A DNA stretch of 64,000 bases from Athripsodes cinereus (taxonomy: Eukaryota; Arthropoda; Insecta; Trichoptera; Leptoceridae), in assembly GCA_947579605.1 (NCBI GenBank), contig OX388305.1, positions 30,641,542-30,705,541 of the forward strand. Reading direction: 5' to 3'. The notes below the pieces were generated by a model. The model had not been told where the DNA came from. It saw only the letters and a list, made by a program, of their open reading frames with translations, and ran no database searches. The position numbers and the translations under genes are program-made. Positions 1 through 64,000 of the stretch are shown in pieces; within the stretch, counting starts at the first letter, position 1; every line of letters starts with the position of its first letter.

Positions 1-106
1 ACATTTATCAGAAATTAGGAGTTAATGCGAACCGATTTGATACAAAAAAAATATAGAGGGTTTATATATTTTTTATTTTTAAACAAAAAGATATGCCTGG
101 GTTTTT

Positions 107-190
107 GTTATAGACCCAAATACAACCTTATACACCTTTCACAGCTAAGCTACTAAAAGCTTGTGTCGTAAAAGGGGAGTTTGCCGACTT
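107..190 (-). mobile_element. tRNA-related SINE (family B), truncated
   Basis: Keeps the body from GTTATAGACCCAAATACAAC to GGGGAGTTTGCCG; the tRNA-like head is lost. Confidence 0.5.
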
Positions 191-1227
191 TGAAATGCTT
201 TGAAATCTGGTGTCAAATTATAACCTACTTCACGATCAAAATTATTGGTTAGTGTTCGTGAGCTCTGTGTCTCTGTAAAAGTACTCGGATGTATTAAGAT
301 TTTCACAGGTTGAGATAAGTCTTTAAAAAACCTGTATAGTCTTCACAGCGCAACTCATAGATCCAATGAAATTATATGAAAAAACAAATAATCAATAATC
401 ATCGATTCATGACTATATATTAATTATACTCTGCATTGTATGAGTAGGTAAATGTAGATAAATAGAATTTAAATTAAATTTTTACTTAAATAAAATGAGT
501 GGGTGTACAATAAAGTATGATTTTACAACATAATTACAACAAATTACATGATTTTTGACGTATTAATTATTTGATGGACGTACAAATACTATTTAGAGGT
601 ATATATACCTACCTACGAGTATATATTGTAGTATGAAAATATAGAATCATACAGAGCTCAAAGCAATGCCGATGTTTGCAATATACTCACTGTAATACTT
701 TGTGTGTAGGTCTGTATTGTACCTATCAACCGACAAGCAATTCATTCATTATCCGCGTCTTTAGCCATCAACAGTATTGTCCTGTGACAGAACCCATTTA
801 CATCAAGAGAGTATCCCAAGAGACTTGAGAGACCACCACCAGCGAGATATGCATCACTGGCCTGGCCTTCATTTTGATATTTATCATCAATTATTTTGTC
901 ACTATTCTGGCCGCACATCCCGATGGAAACATCGATATTGTGGTGCAAGCTAATATACTAGACAAGACTACACTACAACTCAACCGTACATATTACATAC
1001 ATACATGAATAATTGTATAGTATTACAAGAGTGCTTATTTATATTGATGTTTTGTGTAGGTGGGTATTTAATTTATTTAACGCATAAACCCTATTTTATG
1101 ATTGTATAGAGCTATTCTGCAAATAATTATACATACAAAGGTATTATAAATTGAGATTTTAGTCTAGTTATTTTAACAAGATGTAAAAAAATGTTTAATA
1201 TCTTTTTTATGACTTTTCATCAATCAT
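191..1227. other. No gene seen
   Basis: AT-rich, no repeat recognised. The 68-codon minus frame at 742-948 lacks any domain and is probably chance. Confidence 0.6.
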
Positions 1228-1300
1228 ACGTGAAAATTAAACAGTGTTTAGTTTAACATTTTTAAAACTCATATTAAAATGAATTTTCACAACGTTACTT
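1228..1300 (+). repeat. Decayed tail of a foldback element
   Basis: TTAAACAGTGTTTAG followed by TGAATTTTCACAACGTTAC resembles the right arm and tail of the 27.3-kb element. Confidence 0.3.
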
Positions 1301-2228
1301 TAAATTTAATAATATCTTTTTTGTTTCAAAGTCTTTGAAACTACGTAAGCTCTGTGACGACTACGGAATATTTAAGCTTTTTTGTTTTGTCCAAGCTATT
1401 TTCTAAAGGATTTCAAGAAATTTCTAACACTATAACTGCAGCACGATATTTAAGACAATTTATGTAAATGCGCTAAATATTTCACCCATCATCGGGAGAT
1501 TGACCTAAGTGATTATTACCAGATACCACGATTGTGACAGATGCAAATCTGTCATGGATTGATTGAAAATTATTAATAGATAATTTCTTATTCATGTGTC
1601 TTACTATATAAGTCTAGGAAACAGTTAGATACACTAAGATAATAATAACACTATGTATGTAGGTATGTATTTAATTTGTTTGCAATTTGCTGCTCTGTAT
1701 CTGTCTTATCAATAATTCTCTTCGCTGTTCACTAGTTAGGTGGAAGTAAGTAGTGAAGGTAATAATAGTCATTCACCTACTCCGTTTCATGATAGAGGGC
1801 GGTAGATCCAGTGAAGAGGAAGTCACTTGTCGGATGTTGCCTTTCATTGGGGCAGATCAGGGAAGTTAAAGCATATACACACACGTATATACACCTATCT
1901 ATTCTAGTTGGAACTGTTACGAAATTCAATTCAAACTGTAATGTATGTATAGTGTATAAAAATTGACACATATAGGTACAAAACGTAGTTTTTGCATTTC
2001 ACTGGATTTTCTTACCGGTGTGAGTGAAGATATTAAGAATTTTACTCAACTGACACCTCATCTGTTTTCTACTAATGGTATTTTGCACAGTCTGTTGGTT
2101 GTGGGGATGAGGGATCTGTTGAAAAATATTATTAATTTATATAGGATTTTTGTTTCGGTAGGTAAGTACTTAAATATTCGGACCTGTGCGGGACAACTGA
2201 GTTTGGAGAATTCGATACAACGAAGAAG

Positions 2229-2535
2229 TCTACAACTTGTACAATGAGCCCAACATAGTAAAATGTATCAAAGTTGGAAGACTGAGATGAGCTGGGCACG
2301 TGGAGAGAATGAGTGAGGAAAGAGTGCCAAAGAAAATCCTCCATACAAGACCACAAGGTAGACGTAGCGTTGGTAGACCCAAACTCCGTTGGATGGATGG
2401 TGTACAGAGGGATGTGGACATCATTGGCATCAGGGATTTGAGGAGTACACGCCAAGATAGGGGGAGATGGAGGTGAATGTTGGAGGAGGCCAAGGCTCAC
2501 AACGGGCTGTAGAGCAACTGATGATGATGATGATG
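2229..2535 (+). mobile_element. LINE (RTE-like) 3' end, pseudogenised
   Basis: Translates in pieces to a reverse-transcriptase C-terminal region: WAGHVERMSEERVPKKIL, GRRSVGRPKLRWMDGV, then QRDVDIIGIRDL. In-frame stops replace residues at two or more places. The copy ends in a TGATGATGATGATG microsatellite, as RTE-type elements do. The host gains nothing from it that I can see. Confidence 0.65.
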
Positions 2536-3374
2536 GAGGTACTTAAATGCTCCTTGCCATATATTTTGATGCGATAAACAGACAATAGATTTCTATAAAA
2601 ACCTGTCTAAATGACAATTATTATGTGCATAGTTCATTAATTCCCTAGTCGGGATATTTTTTGAATTATCAAAACCTTCCTCAAAAGGTGCCTACCTACC
2701 TACCTACTACTAGACTGGGTGCAAAACCTGCCTACTAGAAAAAGGTAAATAATGTTTCACTATTGTATGACAGTGTGTATTAAAATGTATTTTTTCAAAT
2801 CTTATGTTGAATTTCCCGATAGGTTCATTATATTAAAATGTTTTTTTTTTGCATCACTCCATGGCATTGTGAACATCTTCTTTCTTGGGGCAGGTCACGG
2901 AACATGTCCATCAAGTGGTCACTCAGACAATTTGCAATTATTATTGTTCGCTCCGTGTAATGCAAATAATGGATAAGTGCAAGTGAACAATCTAATAAGG
3001 ACTAATTACCAACTATCATTGTTGTTGTAACAGAGGTCTTTACAAAAACAACAAAATCGATCGTGTACTTAATTTACTGTGAAATGAATCAGGAAATGAG
3101 TCTTACTGACCCTTTTTAATAGGTAATTGTATTTAGTTCATGAAATCAAGTGATGTTCTAAAAAAAATCGCCTACTTTTGGATCAATCCGGGTAACATTA
3201 ACGTTGGCGTTATCTTTGTAATAATAATTTTATTGCACCTGTTGTTACATTGTAAATTTGAACATATAATTATTCAAAAATTTAGCTCTGTGAGAATTAA
3301 TGAAGTCAAATATTCTGTTAAGTAACGTATCAACCGTAACTGCTGTTTCGAAAAATAATGAAAATTCTTTCGCT

Positions 3375-3525
3375 TTCTTCTTCTAAGTCGGTCCCTCAAT
3401 GCTGAGGATCGTGACCACCATGACCCCAACCAAGCGACAAGCTCCTCCACCGTGCCCTGTCCTCCGCCTGCCTAAACGCCTCACACATTGTACCCCTGCA
3501 GCATCTCTCACATGATCTGACTTTT
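3375..3525 (-). mobile_element. LINE 3' end
   Basis: Minus strand ends with TCCTCAGCATTGAGGGACCG then an AAGAAG tail, the same 3' end as the copy at 23120-23580. Only about 150 bases are left. Confidence 0.5.
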
Positions 3526-4239
3526 TTTCTTTCGCTTTACTAATTATAATTTTGTTAACATTGTTATGTAATGATGATGATGTGCAAAAAGAATAAATAA
3601 ATAAATAAATAATTATATATCCAGAAAATAATCTTATTTATCAAATCCCCAGAGAGCGACGATTCAAAAATTAACTATGGTCACATGAATAATAAAGTAA
3701 CTTGAATTTTAAATATAGCAAAACATTAATTTTCACATGTCTTTAAAATGGTATGGTATACTTAGGTAGATATTATATTTAACATAAATCCTTATTTTAT
3801 TGCTGATACAAATATAAACAGAATATTTAATTCCAATCTTGTATGTTATTAAGGGGATCTTACTGACAGCTATCCTTTATAGACCTCGATAAGTTGTAAG
3901 TACTAAATGATTACTTTAATGATAGTCACAACTTAAAGCTGCAGACAGCTTTTATATAGATACCTATTATAATACAAATGCAAAGAAAACAACGGGAATG
4001 AATACCTCACACACCATGAGAATTGATATAATGCGAGTCAGATGCTTAAATCTCCTGTAAATGTTACCAATACATCGGCCTGAGTATTTGCAATGGTCTC
4101 AACAACCCAATTACATGCAAGAGTTGGGTCATTGAGTAGTTATTGTATACCATATTTTAAACTCAAATTAGATGATCATCTACTGATGTTCGATTAGAAA
4201 AAAAAGTTAGTTATATGAGTGAGTTCATACCTAAAATGG

Positions 4240-4531
4240 ATTAAAAACCCAAAAAGATGGTTGCTTCTAAGGTTTGCATAAAGCGTCTCTCTATTGGTGG
4301 ACCTTACATCGTGACAGTGAGAATGGTGGAATTGGTGAACGTTGTCCATGGACACCAAAAGCGATCACTTAATCCAGCCTAGAGTCAATTCATAAGCGTT
4401 GGGACACCTTTCTCACTTCTTCCGATTAGATTTTACACAATGTTGCATTGTGTAGACATGGTTATCCAAACGAAGTTTCTGATTGGTTTTGTCATCTGCA
4501 CCCAAATCCGGTTAAACAATAAAAAAAAAAA
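4240..4531 (+). mobile_element. Poly(A)-ended retroposon (family D)
   Basis: TTCATAAGCGTTGGGACACC, then CACCCAAATCCGGTTAAAC, AATAAA and an A run. Related pieces are at 6418-6662, 55490-55735, 41690-41800 and 52870-53000. No coding capacity is visible. Confidence 0.5.
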
Positions 4532-5857
4532 TAGTACCTAGATATTCTCAACATTTGTTGCTCACAAACTATATTCAGTCGGATACGAATTGGTTAGTTT
4601 CACGGAGTAAAAAGTTTCTTGAAAATACTTTGCATAGTGCAAGTACTTTTGTATTAAACTCAGGACTAGAATTCACTTTTAGACACTACAAGAATGAAAT
4701 GTCTAATTTTCACATCAGGAAATGTCACGTTTCGTAAACGACGACAATTGTTCTGTGATTATTGATCGTTTTGTGTGGAAGAGCAAAGGTTAATTGGTGA
4801 ACATTGAGTACACGAGCTGCAATAAAAAGTGTAATTTATTGAAAAGCTAAACTATTTTGTGAAATTAACTTAACGTACTGTGCAATAGTCTTTTGATATG
4901 AATTAAATGTATTTTTATCTTTATATGTTTTATCTTATATCATTTAAACTTTTATTGAAAAGACCTCTTTCTTAGTGAACAAAAAACAAATTTTATTTTA
5001 TTTTAATCTGAAATTCAAGCAATTCTATTATATTGCCCAAATTGAAGGACTATAGCAAACTTTATACCTTGGAATTCTAATTTGAACATCTTAAAGGTGA
5101 TAATTGCTATATTTCTTGAATATGTTTGAATATAATGTACATTTTGATATTAAATTTTGCCATTGAATATTGCAACATTATAAACACAATTTTAAGTTCA
5201 GAGCTTTGAGAAACCGTGCAAAGAGATTCAATAATTAAATTACCACAAAAGAATGGAAATTTATTATTAATACCTACAAGATGAAAGTTATAACATTCAA
5301 ATAATAGATACATGCAGATATTTCAAATGCGAGTGCATATTTTACTTGAATAAATTAAATGTTTGTTATAAAGGAGTAAAGCAGATGTTATGTTGCGTAT
5401 ACATAGATAACTGACCTTCCACAAGCCCTGTCTGATTGTCGGATGTGTGTAAACACTCCACGGATACAATGAGCATTGACTTACAAATTGCGCCAGTCAG
5501 ATAGATTGATTGGAAATTGCGTGACGAACTATTGAAAGTGTAAATACATACCTACATAATGGCACACACTACACTACACATACTGCATTTACTTATATAC
5601 TTAATATATACTAACAGTGGAGTTAGATAGGTACCTACCATTCAGTAATTTTTACGCATTTGTTTGCACAATCTGATAATTCAAAATTTAATGTGTAAAA
5701 CCTTTATGACTTCGAGTAAATGTCTTGTATTATGACAAAAAGATGATTCAATGGTAAGTTCCATTTAAAAATTAACACAAATAGATAGATAAAGTAAGTT
5801 TTATGAACTTTTATGAAAATCTTTTTAATTGGTGGAGTCGGTTAGAACCTTTATAAC
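4532..5857. other. No gene seen
   Basis: AT-rich unique-looking DNA; short frames only. Confidence 0.6.
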
Positions 5858-5972
5858 TAACATGATTATTAATTTTATTAAATAAAATATAATAATATAT
5901 TTTATTTAATAAAATTAAAAATGGATTTCCACAGCGTAAACACAAAAACTCTTGAATTATTAACATGATTAT
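5858..5972. mobile_element. Short copy of the palindromic foldback element with 12-bp TSD
   Basis: TAACATGATTAT flanks the insert at 5858-5869 and 5961-5972. The 91-base insert is a 22-bp inverted repeat (5870-5891 and 5896-5917), then the same 3' tail as the 10.9-kb element, from AAAAATGGATTTCCACAGCG to the GAATTAT end. No ribozyme core is left. Confidence 0.65.
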
Positions 5973-6417
5973 GTTTCTTACCTACGAATATGCGAGGCAT
6001 ATTTTCCACTAATCTCTCCAAGAACAATTAGTTAAATAAGAAATAAAGTCAATCGAATCACAAATCATGAATAAATTCAGTGATTCAAGGATCGACATTT
6101 GAATTGCTTTCTGCGAGGTTGTTATATGTAAGTGTATTTATTTTTAGTGCAAATCTAAATTCATCATAAACAGGAAATAAAAACCAAATATTATAATACC
6201 TATTTATATGTGACCCTTATTGTTGACTATCCGGTGATCCTGAATCTGGGAGCGGTGGCGTACAGAGGAAGTCCACAGCACCCGTGTATTATACCTATAG
6301 TGGTGGCGTTATATTATTAGGTGCAACTGTAAATACCTTGTATTGCCTGGTTAATATTTATAATGTACAAAAATCACTGAGTATTATTCTAATCATTTGT
6401 TTAATATTACCTACACA

Positions 6418-6662
6418 ACGCTTACGAATTGGCTATAGGCTGGCTTAAGTGATCACTCTCAGTTTCCACGGACAACATTCACCAATTTCGCCATTATCAC
6501 TGGCAGGATATAAGGTCCACCAATCGAAAAACATTCTTTGCAAACCATAGAAGCAACCATATTTTGGGATGTGATATTTCAGATCTCAAATGAATCGCTA
6601 TCTTCCGCCTAAATGCGCCTTTGTCATCTGCATGTTGTACCCGAATCCGGTAAAACAATAAA
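6418..6662. mobile_element. Family D retroposon with inverted 5' part
   Basis: About 6418-6617 reads on the minus strand (CGCTTACGAATTGGCTATAG), while the last 45 bases (GTACCCGAATCCGGTAAAAC plus A run) read on the plus strand. A single copy thus has its 5' part reversed. Confidence 0.5.
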
Positions 6663-6977
6663 AAAATGTGAATATTCTAAACTTCACCTTTTCAATTTAG
6701 CTGTGACGTGCGCTACTTTGAATAAATCACTTTCACATCATTAAAATTTTTAATACTAGAATTTTTTGCGAGGTCATAACTCACATAAAAAGGTGAATCG
6801 AGAACTCTTAAATCACTACTCATAGTACCTTACAATATTATTGCAAACTAAAAGAAAATATTGACATGTCTACTTTATTCTAGAAAACAAATTGAAGATT
6901 GCACTATTTATCGGAGTCCTTGAGATGGTACAAATACTGTGAAACGGTGGCCAAAACAAGTCATCCATCACCATCAT

Positions 6978-7216
6978 CATAACATAAGATAACACAACAT
7001 GCATAGACAATTCACACAGATCGAGCTAGTCCCAAATTAAGATTAAATCTTGTATTACGGGTATCAACACGACGACTCACATACACACTGTACATGTAAC
7101 ACCCAAACCCAGGACAATTTGAAAAAGGTCATTCTTCAATCTACCCTGACCGGGAATTGAACCCGGGACCTCGTGACTCAAAGACAAGAGCGTTACCTCT
7201 ACGCCACACCGGCAAG
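6978..7216 (-). mobile_element. tRNA-derived SINE (family A)
   Basis: Reverse-strand copy of the 50.9-kb SINE. It has the B-box complement GGGAATTGAACCCGGGAC, the head CCGGTGTGGCGTAGAGG and the shared body. Confidence 0.7.
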
Positions 7217-7776
7217 AATCGAAAAATTCCGTGGATAAATATAAATATAGATACATTTACACAAACGAATATACTTTAATATTTATATAATCTTTATTAT
7301 ATTATTGTAGTAGTTGAAATCACATTTTGAATTAGTAACAACGACCCGTGAAATTTAAGCTGCTCATAAATCAGTTCCCTTATCCCTTCTCGTGGATTTT
7401 TTTCTTCTTGCTCTCCATATCACGCAGCCCCACCTACGTCGATACTAAAAATGGGGAATGAAACTTCAACTTTTTAAATTCAATATTAGGTACTATATAT
7501 CCCTACATGTCTACTTACCGCTATTATTGTTTTGAATAATTTGTTAATATTAATATTCATCTTTGTTCTTTAACAGTTTTATTTTAAATACTTTTTTTCT
7601 GATTCCAGTGATGAATTTTAATCCAAAACTGTAGGAACATAACAAATATGACGAAGAATGTATGTTGTTTATTTTTGTAAAGATAGGTTCAATTTATATT
7701 ATTTAACCCAAAGTTGTCCCCTAAAACTATGTTTATCACATAAAATTGGAAGGATATCCTTAATATTGTATTTATA

Positions 7777-8000
7777 GGAACGGTGTATTGTGAAAAATAG
7801 TCATAGAAATCATTAAAAGTTTCTTTCAACCGCATGGGTTCCGTCGGGCTGGGCGTTCCTCTTTCACAATACACCGTTCCTATGACAACGACATCAGAGC
7901 GCAGGGAATGTCTTGGGAAAAGGTGACGCGATTGGCCCTGAGACGCTCTGAATGACGGAGGCTGGTTTCTGCCCTGTGCTTCCGAGAGGAGCGTTGAGGG
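7777..8000. mobile_element. LINE 3' end with inverted scrap
   Basis: The plus strand from about 7835 encodes FTIHRSYDNDIRAQGMSW and RLVSAL before a GATGAC end, matching the minus-strand copies at 23615, 40790 and 48215. A reversed duplicate of TTTCACAATACACCGTTCC lies just upstream at 7777-7797. Confidence 0.5.
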
Positions 8001-8019
8001 CAATGATGACTTATTTAGT

Positions 8020-8265
8020 ACGCTTTCAAATGGAAATGTGCTGGTACTACGGCAAGGTGAGAAAATTGTAGGTGGACCTCCAGAATTCCTTAATGGAGAC
8101 CGTGAAAGGACAGAAGAAGTGTAGGAAGACCCCAAGAAGATGGTGTGATGATGGGGAAAAAGTGGAATTGTTTTGATAGAAATCGGAAAGTATGGAAAAG
8201 ATTTGAAGAGGCTTATTTATACCCAGCAGTGGAGAGAAGAGGGCTAGCAGTAAAAAAATAAATAA
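8020..8265 (+). mobile_element. LINE 3' end, pseudogenised
   Basis: Broken reading with GRWTSRIP, DRRSVGRPQ and FEEAYLYPAVERRGLAVKK, a reverse-transcriptase C-terminus. The copy at 37805-38065 is the same family. Confidence 0.5.
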
Positions 8266-8989
8266 TCTGGTGTAAAATAGTTTTGAGATGAGATGATCCC
8301 ATTACTAATATGATCTATGAAATGGAATGAAATATAAAATTCTTATATTTAGTTCACAATTAAAATAAGTATTCAACTCTTAATGAAACGGAAGCATCCT
8401 TATTATTTCACATCGAGTCCGTTACTAATATTAGGTACTCTCTGTATGAAATATCATAATTTTAAATGGTTTATTAAGCTGTAAACATTAATTACCGTTT
8501 AATATACAGATAGTATTTGATAGATTGTTCAGAAGAAAATTTTGCAGTGTCGTTTCAAGGATAATAAAAAGTAGTATGCACATAAAGAGTACCTTAAATT
8601 GCATGATACAATAAAAAACCTGTTCTTGTCACTACATGCAGTTTTGTCTGCTGGCTACTCCAGATACCTACTTGTTAGAAGTATATGATGTTAATTCATT
8701 TACTCCCACCATCATCGCATTTTCCACAACATTGGAGACCCACCGTCCACCCGGATAGCTCAGATTTCATTTTCCCGGATAGCCCGAATAGGCATTTTCC
8801 ACAAGTGGGGTAGCACGTTTCTTTCAAGCAAAATTTTTTTTCGTGTCAAAAAAGTTAAAAATTCTGGATTGGTAGAATCCCTGAACGCTGAATTGAGAAT
8901 ATTTAACATTTTGTACAGGATATTTTACGCATTTGCGCTTTTTATAGGCAATATTCTTAAAACCTCATTACTTATTATAATAACTTGAA

Positions 8990-9070
8990 ATTAGCGATGG
9001 GGTATTCCACCCATCCTGGTTGTCTTATTTTTTATTGGCGTGGAGAGGACAACATTTTTGTTCATTACGT
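8990..9070 (+). repeat. Dispersed repeat family C, scrap
   Basis: GCGATGGGGTATTCCACCCAT and GGCGTGGAGAGGACAAC match the middle of the family; a SINE B copy follows at once. Confidence 0.35.
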
Positions 9071-9093
9071 ATAATAAGCCAGTACGTATAATA

Positions 9094-9229
9094 GAGTTTG
9101 ACGGTAGCCTGGAGGTACAGTCTCGGCTTATTGAACAAGGAGTCCGGGGTTTGATTCTAGGTTCTGGTAAACTACACAAACTTTTAGCTTACTGTGAAAG
9201 GTGTATGAGGTTGTATTTGAGTTTATAAC
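9094..9229 (+). mobile_element. tRNA-related SINE (family B)
   Basis: Plus-strand copy, GAGTTTGACGGTAGCCTGG to GAGTTTATAAC, B box degraded to GGTTTGATTCT. The open reading frame running through it is not a gene. Confidence 0.6.
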
Positions 9230-9890
9230 AAATTATCTTTAAAAAATAGTATACTAGTAAGGCTATTTGAGAGATATACCGTGATGTTATAGATAGATAG
9301 AGGATCAACTTTTACAGAACACTCCAAAACGTACAGAAATGAGTGAGAGTTCTGGAATATGAAACCTGCAAAGATAACATACCCGATTAATGAAACTTTA
9401 TTTGTGAAGTACACAAGTTTTAATAGCACTCTTATTATAATTATTATTGTATTGATCATGGAAGGAGCCAGCCCATTGCTTTGGGGTCTTTTCAATAGGT
9501 GTTGTTCCTTTATCACCTGTTCTGTTAAAAATGCAACTTGCTCGTAAATAATATTAAAATATTATCGATTGAATTGACACCATTGTCCGTTATTTATGAT
9601 TATGATGCGTTATTTCATACACGATTACAAATAATAATAATTTGATATTTTATCTACATATTATAGTTACACTCTCACAACTTATGCACCGTAATAAGCA
9701 CGTTTTGCAACATTACAAAGTATTTTTACAGGGCACTGTATTCGGCAGTGTTATCAGAAGTTGCCCAGGAATATATTATTTACAAAAACTTGATTGAAGA
9801 TATGAACTATAATAAGTTACGAAGCTCATTTTCAAGCGCGAATTCACTGTGTTGTTGTTTAGGTAGTAGTTAGTTAGTAGAATTCTATAG

Positions 9891-10035
9891 CGAAATAAAT
9901 AAAATAAATGTTTTAATCTTCTATTTGTTTATTAGGACATTGTCAATCTTGACTGAAATTGTCAAATAAGACGAAAGACGTCTCTCTCGTCAAATAAACA
10001 AATAGTAGAATAAAACATTTGTTTTATTTATTTCG
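9891..10035. mobile_element. Foldback element with hammerhead-like apex
   Basis: Left arm 9891-9931 and right arm 9995-10035 match as inverted copies over about 41 nt with a few differences; each outer end is a CGAAATAAATAAA-type sequence. The apex holds the core at 9953-9984. Confidence 0.5.
9953..9984 (+). ncRNA. Hammerhead-like core at a foldback apex
   Basis: CTGAAAT (core, two changes), U, short stem II GTC-AAATAA-GAC, GAA, stem III AGACGTCT (perfect palindrome), then C giving CUC. It lies in the loop of the inverted repeat 9891-10035, whose arms would act as an extended stem I. The damaged core suggests a decayed copy. Confidence 0.45.
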
Positions 10036-10654
10036 TTTGAAGCTCGAAGTAGTAGGCTTATCGTTTGTTAGAAACATAGAGGTCAAATTATTATTACATA
10101 CCTACATAGATTAAGACGACTTATGCTGGGATCAAATTCCAGTCCTTACATTATTTAAAATGAATGAAATGTTTAAACTGTGATTTTTTAACTCAGAGTA
10201 CCTGCGAGATACTATAAAATAATACTTTCCAGCGACATCTTTGAAACTGTAAAATTATGCAAAAATTAATCCAAAATCGTCCTCAATATTTTTTTTATGA
10301 TTGTTTCTTATTGCATCCTTGACTCGATCCTGGATATTGCCTATCATAAAACCAACTGCCGCACCCTAACAAGAAAACTGCAACATATAAAATCATGTTT
10401 TGTAGAACATAATGTAATGAAGACATTAAAATTCGATACAACAAACCTACCTTAAGTACATACCACTGCTTACTATCTTTATTGAACTGCTTGTCCGTTG
10501 TACTTATACTTGCTGTATATCTAAGTACCGATGGTTGATTAATTACACAAATTAGTTCTTTATTATGATGTATTTATTAACTTTAAACCCGGCTACTCTT
10601 AGAAAGTAATCAACAAACTGACTAAAACTATGTAAAGAAGGCATCATATTATGG

Positions 10655-10780
10655 GTTAGTTGGAAGATATCGCGCTTCTGCGATAAACTCGCCCATTGCA
10701 CAAAATTTATTTGTCTAAGTAGTTTAAATTGTTTATTTTATTTTGTTGATTTTTTGTGCAATAAAGCTTTTTATTATTAT
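10655..10780 (+). mobile_element. LINE 3' UTR fragment
   Basis: GGGTTAGTTGGAAGA, AAACTCGCCCATTGCACAA, then GTGCAATAAAGC and an ATT tail; a 3' end type widespread in Lepidoptera. Confidence 0.5.
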
Positions 10781-11480
10781 TATCTCATTTATTTAACAAA
10801 ACAATATAAGATTCTACATTTTGAACACAATAATAAGATTAACAATAAAATTTAATTTTAATAAATAAAATATAAAAATATATTATTGAGCACTGTTTAA
10901 TCTCCACTATGTTAGGTTAAATACCGAACGTTTTCGCCTATACTTGTAGGCGAAAACGTTCGGTATTTAACCTAACATAGTGGAGATTAAACAGTGCTCA
11001 ATAATATATTTTTATATTTTATTTATTAAAATTAAAAATGGATTTCCACAGCGTAAACACAAAAACTCTTGAATTATTAATAAAATTTAAATATATGTAA
11101 CATTAAATAACAAAAACCATAAAATATTAAAATAAATTTATATTCAAAATGTAGAACCCCAACATTATTCGAGTTGATTCTTCCATGATGTTCTATGAAA
11201 TAGTACAATCATGGGAGATCACTTACAGAGCTACAGGGACAAAAACCTTCTTACTATCCTGGTGGACGATAGAAGTACGGCCTTCTGCATGCTGTATTTG
11301 AGCCTGTCATCTACTCCCAGTTTTCTGAGATTGCTTGACAGACTCTTAGGTATTAAACCATTCACAGACAACACTATAGGCACGATGATTGTGGTAGGTG
11401 TTCTCCACATATCTTTGATTTCATGAGCAAGATCAAGATATTTTATTATCTTATCTTGCTCAGCTTTATTTAAATTTTCA
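10770..11480 (-). mobile_element. LINE 3' end, interrupted by the palindromic element
   Basis: Same 3' sequence as 29575-30180, with the foldback element between the TSDs 10844-10855 and 11079-11090. The coding part (about 11211-11480, minus) is shorter than in the other copy. Confidence 0.6.
10844..11090. mobile_element. Perfect-palindrome foldback element with 12-bp TSD, inserted in a LINE
   Basis: AATAAAATTTAA flanks the insert at 10844-10855 and 11079-11090. Two perfect 90-nt inverted arms (10851-10940 and 10947-11036) are separated by a six-base loop. A 42-base tail with TTCCACAGCGTAAAC follows only the right arm. The centre reads GCCTA-TACTTG-TAGGC-GAA-AACGTT-C, which is a hammerhead stem II, GAA, stem III and UUC triplet without its upstream core box. 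The homologous LINE copy at 29575-30180 has a single AATAAAATTTAA and no insert. Confidence 0.7.
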
Positions 11481-11679
11481 TCATTATCATATTAATTTAA
11501 CTAGGCAAACAATTTAAGACGACATTTTGACAAACTATAGAGAAGAATAGTTGACATTTCATGTTCGTCAGGGTTTCTCTTGATACAATATTTAATACGA
11601 TCTAAATCTTGTATCGATCTTAATTATTATACGACACCCAAGATATAAATATAATACTATAGTGAAAAATATAAATTAT

Positions 11680-11762
11680 TGCAAAAAAAAAAAAAAAATT
11701 TATTTTATTTTGATTTTTTTAAATTTTTTTTTTATTACCTATTATTTTTTTTTATTTATTTT
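11680..11762. repeat. A/T low-complexity tract
   Basis: A run of 16 A residues followed by about 60 bases almost wholly T and A. Confidence 0.8.
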
Positions 11763-13047
11763 AAAATTTATACAGTAGAAATATAAACTATAGTCAAAAA
11801 TACACCGCTACCGCTGGCGCGAGATTGGTTTGGACGTATTTTTTATTATAATCACTTCAGATCAAGACGAGATTGAGATCGTGTCAAAAGTAACCTTTCA
11901 ATTTCAGATAGAGTCTCATGAAAACACTGGTGGCTTTACCAAATAGAGAGGTTATATATTTAGATAAATATACAACTTAGAAATGTGCTGTTCATTACCC
12001 CGGTAGAGAATAGGTCTTACACTCATTTATATAAGTTTTAAAGTGTCCTGTAAAAGGCAGGGGTTCGTTTAATATTCCATACAAGACATGTAATATCTTC
12101 GATTCAGCTGTGAATGTTGCCATCCATCCTGAATGTCTTCATTTATTTATTTTTTAACTTCTTTCAGAACAAACAGTGATCACAAGAAACAACAACAAAG
12201 CAATATACAAAATGTTTTTTTATTACATACACAGTTAGGAACAACGTGATGTTGTAAATAAATATATGAATGAAAGAAAAGACTTCGTAAAACATAATAT
12301 GTTATAGATTGTTACTGTGCCAACTTTTTTTTTATCTATTTGTACTAAATATTGTAATAACTATGATTACAAAAATTATAAAATAAAATAAGAATATAAA
12401 ATAAAACATCTGCAAATCATCGTTGTGGCAATCCACCTATCCTGATTTTTTATGGCGCAGATAGAACGACCCGTACGTTTATTACGTGTCAACTTGTTAC
12501 CTGGTTTACAGGAGATACCTACTGTAATGATAAAAATCATGTTTTTAGTGTAAAATTGTCTGAAGAATGAAAGCAGTTATTAAATTGGCTATAGTTTAAA
12601 TGTTCATAATAGGTAATAAAATATATATATAAATACACTTATACATATAAATGAAAGGACTCAAAAAACATTTTCACGGAGTTTATCTATACAGGTATGT
12701 ATTAAATACCTATAATTTACGTTAAAGGGCGCCATTGCATGTATAATTATGTATATAATATGACATTATTAAATAGGTGAGTAGATAGGTATGTATGTAT
12801 GTATGAAATTATTACAATCATGTTTATCATAATAATGACCGCTAATAACTCTTCTTACATCGATGTATTTAGATAATTACTTAAAGCTATTATTCTATGT
12901 AAAGTGTTGGTAAAATGTATCCACACCTCTAAGGAATTCTTCAGGTTTCATTTATCAATAATATAATAATATTATCAACTTTACGAGTAGTTTAGTTAAT
13001 TTGTTGAATTGACGTTTATATTGTAAGCCTCCATGTTTATATATGAA
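11763..13047. other. No gene; family C scraps
   Basis: Only degraded repeat pieces at 12003-12145 and 12421-12510. Confidence 0.6.
12003..12145 (+). repeat. Dispersed repeat family C, degraded
   Basis: Keeps AGTGTCCTGTAAAAGGCAGG and CCATCCTGAATGTCTTCATT; the rest has drifted. A further 3' piece lies at about 12421-12510. Confidence 0.4.
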
Positions 13048-13390
13048 AGAAAGCACAGTTGATTTTAGTTTTACTTAATATTTAATTGAATAGTGATATG
13101 GTTTCGACTTATAAAGTCATTGACAAACTAATGTCAAACAGATTACACTGAGAAAAATACTAACGAAACTTATCAGCGATTTGTTTGCGAAAAGTTACTA
13201 TTATAGATTGGTACTTATGAATCGTTTGTACTCTCTCTGGTTCTAATCTGGTAGTACGTAACGTACCAATGATTCGTTGTGAAATTTCGTTAGTATTTTT
13301 CTCAGTGTAGTTTGACAATGACTTTATAAGTCGACACCAGACCACTTTTCAATGTAGTATAAGGTGAAACCAATTGTGTTGTCTTCCATG
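13048..13390. mobile_element. Long foldback element, 13-kb copy
   Basis: Nested inverted segments: AAAAATACTAACGAAA with TTTCGTTAGTATTTTT, AGTTTGnCAATGACTTTATAAG on both sides, and GAAAGAAAGCACAGTTG-type outer ends. The reading frame inside is only a by-product of the palindrome. Confidence 0.45.
13312..13335 (+). ncRNA. Degenerate hammerhead-like core in a foldback arm
   Basis: TTGACAA, U, stem II GACTT-TAT-AAGTC, then GACACC where GAAACC is expected. The mirrored arm at 13100-13122 (minus) keeps GAAACC but has a poorer core box. Same subfamily as 58982-59013. Confidence 0.3.
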
Positions 13391-16021
13391 TATAATATTT
13401 TAGTTCTTCAGGTTACAGTTCTATCTGAGGGTAGGGCGGACCTGGTTAAGCGTAAGATATTGTTTGTTGTCTTATTCTCAGACCCATAGCTAAATCATTA
13501 TAATCATGAATGCTATAAATGTAATATCCAATAATCAAACAGATAATGAATATGGAATGGATTTTACGGTTAGTTACAAAATTCAATTGACGATGAGGAG
13601 AAAGTAGAAATTTTAATGTCAAAAAAGGTTTTCACTAGGAAAATGTGAAGTAAAGTTACGTGAAAAGTGAAGAAAAGCAAGTAACATCATGCCAAATCTC
13701 ACATCTAAAGTAGTCAGTAGATAAATGCATGATATAAACATGCCACTCTATGCCAATAAAATTTCAACCATTGAGGATGGGTGGCAAACCTCATTGCTGT
13801 ATTGATGAGTTTAAAGTTATTTTATTTACACACGGGTGTGATTTTTTCTTTATGTATTAAAATTTAAATTCAAATCTCTATTTAAATTAAATGTTTTGTT
13901 ATTAAATTATTAAATTAAATGTGCTGCGTTCATTCTTTAAGCCTCTTGCATTCGAAAACTCTTAAAATAATAAATTACCTTTTTTTACTTTCTCACAAAA
14001 GTGCAGCGTAGCACAATGCTCGATAAGAACCGCCTACCATATTACAAATCGGTGTCAACAGAAATAATTCACAATATCATTATGTTGATCTTCAATACAG
14101 ATAATTAGTTCGGCTGATATAATAAGAAAGAATAATAATAAAAAACAAAAAGAAGATGAACAATCATAATAATAAAAGTTGGTTATTTTCTCACACAAGA
14201 TCACGCCCTGCCGTAGTTATCGGTGCCACCCAAAGGCCAAATACAACACAACCAATAACCGTTTCAGTAATGAGAATTTGTATGAAAACATTACTAATTA
14301 AACTGAACATGTTAAGATGGTTATTGTATTTTTTACGCGTGGGTATTGTTTTGTGTTTATATTTTTTTATTCAATTTATATTATACTTAACAGCGGCAAT
14401 CAGCGGCTTAAAACAAAAAGGGGCCCAAAGATGAAACGAGTCCGCGGCCTCGGGGTCTCACTAATAGGCAATAAATAAGTTGTAAGACATATTGCAGGGA
14501 TCAGAGACTATAAATATAAATAAAATAAATACCATTCTAAAATCGAGCACACTTGCCTGTTTGGAAGTTTTGTATAGATAGATTGTATGTGTAATAACAA
14601 AAGCAAATAATTCGCGATCCCCCTAGAGTGGACACTAACTTTTACCGCTTCTTTTTCTCTTCATCTTTTCAGTTTTTTCCCGTCTACTCCTGAACGAAAA
14701 CCACCTCCATTTCACTCTAATTACTCCTATCTTGAACTTTATGAGGCTCTTCATCCTATTTACCAATTTATTTAATATTAAGTGTTATTATTTTTTTGTT
14801 ATAAATACACTGACGTCAAATTTCTTTTAAGCATTTTACATTCAAAACAACTTTGAAACAATACAATTTCAAAATAAGTAAATTATGACAATTTGACGCC
14901 TGACGATTCCATGTGCCAAATCGACGGCGTATGAATAATGATAAGAAATGATCGTTTACCCATTTTTTTTACTCTACCTCTATGGTACAATCGAACTGCT
15001 GAAAATTTTATGTTTTATTTAGTAAATTTACATATTAATTCGATAAACAAACTAGTTTTTATTCAATAAAAACATGTCAAGAATTAGTTGTTTTTCTCTT
15101 ATCTATCCTAGCTTTCTATAATTTTTTCATAGTAGGAATTATTAGAAAAATTAATAAACTTGTAAATTGAAAACAGAGTATTATCATTTTATACTCGCAA
15201 TCAATAACTGGTTGTGGATATCTGAAATATAGTAAAGTAATCTGAGATTACAAACATAGGTAGGTAAGTAAAGTAAGGATGCTGTGGATGATAGTAGAAG
15301 AAGAGTGGGAGGAAATGGAAGATGCAGCGGGCTGAAGGACGGAGACTGAGAGGAAATTGCCCAGCTCCGATGGCAATCGAAGAAATCGTGATTGTCAATG
15401 ATGTATGTAGAGTGGATGTAAGTGAAGTTGGATAACATGGATATATGAATGTGCAGACCTGCCCACTATTATCATCTTGATTAAACCTCAATTTATCTTT
15501 GGAATCATCGCACCATATCTGGGGATGGAAGAACGGACCGATGGAAAGGTTATCATTTATGAGATATTGAAGAGTATGAAATATTGGACTATAACCATTA
15601 CATATTGACTCTCATTGACGTTTTATAAGGTTAATTGTGATTTTTATATGATAACTATCTCTTATTATTTATTGATTTTCATAACAAGAAGAATACTATT
15701 ACTTAGACACCATTTAGGTTACATGATTAAGTATGTATTATATTACTTTTTATTTCATATCGTGTAATTTATTATTGTATTGCAATCAGTAACCATTTGG
15801 CGTAATACAAAAATACTTTGAATGAACCGAAAACAAAGGTAGGTACCCACTTTACTGCAATGGAGTTTTTATAAATAAAAGTGAATTAGCTCAAGTAACT
15901 ACTAAAGATACAAAAAAAGCTCCATCATCAAAAATCTTTTGTCACGTAGCTGCCCATTGCATGTGCGTAACCGCGCATGTCATAATTATTATATTAGATA
16001 AAACAATAGTTATTATATTAT
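13391..16021. other. No gene seen
   Basis: A family C scrap near 13757-13790 (minus) and a GC-richer purine-rich patch at 15250-15440 of unknown nature. The 92-codon frame at 14156 has a hydrophobic run but no family resemblance. Confidence 0.5.
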
Positions 16022-16239
16022 GCCGTGGAGCACTCGGTAAAGAATTGGTCTCCCACTCTTTTCCGCATGTTTTAGAGTGTCTTGTAAAAGTAAGGCACAT
16101 TACATACATCGCAAATTCAGCGATGAGGTTTGACACCCACCCTGAATGTCTTAAATATTTTTTTGCACAGAGAAGGCGGTCTCCATGTTTATTGCCCGCA
16201 GCTGGTCTGCAGGCTACCCCACTAGTGGTAGTAGCAGTA
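16022..16239 (+). repeat. Dispersed repeat family C
   Basis: Near full-length copy, CCGTGGAGCACTCGGTAAAG to GGTAGTAGCAGT. Open frames on both strands here are artefacts of the repeat. Confidence 0.55.
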
Positions 16240-17613
16240 TAAAACATAAATAACTTTTAATATTGATTTTAAATCAAATTAAGATTATAAAACTGTCGGG
16301 TTGTGGTTCATTTAGTTGATTCAGAATCATTCCAAATACAGGGAACTTGTTTATATCCTGTTAATCGGAAAATAAAGTTAAAATATTATTTATAAAAAAA
16401 TAATTTAAAATTTAGGTAATCAATCTAGAGTAATATATATTTTATTACTGACAATAAGACGATACTTACAAGGAACATTACAAATAAAATTTGGCGACGA
16501 TTCTAAAAGAAAAAATCTTTGGAAATAGGACAGTGGACACTTTTTTTAATTTTTCTCTGTTTTTTTACTTAAGTTTTCTGTATTCAAATCCTTCATAATA
16601 AATCAACTTTATCACAAATCGCAGTTATGCCATATCCATTTATTTTTGCTGCGTGCATACAAACTTTTCCTTGCAATATTTTACGCTGAATAAATATATA
16701 ATATGTTTATTGAGTACAAAATAATGTACATAAAATTATGAAAATGTTCCAACATTGTTCTAGTATTCTCTACTAATATCATCAATTATGTAACTTCTGC
16801 GAAAAAAAATAACCACATAAATTTGAGATGAAATAATTTATAATTAAACTAAGCAGTTGAGAAAATTACATTTAGTTCCGTTTATTGAAACAAAAGAAAA
16901 ACAACGTATAAGGTAGTTAGGTACTTACGATTAATTGAAAATAAATTCCAGTCGCTAACAAATTATCTTAATCCAAGGTAGGTAATATTTTTTTCACACA
17001 TTTCTTATATTTTAATTAAAAATATTTATCATGTTATTATTAAAATGTTCCGATCTCGTTACTTCACAAAATTTATAACAATATTTTGGTGGAGTTGTGA
17101 ATTGGCGTTATAAAATAAAGGTTCATGTATGTAATATTCATATAAATACTATTGTTATAGTAATAATGCTAATAATATCTTGATAACAATCCAATAGAAA
17201 CCTCGTAAATTCATTTGTTTAGGTCTGATGATTTCAGATATTATGAACTTATTTTGCCGAAAATATAATAATATAACAACGTTAATAATAATAATTGCGT
17301 CATACCAAATACCCCCATTACATCTTCAATGCCTACATTAAATTTCACATTATATGGCTTGGTTACTCTGGTTATGATGTTTTTTATTCATTGTACATCC
17401 ATGATAAGGAAACAAATAGTATTAAATGATCTAGAGTTTGTGTGTTCACATTTTGAAAAGACATATTAAACATATTTGATATTAACAAAAATACTGTTTA
17501 CTTTTCACTATTTTTTATTACTCGAGTATCATAATCAGTTAATATCTAAATATATTATTAATTTAAAATAAAAGAAACTTTGTATTTTCCATTAGAATAA
17601 CTTTAATCAGTTA

Positions 17614-17646
17614 AAACGTTTTCGGAACTACTTGTTCCATCATCAG
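17614..17646 (-). ncRNA. Hammerhead-like ribozyme core, divergent partner
   Basis: This is the inverted copy of the motif at 17656-17688: CTGATGA, U, stem II GGAAC-AAGTA-GTTCC, GAA, AACGTT, T. The two copies differ by one loop base and are separated by nine bases, so each strand of the locus carries a full core. Confidence 0.5.
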
Positions 17647-17655
17647 TAATTAATA

Positions 17656-17688
17656 CTGATGATGGAACAAGAAGTTCCGAAAACGTTT
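17656..17688 (+). ncRNA. Hammerhead-like ribozyme core
   Basis: CTGATGA (exact core), U, stem II GGAAC-AAGAA-GTTCC with five Watson-Crick pairs, GAA, self-complementary AACGTT, then T completing a UUU triplet. It sits in a foldback element with its mirror copy just to the left. Stem I can form between the outer arms (AATAACTTTA with TAAAGTTATT). UUU is a permitted but weak cleavage triplet. Confidence 0.55.
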
Positions 17689-17924
17689 TACGAAACGAAA
17701 CTGAATAAAGTTATTCTAGTGGAATGTATAAAGTAAAATGGAATTCCACAGTGTTAATCACGAAACATTTGAAAAATTATCAAAATATATGTTAAAACAG
17801 TATTAATATTTTAAAAATATTTCGTGATTACCACATTGTTAGTGGCAATAAAATCAAAGTCCTAGAACCACGTGGCTTGATCAAATTCTCAATGACAGCC
17901 ATGTGTTGAGAGTAAGAGGAACCG

Positions 17925-18045
17925 ACATGCGTGCATGAGTAATTGTATGAATGTGGAGGATGCGAAGGAAGTGTGTAAAGATAGATCTATTTGGCGTTCC
18001 GTTCTCTCTGCCTACCCCACTTGGGACACGACGTGAGGGAATATT
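17925..18045 (+). mobile_element. LINE 3' end
   Basis: GCATGAGTAATTGTATGAATG, GGCGTTCCGTTCTCTCTGCC and a GACGTGAGGGA end; same family as 35055, 42705 and 63800. Confidence 0.45.
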
Positions 18046-21000
18046 ATAATATCAATAAATTTTAAAGCCTTAACTATAATCATCTACCGAAAATTAATAC
18101 ATGAAGCTAGTAAAGAATTATTATAGTCACCCCTGTACGTATCGGTATATCTATTTACTAAAAAGCAGTAGTTTTTTTTATTTTAGAATTTTAAAAGTAC
18201 CTACCTGCATGATTTTTTAAAATATAAATATTAGATTTAAAAAATGTCTTGTAATTAATTACTTCGAGGAAATAAATTAATTACAGGGTAATCATTAGCT
18301 ATAATATCAAAGTTGTTAAAAGGAATCCTCTTACCTACCCCGGACCTGTCATGATTTTGATGGGTCTGTTGAATATGTATAATTTTTTATGTTTATAATG
18401 GAAGTAAATTAATAACATTTTTACTTATTCATCGTTCCTGTGTAGGTATATACCTACTCGTATATATTGTGAATATTATAAATATGATATTTCAAAGACC
18501 TAAAATAATAATATGTTAATAAGATGTAATTTAACATGCGACGTCATTGAAATCATCAAACAACACTCGCTGTATGCAAACAAACCGTCCTAGATTATTG
18601 TTAGTTTCATTGTACAATAATTATATAATTTCTATAAAGGCTTACGTTTTTGCACCGCTCTTGTCTCCCATTGCGTGGCATGCGACCGATAGTCGGTTGC
18701 GCTCTACGACATGATGCACTAGTTAGAGGAACAAGTGATATCGTGGCTACAAGGTTTGAGTAAAATCCCAGCTTTTCTTGGTGTTCTGTAGATCACAGCG
18801 TATTGTATGGACCAGCCCTAGACAATTGAACGAATATTTATAAAAAAAATATATTAAATGTCAAGAAAAATCCCTCACTATAAAAATACCATAATGAAAA
18901 TTTATTTTCTTACTTACGTATCTACATGCAATAAAATGTATGCATACGAAATATATAAAAATATTTTTCTTTATAAAGTACAGAAACAGAATTATTTTTG
19001 TTTTATTCAAGCTGAATACATATTCAAATGTATTTTGATTATAGGTGTAGGTACCGGCCATAAATAAAATATTACAACTGAAGGGTGACCTTAAGACAGC
19101 ACCTAGTGTACAATTATTAGGCACAACACTATTAATTTATTGCCCGTTTTATAGCAACACCTATCATTATTAATAAACTCCTATACTAATATACTATGTA
19201 TATTTTCCTTACATTATTTTATTATATTATGTATCTATCTACATAATCGTATACAGGAATATAAACATACCTCAATCAAACAATCAAATTCGTAATCTAT
19301 GCATCGAATTGTAAGGAAAAAGTTTTATTCTAGAAATGAGTAGGTATCTAGGTATTTTATGAGCAAAATCAAAGTACGTATATAAGACGACAGATGCAAT
19401 AGTATGTCAGGTTAGTGGTTAAATTGAACACAGGAATCAAATTTATTAGAATGAATATCTTTTGATACTGAATAAGAAGCAAATCGAAACAATTCTGTGA
19501 ACATGACCAAATCGTATACATGTATAACATTAGCAAATAAAGTGCATTAACAGTGGACTGAGACATTTCTGGTAAATTTGGAATTTTTTGCAAGTCCACA
19601 TACTGAATGTAGGTATATTTTGTTTAAAATATTATGTTAAGATTGACTATTTGATTTTGTGAAAATCGTAAAAATAAAAAAAAACAATACAATTATTAGC
19701 GGGTTATACTTACATATACTTACTTAATTTCTACTATTCTCTAAAAGTCTAAATCTTACAAAGTGTTTAATTCGAAAAATTAATAAGAGGTAAAAAAATG
19801 TTTATTAAGATCACGCCTTGGTATTTTTTAATAAAAAAATAAGGCGATTGATCGAAAATAATGTATAACAAAACCATGTTACGGTCAGTCAAATTGTTTA
19901 TGTACTGTAATTATCTTAATTTATTTAAAACATATTCACAAATAACTATGAAATGTAGGTACATAAGTAAGTAATATAAATTATACAAATCTTGGTCATA
20001 CTTTATTAATGTACCTAAATATTGTACTAATAAATATACCCAAGTAGCATATATCTAATTTTTTAATACTTTCCTAAGTATTAATAGCTATACAAAAAAT
20101 ATTGTATTATCTATAAAAAAACTTCATCGTTGATTTTGTTTACCTAATTCTCCATATTGTTTTTTTAGTTGAAATTAAAAATGTATGGCGTAAATAATTT
20201 TTTTCGTAATTTTCTTCCCGTGAATTTGTAAGATATTTTAATAGCTAATCGGCTATTCGAGGCGGAGAAGAATCCAACAAATCAGAGATCATTCCAATCG
20301 GTACAGCCATTCTTTAGTTATAAATGGTGTAACTTACCCGACTTTCTTTAATATAATATAATTATCGATTATCAAATATCTAGTGTCAAGTATGTAAACT
20401 TAATTTTCACGCATATTCTTACCTCCAAAAACAAACAAAATCTATTTTCTGACTTAAAATATGTGTACCTTAAAATTCGTAAGAAGGTACATTAAGCAAT
20501 AACGTACTTACCATTGTAGGCATTAACTAATTTAATATCAAGAACATATTTCAAAATTAACTTTATTTAACACGTAACTTTTCATTTACAATATTTACGA
20601 GCGAAAAAATAAAACTAATGAGCCAATGTTAACATATTACTTGACAACACCCCTCTTTACCGTGTGAGCAATAACAGAGTAAGTGAGTTGTAATATTATG
20701 TTATGTTATTAAACAACAGTCATTTTTATATACATATAAAAAGTAGAGGCTGATACATTATTATACATAATATAGAAATTAAAATGATATATATTAAAAA
20801 TAATAATAACACTTTTTGACGATCGTAAATATATCAAGCTAGTAATGTAATGAATTATAATATTAATATTCGAATATCATGTCTGATATTCTGAGGAACA
20901 GAAATTTATTATCTTGTTGTGAAAAATAACAATCACAGTTAATACATTACTTTTGTAACATATTTGTTCTACAAGGAGGTTTTAACTTATAAGTACATGT

Positions 21001-22224
21001 TATGTAATCAAATATGGAGTAAAGGATATCTTTTAATTAATACATATTATAAATAATCAAAGGAAATAAAATTATATTTTTGAATTTCTTTGGCGTGTGT
21101 CATATTATTATGATGCGATAGCTTTTCATGTAAATTATCAATGTAGTTATCGATTTCATTGTACCTTGATATTACAAGGGAGTATGCAAATGTATATTGA
21201 ATTAATTTTGAAAAGAAAAATATAAGAAATATCACGCTATGCTAATAAAATATGCTTATTAAAATTAGATTTCATGCAATCTAAGAGTTTTTTTTACAAA
21301 TGAGCTAATAAGAATTCCTTACAAAAGCAAACTGTAACATATCTTCTGATACTGATTATTAGTTTCAATAGTAAATAATGTTCATAGTATTGTATCGCTC
21401 GTCAATGGTAAATATTTACGGAAATCGATCGCGATTTATTAGGTAAATTATATTGACTAATATTGAATGGATAATATTTCCTTCTTACTACTTGGATTAT
21501 TCAAATACTTTTTTATGAAAGAATCAGTGACTGTTATTTTACATCACAGCTGATAAGCGTGCGACTAAATTGTAGTCGCGTTTGTTCGTACATAATGTAT
21601 AGAGGAAACAGCAAATAAAATAATTTAACTCTAGATTTTTATGTCGAGTCGGTATCTACGTATCAACTTAGCACTGCGTTAGTTTCTAAACATGTTAGGT
21701 ATTCAAAACTCCGGAAGAGCCGATAGAAGTAACATCAAAATTATAATATAATAGTAATGATCCAATATATTATTTTCTTGATGTGAAATGTCTTAAATCT
21801 AATATCTACTATCGATATTATAATACTAATTTAAAATATATTCCTTTTCGATCACTTGTTGGTATTAATATAAATCAGATTTACAATATTCTGTTTGGAC
21901 TAAGATGTTTTTGCAATTAATTGTTAACATAAACATAAAACCCACCTCATGGAATCCCTGGCACAAAATAGTTGTCGATCGGCAATCTTTCTGTTAGTTT
22001 TCGAAAGTTCTGTAAAGGAAGAGATTATCATTTAATCTATATTTATAATATGACGTGGATGTAATATCCTAGAAGTGATGAATTGTACAGTGTCCTTGAG
22101 GTGCTTGGCACGTAATCGACACTTCAGTGTTGTCCAATAATAATGTCCAAATAATAAACCTATAAAAAGGTATAGGTTTCGTTAAATTTCAGGAAGGTAA
22201 AATACACTTCTAATCTTCAGCAGC
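18046..22224. other. Longest quiet stretch, no gene seen
   Basis: About 4 kb of AT-rich DNA with almost no recognisable LINE or SINE pieces and only short chance frames. Confidence 0.55.
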
Positions 22225-22340
22225 TATGAGATATGCCACCCGTCCTAAATGTCTTATTTTTTACCACGATAAGAACATTTTGTTTGTTTATTGTATGCAG
22301 TGAGTTCACTGATTACTCCACTTATGGGAGATGTAGAGAT
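22225..22340 (+). repeat. Dispersed repeat family C, degraded 3' half
   Basis: GAGATATGCCACCCGTCCTAA through TGATTACTCCACTTATGGGA. A 5' scrap at about 21985-22015 probably belongs to it. Confidence 0.4.
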
Positions 22341-23119
22341 TGTAAAAATAGCGATTGAAAAATTAATTATAACAGCATAGTTTAAAATTGTCACGGTTTT
22401 TAATTTACAATCAATTTTTTTTTTATTTTTTTAGCTGAGATATTTATAATTTAATATGAAACAATTTCCAACTCTGTTCTTGTTCACAAGATGACGTAGT
22501 AAGATTAGGTACGTACCTACCAGCGGCGTCCATTCCATACATGCAAAAAAGCACCGAATGCCTTCAGAATTTAAGTGGGTTGTGAATTCTCGCAGTGGTT
22601 TACCACAAAGGCACAGAACGACAAATTTCAAAATGTTTCTTATTTTTAATTGCAGCAATTTACTAATGCAACATTTTTAACTACACATTGACATCGTCGA
22701 TTTTATTGCTATTTTAGAGTTTTTCTATTTAAATTACATACTTTCTGAGTTTTATTTGTTTATCTTCAGAAAAGAAAGAACAATTCTCCCATTCTTGTGT
22801 AACTTTCCAAGAGTCCTGTAAAGGATTGTTTTATGACAAGGAAAAGATGATTAGGTATTTATTTACTTACTTATCCACGGCGTGAGCCTTTTACATGTTT
22901 AAAAATATACAAAAAAAACATACAAATCAAATTTCTCATTTGCAACACAGTTGGAGCAAGACAAGAACAAAAATTGGCGAAGAATAAAACACAATCAATT
23001 CTTAACAACAATAATTTTAGTCAAATCGCAGTGAGAGATGTCGTGATAGTAGGAAAGGATCTCATAAGACACTTTACTATTTTGTAAATATGTAACTAAT
23101 ATAGATCAGACTGGTAAAG

Positions 23120-23580
23120 TCACTAGTCTTTTCCATATTTTTGTATGCAGCCGAAACCTGGAAAATCAAATCTCGAGAACGTGCTAGAATAGATGCCTTC
23201 GAAATGTGATGCTGGAGGCGTCTACTGCGCATACCGTGGACAGCACATAGAACAAATTCGTCCATCCTCGAAGAACTGAAAGTAAAGGAACGGTTGTCCA
23301 CCATTTGCATGCGCCGAGTCCTGCAGTACTTTGGGCACATCGCACGGAGAGGACCAGACAACCTGGAGAGACTTGTTTTGACTCGAAGTGTGGAGGGCAA
23401 TAGAGCTAGGGGGCGTGCACCGATGAGATGGAGTGAGCAGGTGAAGGGGGCAACGGGGGGACTTTGCATGAGGCGCTACGAAGAGCGGAGGAGCGAAGTC
23501 GCTGGAAGCATTTTGTCCACACCTATACAAATGATGGTCGCGATCCTCAGCACTGAGGGACCGACAACAAAGAAGAAGTA
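23120..23580 (+). mobile_element. LINE 3' end, long pseudogenised copy
   Basis: Encodes AAETWKIKSRERARIDAFEM, a stop, CWRRLLRIPWTAHRTNSSI, then an open stretch with RRVLQYFGHIARRGPDNLER and GNRARGRAPMRWSEQVKG, up to an AAGAAG tail. This is the reverse-transcriptase C-terminal region of a non-LTR element. It is one of the longest LINE pieces in the window and is broken by one stop near its left part. Confidence 0.65.
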
Positions 23581-23614
23581 ACTGATATGTATGCATGTAT
23601 GTTGGTATCTCATC

Positions 23615-23960
23615 ATCATCATCATCGCCCTCAACGCTCCTCTCGGGAGCACAGGGCAGAAACCAGCCTCCTCCATTCTGAGCGTCTTTGTGCCAATTGC
23701 GTCACCTCTTTGCACGACATTCCTTGCGCTCTGATATCGTTGTCATAGGAACGGTGTATTGTGAAAGAGGGACGCCCTGGCCGATGGAACCCCTGCGGAC
23801 GGAAGAACAGTGCTCTTTTTGGCCAACTATCATTAGGCATTCTCAAAACATGTCCCAGCCAGGACCATCGTCTCTCCTGTATTACGGAGATTACAGGTCT
23901 CTGCTGGGTGCGCCGGCGCACAGCATCATTTGTAACATGTTCATACCATGTTCATGTTGG
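23615..23960 (-). mobile_element. LINE 3' end
   Basis: Minus strand reads RRTQQRPVISVIQERRWSW, LGHVLRMPNDSWPKRALF, GRPSFTIHRSYDNDIRAQGM and RRSEWRRLVSALCSREER with stop and GATGATGATGATG tail. It lies tail to tail with the preceding LINE. Confidence 0.65.
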
Positions 23961-24424
23961 TATCTATTCATTAGAAAAGCATGACGAATATAAAAACTCT
24001 AGTCCCGCCACTGGACTACCTACATTTATTTTTCTTCAGATTGTTATTGTGTAAAGCTAATCCATCATAGTAGAGCCCTCCCATTGACACCACACTACGA
24101 GTACAAGACATAGTATAGTCACACCGACATGACACGTCCAACACTCTTAACAAACTATCAACTGTCAGCTTACGAACCACTACAACTACTACAGTATATA
24201 CTAATACATAATAATAATAATTCTACTCCTACTACTATTCTTGTATCAAACAGATTTATTTAAGTATGTATTTATTTATTATTTATTTATTTATTAAAGA
24301 CTTAACAAGGGAAGTCACCCGTTAATAAACGGTAATAATAAACCTAATAAGCACTTAAAATATTTATTAATTAATTTATTTTATTATTCACTGTACATTG
24401 TTTACAATAATACAAATTAACATA

Positions 24425-24515
24425 GAAAATATTTATACCTACCATTCAATGTACAGAGGGCGAGTTAATCGCTAAAATGCGATGTCTTCCAACTAACCCG
24501 GATATTTAAGGTACG
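24425..24515 (-). mobile_element. LINE 3' UTR fragment (family E)
   Basis: TGTACAGAGGGCGAGTTAATC and CTTCCAACTAACCCGG; other copies at 28450-28612, 44100-44700 (interrupted) and 45085-45230. Confidence 0.45.
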
Positions 24516-24552
24516 AAATATTTATGGTACGAAAGTGCGATATATCATAGTA

Positions 24553-24920
24553 CATACATACATACATACATCTTCCCCTTGTCCTAGTTGTGTCGGGGGC
24601 CCATTGCGCCTAGGTACCTCCTTCAGAGATCCCTGTCCACCGTTGCTTCCAGGACCTCTGGCCACTCCAAACCAAGCCTTTCAACACACAAGTTTGACAC
24701 CTGCCCTTGCCAGTTTTTTCTAGGACGGCCTACCGGTCTTCTGCCCTCTCCCACAGCCTCCAAAGATCTAAGTGGTAGTCTGTCTTCTGGCATGCGGAGA
24801 ACGTGACCCAGCCATCGCAACTGCGACCTCTCTATATGCAGGAGTACTGGTTCTACCTTGAGAGCCTCACGAACATACGTATTCTTTATACGGTCTCTCA
24901 ATGACACCCCAGCCACTCCC
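24553..24920 (-). mobile_element. LINE 3' end
   Basis: Minus strand reads GVSLRDRIKNTYVREAL, RSQLRWLGHVLRMPEDRLP and GRRPVGRPRKNWQGQV, then a frameshifted end and an ATGT microsatellite tail. Confidence 0.6.
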
Positions 24921-25005
24921 CTGAGAAACCATAGTTTATCAACGAATAATAAATATACAATATTATCCTTTGCTTAAATAAAGTATCATAGTATTCTTCT
25001 TCTTC

Positions 25006-25532
25006 TTCTCGTGCCGTATCAGGTCCCCCCGACGTTGGCAATCACTCTGGCGAAGGCTTCCCTATCCTGCGCGACCCGGAACAGTTCTCACACATGTCTC
25101 ATCCCGGTCCAGTCTCTTATATTGCGCAGCCAAGACGTTTGCCTTCTACCAGGACCACGCTGCCCCTCAATCTTCCCCATCAGTATCAGCTGGAGCAGAC
25201 TATACTTATCGCCCCGCAGAACGTGACCCAGGATTGAAGCAGCCCGTAGCTCATTCAACAAAATGAGATCAATATTCTGCAATGACAATATAAATTTGAA
25301 ACTCAGGCAGAGAATGTTGAAGTGCTATGTGTGGTTTGTGCTGCTGTATGGCTCAGAAACTTGGACCCTGAAAGTGCACACTATGAACCGGTTGGAGGCA
25401 TTCGAGATGTGGTTGCACAGGAGAATGCTTCGCATACCATGGACAGATTTGGTCAGCAACTCGGAGGTTTTGAGGAGAGCCAATTGCAGTAGACAGCTGC
25501 TGAAGGACGTTAAGGTCCGTAAGATTTCATAG
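25006..25532. mobile_element. LINE 3' end with inverted 5' segment
   Basis: 25006-25262 reads on the minus strand (SILGHVLRGDKYSLLQL, GQRGPGRRQTSWLRNI, AAGAAG tail). The piece that should precede it, 25263-25532, reads on the plus strand (QRMLKCYVWFVLLYGSETW, EAFEMWLHRRMLRIPW, ending KDVKVRKIS). In the intact element the second flows straight into the first. Confidence 0.65.
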
Positions 25533-26357
25533 TATTAGTAGCTATAAAGTTTGTTGGAAGATGTGGTAGAGATAAATTCTCCCTCGATCACGTCAATCAT
25601 TCGTTATAAGCGTTTGTGTTGATGGTGATATTCTATGTTACAAATCTATATATCAAGGTGACCTAATCTTTGAAGTAAAGGAAAAACTTTATTTTAAAAA
25701 TTTATGTGATACTGCAAATATGGTATTATTTAGATATTAATGTAAAACTATTTGCTACACAGAGTTACACTGTTACAGAAAAGAATGGAAGACCACGTAG
25801 TCCACAGATTTTTTTTACAGATTTTATATTCAACCTTTCTTTATTGACTAAAGATCATTCTTCCAAATCCAAATCAATCCATCATAGTTACCTATCATAT
25901 TCCTTCAACAAAATTCAATAACAAGTAATACATACTTATTATACAATGCATAAAGGACAAATCAAGTCAGTCAAGTCTTCTATTGTTATATCAGAAGGGT
26001 TATGCTTCTTAAATGTCTACTTATCATCATCGTGATCATCCTTGTGGCTTATATTGGAGGTACCAGCAACACAAAGGGTCCAGCAACAGTAAGTACTTAG
26101 TATTATTATATTAGTAAGTAGGAGTTGTTGGATCAGAGGACCGCCGAGGATGGATATCATTTTGTAAGGCGTAGGTAAGTACAAATCGTTTATGATAAAA
26201 AGATACCGTGTAAATGGTGGACAAACGAAATATTTTGTACCTATGTATAAATGACATGATTAAAGGGATGTGGGATGAATCAATAGAGTAAAAAAATGAT
26301 TTTATTTCAAACAAATATAAAATGTATTAATTTTTTTCAAAATAGACTTATACTTGT

Positions 26358-26552
26358 GGTCGTGGAGCACCCGGTGAAGAATTGCTCTCTTACTCTTTTC
26401 CGGAAGTCTTCGAGTGTCCTCTAAAAGACAGGTGTTGAATTTGGGATTAAAAATGTCTTAATTTTTTTCGTACACCTGCCTTCTACAGGACACACGTTTT
26501 CTTAAGGAAAAGAGTCGGAGACCAATTTTAAGCTGGGTGCTCCACGGAAAAT
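26358..26552. repeat. Head-to-head inverted pair of family C 5' ends
   Basis: GTGGAGCACCCGGTGAAG at the left and its mirror CTGGGTGCTCCAC at the right bracket about 195 bases. The pair can fold into one long hairpin. Confidence 0.5.
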
Positions 26553-27281
26553 AACATTCATTAAATATTATAAGTTTCCTTAATTTTTAGTTAGTCTTCT
26601 AGTAGGTATAAAAATATTTCCACCAATTTCTTATATTTAAACCGAACCGCCCTTGAAAAGGAACGTAAGCAATCAAGAATCAAAACTTATATTCCATCTT
26701 ATCAAGAAATCAATAGACAAAATGAATCATTTAATCATCTCATGATTAGAATTTTAGAAATCAAAAAAATTATAAAAGAAGTTTATTTCGATGAACTGAT
26801 TCAGCCCACAATGTCTCCATGTCGTTGTACATTTTTATTGATGTTAAGTTAAGTGTTATCACAATTTGTTGATCTCTCTCTGCTCCCGAGATCTGTTGGA
26901 ACAATGTCACGGCATCATACAACGATTCGAGTATCCTTCATCCCATTCTGACATCTTGTCTGCAAATATAAAAAGAAAGAGACACACGTTTACAATCTCA
27001 TTTTTTCACCTTGCACAGGTGAAAAATACTTGGGACTACTATTTGAAGAATTTGATATTGAATTTAAAGGGCGCAACATTAAATTCTTTCAATTAATTAA
27101 TTGGGAACATTAATTTGTTAGAAATGACATTGTGATATTATCTGATATCATCAATATATAAAACATAAAAGCTAATCACCGTATTATTTTTATTGGTAAT
27201 AATTTGTAACAAAATTATCGATCTGATTTGACACGGCGAACATTTATTTTATCTTTACCCATCGCAATGTTATAATATTTT

Positions 27282-27440
27282 GAAAATATTATTATAAAAT
27301 TAAAAACACTGTTATTCCACTATGAGAACTGTTTAATCAATGTAGTTGAAAACGTTAGAACGATAGTAGAATTAAACAGTGTTTTTAATTTTATAATAAT
27401 CTTTTATAAAGCATTTCCACAAAGTTACTCTAGAAAATAT
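27282..27440. mobile_element. Foldback element with degenerate hammerhead core
   Basis: Arms ATTATTATAAAATTAAAAAC and its complement bracket the core; the tail is CATTTCCACAAAGTTACTC. GAAAATAT at 27282-27289 and 27433-27440 may be an 8-bp TSD, but it is short and AT-rich. Confidence 0.4.
27320..27357 (+). ncRNA. Degenerate hammerhead-like core
   Basis: CTATGAG, then stem II AACT...AGTT with a 13-base loop, GAA, AACGTT and A (UUA triplet). It is enclosed by arms with the shared AAAAACACTG / CAGTGTTTTT segment. The core box is poorly kept, so the call rests on architecture and the stem III palindrome. Confidence 0.3.
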
Positions 27441-27597
27441 AGAATATTTATATTATTTTTCCTTGTCACATCCTTTGTACCTTATAATATATAACTATTG
27501 CAATTACATATGTAGTGAATAACTATATTTTTTTAGACATATTTTTCAATTAAATGACAAAGTGTGAATGATTAAAAAAATGAGTAACACATAGTAA

Positions 27598-27775
27598 AAT
27601 TAAAAAATTAATAAGTAAAAAATACTTAAGAGTTAGAATACGCATGTATGAATATGGGCTTGCAACCCGAAACACGTGTAACTGATAAATAAAGAAATTT
27701 AAAACTCTTAAGTATTTTTTACTTATTAATTTTTTAATTTAAAAAATGGAGTTTTACTCATTTAGTGAAAACAAA
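27598..27775. mobile_element. Foldback element with hammerhead-like apex
   Basis: The arms 27598-27634 and 27703-27739 are perfect inverted copies (37 nt). A 3' tail AAAATGGAGTTTTACTC follows the right arm, echoing the ATGGAnTTCCAC tail of its relatives. Confidence 0.48.
27648..27680 (+). ncRNA. Hammerhead-like core at a foldback apex
   Basis: ATGAATA (degraded core), U, stem II GGG-CTTGCAA-CCC, GAA, self-complementary ACACGTGT, then A giving GUA. It is enclosed by 37-nt arms (27598-27634 and 27703-27739) that pair as a long stem I. Confidence 0.42.
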
Positions 27776-28133
27776 ATTAGTGACATAGTAAAATGTTTGA
27801 TAAGCTCGCTCTATATAGGACTTTGGCTTATCTTATTTTTACACTTAACTTTTTCTAAAAGTACTTTTTCACGTAAGTTTTACTTTTATATACTTATGTA
27901 AATGGTTTTGTTAGAGTTTAGGATTGGCTGGAAGACGTTGCTCAGCAACAAGTCCGTTTTTAACCTAATTTTGTTAATTGTCATGTTGCGTAATATTATG
28001 TATTATTGTCTATGCTTATGGAAGACGTTGCCCAGCAACAAGTCCACCCTTTCGTCCAGATTTTTTTTGTATTATTCTTTTACTATCATGTTGTGTTTTT
28101 TTTTTAATTTGGCCAATAATGTTTTTTTTTTTA

Positions 28134-28281
28134 AGTTATAAACCCAAATACAACCTTATACACCTTTCACAGTAAGCTAAAAGCTTGTGACGTGAAAGGG
28201 GAGTTTGCCGGCACCTGGGATCGAACCGCGGACCCCTTGTTCACGAGGCCGAGACTCTACCTCCAGGCTACCGACGAACTC
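28134..28281 (-). mobile_element. tRNA-related SINE (family B)
   Basis: Minus strand starts GAGTTCGTCGGTAGCCTGG (A-box-like GTAGCCTGGAGG). It has B box GGTTCGATCCC and a body ending in GGTTGTATTTGGGTTTATAAC. Four other copies lie in this window. Confidence 0.7.
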
Positions 28282-28449
28282 AATTTATTTATGTTAAATT
28301 ATGGCTAGTAGATATTGTTTTTTATTTATTTACTCACAGTCCAATAAACATATCTTTTTACAAATATTCTTAAAAATTATTTTAAATAATTATTGAAATT
28401 GTTGCTGATTGCTGAATCAAATATTCAGAGATATATGTAGACAAACTAT

Positions 28450-28612
28450 ATTTTATTTTATTTATTTATTTATTTATTTTATTCTTCACTGTACATTGGT
28501 TACAATATTACATAATGAAATGGTGTCATAAAAATAACAATTATAAATTCAATGTACAGAGGGCGAGTTTATCGCTTAAATGCGATGTCTTCCAACTAAC
28601 CCGGAAAACCAA
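28450..28612 (-). mobile_element. LINE 3' UTR fragment (family E)
   Basis: TTTATTTATTTATTTATTT tail on the left, CACTGTACATTGGTTACAA, then TACAGAGGGCGAGTTTATCG; most complete copy of the family. Confidence 0.5.
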
Positions 28613-29574
28613 TTTCCAGTGACATAAAGCTTTTCAAGTCGATATAATATTTAAACAGAATAATATGTCCTTAGCGCTGAACATCATATTCAAAGCGAAA
28701 AAATACTTAGTTCATTTGTATCGATTAAAAGATTATAGAATTACAATAATAACGATATAAATACATAGTGAGTAAAGTAATAATAATAACAATACTATAT
28801 TATGAGAATGAGATGAGATGAGATACTCGGCATCTATTTATGTATTAGTAAGCAACCATGTATCTAGCATTTAACTATATGAGATGGATTGTAGGTGCTT
28901 TAGATCTTGGCAGTGGTGAGGCTTAACTTTGATGAAAAGACGAGAATTAGAATAGAAACTGAGATCTATATCACTATACAAATGTCATTAGGTACTTGAT
29001 GATGATTTTTACTATTAAATTGGTCTCTTGCCGAATTCCACATTACGTACTTATAATAAGGTATGAAGGTATATATTCGACACCTTTGTGTATGTAGGGT
29101 AGGTATGTTGAAAGTTTGAGAGACAACCTCCGCTCTTGTGGTGGTTCAACTCACCAGGTGTAGAAAAACATTTTAAATAGGTAGGTACTACTGTACTGTC
29201 TGTAAATACTTACATATTTTGATTCGTATCTATTCGTACATTATCATGTATGTAGGTTTGAAGTGTTAATGATATGTTTGGTTGAAACCTTTGGCCGCAT
29301 ATTGAAATATAAAGTTTCTAGTCATTGCTAGAGTAAGAAATTATTGGCTGACATTAAGTTAACAAAACAATATCAACTATCCAGTTACATGGGCCAACAA
29401 TTAGAAATATTTCAAATATCTTTTTTTTTTAGCTTATAACACGAAGAAAGTGATATTTATCCGTCCCCTATAGTTCCCGGTCCCCTTGGAGTGTTAGGTG
29501 TGTGGATCGTAGTTTTTTTTTCATTGTGATTTGTGTAGAGATTTTTCTTATCATTTCTGTTTTTATTATTATTA

Positions 29575-30180
29575 TCTCATATCTCATTTATTAAACAAAA
29601 CAATATTTGATTCTACATTTTGAACACAATATAAGATTAACAATAAAATTTAAAAATAACATTAAATAACAAAAACCATAAAATATTAAAATAAATTTAT
29701 GTATATTCAAAATGTAGAACCCCAACATTATTCGAGTTGATTCTTCCATGATGTTCTATGAAATAGTATAATCATGGGAGATCACTTACAGAGCTACAGG
29801 GACAAAAACCTTCTTACTATCCTGGTGGACGATAGAAGTACGGCCTTCTGCATGCTGTATTTGAGCCTGTCATCTACTCCCAGTTTTTTGAGATTGCTTG
29901 ACAGACTCTTAGGTATTAAACCATTCACAGACAACACTATAGGCACGATGATTGTGGTAGGTGTTCTCCACATATCTTTGATTTCATGAGCAAGATCAAG
30001 ATATTTTATTATCTTATCTTGCTCAGCTTTATTTAAATTTTCATCGTGCGGTATAGTGATGTCTATGATGTATGTTTTACGGCATCTGCGATCAACCAAC
30101 ACAATATCTGGTCGATTAGCTATAATAGTTCGATCAGTTTGAATTGGTCGATCCCAGTAGAGTTTAGATCCATTATTTAT
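29575..30180 (-). mobile_element. LINE 3' end with reverse-transcriptase C-terminal frame
   Basis: Minus strand, about 30176-29794, reads continuously: RPDIVLVDRRCRKTYIIDI, HDENLNKAEQDKIIKYLDLA, VIVPIVLSVNGL-like segment and STRIVRRFL. This is the C-terminal region common in insect non-LTR retrotransposon ORF2. A 3' UTR with AATAAA and an ATAATA tail follows. The frame is open for about 128 codons, so the copy is fairly young. The copy lacks everything upstream. Confidence 0.65.
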
Positions 30181-30764
30181 TATTATTATTATTTGTGTAT
30201 AGTGTTAAACTGTTAATGTGGCGTGGTTAGATGGAAGAATTCACTAAAAAGTCATAATCTCTCCACTACATATTATCACAATTTGTCTTATGCATGTGCA
30301 AGAAGAATAAAATAAATAAATAAATAATATTCATTCAATTCCAGTAGTTTTGGTCAATTAGCCCTTCAGGCCTGCCCATAAGGACAATTTCGGTTCAAAA
30401 ATGCAAATAAATAGGTGTCTATGACACCTGAGATATGCAGTTGTGAGGCTATTATATCTTCAATATATTATATTCATTATGTCAATTTTCATATTTATTC
30501 AAAATGACTTTTATCCTCTTTGATCGCAAACAATCAGTTAAGTAATGAAACTAAACAGATATGTACGGATGTACATAATAATGTATATAATCTAGGATAA
30601 TCATTAACACTATTTATATAATAGTACGTCAAACCATAACAGTGTTTTTTTCGATTTATGGGCTTTATGTAACCAATACTTCTTGAAGTACAATAGAAAA
30701 CAAATTATTCAAGGAAATCATAATAAATAAATAAATAAATCATAATAAATCATAATCCTGTATA

Positions 30765-30905
30765 TCTGGATAGGTGAATTTTTCCCGGCATTAGACTGTT
30801 AAGTTTTTGTGTGATCATGACTGATCATATGGAGACTTATCTGGTTGTACAATGCTGAGAAGTGTGGATGGCAATTCTGCCGCCGCGTAAAAAAAAAAAA
30901 AAAGG
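30765..30905 (+). repeat. Unclassified retroposon with poly(A) end
   Basis: A GC-richer segment ending GCCGCCGCGT then 15 A residues; no relatives were recognised in the window. Confidence 0.25.
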
Positions 30906-31748
30906 TATTTAAAAAATATAAACGGTTCATATAAAAAAATATTCGGAGAAGCAGACAATATTAAATAATATTGATTTAAATTAAGTATAAACCTTTAATA
31001 AGAAGGCCAGATTTGGTTTAACATAACAATTAAAAGAATTTGTCCTTTGAACGATCAGCGATCTTGAAACATATACCAAACAATAAAATATTACACAACT
31101 CATTTGATTTCGGTTTATCGATCATAATATCATCATATTATCAGTCCTTGGAACAAGATCAGAATTTCAAGAATTCCAATATCAGTAGTTCATGATCAAC
31201 AGACGACGACGGAGTGATTTGTATGACCACACGTGAAGTCTGATTGCCGAGGATGATATTATCAGATCGCTATAATATAATATCCATTAAAAGACCTGCC
31301 ACTTTATACAGCACTACCTATACCGACGTAGATTAAAGTGTTGATTGTGAAGAAAAAGCGTTTAGCACGAAATAGTGCAGTGACTTTATACTATACCCAG
31401 TAGGAATATGATGATTAAGTATTTTATGTATTGTAATAATTATTTAAATATATAATTTGATCATATCGTCACTTACAAAATGAGATTGATCCAGATAAGT
31501 TAAAAGCGCTTTCAGTTCAAGATGTGTTAAGTAAGTAGCTTTCAATAGTAGGTACCTCTACGTCTGGTAGGTATCTAAGATCAACAAAGAGTTCAGAGAT
31601 CGAGGTTGATGGCATGATACTATATTATTTGAAGCTCGTTTTTAAAAGTTGAAAGCTTTCACTATGTTTAAGGTAATGCCAAGTAACTAATTAATTAATT
31701 TTTTCAAATGTTTATCAAAACTCCTAATTAAACTTGTATTTTTTTCCC
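30906..31748. other. No gene seen
   Basis: AT-rich DNA without recognised repeats. Confidence 0.55.
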
Positions 31749-31996
31749 GTGGAACACCCGATTAAGAATTGGTCTACCACTCTTTTCTGTTAGTTTTCGA
31801 GTGTCCTGTAAAAGGCAAGTGTTCGAAATAATTTATATGAAATTTACATTTTAAATTCATCGATGAGGTTTGATACCCATACTGAATGTCTTGATTTTAT
31901 ATTGGCACGGAAAGGACAGCTTGCATGTTTATTACATGCAAATGGTCTGCAGGCTACCCCACTTGTGGGATATGCCGTAATGGTATAGTAGTAGTA
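31749..31996 (+). repeat. ~230-bp dispersed repeat (family C), best copy
   Basis: Runs from CCGTGGAACACCCGATTAAG through CATCGATGAGGTTTGATACC and GGCTACCCCACTTGTGGG to a GTAGTAGTA end. The 5' part has a weak B-box-like GTGTTCGAA, so an old pol III SINE is possible. It has no coding capacity. Other copies or pieces lie at 16022, 38836, 56694, 26358, 12003, 12421, 8990, 9303, 22240, 40686, 55345 and 63640. Confidence 0.6.
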
Positions 31997-34900
31997 CCTA
32001 ATTATCATTGCCGTGTGATCATAAGTGAAAATAAAGACAATATCGTTGGTTATCTCATTAAGTAGAACTGCAGATGTGATTGTATAATTAATATAAACGG
32101 CTAATTTTAGAAACAAATTTATGGTTAACATATTTTTAAAATATAATATCATCTCGTTTGTAAATGATTTTATAATATTCATTTCATTTCATGTATTAAC
32201 AATAAATTACTCATGCAAATTTTTGCTTTCATTCAAATCCGCGCTTTTTAAATTATTCACCTACTTAATTTTTAAGAATTAACTTGTATACCAGCTAAAA
32301 CAAAAATACACCTTATTTTTTCCAGATTTACGCGATTTACCGTTCGTCATAAATCTAGAATTTTATCACAAACAAAATTTGTTAAATTACATAGTTGGTT
32401 CGTAACGTATAATTTTCACCTACTAGTAACATAATGTGTTGTTGTTGCAAGAAACAAAGAAAATATATTGTGAAAAATAAATAATAATAAAAAATGCAAT
32501 AATAAAAAATGTTACTCTGTTAATTTTCGTGTTAAAGTTACATTTATTACTCTCAGTGGATGTTAGAAATTATAATAAAAGGAATGTTAGGTGTAAATTG
32601 AGATATGAAACGGCCCTGTAAGTCCCGCCCTATTCCTTATCCAGACCTGACTTTACGACCGCACTCAATTATTACTCTACAGCAGGCAATAACGTAGGTT
32701 GAAAAAAATCCTATGCAGAAATGGTCACCATTCCTTACTTGTTTACACTACGAGTATAAATTGTATATAGTAAAGAAAAATACGAACTTTCCACTATAAT
32801 GTAATTTCAAGCTTTTATTTCGTCTCTAACTTGAAAGAAGAATCATTTACTGAATACAGTATCTGCAATTTAAATAGGTATGAGATTTTTGGGAATACAC
32901 AAAATCAATTTATTTTAATACATGTTACAATAACGGACATAACGGTGAGCTTTTTCAATAAACCAAAATAATTTTGTTTTGAGTATAGGGTGAAATAAAA
33001 CCTTTCTCAAATTTCTATACACCTTTTTTGACTGAGTTTTCTTACTTTACTTTTCGTATGACCCGATCAAAACATATATCTTCATCCGAGCTGGCAAACT
33101 ATGTTGTGTCCTCTAAAACCTTGTTTCCAGAAAGGCTAACCAGTTAATCATCTCTGGTTTTCATTGAAGAATGTTCTGAAAGCAGCCGATTATTTTTTAA
33201 GAAGATGAATAAGTTAATAGCTCAAGAGACACAAACTTCTAGAATGTTGAATAAATTGTTTGTTAAATACTTTTTTCATAAACCTCTTTCATCATTGATT
33301 ATTATTTGCAGATCGAATAACCTCCCATTCTGTCCATTAGGCGTGAACTAACTACCCTACACTAGTAATGATGGAAGAGTTAAATAATTCAACTAAAAGA
33401 TGTAGATATTGAATTACACTATTTGAGTTATTTTATTTACCATTTAATTTGTGTAAAAAAGGCAGTTAAGTCATAGAAAATGATTTATATTTCACATAAT
33501 AATATATTTAGTATGATATAATTATATTATTTTAATTATATACTGGCTGCCCACCCTTTTGTTAATAAAAAGTGTGTAATATTATTTTAAAGTCATCATT
33601 TTACAATACATAATATGTAATATTATTGTTTATGATTATTACTACTAACTGCCTAGATATGTATTTACGAGTATCGTATGGGGAGTGGAGTAAGATGTAT
33701 TGAAGTATAGGAACATCTCGAATTTACGGAAAAACATTCGCATAATGATAGTAAGCAATATCGCATAAACTCAAATATCTTTTTATTGGACTATTTTTTA
33801 ACACAGCATAACATGCATTATCCAATTCACACAGATCGTGCAAGTCCCAAACTCTTATTTGAATATTGTATGTAGGTATTATGGGTACTAACCGTGACGT
33901 ACCTACGTGTCTACTGCAGAACCTGATGATGGAGTTCCAAGCAACTCCGAAAGCTTGTTCGAAAAACAAATTACGCGATGTAACCGCAAAACATAACTCT
34001 AAAACATATATACCTCGTCGCGAAAAACTATTCAATAACATAAAATATTAAATTTATACATTAACATAATAAATTTAAGTGTATCGTGTGCACAGGCCCA
34101 TTTTTATTTAGGTACCTATCTATGGTGATCCCCTAACCAATGGTGATTTTGTACCCACAATTTTCTAAAACTGAAAGGAAGCATATAAAAAATAATTTGC
34201 AGAAACACTCACAGATGATTGGGAAAACAAATAGACGCATTTTGAAAAAAATAAAATTATAACTCTTCATACCTATAGAAAACACTTAGAAATAATATAT
34301 GTATTGAATTTCTGAATATTTTTGAAGCCACATTATACTTAACAAACAAATCAACGAATATGTATAAATCAAGGATGGCCAACTAATACGCACTTTTTAA
34401 TAATAGTTGGTACAAGTACCCGTTACTTTTTTGAAAGAGGTATTTTGAGAAAATATTCTTAAGAAAAACCGAGGAGTTTTGAAACATTTCAAATTCCTAT
34501 ACCATTTCGAAAATTTGACAACGGGGGGTAGAAATTTTAAGGTGAAGTAAAATTATCAAATGTTCCACAAATGGAATGTATTGTTGTACGGCCCGGTAGG
34601 AAATCTCATTGTGAAATTTGACCCGGCTGCTGAAAAGGTTGGCCATACATGATATATACCAAACACAATCGTACAGTACCTACCAACAGTTTTTGACAGT
34701 ATATCAGATTATTGAGAACCGCGTAATTGAAAGTTCGTGATCATTGAGGTATCACAATATATGTGTATGTTATATTTCTTGTAATAATATTTTGGACAGA
34801 TGTTTTGACCATTACTATTTCCGGTTCACTTAATCCTTCTGTAAAGTTGCCGCCACTGACTGCCCTCTTAAACATTAGTAGATGATAATATATCTAATAT

Positions 34901-35054
34901 CTATGTGAATGTGTGTATATGTTGGGAGTGGGCGGAATTTTAATCATCAGTGAATTAAACAGTCCACAATCGATGTGTCAATTTAAAATATCAACTGTGT
35001 CAATAGAAATATCAAAAGTTCTATAGCGATACCCTAAACTCTAGGTACTCATGG
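31997..35054. other. No gene; one SINE A piece
   Basis: Apart from 33798-33897 nothing was recognised. Confidence 0.55.
33798..33897 (-). mobile_element. tRNA-derived SINE (family A), 5'-truncated
   Basis: Only the body segment is left: AACATGCATTATCCAATTCAC, reading right to the GTACCCATAATAC part. The tRNA-like head is missing. Confidence 0.5.
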
Positions 35055-35345
35055 TTTTTGCATGCGGAAAGAATGAATGAGGACAGAATGACCAAGAAGA
35101 TATATTTAGCTGAGAGGAATGGTGCTCGGAGACGTGGACGGGCGAGGGTCAAAATGGCAAAATAATCTGAAGCAAATCCTACAGGATGGCCGCGTGTTGA
35201 GTATATTGAATAGGAGAACGTGCATGAGGAATTGTATGACAGTGACGGAAGCAAAAGATGTCTGCAAGGATAGAAAGAAGTGGCGTTCGATCCTTTCTGC
35301 CTACCTCGGGAGGGAAGCGGCGTGATGATATGTATGTATGTATTC
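35055..35345 (+). mobile_element. LINE 3' end, one frameshift
   Basis: AERMNEDRMTKKIYLAERNG and RRRGRARVKMAK in one frame, then LKQILQDGR, MTVTEAKDVCKDRKKWRSIL and YLGREAA with stop in another. It ends with a TATG microsatellite. Confidence 0.6.
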
Positions 35346-35369
35346 TGCTTTACTATACCATCACGACAT

Positions 35370-35660
35370 TTTTGAGGTTTGTAGATGTCTGGGTATCTCG
35401 GTGGGATCTCCTGCGTGAGCCAGGCTCGCTTAGGAGAGCTTGATGGTTGATTTTGCCTTGTGTGATTGTGGCTGTCGCGGGCGAACTCGTTTATTTTTCG
35501 TCTTTGTGTTGTCCTGTCTCCCTTGGTGGAGAGTATTAGGTCTGGTTGGGATGTCCCTTGGGGAGGAAAGCGTCTCTGCAATAGCCCCGGTAACGGCGAC
35601 CCTCGGGTTCGCCGGCCTGAATAACCTAGGAAAAGTCTCTGGACACCTCAACTCAGCTTT
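35370..35660. other. GC-rich island of unknown origin
   Basis: It is markedly GC-richer than its surroundings and follows a LINE tail. Overlapping minus-strand frames exist but show no known domain and no codon-like regularity. It could be a LINE 5' or ORF1 piece, or another transposon. Confidence 0.3.
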
Positions 35661-35819
35661 TGTTCCAGAATATTATGCAATTATTTTGTAACTATATTAC
35701 GCACTTTTACTTATTATTATTTTGTAACTTTTGTAACCTAGGTTAAGATAACTTGTTTATTTGATTCCTTTTTTTTTGTATAGATATATGTATTATTACT
35801 ATGTTTGCTTCTCTCGTAT

Positions 35820-36110
35820 AAAGGTACATCGAAGGAGTTTAGTCAAAAGATTTCACACGGAGGTTTTGGCGGTTTGGTGGTTTGGCCGGCCAGCCCTTCA
35901 GGCTGCCCACTATGACGCCTCCGGTGTGGACAAGATTTGTTAAGTGTAGAATTTCGGATAAATGGAAGTCCCCAGACTTCTGCGGTATCCGGGTGGACGG
36001 TGGGTCCTTCAATACCATAAGTGGGGTAGCCGGCAAACTATAATTACATGTAATAGATGTGTAAGCTTCAAGCCCCAGAGACTCCACGGAATGAAAATTT
36101 CCTAAGATCC
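35820..36110. repeat. Possible repeat, GC-richer
   Basis: Contains ATCCGGGTGGACGGTGGGTC and GTGGGGTAGCCGG, partly echoed in reverse at 8738-8816 (CCCACCGTCCACCCGGAT). It is probably a dispersed repeat with only scraps at 8.7 kb. Confidence 0.3.
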
Positions 36111-36289
36111 TTGAAAAAAATTGAATATCTATTTTTTTATTTATTTTATTCTTCTTGCACACCATCTTTCACATAACAAAATTCACAAATTAGTTTGAAT
36201 AAGAAAAAATGTGATGATATGCAGTGGTGAGATTAACAATTTTTAAAATGAAACACAATATATAGGTAGTTATTCCACTATTGACTTTA

Positions 36290-36347
36290 TTTATTTTTGC
36301 GAGCCGGCTTTCAAGAGCTTCCGCTCTCATCGTCAGGCAAAAATAAA
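36290..36347 (-). ncRNA. Hammerhead ribozyme, complete three-stem type I form
   Basis: Read on the minus strand: stem I 5' strand TTTATTTTTGC (36347-36337); core CTGACGA (36336-36330); one extra U; stem II GAGAGC-GGAA-GCTCTT (36328-36313); GAA (36312-36310); self-complementary stem III AGCCGGCT (36309-36302); C17 at 36301, giving the cleavable triplet CUC; then stem I 3' strand GCAAAAATAAA (36300-36290). Stem I pairs perfectly over 11 bp. All core residues known to be needed (CUGANGA, GAA, NUH) are present. The loopless stem III is the form known in Penelope-like elements and retrozymes, where two copies pair. The U between A9 and stem II is unusual, and the closing stem II pair is G-U. Predicted cleavage is between 36301 and 36300. 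Activity is inferred. Confidence 0.8.
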
Positions 36348-36479
36348 GTGAAGCTTCATTACAAGTTAAGTATGTGACAAACAGAAAACAATAGGTAAAA
36401 ATTAAAATTGAAAATAAAATAAGTAAAATTAAATATAGGTATGTGTTATTATCATGCATCGTCAACCATATTATAATAA

Positions 36480-36722
36480 TTATGAGCCGCTGTGGACGGT
36501 CTTATATCAAACATCTCAATATCAATATATATGCTTTTGCTGTTGTAGGACCAGTTATGTGGAATCGCCTACCGGTGCTGCTGAGAGATGGTCAGACGGT
36601 CACTAGCTTCAGAGGCAAATTAAAAACTAAACTCTTCACTGGCGCCCTTAAGACGGTCTAGAGACTGTAAAACGGCGTCATAAATAAAATAAAATCATCC
36701 AAAATCATCATCATCATCATCA
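36480..36722 (+). mobile_element. LINE 3' end inside the hammerhead element
   Basis: Encodes VVGPVMWNRLPVLLR and SFRGKLKTKLFTGALK then stop, the usual last residues of a non-LTR reverse transcriptase. An ATCATCATCATCAT tail follows. A minus-strand scrap of the same end is at 47440-47520. Confidence 0.6.
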
Positions 36723-37804
36723 AACATCAAAAATAAATAAAGTCAATAGTGGAATAACTATATATTGTGCTTCATTTTAAAAATTATTAATATGGACTCC
36801 CACCAAGAACCTTCGGTCGATAAATTAAACTTTATTAGGTGAGATTAACACTAAATGGTTCTAAAATTTCTTCCATTTAACCACGATATATTCACAGAAA
36901 AAAATGTTCAGGTTTATAAAATAAACTCAAATAAGCAACAAACTCGTGTTGTCAAAGAGGGTTAGGTAGGCAAAAAAATATGAACTTCCAATATTCCAAA
37001 CTTGAAATATAAAATTCGAAATTTATTTAACAACGATTACATATTTTTATTCCTTAATAACCTTTACATATTTGGCCTGCTAGCTACCCTACTTGTATTG
37101 TATATTACGTTTAAATATGGAAAATAAGTATTTATTTTATGTACCTACCTACTAAATTATATTAAACTTTTCAATTATGGGAAACAAATTTGGTTTTCCT
37201 AGTAATATTCTATCAATCCACCCTCATAACAAAATATCATTATTCAATATTATATTATAAAGTGCGGCGGTGATGTTAAATCATTGCATAACGAGACATG
37301 GAGTAAGTATAGCAAGTGGCTATACAAAGTTTGTATGAACTGTGTATAAAGTGGGCAGTAGATTTATGACATTTTATCCCCGAATCATGAACATCATCTT
37401 TACCCCTAAATTGTACAACAGCCTTCTGAAATGATGTTGTAGGGTCTATAAAAAATAGGGATGCAAATCGATGTTGATATATATCGAAAATTGGCCTGAA
37501 TTTCATTTTATCAAACATGTTTTCCTTAACTATGCTTTGTAAGTAGAATAACAATTTATCAAAAGAAGATTGGATGTTCAGTTCTACTGTGAATAGGTAT
37601 ATTATTACTTGATGCTCAATATTAAAAGTGCAACAAAAGTGATTTTTAAAAATTATAAAAACACACTTTAATGCCGTAAAGCAACATTTGATATTTGACT
37701 GATGTATATCAATTATTGTAAGGCACTATAAACAGTTTAAAAAACAATTTTATAATGAATAGAAATAACTGTTTTCCCATCACCTGGACAATATCGTCGA
37801 CCCA

Positions 37805-38065
37805 TCTTTTTTGGGGTCATCCAGCACTTCTTTTGTTCTCCCACGGCCTCCATTCAAGAATTCTGGAAGTCCACCTTCCATCCATATGACCTCACCTTGC
37901 CACATGTCCAGCCTATTGCCATTTCAGCTTGGAGACTTTTTTTATCTACAATGTCGACAACTTTTGTCGAGTTGCTCGAGATCGAAGAATGTGGAAAAGT
38001 TTTGAAGAGACCCATATTCAGCAGTGGAGAGAAGAAGGCTAGCAGTAAGTAAGTAAGTAAGTAAT
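37805..38065. mobile_element. LINE 3' end with inverted 5' segment
   Basis: 37805-37920 reads on the minus strand (AGHVARWGHMDGRWTSRILE and KRWVDDIVQ). 37975-38040 reads on the plus strand (RMWKSFEETHIQQWREEG) and ends in an AAGT tail. The order matches the family at 8020-8265 only if the left piece is flipped. Confidence 0.55.
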
Positions 38066-38835
38066 AACTACTTAGAAGATGAGGACTAGGAAAATCGATT
38101 CCAAATAAATGGAAAAAGTCAAGGGCGAAGAAGAAGAAGAATGAATAATAATAATAACTAAAAATATTATAAAAAATAATTTTAAATTACAACAAAGATC
38201 TCATTAAAAACTTGATAGTTACCTATTTGTTGAGTTTTAGAGCAGTTGGGTAGTTAATACACACGTTTGATTAAATATTTTTTATTATTCGAAAAATTCG
38301 ATGTAAACCATTTTAACAAAACAATTATTGTCATCCCTTAAATATCATATTATCATCCCCTTATATCATTTCTCACATGAGTGAGCACTTACAATGATCT
38401 CTGGTACCTACATACCTACTGTGTAGTTTATATAATACCTACTTGTACAATTACATACATACATACAATATTCAATTACAATATTATATTATATTTATTA
38501 CAGTACGGTGACTCTCGCTTTATGTCTATGTCTATACGTCAGAGAGAAACACCACTATGACAAGAAACGACATTTTCAATATGACTGTTCCAAGCTTCTT
38601 CAATGTAATTTCATTTGCATCTCACCTGTTAGTAAATGTGAAATTAGGTTGTCTCAAATGTGATTATAAGTTTCGCTTTTGACTCTAATTGTAGTATTTT
38701 TTAAATTGCTAGTAACGTCTATTTGAATTGGCGTAAATATTTTTGTAAAAGATGTCAAATTCTTATTTACATTAACTCTTGTTCATCATCATTATTTACC
38801 GGTGTTAACAAAAGATCCATAATTCTTCCACTACT

Positions 38836-38953
38836 TTGCCATCACGGCATATCCCACAAGTGGGGTAGCCAGTAGACCAGACGAAAATAATAAACATGTA
38901 AGCTGTCCTCTCCGTGCCAATATAAAATCAAGACATTCAGGATTGGTGGTAAA
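38836..38953 (-). repeat. Dispersed repeat family C, 3' half
   Basis: Reverse-strand 3' half: GCCATCACGGCATATCCCAC to AGACATTCAGGATTGGTGG. Confidence 0.55.
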
Positions 38954-40679
38954 CATCTTCGCTAAAATCAAGATCCATAATACTAAGATTATATTGTGAT
39001 TAATACGATGCAGTGATTTCTTCCACATACCTAATTACAATGCATCTAATATAACAATAATAATACTCTAGACAACTTTTTTGCGTCGTTTTGTGAAAGA
39101 TCACCGCAAGGGCGCATGCATATTTTTATTCCAATTATTATTTTTATTAATAACTTTACTTCAAGGTTTCTTTACTTTATTTTAGTATTTGAAAAAATGA
39201 ACAAAATGTCAGAAGATACTTAAATTATGAGTTACAATTTTAAATTATATTGTCATAATTTCTATTCACTGAGTTCATTATTTAGATATTATTTATTATC
39301 TACATATTATATAGCTATTAAATAAAATTTAAATTTGTTAAAATATCTACATAGTGTTGTTTCTCTATGACATTGTCATTAAGAATTATCTATTTTATTA
39401 TTTTACCGACTATCGATAATATTGATTGAATCGATTGAATCTGTGAAAGTCGACATAATAATAAGTGTATAATTTTGCTGGTTTTCTAACAGATTGATTG
39501 ATTTATTTTATTCACACCGTTGATGTGTTTTATTAAATCAATTTAACACTTGTGTATAGAACTTACTCATTACAGGGAAAGTTCTAATAATATTACCTAC
39601 TATCTGGTCAGTGCAGATTAAAGAAAATTGTTTGGATATTTGCAAATTTTATGATCATAAGATTTCTATGACATACATAAATGTTTATGTTCTATGATTT
39701 TGTATAATAATGTTTGAATGATATAAGATATATGTTATGATTATTTATTTATTTATTTCAGCAGCATACGGCTTAAAGCCATTAGCCATTAATAAAATAT
39801 TTAATAATAAAAAATATATGAATATTATACATAATACATACTCTTACTATCGTATAAAAGTAAGTTATATAACATAATCCACAGTAACAAAGAAAAAAAC
39901 TTGCATTTACACTCAAAACATATGCACAATTAATATTTGGATAATATGAAGACAAATTAACAATTTGAACCAAATAAACATTTAAAATCTCAGACAAACT
40001 TTAAATTATATCACATTATAATAATACTTCCAACATTTTTATACATTTTATACAATTTTTAATAACTTCGGAGGGATTTTTTTTTGTTAAATTTAATTTA
40101 TTCTTTATTTTTTGTGGTATTTTACATCTTGCATTTGTATATTTTATGGATACTTAAAGTAATTATTTTGTGGGAACAATAATATCTAACAATGCTCCAG
40201 TTTCTGGCCTAGTAAATCTACAAGAAATGTGATATGAGGGGTAAACAAAATGATCACGATAACAACATTTATATTATACATGTTCTACATCTTATTCAAT
40301 AATCATAATAATAACATGAAGTCAAGTGCATACGATACTTATTGCTTTAATTTATTTAACACGTATCGACAAATTTCCAGTCTCCCCCAGGATTTGATTA
40401 CTTTCCGCAATTGGGGTGATATGCCTGCAGAGGAATAATAGTGAAAGTAAGCAATAATACATAAACATTCGCACAATTCTATTTTAATGGTATTTCAATA
40501 CTGATGTTGTTACCGATATTATTACTTCAATATTATTCAATACAATAAGTTCACACGGTAGCAATCCTCTGTGGGATTGAGGAAATATTGATGAAACAAG
40601 TGGCATTGGGGAACTTTTGTTGTATAATCAAGCATGGGAAAGTGAGAAATTAGGGAATTATTGTACGATATAGACATTC
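38954..40679. other. No gene seen
   Basis: AT-rich; microsatellite-like TTTATTTATTT near 39744. Confidence 0.55.
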
Positions 40680-40790
40680 AACATCTCCGATTCTGCGATG
40701 AGTTATACCACCCATCTTTAAATGCTTTATTTTTAAATCACAAAGAGGACGATTTGTATAATTATTGCCCCCTTTTTCGGAGATGCCGTG
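40680..40790 (+). repeat. Dispersed repeat family C, degraded
   Basis: GCGATGAGTTATACCACCCAT and GGAGATGCCGTGATG remain; a LINE end abuts it on the right. Confidence 0.35.
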
Positions 40791-40990
40791 ATGATATCAT
40801 CATCATCGCCCTCAACGCTCCTCTCGGGAGCACAGGGTAGAAACCAGCCTCCTCCATTCAGAGCGTCTCTGTGCCAATTGCGTCACCTCTTTCCACGACA
40901 TTCCTTGCGCTCTGATATGTTGTGATAGGAACGGTGTATTGTGAAAGAGGGACGCCCGGGCCGACGGAACCCGTGCGGACGTGATGATAT
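40790..40990 (-). mobile_element. LINE 3' end
   Basis: Minus strand: SQHIRAQGMSWKEVTQLAQR and RLVSTLCSREER with stop, GATGATGATG tail; same family as 23615-23960. Confidence 0.55.
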
Positions 40991-41020
40991 ACATAATTTA
41001 TAAAACATGATATCCCGTAT

Positions 41021-41163
41021 ATAACCCAAATACAGCCATATACACCTTCCTCAGTAAGCTAAAAGCTTTTGTTGTGAAAGGGGAGTTTGTCGGTACCTGG
41101 GATCGAACCGCGCACCTCTTGTTCATGAAACCAAGACTCTACCCCCAGACAACCGACGAACTC
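41021..41163 (-). mobile_element. tRNA-related SINE (family B)
   Basis: Near full-length copy with B box GGTTCGATCCC kept; several changes in the head. Confidence 0.65.
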
Positions 41164-42127
41164 TGTATATAGTAAAGTAAACTATAAGAAATATTATTTT
41201 GTGTCAATTCAGCCACAGTTCACTAACTAAAAGTTGAAAATTTATTTTTTCACAACATTAAGGTCTGTCCATAAGATATTTAACGTTAATTATCACAAAA
41301 TACAAAAGTTAAATAACATTAGCATATTATTATTTCTTTACTGGATTGCATGTGTATTTACATTAAAATAACTACGGCTATATGTTATTATTGACATTAT
41401 CTTTTTAAAATAAATTGATCAGTAAACCAATAATGATACGTTATACGTGTAAAGTATGTACTTACGAGTGACCATTACAGACACCTTTCAATACAATCAT
41501 TAAGTTACATATTATTTCAAGTTTTGTTTAACCCGACTTTGCTCATTTAGAGACAGCGTTAAGTTGAACTTTTCACATCTTACTGGATTTTTTCACCTGC
41601 TTGAGTGAAGATAAAAAAAAGATATTATGAATATTATTTAACGTACACCTCATCCACACAACCAACACACAATGCAAACTAACAAGAATTGGAGGGATTG
41701 ATGAACGCACCATGAGTAAAGTGCACTTAAACCAATTCGTAAGCATTGGAACACCTTTCCTGTTTCATTCTAAAAGGAGTTTGCACGCAGTTTGTATGTT
41801 GGTCGTGCAGATGAGGTGTCTGTTGAACAAAATTTTTAAGGATTTTCCTAACTATAAGATAAGTGTTTTCCTAACAAATGGAAAAATTGGAACTGAATTA
41901 TTTCAAAACTGGCAACACTTCTTTGTCAGTTCTTTCCAAAGTGATCTTATGTGAAATATTGTTTATACATTTAAGTATTGTAGTCTAGCTTTTATTATTG
42001 GCATATGTACCTAATGTTAAAGCTAAATTTATCAACCGACGGTTCTCGGTGGAAGATCATAGAAATAAGTTATTTATAAAAGAAGAAATATGGATACTTC
42101 ACAGTTGACTTCATTGAAGTCAAGAGT

Positions 42128-42230
42128 AAATAAAGTCAATAGTGGAATAACTATATATCGTGTTTCATTTTAAAAATTATTAATACGAACTTCCACCAAG
42201 AACCGTCGGTCGATAAACTAAACTCTATCA
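42128..42230 (+). mobile_element. Single-arm fragment of the 36-kb foldback family
   Basis: One copy of the arm from AAATAAAGTCAATAGTGG through the CCACCAAGAACCGTCGGT tail. A reversed piece of the same tail lies at about 42031-42058. Confidence 0.45.
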
Positions 42231-42704
42231 AGTCCGCTATAACAGAGTCTATAAAGTACATTTATACAAACGAACGGACACAATAATTTATTTGATTTAT
42301 TTATATGCATACGACTATGTACCTATTCATATAATTCATTTTAATACTTGATACATATTATCATTTATTAAGGTGAAGTTCCTCATATGTATTTAATAAT
42401 TACTTTAACTAATTAAATTAATACCGGTTCGAACGTAAAACTGATCGTTGAGAATCGCCTAGACATTTTTTTCATGGTCTTTGTGCCTGGTCTTCTGAAG
42501 TGAATAATTTATTGTTGTCAAAAGATCTATGTAGTAGTAACACCATTAATGTGCAATGTGATGTGGTGACAAATTAGTACCTAATCTTGCAGTGTTATGC
42601 GTTAATTACAATGATTTACAATAATATTTTGACCGTTTTAGTTCTGGAAGTCCTACAACTACAATGGGTCTTACAATGTGTGATGAACTTTGTATATTTC
42701 TATC

Positions 42705-42965
42705 TACACCCTCACGCCGTGTCTCAGGTGGGGTAAGCAGAGAGAACGGAACGCCATATGCATCTATTCTTACTTACTTTTTTCGCTTCCTCTACATTAA
42801 TTCAGTTTCTCATACGTGCACGCCAATTTCTCTTACTTAACACGTAACCGTCCTTAAGAATTTTACGTGTCTATCACGTGGTCCTTGGATGCACACTGTT
42901 TCTCACATCCCCTCTTTCAGATAAATATATCCTATTCGTCATCCTTTCATCGTGCATTCGCTCAT
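42705..42965 (-). mobile_element. LINE 3' end
   Basis: Minus-strand copy of the 35.0-kb family: GGATATATTTATCTGAAAG and GGCGTTCCGTTCTCTCTGC. Confidence 0.5.
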
Positions 42966-43039
42966 TGCATTTATCTTTAAATTACAACTTTGTATGCATA
43001 TTACATTCTCACTTAATTTTTGTATATTACCGGAATAAC

Positions 43040-43140
43040 ACAGATATCTCCCATCTGGTCCGCACAGCACGAGACAGAGAAGCATTCTCCTGAGTGATCG
43101 CCAACGTCGGGGGACCTGATACATCACTGATAGAAGAAGA
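43040..43140 (+). mobile_element. LINE 3' end
   Basis: RTARDREAFS, stop, VIANVGGPD and AGAAGAAGAAG tail; same family as 25006-25532. Confidence 0.5.
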
Positions 43141-43174
43141 AGATTTAAAAAAAAAAAAGATATTTCTGGGTTTT

Positions 43175-43321
43175 GTTACAAACCCAAATACAACCTTATA
43201 CACCTTTCACACTAAGCTAAAATCTTGTGCCGTGAAAGGGGAGTTTGCCAGCACCTGGGATCGAAACACGGACCCCTTGTTCTGGAGGCCGAGACTCTAC
43301 CTCCAAGCTACCGACGAACTC
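43175..43321 (-). mobile_element. tRNA-related SINE (family B)
   Basis: Near full-length copy, B box mutated to GTTTCGATCCC; head and tail as in the 28.1-kb copy. Confidence 0.65.
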
Positions 43322-44148
43322 GAACTCAATTAATCAAATAAATTAATATACAACCAAACTATGTACGAGTATAATGAATTCATCAATAATGTACTTATGT
43401 ATATATCTTTTTTTTATTATAAAGAACTTAAAGTTAAAGTTTTATAACTGAGGCGAGAAATGAAAAGATCTAAAAGTTGTTTTATTCTCGCTATTAAACG
43501 GTAGCACTTACAACAGCTTTATATGCAAATGAACAGCAAAGGGACTCTTAACAAACTTTATTCAAGTCTACACAGACAACTCTTGCAATTGGAATTTTTA
43601 CCACCAAATTTTAAGTTAAGTACAATATAACTCTAACAAATGAAATTAATTCGTCATTATTGCAATCAAAATCTGCAATATTTTTATACCTACTTAAAAT
43701 ACCTTCTTAAAATGCCAGGTTTATCATAATTTGTTAAATTTCTTCCAATTATTCCTTTCACGATCCTATCTACTTTACCAAGATACGTACATGTGGAGTG
43801 TTTTTTTGAAAAACGGGTTCCATTTCTATTCCCTTGTTTTCTTCCAGAAACTCATACCTTTAATTCATAAACTCTTGGTAATAAGTAGGATTTGAAATGC
43901 TTCAGTTTTTGCCCACTACAAATACTCCTGGTGATGATTAATTAACAATAGTTTACCAACATCGCAAATATAGACTAACAATAGAGATTAACTATCGTAT
44001 ACCTAATTATTTTGATAAATAGGTACCTATACTAGTTTAGTGTTTGTCTTATTTTTTCCGTTCAATCTGTTTTGCAAATCATCAATAAATTTATTGTCTA
44101 TTGATTCATTCGTTACTGTACATTGATTAAAAACAATACAATCAAATT

Positions 44149-44642
44149 AAATACAATACAAGTTTTTGTATAGATGTATGTAGGTACTCTTCCGGGTTTA
44201 CCGCGTCTCGTCGATCTTCCTCCTCTTTTTTTTAGGTTTGGTATAAGAAGGTATACTTTTGAAAATGACTCAGTCAGTAGAGTCGAAATGTAATGAAGGA
44301 GGAGGAAGATCGACGAGATGCGGTAAACTCGGAATAGCACATAAATGAAGACCGCGAAAGCCCGCAACAACTAAGTGTTTGTATGTTTTTTTTCTTCTTT
44401 TCTTAGTAGTTTTTATTAGTACTTTGGTATAATAAATGTTTTAAAATATATTTTTGTGTGTTGGTGATGGCTACTTGTACGATATCCAAGTGATACTTAA
44501 ATAATTGACTTAACTGTGGTACATGTTTGTGGATGACAGCTGAGTTATGAACGACTTATTTTTATTTTTGTAAACCATATTTATAGTTGTTGTCTGTTTT
44601 GTACTTTTTACCAATAAATAAAATTAAAAAAAAATACAATCA
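44149..44642 (+). mobile_element. Insertion in an older LINE end, with short TSD and inverted segment
   Basis: AAATACAAT occurs on both sides of a segment of about 475 bases that interrupts a LINE 3' end. That LINE end is intact at 45085-45230 for comparison. The segment holds 35-nt inverted arms (44190-44224, 44299-44333) and the degenerate hammerhead-like core. It ends with AATAAATAAAATTAAAAA, a poly(A)-like retroposon end. Confidence 0.45.
44259..44288 (+). ncRNA. Degenerate hammerhead-like core
   Basis: TTGAAAA, U, stem II GACTC with loop AGTCAGTA and GAGTC, GAA, then ATG. It lies between inverted arms 44190-44224 and 44299-44333 inside an inserted segment. Stem III is not recognisable. 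Confidence 0.28.
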
Positions 44643-45084
44643 ATATATAGAGAGCGAGTTTATCGCAAAGGTGCTCTCTTTCAACTAACCCAAAAATGTT
44701 AATATTTTGTAGCGGCTACTCAAAATTTAAAACTCTTGATTTTATCAATTCCAAGTGTTGGATTGTAGAGCAGAATGTCTTTGTATATTGAAGTTCAGTG
44801 AGTCTCATTGAATGTCTGATATAATTTGGTTCAATCACCGACAGGTGTTGTTTGTTGTTGTATTAACCAGGTAAATGTTGCCCAACAACTACTAACAAAT
44901 ACACGTAACTCAGTAGGTACTTTGTATCAATGTCATAGGATAATCGAGATAACTATTCTTTTTTTTTTTTTTAAATTGCTGATTGTTTACAGAAAAATTA
45001 ACCGGAGTGCATGGATTTGTCTAAAATCCAAGTTTGGATATGGTTTTATTACTAATAGGTAAAACATTTCTCATAATAGGTATG

Positions 45085-45230
45085 TTTATTTATTTATTTA
45101 TTCATTCTTTACTGTACATTGATAAAAAAACAATTACATAAAAGGTATACATTCAAATTAAATACAATCAATATACAGAGGGCGAGTTTAACGCAAAGGC
45201 GCGATCTCTTCCAACTAACCCAAATGTCAT
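45085..45230 (-). mobile_element. LINE 3' UTR fragment (family E)
   Basis: Uninterrupted copy; CTTTACTGTACATTGATAA to TCTTCCAACTAACCC. Confidence 0.5.
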
Positions 45231-45639
45231 CATTTATTGATTTTTGTAATACTTATTAATTTATGTAGGTTAATAGTTTATTTGTTATCTTCTTTTTTAC
45301 AATATATCGTAGTTTTGTTCATAACTGTGAATTTTATAAAAAGGGTTCAGGGTTCGAATATAAAACGTTGTTCGGCAACAAGTCCGTCTTTTGCTCTCAA
45401 TTTTCTACGTCACATGTATTACCAATAATATTGTATTTCACATATGTAGTATGTTTGTACTGTATTTTTGACCATTTATAGAGAATTCTTATTCTTTTCC
45501 ATGTTTATTAAATCAGTCATAGTTCCACCTAAAAAGATCTGTATTTGAGTCATGGCTCACAAATCATCAAGTTATTACTAATTGTATCAAATGTTTTATG
45601 GTAGATTTACTCATCAATTTATGCTATTCTATAATTATA

Positions 45640-45960
45640 GTTATGTAACGTGTATGTTAGACTGATTTAATTGCTGGAATAATACTGCTTCGAATGTAAG
45701 ATTCTTCTTCTTCCGAAACTTCCCTGTCCTATGCTGCTCTGAACAGGTCATCCACTCCAATATAAGTCGGAGTAGTCTGTACTTTTCTCCACGCATCACA
45801 TGACCCAAATATGAGACCTTCTTCACTTTGACAATTGACAACATCTCTCTCCTGGCTCCGGCTCTCCTAAGTACTTCGATGTTACAGACCCTTTCGATTC
45901 AAGGTATGCGAAGCATTCTTCGATGTATCCACATTTCGAATGCTTCTAATGTAAGGTTAC
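45640..45960 (-). mobile_element. LINE 3' end, internally deleted
   Basis: Minus strand: EAFEMWIHRRMLRIP, stop, CNIEVLRRAGARREM and VSYLGHVMRGEKYRLLRLIL, then a jump to a GAAGAAGAAG end. A family relative is at 25006-25532. Confidence 0.55.
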
Positions 45961-47439
45961 TAGAATTATACATAAAAGACCCATTATTTTACTAAGCCGA
46001 CGGCAATATTTATACCAGAATGACAGCCTTCTAGGTACGTCTTTAATTGTTGTAGAGTAATAATAATTTGTTGAAATTGTTATTGAATAAAGCTACTTTT
46101 ATAATTCTATATAAGTAGGTATTACATAGCTCATATTTCGTTTCTGTTACTGACCCTGAAGTAAATATTTAGCTGGTAAAGAATATTCTCCAAATAAAAT
46201 TGAAAGAAAGAAAACATCCAAAAATTTCCAATACTATATTTACCTGTATTAAATGTGAATATGTACTTTTATTTCAAAAATATTTCTTTAAAAGTGTAAT
46301 ACGTTCACCTACATATGTTGACTATTATGTATGCAAGTAAATTTATTATCTAGCTTTTCTGAAGAACTGATCATTCTGAAGTAACTGTATAATTTTTGAG
46401 TTTCAGAATTCACATTAAGACAAGTACTTAGATCAAGTTCTTAAATTACAGAAATAAAATTAGTATTTCCAATGAAAATCAACACAATCAGAAATAAATC
46501 TTATATTGAATATGTTTAAAATTATGTTTCAAAAAAAGTACTACGTATTTCTTAACTGTTTGAATATCGCGTAAAGCTACGGTGTGTATAAATAAACAAT
46601 GCTGGTTGTCTAGATACTGTGTAAGTTAAATAAGTAAATGTATACAGTATAAGTATTATATAGGTTTGTATAAACATGAAACTAGAAGGTGTACTTGTAT
46701 AATATTCTGTGTGAAACATTTCAGTTTTCTCTCCTCGAGATATTCCCTCATTTCATCTCAGTTATTTACTCCTCTCCCAAAGCCATAAACGTGGCAGTTA
46801 TTTTGTTCGCCACCTCTCTACTACGATCTAAGGCAGGTAGGTATAATAATATGTAGTAGTTTCATGTATATAATATGTAGGTATAGTAGTAACTTTATAC
46901 TGAGAATATTCTCAGTTAGAGGTTGTGGCGCTGTATAGTTTATGAGGGCTATATATTCTGATATTTCACAGCCTCTTATGCTGAATATTGGTGTATTGAC
47001 TATGTTGCCGAGAGGGTGAGACTTAATCCCACCACACACCCCACGAGAGAAGACGTTTGCGACTTTCTACTTTCTAAGGGGTAAACACAGAACCGAATTA
47101 TTTCTTTCTATTAATTATTGATACAAACTATGAAATATCCTTCGATTTCTCCACAAATTTGTTACTTACAATGTGGTTATTTTCGGGTTTATTATATGTC
47201 TAAAGTAATCTTGACATTTCTTACTATTTCAGCACAAATCTAATAGAATATTATTACGCTCTCATTTTGAGCTATAATACATTTATATAGAAAGGTATCT
47301 GCATTGTTTTTATTGAATACCCAAATGCTTGTTTTGTTACTGTTCAGCAGGATGATAAATAACAACATTTTGTTTTTTGTATCTACTTTTTATGAAAATA
47401 AACCCTTTAATAGTAAATAGGTATAATTATTCAAATATC
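45961..47439. other. No gene seen
   Basis: AT-rich DNA; a slightly GC-richer patch at 46980-47050 is non-repetitive. Confidence 0.5.
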
Positions 47440-47922
47440 GATGATGATGATGATTCTGGATGATTTTATTTTGACGCTGTTTAACAGTCCCTAGACCGTC
47501 TCAAGGGCGCCTATTATTTTTATTATAAAATTTTGAAAGTACTTTTAACTGTCACAAGATTTGATAAAAATGCGAAACTTTTATGTGAGATCCAATTGTA
47601 GGTAATATTGTCACAAATTTTATTCACTAATTCATACATTTTTAAATTTGAAATTTTTAACTAGATTAAAAGTAATAACACCCAAAAATATTAACTTTAT
47701 AAAACTATTGAAACCTAAAACAATGTATTAATATTTTGTTTATTTGAATCATTATTAGTGATAATAATATTTAATTTTGAAAAATGAGAAGTCAGAGGTT
47801 TCAGGCAGCTACTACAAGCGCCATCCACCGACCGATTCAGGTATTGATTCAAATAATATATTACTCGTCAGAGATAGATAGCATAAGTTGGACTGCTTTA
47901 CTTTTAACTCACGAAATAAATT

Positions 47923-48065
47923 TAATAATTTTTAAAAAGAAACACGATATATAGTTATTCCACTATTGACGAGTGGAATAACTACTCGTATATATCGTGT
48001 TTCATTTTAAAAATTATTAATATAAACTTCCACCAAGAACCGTCGGTTGATAAATTAAACTTTAT
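47923..48065. mobile_element. Palindromic fragment of the 36-kb foldback family
   Basis: Two inverted copies of the TTTAAAAnGAAACACGATAT end are joined with almost nothing between them (centre near CTATTGACGAGTGGAATAAC). The CCACCAAGAACCGTCGGT tail is present on the right. No ribozyme core remains. Confidence 0.45.
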
Positions 48066-48214
48066 ATAGGTACTTATTTAAATTTGTTACAGACTTTTTA
48101 TTTATTTATTTTTCTCAAAATACAATACAAAATATATAAAAACAAAATTAGTAATGCTAACCAAGCCGGTGCTAGGAAAAATATCTACAAAACAAAACGT
48201 GACAAATCATAGTT

Positions 48215-48368
48215 TTATCTCTCGGGAGCACAGGGCATAAACCAGCCTCCTCCATTCAGAGCGTCTCTGCGCCAATTGCGTCACCTCTTTCCACGACATT
48301 CCTTGCGCTCTGATGTCGTTATCATAGGAACGGTTTATTGTGAAAGAGGGACGCCCGGGCCGACGGAT
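48215..48368 (-). mobile_element. LINE 3' end
   Basis: Same family as 23615-23960: GTCACCTCTTTCCACGACAT and GGGACGCCCGGGCCGACGG. Confidence 0.5.
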
Positions 48369-49439
48369 TTTGTTATAGTTTTATAACAAAATCAAAATAT
48401 TTATATCATATTCTCAAACCATATTAAGTTTGAATTTTCAGATATTAATTGAAGATTATTAAAATAATCTGATTCGTCCCTCGTCCATATATTTTCAGTT
48501 TCCGGTTCAGCGCTTTTATGTCTGCCTCTTTCTTTGCCTCGCTAAAGTGCTTTCTATAAAATGAGAACTCACCAGCTCCGTAACACTCTACAGTCTACAT
48601 GTATGTATAATAATATTATTACGTATACAAACTTTCTGTCTATTCTGTTATGTACTTTATTCTGTATACAGAGACTCAAAACAGTTAACTGTAGATTTTA
48701 TTATGAAGTATAAGATGGTATATTCTCCATATAATCTTATCCATCCCTTGGTCTACTCGTAGGTACTATCTCCCGTATCTAAACAGCTGATAGAGTTATG
48801 CTGACCTGTGTGAAAAAGATATTCATGTGGAAAAAATAATATCCTACATAGTGATTCACAAGAGAGAAATTTCTTATTTAAATCCTTGGGTTGATCTAAA
48901 AATTGCTATCTAAATTACAATACGTACCTTCGTCACAAATAATTATTCAACAAAACGTATTGCCTCTTGATTTCGATCACGGATTACGATAGTTTTGTTT
49001 CCGTAAAAGTAAACACTTGTATTTTTCACCCTTTTTTTGTTTGATTCTTCATATTATTTATTTTATTTATTATACTTACATTGCAGTTTGTTATTAATAA
49101 TAAGTTTATTTTTCTTTTCTTTGTTGACAATTATTGTACTAAAATACCTACTAAGAGAAAATAATAATTCACGTACTTTGTTTTAAGAAGTCACATGTGT
49201 ATCAGTGGCAATATAATACATATATGATAGTACCTACATGTGTACATTGTAAGAAGGTATGGTAGAAAATGTTAAAGGAATTACGATGGGCACCCCCATA
49301 ATACTTTATTTAGTTACGTATATTTGTCACAGTATGTTATGTCCATATACTCGTTTTGTTTGTATGATAGAGCATCCTGTATCAGGTGGAACAATGGAAG
49401 AGGAGAGAAAGGTGTTTGTATTGAATAATGGCCCCGGAA

Positions 49440-49760
49440 AGTGTTAGGTTGAGCTATAACTGCCTCCCGCATCTCAACATCCTCATCACCCATCACCCTG
49501 AAACCGCCCAGAGCCACCCACGGCACGTGATAATGCCCGGCATCCTGCATAACTTAGCAGCCTAGGGAAAACAATCATCTCAAAAAGTCCGAACAAATCA
49601 AGTTAACCGGCAGCGCGGGTGTGGTAGTGGATGAGCGGGGGAGGGACGAGTGGAAGAGGCGATGAATGGGGGGATGGGAGGAAGTAGATGCTGTCATGAT
49701 GGCTGTTGTCATGGTAACGGGCCAACCCCTTCCCTTTGAAACCTCAAAAGCCTGCGGGAA
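49440..49760. promoter_or_regulatory. Candidate regulatory island with RFX X-box
   Basis: GC-richer, non-repetitive DNA about 11 kb downstream of H15/midline. It holds an E-box CACGTG (49524-49529), an X-box-like GTTGTCATGGTAAC (49705-49718, one mismatch to the GTTRCCATGGYAAC inverted form) and a TCF-like CCCTTTGAA (49732-49740). Function is inferred from motif presence alone. Confidence 0.3.
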
Positions 49761-50479
49761 AACCGACCTATGAAATTGAGAAGTTGTGAAGAGGTTTGTG
49801 TGTTCGCCACTTCGTCTCGCTTCGTAAATAGTCGTATATTCTCGTAATAATATGTACTACGTCTGTCTGTGTCTGTCTGACTTCCCTCATGTACTGTGTG
49901 ACGTAAAGTACTTACCGACGCCATAAATCGTGCATTGTACTGAATATACCTACCTATTGCATGAATTACTAATTCCATAACAGAAATTATTCCCAACTAT
50001 TGTAGGTAATATTCCTATACGTCATAATATATGCAACAACGTCAGTTCTGAACCTCGTATTAAAATTATACAAACCTGAGTGAAACGTATGCGATATTAA
50101 TCTATGACTGTGCAAGTTTGGTCTCATAAAAATACATCATAGTTTAGTATGTACAACATTTAGCTGCCGAAAATCAAACTTATAATATAAGTAATGTCTT
50201 TTTCTTTCGTCACTAAACAATGGGTACCACTTAAATAATTTTATAAATTTAATATCTTTTATTGCTTAGATATCTCAAATATTTAATTATTAATACAAGT
50301 TTTTTTTATTCTCTTTCGGTTGAAGAAATTTTCCCAAGTTTTCCACATAGTCTACTTGTAAGTTTGATCACTTCCCCAATCTATTGAACAGTAAAGTTTA
50401 TTTCACTTTCTCGCTATCTTCAGTCGGTACTCCATTACTTATTGAAGAAGTTGTGGAGTTTGGGGGTGTAGGGTGGATT

Positions 50480-50690
50480 GAGTATGGAGTATGGGGACTT
50501 CATGTATCACCCAGTCACCTTTTGCCCCCCTCTCCTTAAGCAGGATATATTGTATGGCTCTCGACTTCAACTCCAGCGCCGCAGTGGACCGATAAGACGC
50601 TAATAGGCTCGACTTCACACTCTATCTGCCAACTTTATCGTGCCTTCTGAATTCTGAAGAAATATCGACTACTTACTTTCCTTCGACGAA
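50480..50690. promoter_or_regulatory. Candidate regulatory island
   Basis: Unique, GC-richer stretch with a GATA-type CCGATAAGAC near 50589 and no repeat signature. Confidence 0.2.
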
Positions 50691-50879
50691 ACGTATGGTT
50701 TCGATACTTACTTATTTATATTACTACAAGGTTTTTAGTTTATTTTTCAAAATAAATGTAAATACACAAGAGAATGGTTTTTTTTCTTGATATTTTCCAA
50801 CACTTTCTTAATCACTCACAAAAGAGTGGATGGCGTTGTGACGAAAATAATAGAATAATCTAACATTTGATTTGTTGGT

Positions 50880-51128
50880 GGCCGGTGTGGCGCGGAGGTA
50901 ACGCTGTTGCCTTTGAGTCACGAGGTCTCGGGTTCGATTCCCGGCCAGTGCAAAGTGAAGAATAACCTTTTTCAAATTGTTCTGGGTCTGGGTGTTACAT
51001 GTATAATTATGTGTTTAGTGCATTGTATATATGTGTATCGTCGCGATGGTACCCATAATACAAGATTCACATCTTAGTTTGGGACTAGCTCGATTTGTGT
51101 GAACTATCTATGCATGTTATGATATGTT
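50880..51128 (+). mobile_element. tRNA-derived SINE (family A), best copy
   Basis: The head has an A-box-like TGGCGCGGAGG and a B box GGTTCGATTCC at normal tRNA spacing, so RNA polymerase III promoters were present. The body continues past tRNA length with a TGTTACATGTATAATTATG segment to GAACTATCTATGCATG. It is a SINE, not a tRNA gene, because the acceptor stem is not closed. Confidence 0.75.
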
Positions 51129-51761
51129 TTCACTTAAAGTCCATAATATACATAGGTATCTACATATGAAAATTTATCTATCTACACCCTCACCTGTAGT
51201 GTTTTAAAATTTAATATCTGCCTTTTATATGAATTTGGTTAAAATGCTACTACAGAACGTTGCGTCAGAGTACAAAAAAACTTAGATTCAGTTAGTTGAC
51301 ATCTACCTACAAACATTTTAAAACAAAAAAAAAATAGCTTCACATTATTTCCTTGCGGAGAAAAATAACGTTGTTAGGCAAGTAGGTACCTACTATCTTT
51401 TTAAGTGTAATTAGCTAGGTACGTACTAGGTAAATTACTAACAACCGAGTGGATACTATTGAGTAGAATTTTATAGAATATAAGTACTAGAAATACTTCT
51501 CACTTATTTAAATTCGATTGTTTTAAAATATAAAAATACGGAATCAAGCCTACAGAAGTACCGACTGAGCGATTATATCTGAGTAACTATATAATACTTA
51601 AGCGAACAATCACGTTTTTTGCAGTTCGGTTATGAATATTTTGTCACTCAAAAGTAGTTGCCTATTTAGAATTTTGTCGCACAAATAGTTTCGAGTCAGA
51701 CCATTGTTAGTCAACCATTTGCGGTTGATCCTTTAAATATTTCCAATTTACATTTAAGTAC

Positions 51762-52181
51762 CCACATAGCAGCGGCTTGCCTTTCATACTAGAAAATATG
51801 CAAAGCATGCCCTAAAATAAATAAATTATATTAAAAAATAGTAGTATAGAAATAAATAAAGGAATCCTTAAATGATATTCTCTACTAAATTATTATTTTA
51901 ACTTTTCTCACTGTACTTAATTTGTCTTTTGTTTTATTCTAATAAACTCGCCTATTGTGCAAATTATTTGTACCTGTATACCATATTGTAATCTAATTAT
52001 TTTTGTTTGAATATTTTGTATAATAAAATTTATTATTATTATTATTAAAACATACACATCTATCAAAGCTTACAAATCCAATCCCTAAAAATATAATAAT
52101 TTACATTTTTTAGATAATTTTTGTATTTTAGGGCATGTATTGCATAGTTGCTTGTATAAAAGGTAAGCCGCTGCTACATAG
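51762..52181. mobile_element. hAT-like MITE
   Basis: Terminal inverted repeats of about 50 nt start with CAGCGGCTTGCCTTT at 51770 and, on the other strand, CAGCGGCTTACCTTT at 52173. The flanking octamers CCACATAG and CTACATAG match at seven of eight positions, fitting the 8-bp TSD and CAG-type ends of hAT transposons. There is no transposase reading frame. A LINE 3' end with an ATT tail (51945-52057) sits inside. Confidence 0.65.
51940..52057 (+). mobile_element. LINE 3' UTR fragment nested in the hAT-like MITE
   Basis: AATAAACTCGCCTATTGTGC, ATAATAAAATTTATT and an ATT tail; matches 10655-10780. Confidence 0.45.
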
Positions 52182-52869
52182 TAATCAGTATGTACTAGGA
52201 GTACCTTAATATAAATAGGTATAAGTAATTAGTATCTTACAAAGTATTTTAAGTTGAGATAAGTACTCACAACAGAAGCAACGTCAGTAGATAGGTAGGT
52301 ACAGGGTACTGGTAGTCGAAGTAATTTAGATATATATTATTTATATTATACTTGTACCTACTACTACTACATCTCTTGTGGAGGTATTATATTGTACATA
52401 CCTACCATAGATACGTCATACAAATAGTATCGTATTATGTAGATATGTAGTAGAGAAGGGTGTGATTCCATCAAATTACCCGCCACGTGTAGTAACATTA
52501 CCGACACAAATTATTATTCGCGCCTTCCCTCGAGAGGGCAACACTATCACCACTTGGTACATATCCATGAGCACACAATACACATACCTACTCAAATTTT
52601 TGAGGTAAAAACTACTCAATTTTGAGATGTAACTTTCTCAATTCTAAGATAAGAGTTCAGAATTCTATGATGTATTGTACCTACCTACTCGTACAAGCTA
52701 CATATTTATTGTATATGAAAAAAATGAAATTTTGGATAGACGAAGCAAAGACACATTTTTTTATCTTCATGTAGGTATCCAAAGTTATATTACTAAGATA
52801 CAGACAACTAATTATATTACTAAGATATTAAGCATTCGGAATAAAAATTACATGATCTTATTTAGTTTA

Positions 52870-53000
52870 AATGGTGGGATTGGTGAACGTACCAAGTGTA
52901 CTTTAACCAGCCTAAACCGTTTATTAAGTATCAGTTAACCTTTCTTGTTTCCTACTAAAAGTAGTTTGCGCAATCTCTTGACTGTACGGATGAGGTGCGT
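52870..53000 (+). repeat. Family D-related fragment
   Basis: TTGGTGAACGTACCAAGTG, CCAGCCTAAACCG and CGGATGAGGTGCG. Similar pieces are found at 41690-41830 and about 2050-2110. Confidence 0.35.
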
Positions 53001-53499
53001 TCAACATTAACATGTAATAATTACTTTAAGTGAGTCTATTGAGATGGTTGTGGAAGTGAGAGTTGGTTAAATGCAGGTGCTCAGGATAGAGACTTGTGGA
53101 AGATCAATGGGAAGGCCTTTGTTCAGCAATGATTTCAAAACGACTGATTAGACGGTCGACAGTCAGGATAATATAGTTTAGTTTGATTCCAGATTTCTTT
53201 TCTCTTAATCTTCTTGATCCTAGCAAAAGTGTTTCGGTGTTTGGGTATAAAATAAAATTTATGTAATGGAAGGAATGGTAAATCATTCTTGAGTCACTGA
53301 TCTCTTAATGCATTTATCTATGTGTTAGTGCTACATATGTATGCTTACTAATAATAACATTCTAAATGAATTTTCAACAACCTGGACACTTAAAATCAGA
53401 GTGATATTAAATATATTCTATTAACCGACATTAGTCGACACGCGCACATAACAAAGTATCCCATTTATATATATGACTTCACTTTATTCTCATGCTAGG

Positions 53500-53700
53500 A
53501 AAATTAGCAGATTTATCCTACGACATATAACCCCCACGCGACCCCTTGGGACTAAAGCAACCCCGAGGCGATACACTTTACATTAGCAATAACAATCTGA
53601 TTTGAGCTGTTGCCGGTCACCCCCATTGTTCGTTTTGCCGTCAACCCCTAAACAAATTTATCTTGGGTGATTCAATTTGATATCGCAAAACAGATTTTAT
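53500..53700. promoter_or_regulatory. Candidate regulatory island with SOX-like site
   Basis: Unique, GC-richer stretch with CCATTGTT (53623-53630), the reverse of the SOX core AACAATGG, and AACAAT at about 53591. Confidence 0.22.
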
Positions 53701-53984
53701 ATTTGCTCTTTATTCAATCCTCCTGAAAACAATGAATATGAAGAATGAATAAAATAAAATATTTAACTTTGTACCAGCATTTTAATTAATATTTGGTCTT
53801 TCATTGTTTATAATTCAGTTGTTTATTTGTTATATCATAAGATAAATTTTTTATATCATAAAATTTGTTATATCATAAGTGTTATATATTAATTTGCTAG
53901 CTAACTCAACGAAGAGTTTCACTAAACACATATTGTAAACGTACAGGCGCGTGCAGAAAGTAAAAATAGGAATTGAGTTAAGTA

Positions 53985-54200
53985 ACTTATATTGTGAGGA
54001 GACGATTCTGGAGAGGCCATGTGGATAGGATGGCTGAAAACGGGATCGCCTAAATTGATGCAAATAAGACACCGGCTGGCTCACGTTCACGAGGAAGATC
54101 AAAAAGATGGAAGGATAGCTGGTCCTCGGTATCATTAGATGGAACAACTTCCGAAACTACAGATCAATGATCTATTACATGAGGAAGAAGAAGAATAATT
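53985..54200 (+). mobile_element. LINE 3' end
   Basis: RFWRGHVDRMAENGIA, stop, AGSRSRGRSKRWKDSW, later a stop and GAAGAAGAAGAAT tail: reverse-transcriptase C-terminal signature. Confidence 0.5.
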
Positions 54201-55344
54201 AATATTGCGTATTAAGGACTTTATTAAATGGTTCAATGAATAACATGACAAAAGACTATTGGGATAAAAATAATATTAATCTTGCATAGATATCAAAATA
54301 AAATATGAACAACCTCAGATGTTGAATTTGAGCCCCATTGGTAATAATAATGCGGATGAACTGTGCGTGAAATAATCTGCAGGGAGTCGATTTATAAAGA
54401 TATTACACAACACAATGGTGTCATACGACAACACTACACACAATATCTACTAGCAAATACCTACATATTACATACACACAATCAGTTGGTATCTACATTC
54501 TACTGCATAGTAGGAATGTATTGTGTGGGGTGACATGATACCCCACAAGGAAACAATCAGTATAATAACATTGTATGCTCATTTAAGGGTTAAATTTGTA
54601 ATAGATACAAAAGTCCTATTAAACCCATTTTAATAAAATAATATTTTATGGAGATGGCGTGTTTTTTATTGTACGTCGCATGATGCAGGAAAAAATTATA
54701 ATTATATAAATTTGCACAGCCGATAGATTGAATATGACTGTTATTTGATAGTTTGTACACGTGGAAAAGAAAAATAAATAAAAGAAAAGTAGTTTATTTT
54801 GGTCCATCCCACAGTTCACCTTCTTTGTGTCATTAAAAAAATAAACAACGGATACACGATTAATTAAAAATATGCAAACTTGTGTCTTATAAAATAATTG
54901 AACACTCCATAAAATAAAGAAAGTAACATTTATTTGTGATGCAACAATTTTCCCGTTTGAAAGATTACATCAAATTATACTCTATACATAATTATCAAAG
55001 TTGATTTGTTTAAGCGCATACAAGTACATGGTATGTACCTATCTTAAATAGCACATATACAGTATATAGGAACCTAATAACATTGTTTGCAAGTCTATGA
55101 ATCCTACTAATGTTTCCACACTTCCACTACTTAATGACTTCCCTGTCAAATCATTTCTATTGCGCATCTTTCAATTTTTTTGTTTTATTTTATTATCTCA
55201 CAACAGCTCGTAACAGTGGTTTAAAACCATCTACAACAATGATTTGTAAATATAAAACTATTTGATTTTTTTTTATGTCGACTAGAAATATTAAATGTTT
55301 TACTTACATATCTCAAATAGATTCAACCTAACTTCAATCATGTG
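54201..55344. other. No gene seen
   Basis: AT-rich unique-looking DNA. Confidence 0.55.
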
Positions 55345-55445
55345 CGACGTGCGAAATCAGCGACGTGGCGTGTCTTTCATTCTCAATGGTTTACCATGTT
55401 TATAACATGCAGTTAGTTCTCCACTTTTGGGGAAATAAGTCATGG
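55345..55445 (+). repeat. Dispersed repeat family C, degraded 3' half
   Basis: GTTTATAACATGCAGTTAG then CTCCACTTTTGGGGA and TCATGGTG match the 3' half of the family. Confidence 0.35.
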
Positions 55446-55489
55446 TGTAAATAAATTAATTCGTTAGACTAATCAGATATCTCGATTGG

Positions 55490-55735
55490 AGAACCATGTT
55501 TACACAATCCAACATTGTGCAAAATCTAATCGGAAGATGTGAGAATGGCGTCCCAACGCTTACGAATTGGTTCTAGGCTGGCTTAAGTGATCACTCTCGG
55601 TATCTATAGACAACCTTCACCAATTCCACCATTCTCACTGTCACGATGTAAGGTCCATCAATCAAAAAACGCAAACCATAGAAGCACAAACTGAACGCGA
55701 TCTCCCGTCTAAATGGCGCTTTAAAAAATTAGTAA
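55490..55735 (-). mobile_element. Family D retroposon
   Basis: Reverse-strand copy sharing CAACGCTTACGAATTGG and GGCTTAAGTGATCACTCTC with 6418-6617. Confidence 0.5.
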
Positions 55736-56344
55736 TTATTCAACAATTTGTTGGAGTCAACCCATCACTTTAGGAATTTCTATTCTTCTCAAGACCATCC
55801 ACTCGTTTGCGAGTGATTTAGATTTAAGGATTTTTTTTTACCTCATAGTTTGAAATCTTTATGACGCGACCAGAAATTAAATCCTGGATTTGGTTTGAAA
55901 CTTTATTATAGCCATCATTCAGTTTACATAGGGGTATAAAAGGTAAAAATAATATTATAATCTACTTACCTCATTTTTCCTTAGAACTGTTACACACTTT
56001 GTAAACAAGTATCGTCAATCCAGAGCGATAATGTGCGAATTGAGTCACTCCTTGTTGCATATTCTACCAATGGAGTCGCCTCTCATTACGATATTAATAA
56101 CACTTTCATCTTATCATATTTTTATTCTTATTATTATATCAAAATTCATAGTGCTAGAAAAATATATTAATATCGACTGATATTAAAATGAAATCTTAAC
56201 AGATCAGTACAAGATTTATAATATATAAAAATAAGCTGCAAAAGCAATTATTATAACAGTTTTATGACTAACATAATATTGTGGAGTTGATTCAGATTTT
56301 TTCTACTACAGCATAGTGTTGTAGCAGTGACAAGTAATGACTAT

Positions 56345-56500
56345 ATAGAATGATTGGTGTTGCTAATGAATTTATTCCATGCAGATGTGAGTGTCCCTGG
56401 ATGACGACTGGATGAATGTTGTCGGCTGCCTCCGCCACCACTGTGTGTGGTCCTAATCATGTGTCACATTTAGAAATGACTCGTTGAAACAATATGAGCT
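56345..56500. promoter_or_regulatory. Candidate regulatory island with Runx-like site
   Basis: Unique stretch 3.6 kb from the T-box stop. TGTGGTC at 56446-56452 fits a Runx core, and GATGTGAGTG resembles a T-box half-site. Confidence 0.22.
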
Positions 56501-56693
56501 CCTAATTATCTCGACTTGAAATGACACCCAACATTTGTAGGTAGGTACCTACATAATATACAAAATCATACGAAATGGTAAACAAATGTCATCTCGAATA
56601 TTTTCAATGGCGAATAGTGAGATGAAAATATTCTAATGCAGGTATTCGTTTTATTATTAATTTATCGTTAGGTATTCTTCAAACTACTATTAC

Positions 56694-56836
56694 TATACCA
56701 TCACGGCATATCCCACAAGTGGAGTAGCTAGCAGACCAGCTGCAAGTAATAAACATGCAAGCTGTCCTCCCTGTGCTAACAAAATAAAGATATTCAGGAT
56801 GGGTGGCAAACCTCATCGCTGAATTTAAGATGTACA
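56694..56836 (-). repeat. Dispersed repeat family C, 3' half
   Basis: Reverse-strand 3' half, ACCATCACGGCATATCCCAC to GGCAAACCTCATCGCTGAAT. Confidence 0.55.
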
Positions 56837-58933
56837 ATGTCTTTATTTTTTTGAACTATTTGGATTATAAATTTAGCACGGTCTAAATAGATATATACCG
56901 ACCTTATTAATTTTAATAAATACACATGTACCTAAATCTTATATAAATTCAGTACCATATTGAGGACATCGCTCTTCTAACATAGTTTACCGCACCATTG
57001 AGACGGATGCTGCATCAAACGGCACAGATTAAAAAATCATCCGACATATGTACATAGATCCATGGGTGATGGTGTATCATACGGAGTTCATGAACAGTTC
57101 GGTTGATACTTTTCAGGTTAGTTTGAACATATTGCCAACAAATAGCCAATCAATAAAATTTTATACTGTAGTAAAAAGAAAACTCACAGATGTATAGCAA
57201 AAAAGGAAAATATGAGATCACGCCATGCCAGTAACGGAGAAGTGAGCAATTAAAGTTTGATTTTACTGTACTTCTTTTTCAAATACGGTGTTCTATTGAA
57301 ACTTGTGACAAAAATTTTCCCTTAACTTGAATATGTCGCCTGAATGCTACTAACACATTTTTTCTTATACATTTTTTTTTATCGAAGAATGTTTCCTAAG
57401 AAATGTCATAATAAGAAGAATTCAGTTCATATTTCATTGTATGATTTGTTGGTGTCACATTTAATGACATTTGAGTAGGTACCTACTAACTAACAATATA
57501 CTTTTTTTGTTTGTATGTTTGTTCCCATTTCTTTTCCTGTGAAATATTTTGTTAGCATACATAACCTTTCACTGTGAATGATAATTCTAGCAGAAAAAAT
57601 AAATATACCTATCTATCACTATATCTATTCCGTCATAAGACTTTCATCAGTGAATAAAATAATATATTTTTTTGAATAAGTAAATATTCTACTTATTGCT
57701 TTTATTTTTCTCTTAAAACTCGTTATACCTATATCCAAACTAATAACTTGGTTATTCATATTGAAAAATAATATACAGTAATCATCATCGAACTATGCAA
57801 AGAATTTTATAATATTTCAATTGGATTGAAAAAAATTAACAAATATTTTCATAAGTGAAGAGAAGTTGCTTCGTAGCCATCAAATATTTCTTCAGGTATC
57901 TCCACTTTGGGGTAGACAACGAAAACACACTAAAATAATAGATATACATAACGAACATTTATTTCTTTTTCATTAAAACACTATATTATAGTTTTCACTA
58001 TTAAATAATATTACAGAGTTATCATTATATTATCTTACATCCACGATATTATAACACATATTTAGGTATATATAGGTAGGTCTATACAAAATTATTTAAT
58101 ACATACATAAAACATAGTATAAATACCAATACAGGTATAATTATAATTATAAATAGTTTGCATACGTATGTGTACACTACACATCTCTAGGAATCTTTGC
58201 GACACAATGATTATTTAAATATGATATAATATAAATACTTAGATTACATAAAATATAAATTGTACCGATAATTACATTAATTTCTATTAACACCATAACG
58301 ACACATTGACTGCACTAGGAATTTTTAAATTTTCTTTTGTATATTTCTCTATTTACATTTTAAGATATTTTTATAGGTATGTGGGAAGCAATATGAATGC
58401 AATTTATATATCACCTTTAGATTTCAAATAAAAGGTAGGCATATATTTTAAAAAAATTACAGAGAGATTCAAAATATCCTTTGAATTGATTTTTGGTTTT
58501 ACATATTGGTTTATGGTTTCTTTCATAACCAAAGTATGGTATGGTTACACCTTCATTACTCTTGTATTGAATTTATAATGAAAATTTAATTTTGAATATT
58601 TTTGAGTACAATGCAGTGAAACATTGAATCAGTTATACAAATCATTTTGGGAATGTATGGTTTTTCCAGAAAAAAGGTTGCTTTGTATAAATTACAAATA
58701 GTTTTAGTTATATGCAACTTTATTCCACCCATCTACTCTTATTATAAAAGTGAAAGTAGTGGGTACATTTAGAAAAAAAATTAGTTCTGCAACTTTAAAA
58801 TAATTATATGTTTTTACTAGTAATGACTTCAATAAATGATTTTTCATTCGAACAGAGACAAATAGCTATGTATAAATAATTATTGTGGTGTCCGAAAAAT
58901 AAATAAAAAATGATATTTATCTTTGAATGTGTG
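56837..58933. other. No gene; low repeat content near H15/midline
   Basis: AT-rich and nearly free of recognisable repeats; could include distal 3' UTR or flank of the T-box gene. Confidence 0.45.
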
Positions 58934-59045
58934 GAAGAAAACACAATAGTTTTAGTTTTACTTAATATTTAATTGAATAATGATCTGGTTTCGACTTACG
59001 AAGTCATTGTCATACCTAAAACTAAAACAAACTGTGTTTTCTTCA
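58934..59045. mobile_element. Short foldback copy downstream of H15/midline
   Basis: Outer arms GAAGAAAACACA and TGTGTTTTCTTC with TTTTAGTTTTA / TAAAACTAAAA inside. The left half matches the 13-kb element closely (CTTAATATTTAATTGAAT). Confidence 0.5.
58982..59013 (-). ncRNA. Degenerate hammerhead-like core
   Basis: Minus strand: ATGACAA, U, stem II GACTT-CGT-AAGTC, GAAACC, then AGATC. Stem II is perfect, while the core has C3 and G8 changed. The stem III palindrome (perhaps once ACCGGT) is mutated. It sits in a foldback of about 112 bases just downstream of the T-box gene. Confidence 0.4.
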
Positions 59046-59460
59046 TTGAGTTTTACAAAATAAACAAAAACTCAATAAATATTATATTTATCTGCTATTT
59101 TTTTTTACTAAAAAAGCAAGATGAATCTTTTTCACAAAACACATATTGATTTCGCAATAATGAGATTCGATAATTTTTGATAATAATTAGGAATAAATAT
59201 TTTATTTCACAAATATTTACATAAATAATATTCTTAGTATATTACACAATAAGTACCGATTGATATACGTTGTCTTTATTTATATTTAATTTATATATTT
59301 TTTTATAAATACATAGGTACCTAATTATAATTATTATATATATTTACAGCGTACTTTGCTATATCACGAAAAAATAAACTTAATACTGATAATAAAAAAA
59401 AAAACAAAACAACACAATAATAATTGAGAACAGTGATAGGAAATATATTAATATTATTAT

Positions 59461-59470
59461 TTTATTTATT
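59461..59470 (-). terminator. Candidate polyadenylation signal
   Basis: AATAAATAAA on the minus strand, about 620 bases after the H15/midline stop, is the first exact AATAAA found in that direction. Such signals are common by chance in AT-rich DNA. Confidence 0.3.
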
Positions 59471-60089
59471 TATATTTACAATATTCAGTTAATAGGCAAG
59501 TGTGTAGGTATGTATATTTAATGTTTGGAAATGTTTTTCAAATTCTTAAATATATACAAATTTTTCATAACAATACATTTTTGCAGTAAAAAAAATGTTT
59601 GAATGAAGAGAAAATAAATCAAGTCGAATTTTCTATTTTGAATTGAGTACGATTAATTGCAGTTGCATAAAAATGTATGCGGTATTAACATGAACAATGA
59701 TAACATAAATAATTTTGAGTAGAGTATTTTGGAAGTCAAAGATCGTTCGATTTATGATTTATGTAGATAATAATATGTATACTTTCCATACTCTTCTCAA
59801 ATAAGTAAGTAGGTACTATCGACAAATACTCATAAAAAGTACAATATAACATTTTAAAGTGATTTATCATACAAAAGTAATAATAATACACAATATGTAG
59901 GTGAATGAGTATAAGTATTTATGTATCATTGTACAGTATCAAGTATTGCGAGTACACACTATAGGTAGGTACTGTGAGTTTGTGCTGAAGATACTTCACA
60001 CCATAAAACTAAAAAAGGAAACTCCCATCTGTGGAGATAACGTAGTATTAATTTATCACAAAGAGATCAAAGTTATCTGAATGATGAAT
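59461..60089 (-). other. Probable 3' UTR of H15/midline
   Basis: The stretch follows the stop codon. It is AT-rich and lacks recognisable LINE or SINE pieces, unlike most of the window. The first canonical poly(A) signal downstream is an overlapping AATAAATAAA (minus strand) at 59470-59461. Further AATAAA signals occur at 59280-59275 and beyond, so the true end is uncertain and could lie past the foldback repeat at 58934-59045. Confidence 0.45.
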
Positions 60090-60546
60090 CTAAGTCGGGC
60101 TCTGTGGCGGCATATCGTGATGGTCCGGCGAGGAGGAGGGAGATAGATGGTCCGAGGTGTGCGGGGCAGAGTGTGCTGAGGGAGGAACTGGTGAAGGCGA
60201 AGCCCTACGCGGGGGAGGGTAGGGTGAATAGCGCAGTGGGGTAGCAAGCGGAGGTGCTAGAGGTGGATACAACGGTCTTGGTAGTTGATGAGCAGCAAGA
60301 CAGGCCCATTGTCCCCATAAAGCTCCAGCTCCTCCAGGTAATCCGTAAAGAGCTGGAAGACCTGGTGCTACTAGAGGTGCATAGGGACCAGCTGCAGCCG
60401 CCGCAGCCCTTAGGAACAGTTGTGAACGAGCAGCCAATAGAGCTTTCTCCTCCAAGGTAAGGTTATTGTTGTGTGTATCTAGTTCGAAAGGTCTAAGTGG
60501 AGCTCGAAGATATTGCTGTTCTGCTAACATGGACTCCATAGTTTCC
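60090..60546 (-). CDS. H15: H15/midline terminal exon, C-terminal region and stop
   Basis: The acceptor TTTCAG precedes GGAAACTATGG. The first base completes the split AG|G arginine codon, then 151 codons run to TAG at 60092-60090. The start resembles the post-T-box segment of the H15/midline group: MESMLAEQQYLRAPLRPF at residues 3-20 of the exon. A hydrophobic, alanine-rich stretch follows with six alanines near residue 47-52. Then come a G/L/P-rich part and a long P/S/H-rich tail ending PPQSPT. Low-complexity tails of this kind are usual for T-box activation or repression domains. No zinc finger, membrane segment or signal peptide is visible. GC content is much higher than the surroundings, as expected for coding DNA. 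The upstream in-frame methionines lie in the intron and are not starts. Confidence 0.9.
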
Positions 60547-60835
60547 CTGAAACGAAACATTATAATCAGTAATTTCAAAATCAAACATATTATAAATTTG
60601 AATAAAAATATATCCATAAATTATTAAGTACAAATCATATATATCAGTCATGTCAAATACCTTGGTCTTGAATAAAAATTATGATGAAAATTATTTTAAG
60701 TTTATGAGTGAAAACAAAAATATAAATAAAACATTTGAAAAGGAATTTGTAAAGTACAAATAGATAATTAAAAAAGATGAGTGAACATATATTGGAAAGG
60801 GTATAAAACGAGAGGGATAATGATGGAGTTCTTAC

Positions 60836-60934
60836 TTAGGATAGCCTTGGGTGAGGTCAGGGTAGGATCCAGGAAGTTGTGGTCCTCCTAGAGGAGAGTG
60901 CCACCAAGGACGACCATACTGCATGAAGCTTTCA
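60836..60934 (-). CDS. H15: Optional 33-codon exon of H15/midline, between the T-box and the C-terminal exon
   Basis: The 99-base exon starts after TTTTCAAG and ends at CCTAA followed by gtaag, a consensus donor. It enters and leaves in phase 2, so both including and skipping it keep frame. Included, it adds about 33 residues rich in G, P, W and Y with a PWWH motif and a YPDLTQGYP end. Skipped, the T-box end reads straight into RETMESM. A second AG six bases into the exon would remove two residues, but it has a purine-rich approach and is weaker. The exon has no stop in this frame and stands out as GC-richer than the flanking introns. That it is a cassette exon is inferred from phase symmetry; transcript data would decide. 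Confidence 0.75.
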
Positions 60935-61367
60935 CTTGAAAATAATATAAAAGAAAATATTGTTGAAAACATGTGATAGGTTGAAAAAGACGTTTATTGT
61001 TTCTATTTTATCGATTCTAATTTAACATTGAAAACTTAACATCTTTACATTCTTTGGAGCATCATGGAATAATATAATGACGGTAGGTGTGAGATATAAT
61101 TTAATCGGCAGAAGTGTAGGGTTGGGATACATGGATATACTCAAAATGCCAGATACAAAATGAATAATGTAAAGGATAATATATAATATTTAGGAATGGA
61201 TAATTATAGATAATGAAGAATTGATCGAAACAATGATGTTGGATAGCAATAGAATATCAAATTAAATCAAATAAAATGAAAAATAATGCAACAAAATAAA
61301 TAAAAATATTGTAGTTAAAATATTTTATTATGGAATTTGGATAATGAAAATTGTGTTTTATTCATAC

Positions 61368-61444
61368 CTTTCGAATTCCGTGAGTCTTGATGAATCTCTG
61401 AATCCTTTGGCGAATGGATTACTGTCTATCTTTAGTTTAGTTAT
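61368..61444 (-). CDS. H15: T-box factor H15/midline (Tbx20 group), exon holding the end of the T-box
   Basis: The exon encodes 25 full codons plus AG. They begin ITKLKIDSNPFAKGFRDSSR and end LTEFE, which is the conserved C-terminal end of the T-box DNA-binding domain. The SSRLT continuation is typical of the Tbx20/H15/midline group rather than of optomotor-blind or Brachyury. The acceptor is a long pyrimidine run ending in CAG just before the ATA codon; the donor is GAAAG followed by gtatga. The protein would be a nuclear sequence-specific transcription factor used in insect segment, heart and appendage patterning (family knowledge). Upstream T-box exons are not in this window, so the intron is longer than 2.5 kb. 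H15 and midline are close paralogues and I cannot tell which this is. The exon boundaries are firm. Confidence 0.9.
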
Positions 61445-63799
61445 CTGTGAAATGAAAGAAAAAAAAACAATTAAAATATGGATTGGAAAAAATAACAATT
61501 GGTATAAAAAATAACAATAAAGGCAGGTACGATGATACAAATCAAAGATTTTATGAAAGAATGGAATCAAATAGCATTACTATTAAAATTTTCTACTTTT
61601 AAATTTTGAATGTTTATGGTGTAGTGACTTGTTAAAAATTTAATAGCAAAAGTTTAGTTTATATGTATTACCAAAGTTTAACTATAAATATCCCTTTGTT
61701 TTAAATTCGCTGTTTCTATAAATATTTTCAAGTGAAACAAACTATTAATTATAGTAATTGTGCTTTGTGCCTATGAATTACCCCCAATAACAGGGTGGAT
61801 GTGTAATTTTGTTAATCGTTATAAAATGCGGGTAAAAGATGACAGTGACCCGATCCGCGTAGCAAAACAAACCAGAAAGATCGAGACACGATAACACAAC
61901 TTACTAGATATCATTTTGCTTAGTCATTTTATATAAAATATATATCTTGTCCTTAAAACATTTTTAAGGTTTGATTTTTTTTAAATAAACTCGTCCGAAT
62001 TGTAGGAATGAATGAATTTTTTTTTATATTCGTAACAGAAACAACATACAGATGATTGCTGTTACGTATAGAGTCCCCAGTGGCTACCATATTTGCGTGA
62101 AAATTGAAAGAAAATTTTCAAAGGGATTGAAAATTTATGTATCAATTATTACAACACTCCTTTTTAAAAAATACATAATTATATCATCGTGTAACTACCT
62201 ACACATAATACAAGATTCATACCTTAGTTATGGGGGAAAATTGTCGATTATATTTTATGTTAAAAAATCAGTATTATTCATAGACAATATAAAATGTGAA
62301 TTTTAACCCATAGGTATAAAGTAGATAAATGGAGTTCCTTGGTTTTATGCTTTATTTTTTGGTTGATAATACGTATATTTTTTGTCAATTTTTGTTAACC
62401 CATTTTGACAAAAGAAATTGATGTAAAAATATTGTGACCCATACATTTTTGACGGGGTGTAAACATTATTATTTATTCGTATTAAAATATTTTAAATAAT
62501 AATATAAACATGTCACAGTGTGAGCTAATTGATAGACAATTACTAATCATAAATAATTTAGTAGTAGCATATTAAGTACATCTCCAAAGTAATAAGTCAA
62601 TTCTAAACTGGTGTTTAACTGCGGCAGTTACTGTATTATCTCTAAACACATCAAAGAGTAGATGATGATGATAATAATAACAGTAGATAGAATATAAAGT
62701 GTATGTATGTGAGTTAGACAGCGGGTAGGATATTTAGTAGGTAGTAAGTAATAAGGAGGGGGAAGTGATTTATGGAGATGTAACATGGATGATACAAGGG
62801 GGAACATCAAATTAAAACGTACTATAACTAGTGATTTGTATTATAAATAGTCACCCTAAATGCGTTACACAAAGACACATATAATTATCTATATTTTATA
62901 TACTAGACTAATTTACATTGTGATATTTCAAATTTCTAAATAAGTAATATTGATTTTACATTTTTTTATTAGAAACATTATACTTTGTATATATTCATTA
63001 TGCATGTGATTTTAGAACGTAATAAACACATAAGGGTTTTCTATATAAAATCATATTTAAAAGTACTAACAATTATGTTATCATAGTGAATGAAAAATAT
63101 TTTTTACACAATCGTTAAATAGATAACATTATTCCAGTAACAAAATTGTTTCCTACTTTTCTACGAGTTTATTTACAAATATTTTCTCGGAGATACAAAC
63201 AAATATACGTATAGATGTATACTTGAATATATTCATATCCTTTATAATTATCTTTAACGTACTATTAAATTATAAGAAATTATTTAGAATTCGTATTAAG
63301 TTTCCTATAAATAGATAAATAAATGTCTTTTTGAAACATGCAATTAAATTAGTTCTCATTTAATAACTTACTGAATGAATATATATGCACTCATTTCCAT
63401 TCATAAACAATGTTATGAAACTCTACAGCTTTTTCAAAAACCTTGGAAGCAGGATGAGATTAAAATCTATAAAGATTTTTTTTTATTGCACTGAGAAGAC
63501 GACTTGTATCTTCATGCAATAGTAAAGTGCATAGTCAACAATACTGAGAGAGAAGCCATTTTGGTTTCGATAGATATAGAATGTTAAAAACTGTAGCAGA
63601 TTTCCTAAAAACAAAAGCTACTACATATTATTACAATTCTATTTCGCATGACTATTACCTACTCAAGCAGGGTAGTCAATGGACTAACTTGCAGATAATT
63701 GTAAGTAAAATGAATGAGATATTCAGAATAGGTGGCATGCTTACAAATATTTTTTTACAATATTTACTGAACTTACGATGTATAAAATTTTCCAAATAC
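61445..63799 (-). other. Intron of H15/midline, no further exon seen
   Basis: I looked for the preceding T-box exon (a VTAYQNQL-type end before a GT donor) on the minus strand and found none. The stretch is AT-rich. Its only recognisable content is a degraded piece of the ~230-bp dispersed repeat at about 63640-63760 (minus). Confidence 0.6.
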
Positions 63800-64000
63800 T
63801 AAAGAAAAAATACATGACTAAGAAGATTAGTATAATATTTGGCTGAGAAGAATGGCGTAAATATTGATCGGCAAGATCATTTGAATCAAATCCTACAGGA
63901 CGGTCTGAGCACATTGAACGCAGGAGAGCATGCATGAGGAATTGTATGACAGTGACGGAAGCGAAAGATGTATGCAAGGAAAGAAGGAAGTGGAGCTCGA
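63800..64000 (+). mobile_element. LINE 3' end, cut by window edge
   Basis: Same family as 35055-35345 (GCATGAGGAATTGTATGACA). It lies in the H15/midline intron and runs off the window. Confidence 0.5.

Follow-up and report, generated by a model that had tools for sequence, protein, structure and literature searches.

The 64-kb window analysed here (the whole stretch of 64,000 nucleotides) contains an insect TBX20-type T-box gene and a set of short elements, several of them foldbacks, with cores that resemble hammerhead ribozymes (Table 1). We defined a canonical core as CTGANGA, a stem II of at least five Watson-Crick pairs, GAA, and a palindromic stem III. Four matches at three independent loci have this form: 36336(-), 33923(+), and the inverted pair 17656(+)/17646(-). 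Dinucleotide shuffles contain 0.025 on average, and none of 200 reaches four. Beyond these loci there are six decayed cores and one half core. The first-pass annotation had proposed nine cores, and motif scans of the window found all of them close to where it placed them, except that those it gave at 17614, 36290, and 58982 lie on the minus strand, with boxes starting at 17646, 36336, and 59013. Of the nine, those at 36336 and 17656/17646 are canonical and the others decayed; those at 44259, 59013, and 13312 lack the palindromic stem III.

Table 1. Hammerhead-like cores and associated elements in the window (arms are given as identical/compared positions).
Feature	Position	Strand	Description
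A1 canonical core	36301..36336	-	CTGACGA-T-GAGAGC-GGAA-GCTCTT-GAA-AGCCGGCT-C; stem I on both sides; predicted cut 36301/36300
A1 body 3' of predicted cut	36232..36300	-	lacks the tail present in relatives
A2	36727..36840	+	starts within two bases of A1 cut position; tail present
A3	42015..42230	+	foldback, arms 45/57; no intact core
A4	47922..48071	+	short head-to-head foldback, arms 31/32, plus body and tail; coreless
Canonical core overlooked in first-pass annotation	33923..33956	+	CTGATGA-T-GGAGTT-CCAAGC-AACTCC-GAA-AGCT-T; stem I GAAC/GTTC; no foldback
Family B decayed core	58990..59013	-	ATGACAA-T-GACTT-CGT-AAGTC-GAA; palindromic stem III absent; flanking repeats possible at 59077-59093, 58906-58922
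Family B large inverted repeat	13065..13373	+	family shared with 58932-59015; core at 13312 (TTGACAA-T-GACTT...AAGTC-GAC) and partner 13126(-) inside arms
D canonical core	17656..17688	+	motif scan
D core, inverted second copy	17614..17646	-	inner palindrome arms 36/37
Element D	17556..17777	+	flanking repeats TATCTAAATATAT (17543-17555), TATCAAAATATAT (17778-17790); tail 17733-17779
C1 half core	10936..10961		stem II, GAA, AACGTT, C
Element C1	10856..11072	+	arms 10851-10940/10947-11036, 90/90; tail 11031-11079; flanking repeats 10838-10855, 11073-11090
Element C2	5870..5960	+	5'-truncated, short foldback, C1-type tail; flanking repeat TAACATGATTAT (5858-5869, 5961-5972)
E1 decayed core	27320..27357	+	box one base short; stem II AACT/AGTT; AACGTT; A
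Element E1	27257..27441	+	arms 33/36; tail 27402-27450; flanking repeats 27238-27256, 27442-27460 (16/19)
Element E2	1209..1309	+	5'-truncated E1 relative, tail, coreless; flanking repeat TAATATCTTTTTT (1196-1208, 1310-1322)
F decayed core	27648..27680	+	ATGAATA-T-GGG-CTTGCAA-CCC-GAA-ACACGTGT-A
Element F	27601..27782	+	arms 38/38; tail 27740-27787; flanking repeat ACATAGTAAAAT (27589-27600, 27783-27794)
Decayed core in foldback 9891-10035	9953..9984	+	CTGAAATT-GTC-AAATAA-GAC-GAA-AGACGTCT-C; flanking repeat sought, none found
Decayed core in foldback 44178-44346	44259..44287	+	TTGAAAA-T-GACTC...GAGTC-GAA; arms 44/51; possible flanking repeats 44160-44171, 44373-44384

The features of a type I hammerhead (CUGANGA, stem II, GAA, A15.1-U16.1, H17, and an open stem I) are present at 36336, 33923, and 17656/17646, with the exception of a U inserted after A9 and, at 17656, of a stem I unpaired beside the box. 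They are incomplete at 9953, 27320, 27648, 44259, 59013, and 13312, the last of which has GAC in place of GAA. In seven of the nine cores tabulated for this feature (36336, 33923, 17656, 27648, 27319, 9953, and 10952; not 44259 and 59013), stem III is a palindrome without a loop (AGCCGGCT, AGCT, AACGTT, ACACGTGT, AGACGTCT) and the next base is not G. Allowing a box with four of six matching letters and a palindrome of at least 6 gave five matches versus 1.03 in shuffles (1/200 as high). With three of six letters there were eight versus 4.9 (25/200 as high); at this level enrichment is unclear, so the motif by itself does not carry the weak cores, which depend on their context (tail, arms, and duplications). 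Of the 17 window occurrences of the stem II-GAA-palindrome motif, 9 fall at places without any sign of such an element. Rfam searches of the window and of the three canonical loci, with E values as large as 10 admitted, returned zero hammerhead-family matches. Searches for relatives in viral contigs gave no matches for two patterns and three contigs for another, which by rough estimate is within the range of chance. Overall, the window has a genuine but uneven hammerhead signal.

The covariation of stem II, claimed in the first-pass annotation from pairs that differ in sequence, is supported. We scored it on eight cores with loops removed, two of which (59013 and 13312) belong to the same repeat family and are not independent; 17646 was excluded as the twin of 17656, 27319 because its box is one base short, and 10952 because it has no box. 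The score is 0.774 versus 0.221 in shuffles (0/500 as high), and it falls to 0.036-0.257 when the partners are slid. The covarying elements include stem III and the C3-G8 pair. Two of the five measures computed are not beyond shuffles: there are 4 pairs changed on both sides versus 3.2 in shuffles (210/500 as high), and 10 further pair types versus 7.2 (25/500 as high, which we count as not beyond). The 100% pairing of stem II is partly by construction, because the cores were chosen partly for a paired stem II. The initial list was not selected on letter change at constant pairing, nor on C3-G8 or stem III pairs; our own scans additionally required stem III. A MAFFT alignment of the cores including loops was poor, and the counts are not based on it.

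As the first-pass annotation had supposed, the copies look retrotransposed and not transposed by terminal inverted repeats (TIRs). Six of them share a 3' tail, which is missing from the left arm where the arms are unequal; in C1 and F the right side is ~40-50 nt longer and bears the tail. Below E = 0.1, an HMM of the tail matched only its six source tails (next window match 0.17; best in the reversed window 3.4). The stem II-GAA-palindrome lies upstream of the tail in four of these six copies, an arrangement seen in 2.7-5.9% of shuffles, and the other two are 5'-truncated. Plausible flanking duplications of 12-19 bp are found at 8 of the 15 loci tested, with no convincing repeat at 36336, 33923, 9953, 13065-13373, 36728, 42015, and 47922. 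For C1, the window also holds an unoccupied paralogous site (29563-30045, against the filled 10838-11090).

The foldbacks themselves look like self-primed head-to-head copies, some with near-perfect arms. That the arms simply extend stem I, as first suggested for several copies, is true at 27320, 27648, 9953, 44259, and 58982. It is not true at 13312, whose arms enclose the core, or at 17656/17646, where the core is inverted and duplicated. The position of the apex varies within families: C1 has it in the loop of stem II, C2 far downstream of there, and A4 in the body.

A connection with Penelope-like elements (PLEs), anticipated in the first-pass annotation, is supported by the start codon and the likeness to known pseudo-LTRs (pLTRs). 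The "extra U" of the cores is the middle of an ATG that overlaps A9-U-G10.1 and is present there in 8 of 10 cores. Judged by the position of this ATG, the elements have a hammerhead within a pLTR whose open reading frame (ORF) would start at stem II, as described for the Anolis PLE, where the hammerhead cuts 26 bp into the ORF and reverse transcription starts 111-118 bp into it (PMC11167929). In the five cores having both the ATG and an insert end assigned by us, the two are 98, 114, 107, 84, and 128 nt apart, near but not identical to that published start. The frames opened by the ATG span 3-46 codons, so coding is not demonstrated. Pfam detected neither a PLE reverse transcriptase nor a GIY-YIG domain, nor anything else, in the 10 ORFs scanned among the 15 of at least 110 aa in the window. 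We also considered the tail as an ORF start (M-D/E/N-F-H), and downgraded it because codon-position counts were not decisive and the published PLE is matched more closely by the stem II ATG.

The pLTRs described in the Penelope/Poseidon group (PAc of Anolis, PMC11167929; Adineta, PMC3846280) likewise contain a minimal type I hammerhead, an ATG where stem II begins, and an optional tail, and the insert ends seen here, ~85-130 nt into the frame, roughly resemble theirs. Here, the copy at 36336 ends ~40 nt before those at 36728, 42120, and 47972, in line with an optional PLE-type tail of 30-40 bp. The account of Adineta Penelope reports inverted pLTRs, palindromes at their junctions, target-site duplications of 8-10 bp, an optional tail, and an inferred self-priming (PMC3846280). 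The foldbacks of the window share with the Adineta and Anolis pLTRs the head-to-head inverted arms, the palindromic junctions, and duplications of ~10 bp or more, although these are longer here (12-19 bp) than in Adineta. They differ from PLEs in consisting of pLTR-sized pieces only, with no ORF found, in an insect host, and from PLE pLTRs in a loopless palindromic stem III whose sequence varies. A lepidopteran host, as suggested in the first-pass annotation, is plausible but not demonstrated.

Most likely, these are short copies of the pLTR end of PLEs that arose by retrotransposition and probably became foldbacks through self-priming. We interpret them as solo PLE pLTRs, in many cases arranged head to head, and so not as the undescribed kind that had been proposed. 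Their fold-back shape would probably be a side product of self-primed second-strand synthesis and not the structure that defines them. What is new here are the many diverged short copies, the loopless palindromic stem III, and the arms grown from stem I. From 5' to 3', the RNA would comprise the minimal type I hammerhead with its loopless palindromic stem III, the overlapping AUG (A9-U-G10.1), and a further ~85-130 nt ending at the start of reverse transcription, inside the would-be beginning of the ORF. We infer that a PLE endonuclease/reverse transcriptase acting in trans would nick AT-rich DNA and prime cDNA synthesis, leaving duplications of ~12-19 bp. Where the cDNA stops, its 3' end may fold over, using stem I, stem II, or the truncation point, and prime itself; this inverted copying would yield head-to-head arms, the left one without the 3' tail. 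Given its loopless stem III, the presumed ribozyme would probably work as a dimer or be assisted by a protein.

The role of minimal hammerheads in PLEs is called a mystery in a review (PMC7761336), and in the Anolis system core mutants of the hammerhead had no effect on in vitro insertion, while cleavage required the protein (PMC11167929). Short diverged copies with arms starting at stem I suggest a testable role of the hammerhead at the level of DNA, namely in self-priming, and the copies supply natural compensatory C3-G8 variants and one pair of filled and empty sites. A bolder version, which we think unlikely, is that of a self-sustaining, non-autonomous lineage of pLTRs alone, ~100-220 bp long, in which the hammerhead would be both a dimeric self-cleaving motif of the RNA, overlapping a start codon, and a hairpin primer of the single-stranded cDNA, and head-to-head foldbacks the normal product of the life cycle. 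If so, the stem I or stem II hairpin of the cDNA would be a dedicated primer of second-strand synthesis.

Alternatively, the foldback could be inherited: an enzyme of the LINE or PLE type would copy in full an ancestral RNA that already had both arms and the hammerhead at its tip, and short left arms would arise solely from 5' truncation. The diverged arms at 42015-42230 (45/57) and 44178-44346 (44/51) are in its favour, as is family B, where a portion of the arm is found again in two copies (13065-13373 and 58932-59015). Since the arms of A3 differ more than do separate A copies, which are 88-91% alike, some foldbacks may indeed have been inherited and not freshly snapped back. Against it, the apex differs among copies of one family (C1 versus C2; A4), and the arms of C1 (90/90) and F (38/38) are identical. 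We regard an inherited foldback as improbable.

Animal retrozymes, which are non-autonomous tandem repeats spreading via circular RNA, resemble the solo pLTRs proposed here in having type I hammerheads and short, AT-rich, non-coding units without LTRs, with duplications longer than 4 bp (PMC7229834). They are, however, described as tandem repeats and seen as circular RNA, whereas the copies here are single, often snapped back, and end in an ATG-containing tail. Cores are not overlapped by any of the 12 tandem-repeat rows, of which that at 5872-5922 overlaps the coreless C2, and the weak palindromic helix III is closer to the PLE-type minimal variants (PMC7761336). We consequently rejected tandem retrozymes as highly improbable. 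The hammerhead repeats of Aedes, also an insect, have a palindromic stem III region too, and a dimeric form was proposed for them (PMC3088659).

Least credible of all is a group of TIR DNA transposons or MITEs whose interior merely resembles a hammerhead: long inverted arms do surround the core at several sites, but equal TIRs and a fixed short duplication are not found (the right sides of C1 and F are in excess, and the flanking repeats vary in length), canonical cores are more numerous than in shuffles, and the one at 33923 lies outside any foldback. Twin-priming inversion of LINEs was rejected because it predicts an inversion without duplication, while the inverted part here also exists in direct orientation. 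So were microRNA precursors: the Rfam matches to them at 44183-44341, 10898-10989, and ~17610-17690 do not reach the gathering scores and stem from long hairpins. For annotation, the copies are a caution that snapped-back ends of retroelements can lie behind repeats of this foldback or MITE-like appearance and behind such sub-threshold microRNA-precursor matches.

A strict scan for hammerhead cores (CTGANGA, zero or one base, a stem II with five or more Watson-Crick pairs, GAA) was compared with 200 dinucleotide shuffles of the window, which is 68% A+T over its 64,000 bases. It returned four matches, at 17656(+), 33923(+), 36336(-), and 17646(-), against a shuffle mean of 0.025 and a maximum of 1. 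All four carry a palindromic stem III, which occurred in 0 of 200 shuffles. Because 17656 and 17646 are halves of one palindrome, they represent three loci. With a box of 4/6 and a palindrome of at least 4, there were 14 matches versus a mean of 3.6 (0/200 shuffles as high); with a palindrome of at least 6, 5 versus 1.03 (1/200); and with a box of 3/6, 8 versus 4.9 (25/200). The enrichment fades with looser boxes, so the weaker cores at 9953, 27320, 27648, 44259, 58982 (box start 59013, minus strand), and 13312 cannot be claimed on the motif alone. The first-pass annotation, which saw a family of foldbacks with hammerhead-like cores and missed 33923, is confirmed in part, with a strong central claim. 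Rfam hammerhead families matched neither the whole window nor the three canonical loci, in a search run without a positive control for variants of the Penelope-like element (PLE) type.

We examined covariation in eight cores, chosen partly for their stem II pairing, with loops cut out and 500 shuffles as control. The covariation score (0.774 versus 0.221), the pairing cells (87.5% versus 60.4%), and the cells changed on both sides (14 versus 5.0) were each matched by 0 of 500 shuffles, and shifting the partner columns by 1 to 3 gave scores of 0.036 to 0.257. In stem II, pair 2 occurs as A-U, G-C, and U-A, and pair 3 as C-G, A-U, and G-C. The proposed covariation holds in the window by these three measures; column pairs in which both partners vary (4 versus 3.2; 210/500 as high) do not exceed the shuffles, and further pair types (10 versus 7.2; 25/500) barely do. 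At the C3-G8 core pair, three cores have C-G, two have U-A (44259, 13312), one has A-U (27648), and two are unpaired; the U-A and A-U forms are possibly natural compensatory states of this catalytic-core pair.

Following the sequence outward from the cores, we found one 3' tail at six sites, as ATGGAWTTCCACARYGTWAA or in decayed form (Table). At four of them, the region 54-79 nt upstream contains a stem II, GAA, a palindrome of 6 or more, and a base other than G, a motif found in 108 to 234 of 4000 shuffles of the same stretches and in 2.3% of all 200-base windows on both strands; it has 17 matches in the whole window, 8 in described elements and 9 outside. The two tails lacking it (5914, 1272) belong to 5'-truncated copies. 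An ATG opens the tail at 11038, 5921, 17738, 1279, 27746, and 36792, readable as M-D/E/N-F/S-H/Y, and the tail block differs 48, 35, and 54 times at codon positions 1, 2, and 3 (104 each). The block may be coding, or may form an RNA structure near the reverse transcription start site. In a second family (family A), the 36728 copy starts at most 2 bases from the position of the predicted 36336 cut, directly after an (ATC)n-type repeat end; this single coincidence may be due to chance. The adjoining repeat (36641-36718) shares its 3' end, terminating in (ATC)n, with 47440-47511.

Elements in the window, with cores, fold-back apexes, tails, and flanking repeats (identical bases; random pairs as good, or p)
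Element	Core	Apex	3' tail or family A segment	Flanking repeat
~10856-11072		10941-10946, inside stem II hairpin	11031-11079	10838/11073; 16/18; 0/150
5870-5960		5892-5895, far downstream	5914-5962	5858/5961; 12/12; 1/150
17556-17777	17656(+), no stem I pairing adjoining box	17649-17653, just upstream of box	17733-17779	17543/17778; 12/13; p ~0.03
27257-27441		27320, around decayed core	27402-27450	27238/27442; 16/19; p ~0.02
27601-27782		27648, around decayed core	27740-27787	27589/27783; 12/12; 1/150
1209-1309			1272-1311	1196/1310; 13/13; 1/150
59013 locus				59077-59093 with 58906-58922, minus; 15/17; 0/150
44259 locus				44160/44373; 11/12; p ~0.08
33923 locus	33923(+), stem I GAAC/GTTC
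36336 element	36336(-), CTGACGA-T-GAGAGC-GGAA-GCTCTT-GAA-AGCCGGCT-C, then GCAAAAATAAATAAAG; stem I at least 11 pairs		A: 36232-36336(-)
36728 copy			A: 36728-36840(+)
42015-42230			A: 42120-42228(+)
47922-48071		47954-47988, within body	A: 47972-48071(+); inverted piece 47922-47970

Plausible flanking repeats were found at 8 of 15 loci tested. The element at ~10856-11072 sits inside a repeat whose other copy, 29563-30045, is uninterrupted (11073-11482 and 29636-30045 are 97% identical); at the filled site, ATTAACAATAAAATTTAA / ATTATTAATAAAATTTAA is repeated on either side of the element. The host copies, 29563-30204 and 10768-11482, the latter interrupted, are 97% identical over ~410 bases. 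A minus-strand frame at 29794-30204, without a Pfam match, resembles the C-terminal part of a non-LTR retrotransposon. No flanking repeat worth naming was found at six loci (36336, 33923, 42015, 47920, 9891, 13065; p 0.10 to 0.87), nor a convincing one when 33923 and 36336 were rechecked with other search zones. A match at 36728 (p ~0.02), lying off the expected ends, was rejected.

The foldbacks have different apexes. Arms are identical at 10851-11036 (90/90) and 27597-27740 (38/38); in both, the right side is 40-50 nt longer than the left arm, which adjoins the flanking repeat. This anatomy suggests that one mechanism, self-primed second-strand synthesis, could account for all apexes: first-strand cDNA, synthesised from the tail end, would fold back on itself where synthesis stopped and prime its own second strand. 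After a stop beyond the entire hammerhead, the stem I complement would pair and be extended, which would explain why arms resemble an extended stem I. The foldback at 42015-42230, with arms only 45/57 identical, counts against self-priming. Inverted repeats at 26361-26546, 41625-41839, and 7763-7894 show no hammerhead core and overlap other dispersed repeats; hence not every foldback of the window belongs to the hammerhead family.

Comparable features are described for PLEs. In the Anolis PLE (PMC11167929), the ORF starts where stem II begins, the hammerhead cuts 26 bp into it, reverse transcription starts 111-118 bp into it, and inserted copies may carry an optional 30-40 bp tail matching the stretch between two reverse transcription start sites. 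In 8 of 10 cores of the window, the conserved U that follows A9 forms the middle of an ATG. Five cores have both such an ATG and a settable end; their inserts end 114 (17656), 107 (44259), 84 (59013), 128 (27648), and 98 nt (36336, its end judged by loss of homology) after the ATG. Family A resembles the optional Anolis tail in that 36336 ends ~40 nt earlier, where 36728, 42120, and 47972 continue. The study of Adineta Penelope (PMC3846280) reports inverted pseudo-LTRs, palindromes at the inverted junction, and 8-10 bp TSDs, and argues from the head-to-head arrangement for self-priming, placed on an antisense template; the cDNA fold-back proposed here is of the same kind. Minimal type I hammerheads with weak helix III and dimeric action in PLE pseudo-LTRs are reviewed in PMC7761336; for Aedes, PMC3088659 notes that stem III/loop III is palindromic and that a dimeric form occurs among the proposals. 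Open frames from the overlapping ATG span 46 codons at 36336, where the frame continues beyond the assigned end, and 40 at 33923, while the remaining six have 3 to 27; translations of 10 of 15 listed ORFs contained no PLE protein.

These copies are best read as a swarm of PLE pseudo-LTRs, solo and snapped back, that have diverged and for the most part decayed. The suggestion of an undescribed hammerhead retroelement group gives way to a further member of a kind already described, whose anatomy is of some use. Searches of open-licence papers turned up no description of lepidopteran hammerhead elements.

A tRNA-headed SINE family, ~80% alike between copies, lies at 6985-7213(-) (tRNA match 7142-7213, 34.1 bits), 50881-51128(+), and 33799-33871, with a tail fragment ~50 nt upstream of hammerhead 33923. 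The minus strand carries exons of an insect T-box gene (TBX20/midline type) at 60090-60620 and ~61337-61489; a lepidopteran source is plausible, as named matches of the first exon include Lepidoptera (Bombyx mandarina, Eumeta japonica) alongside higher-scoring beetles and stick insects.
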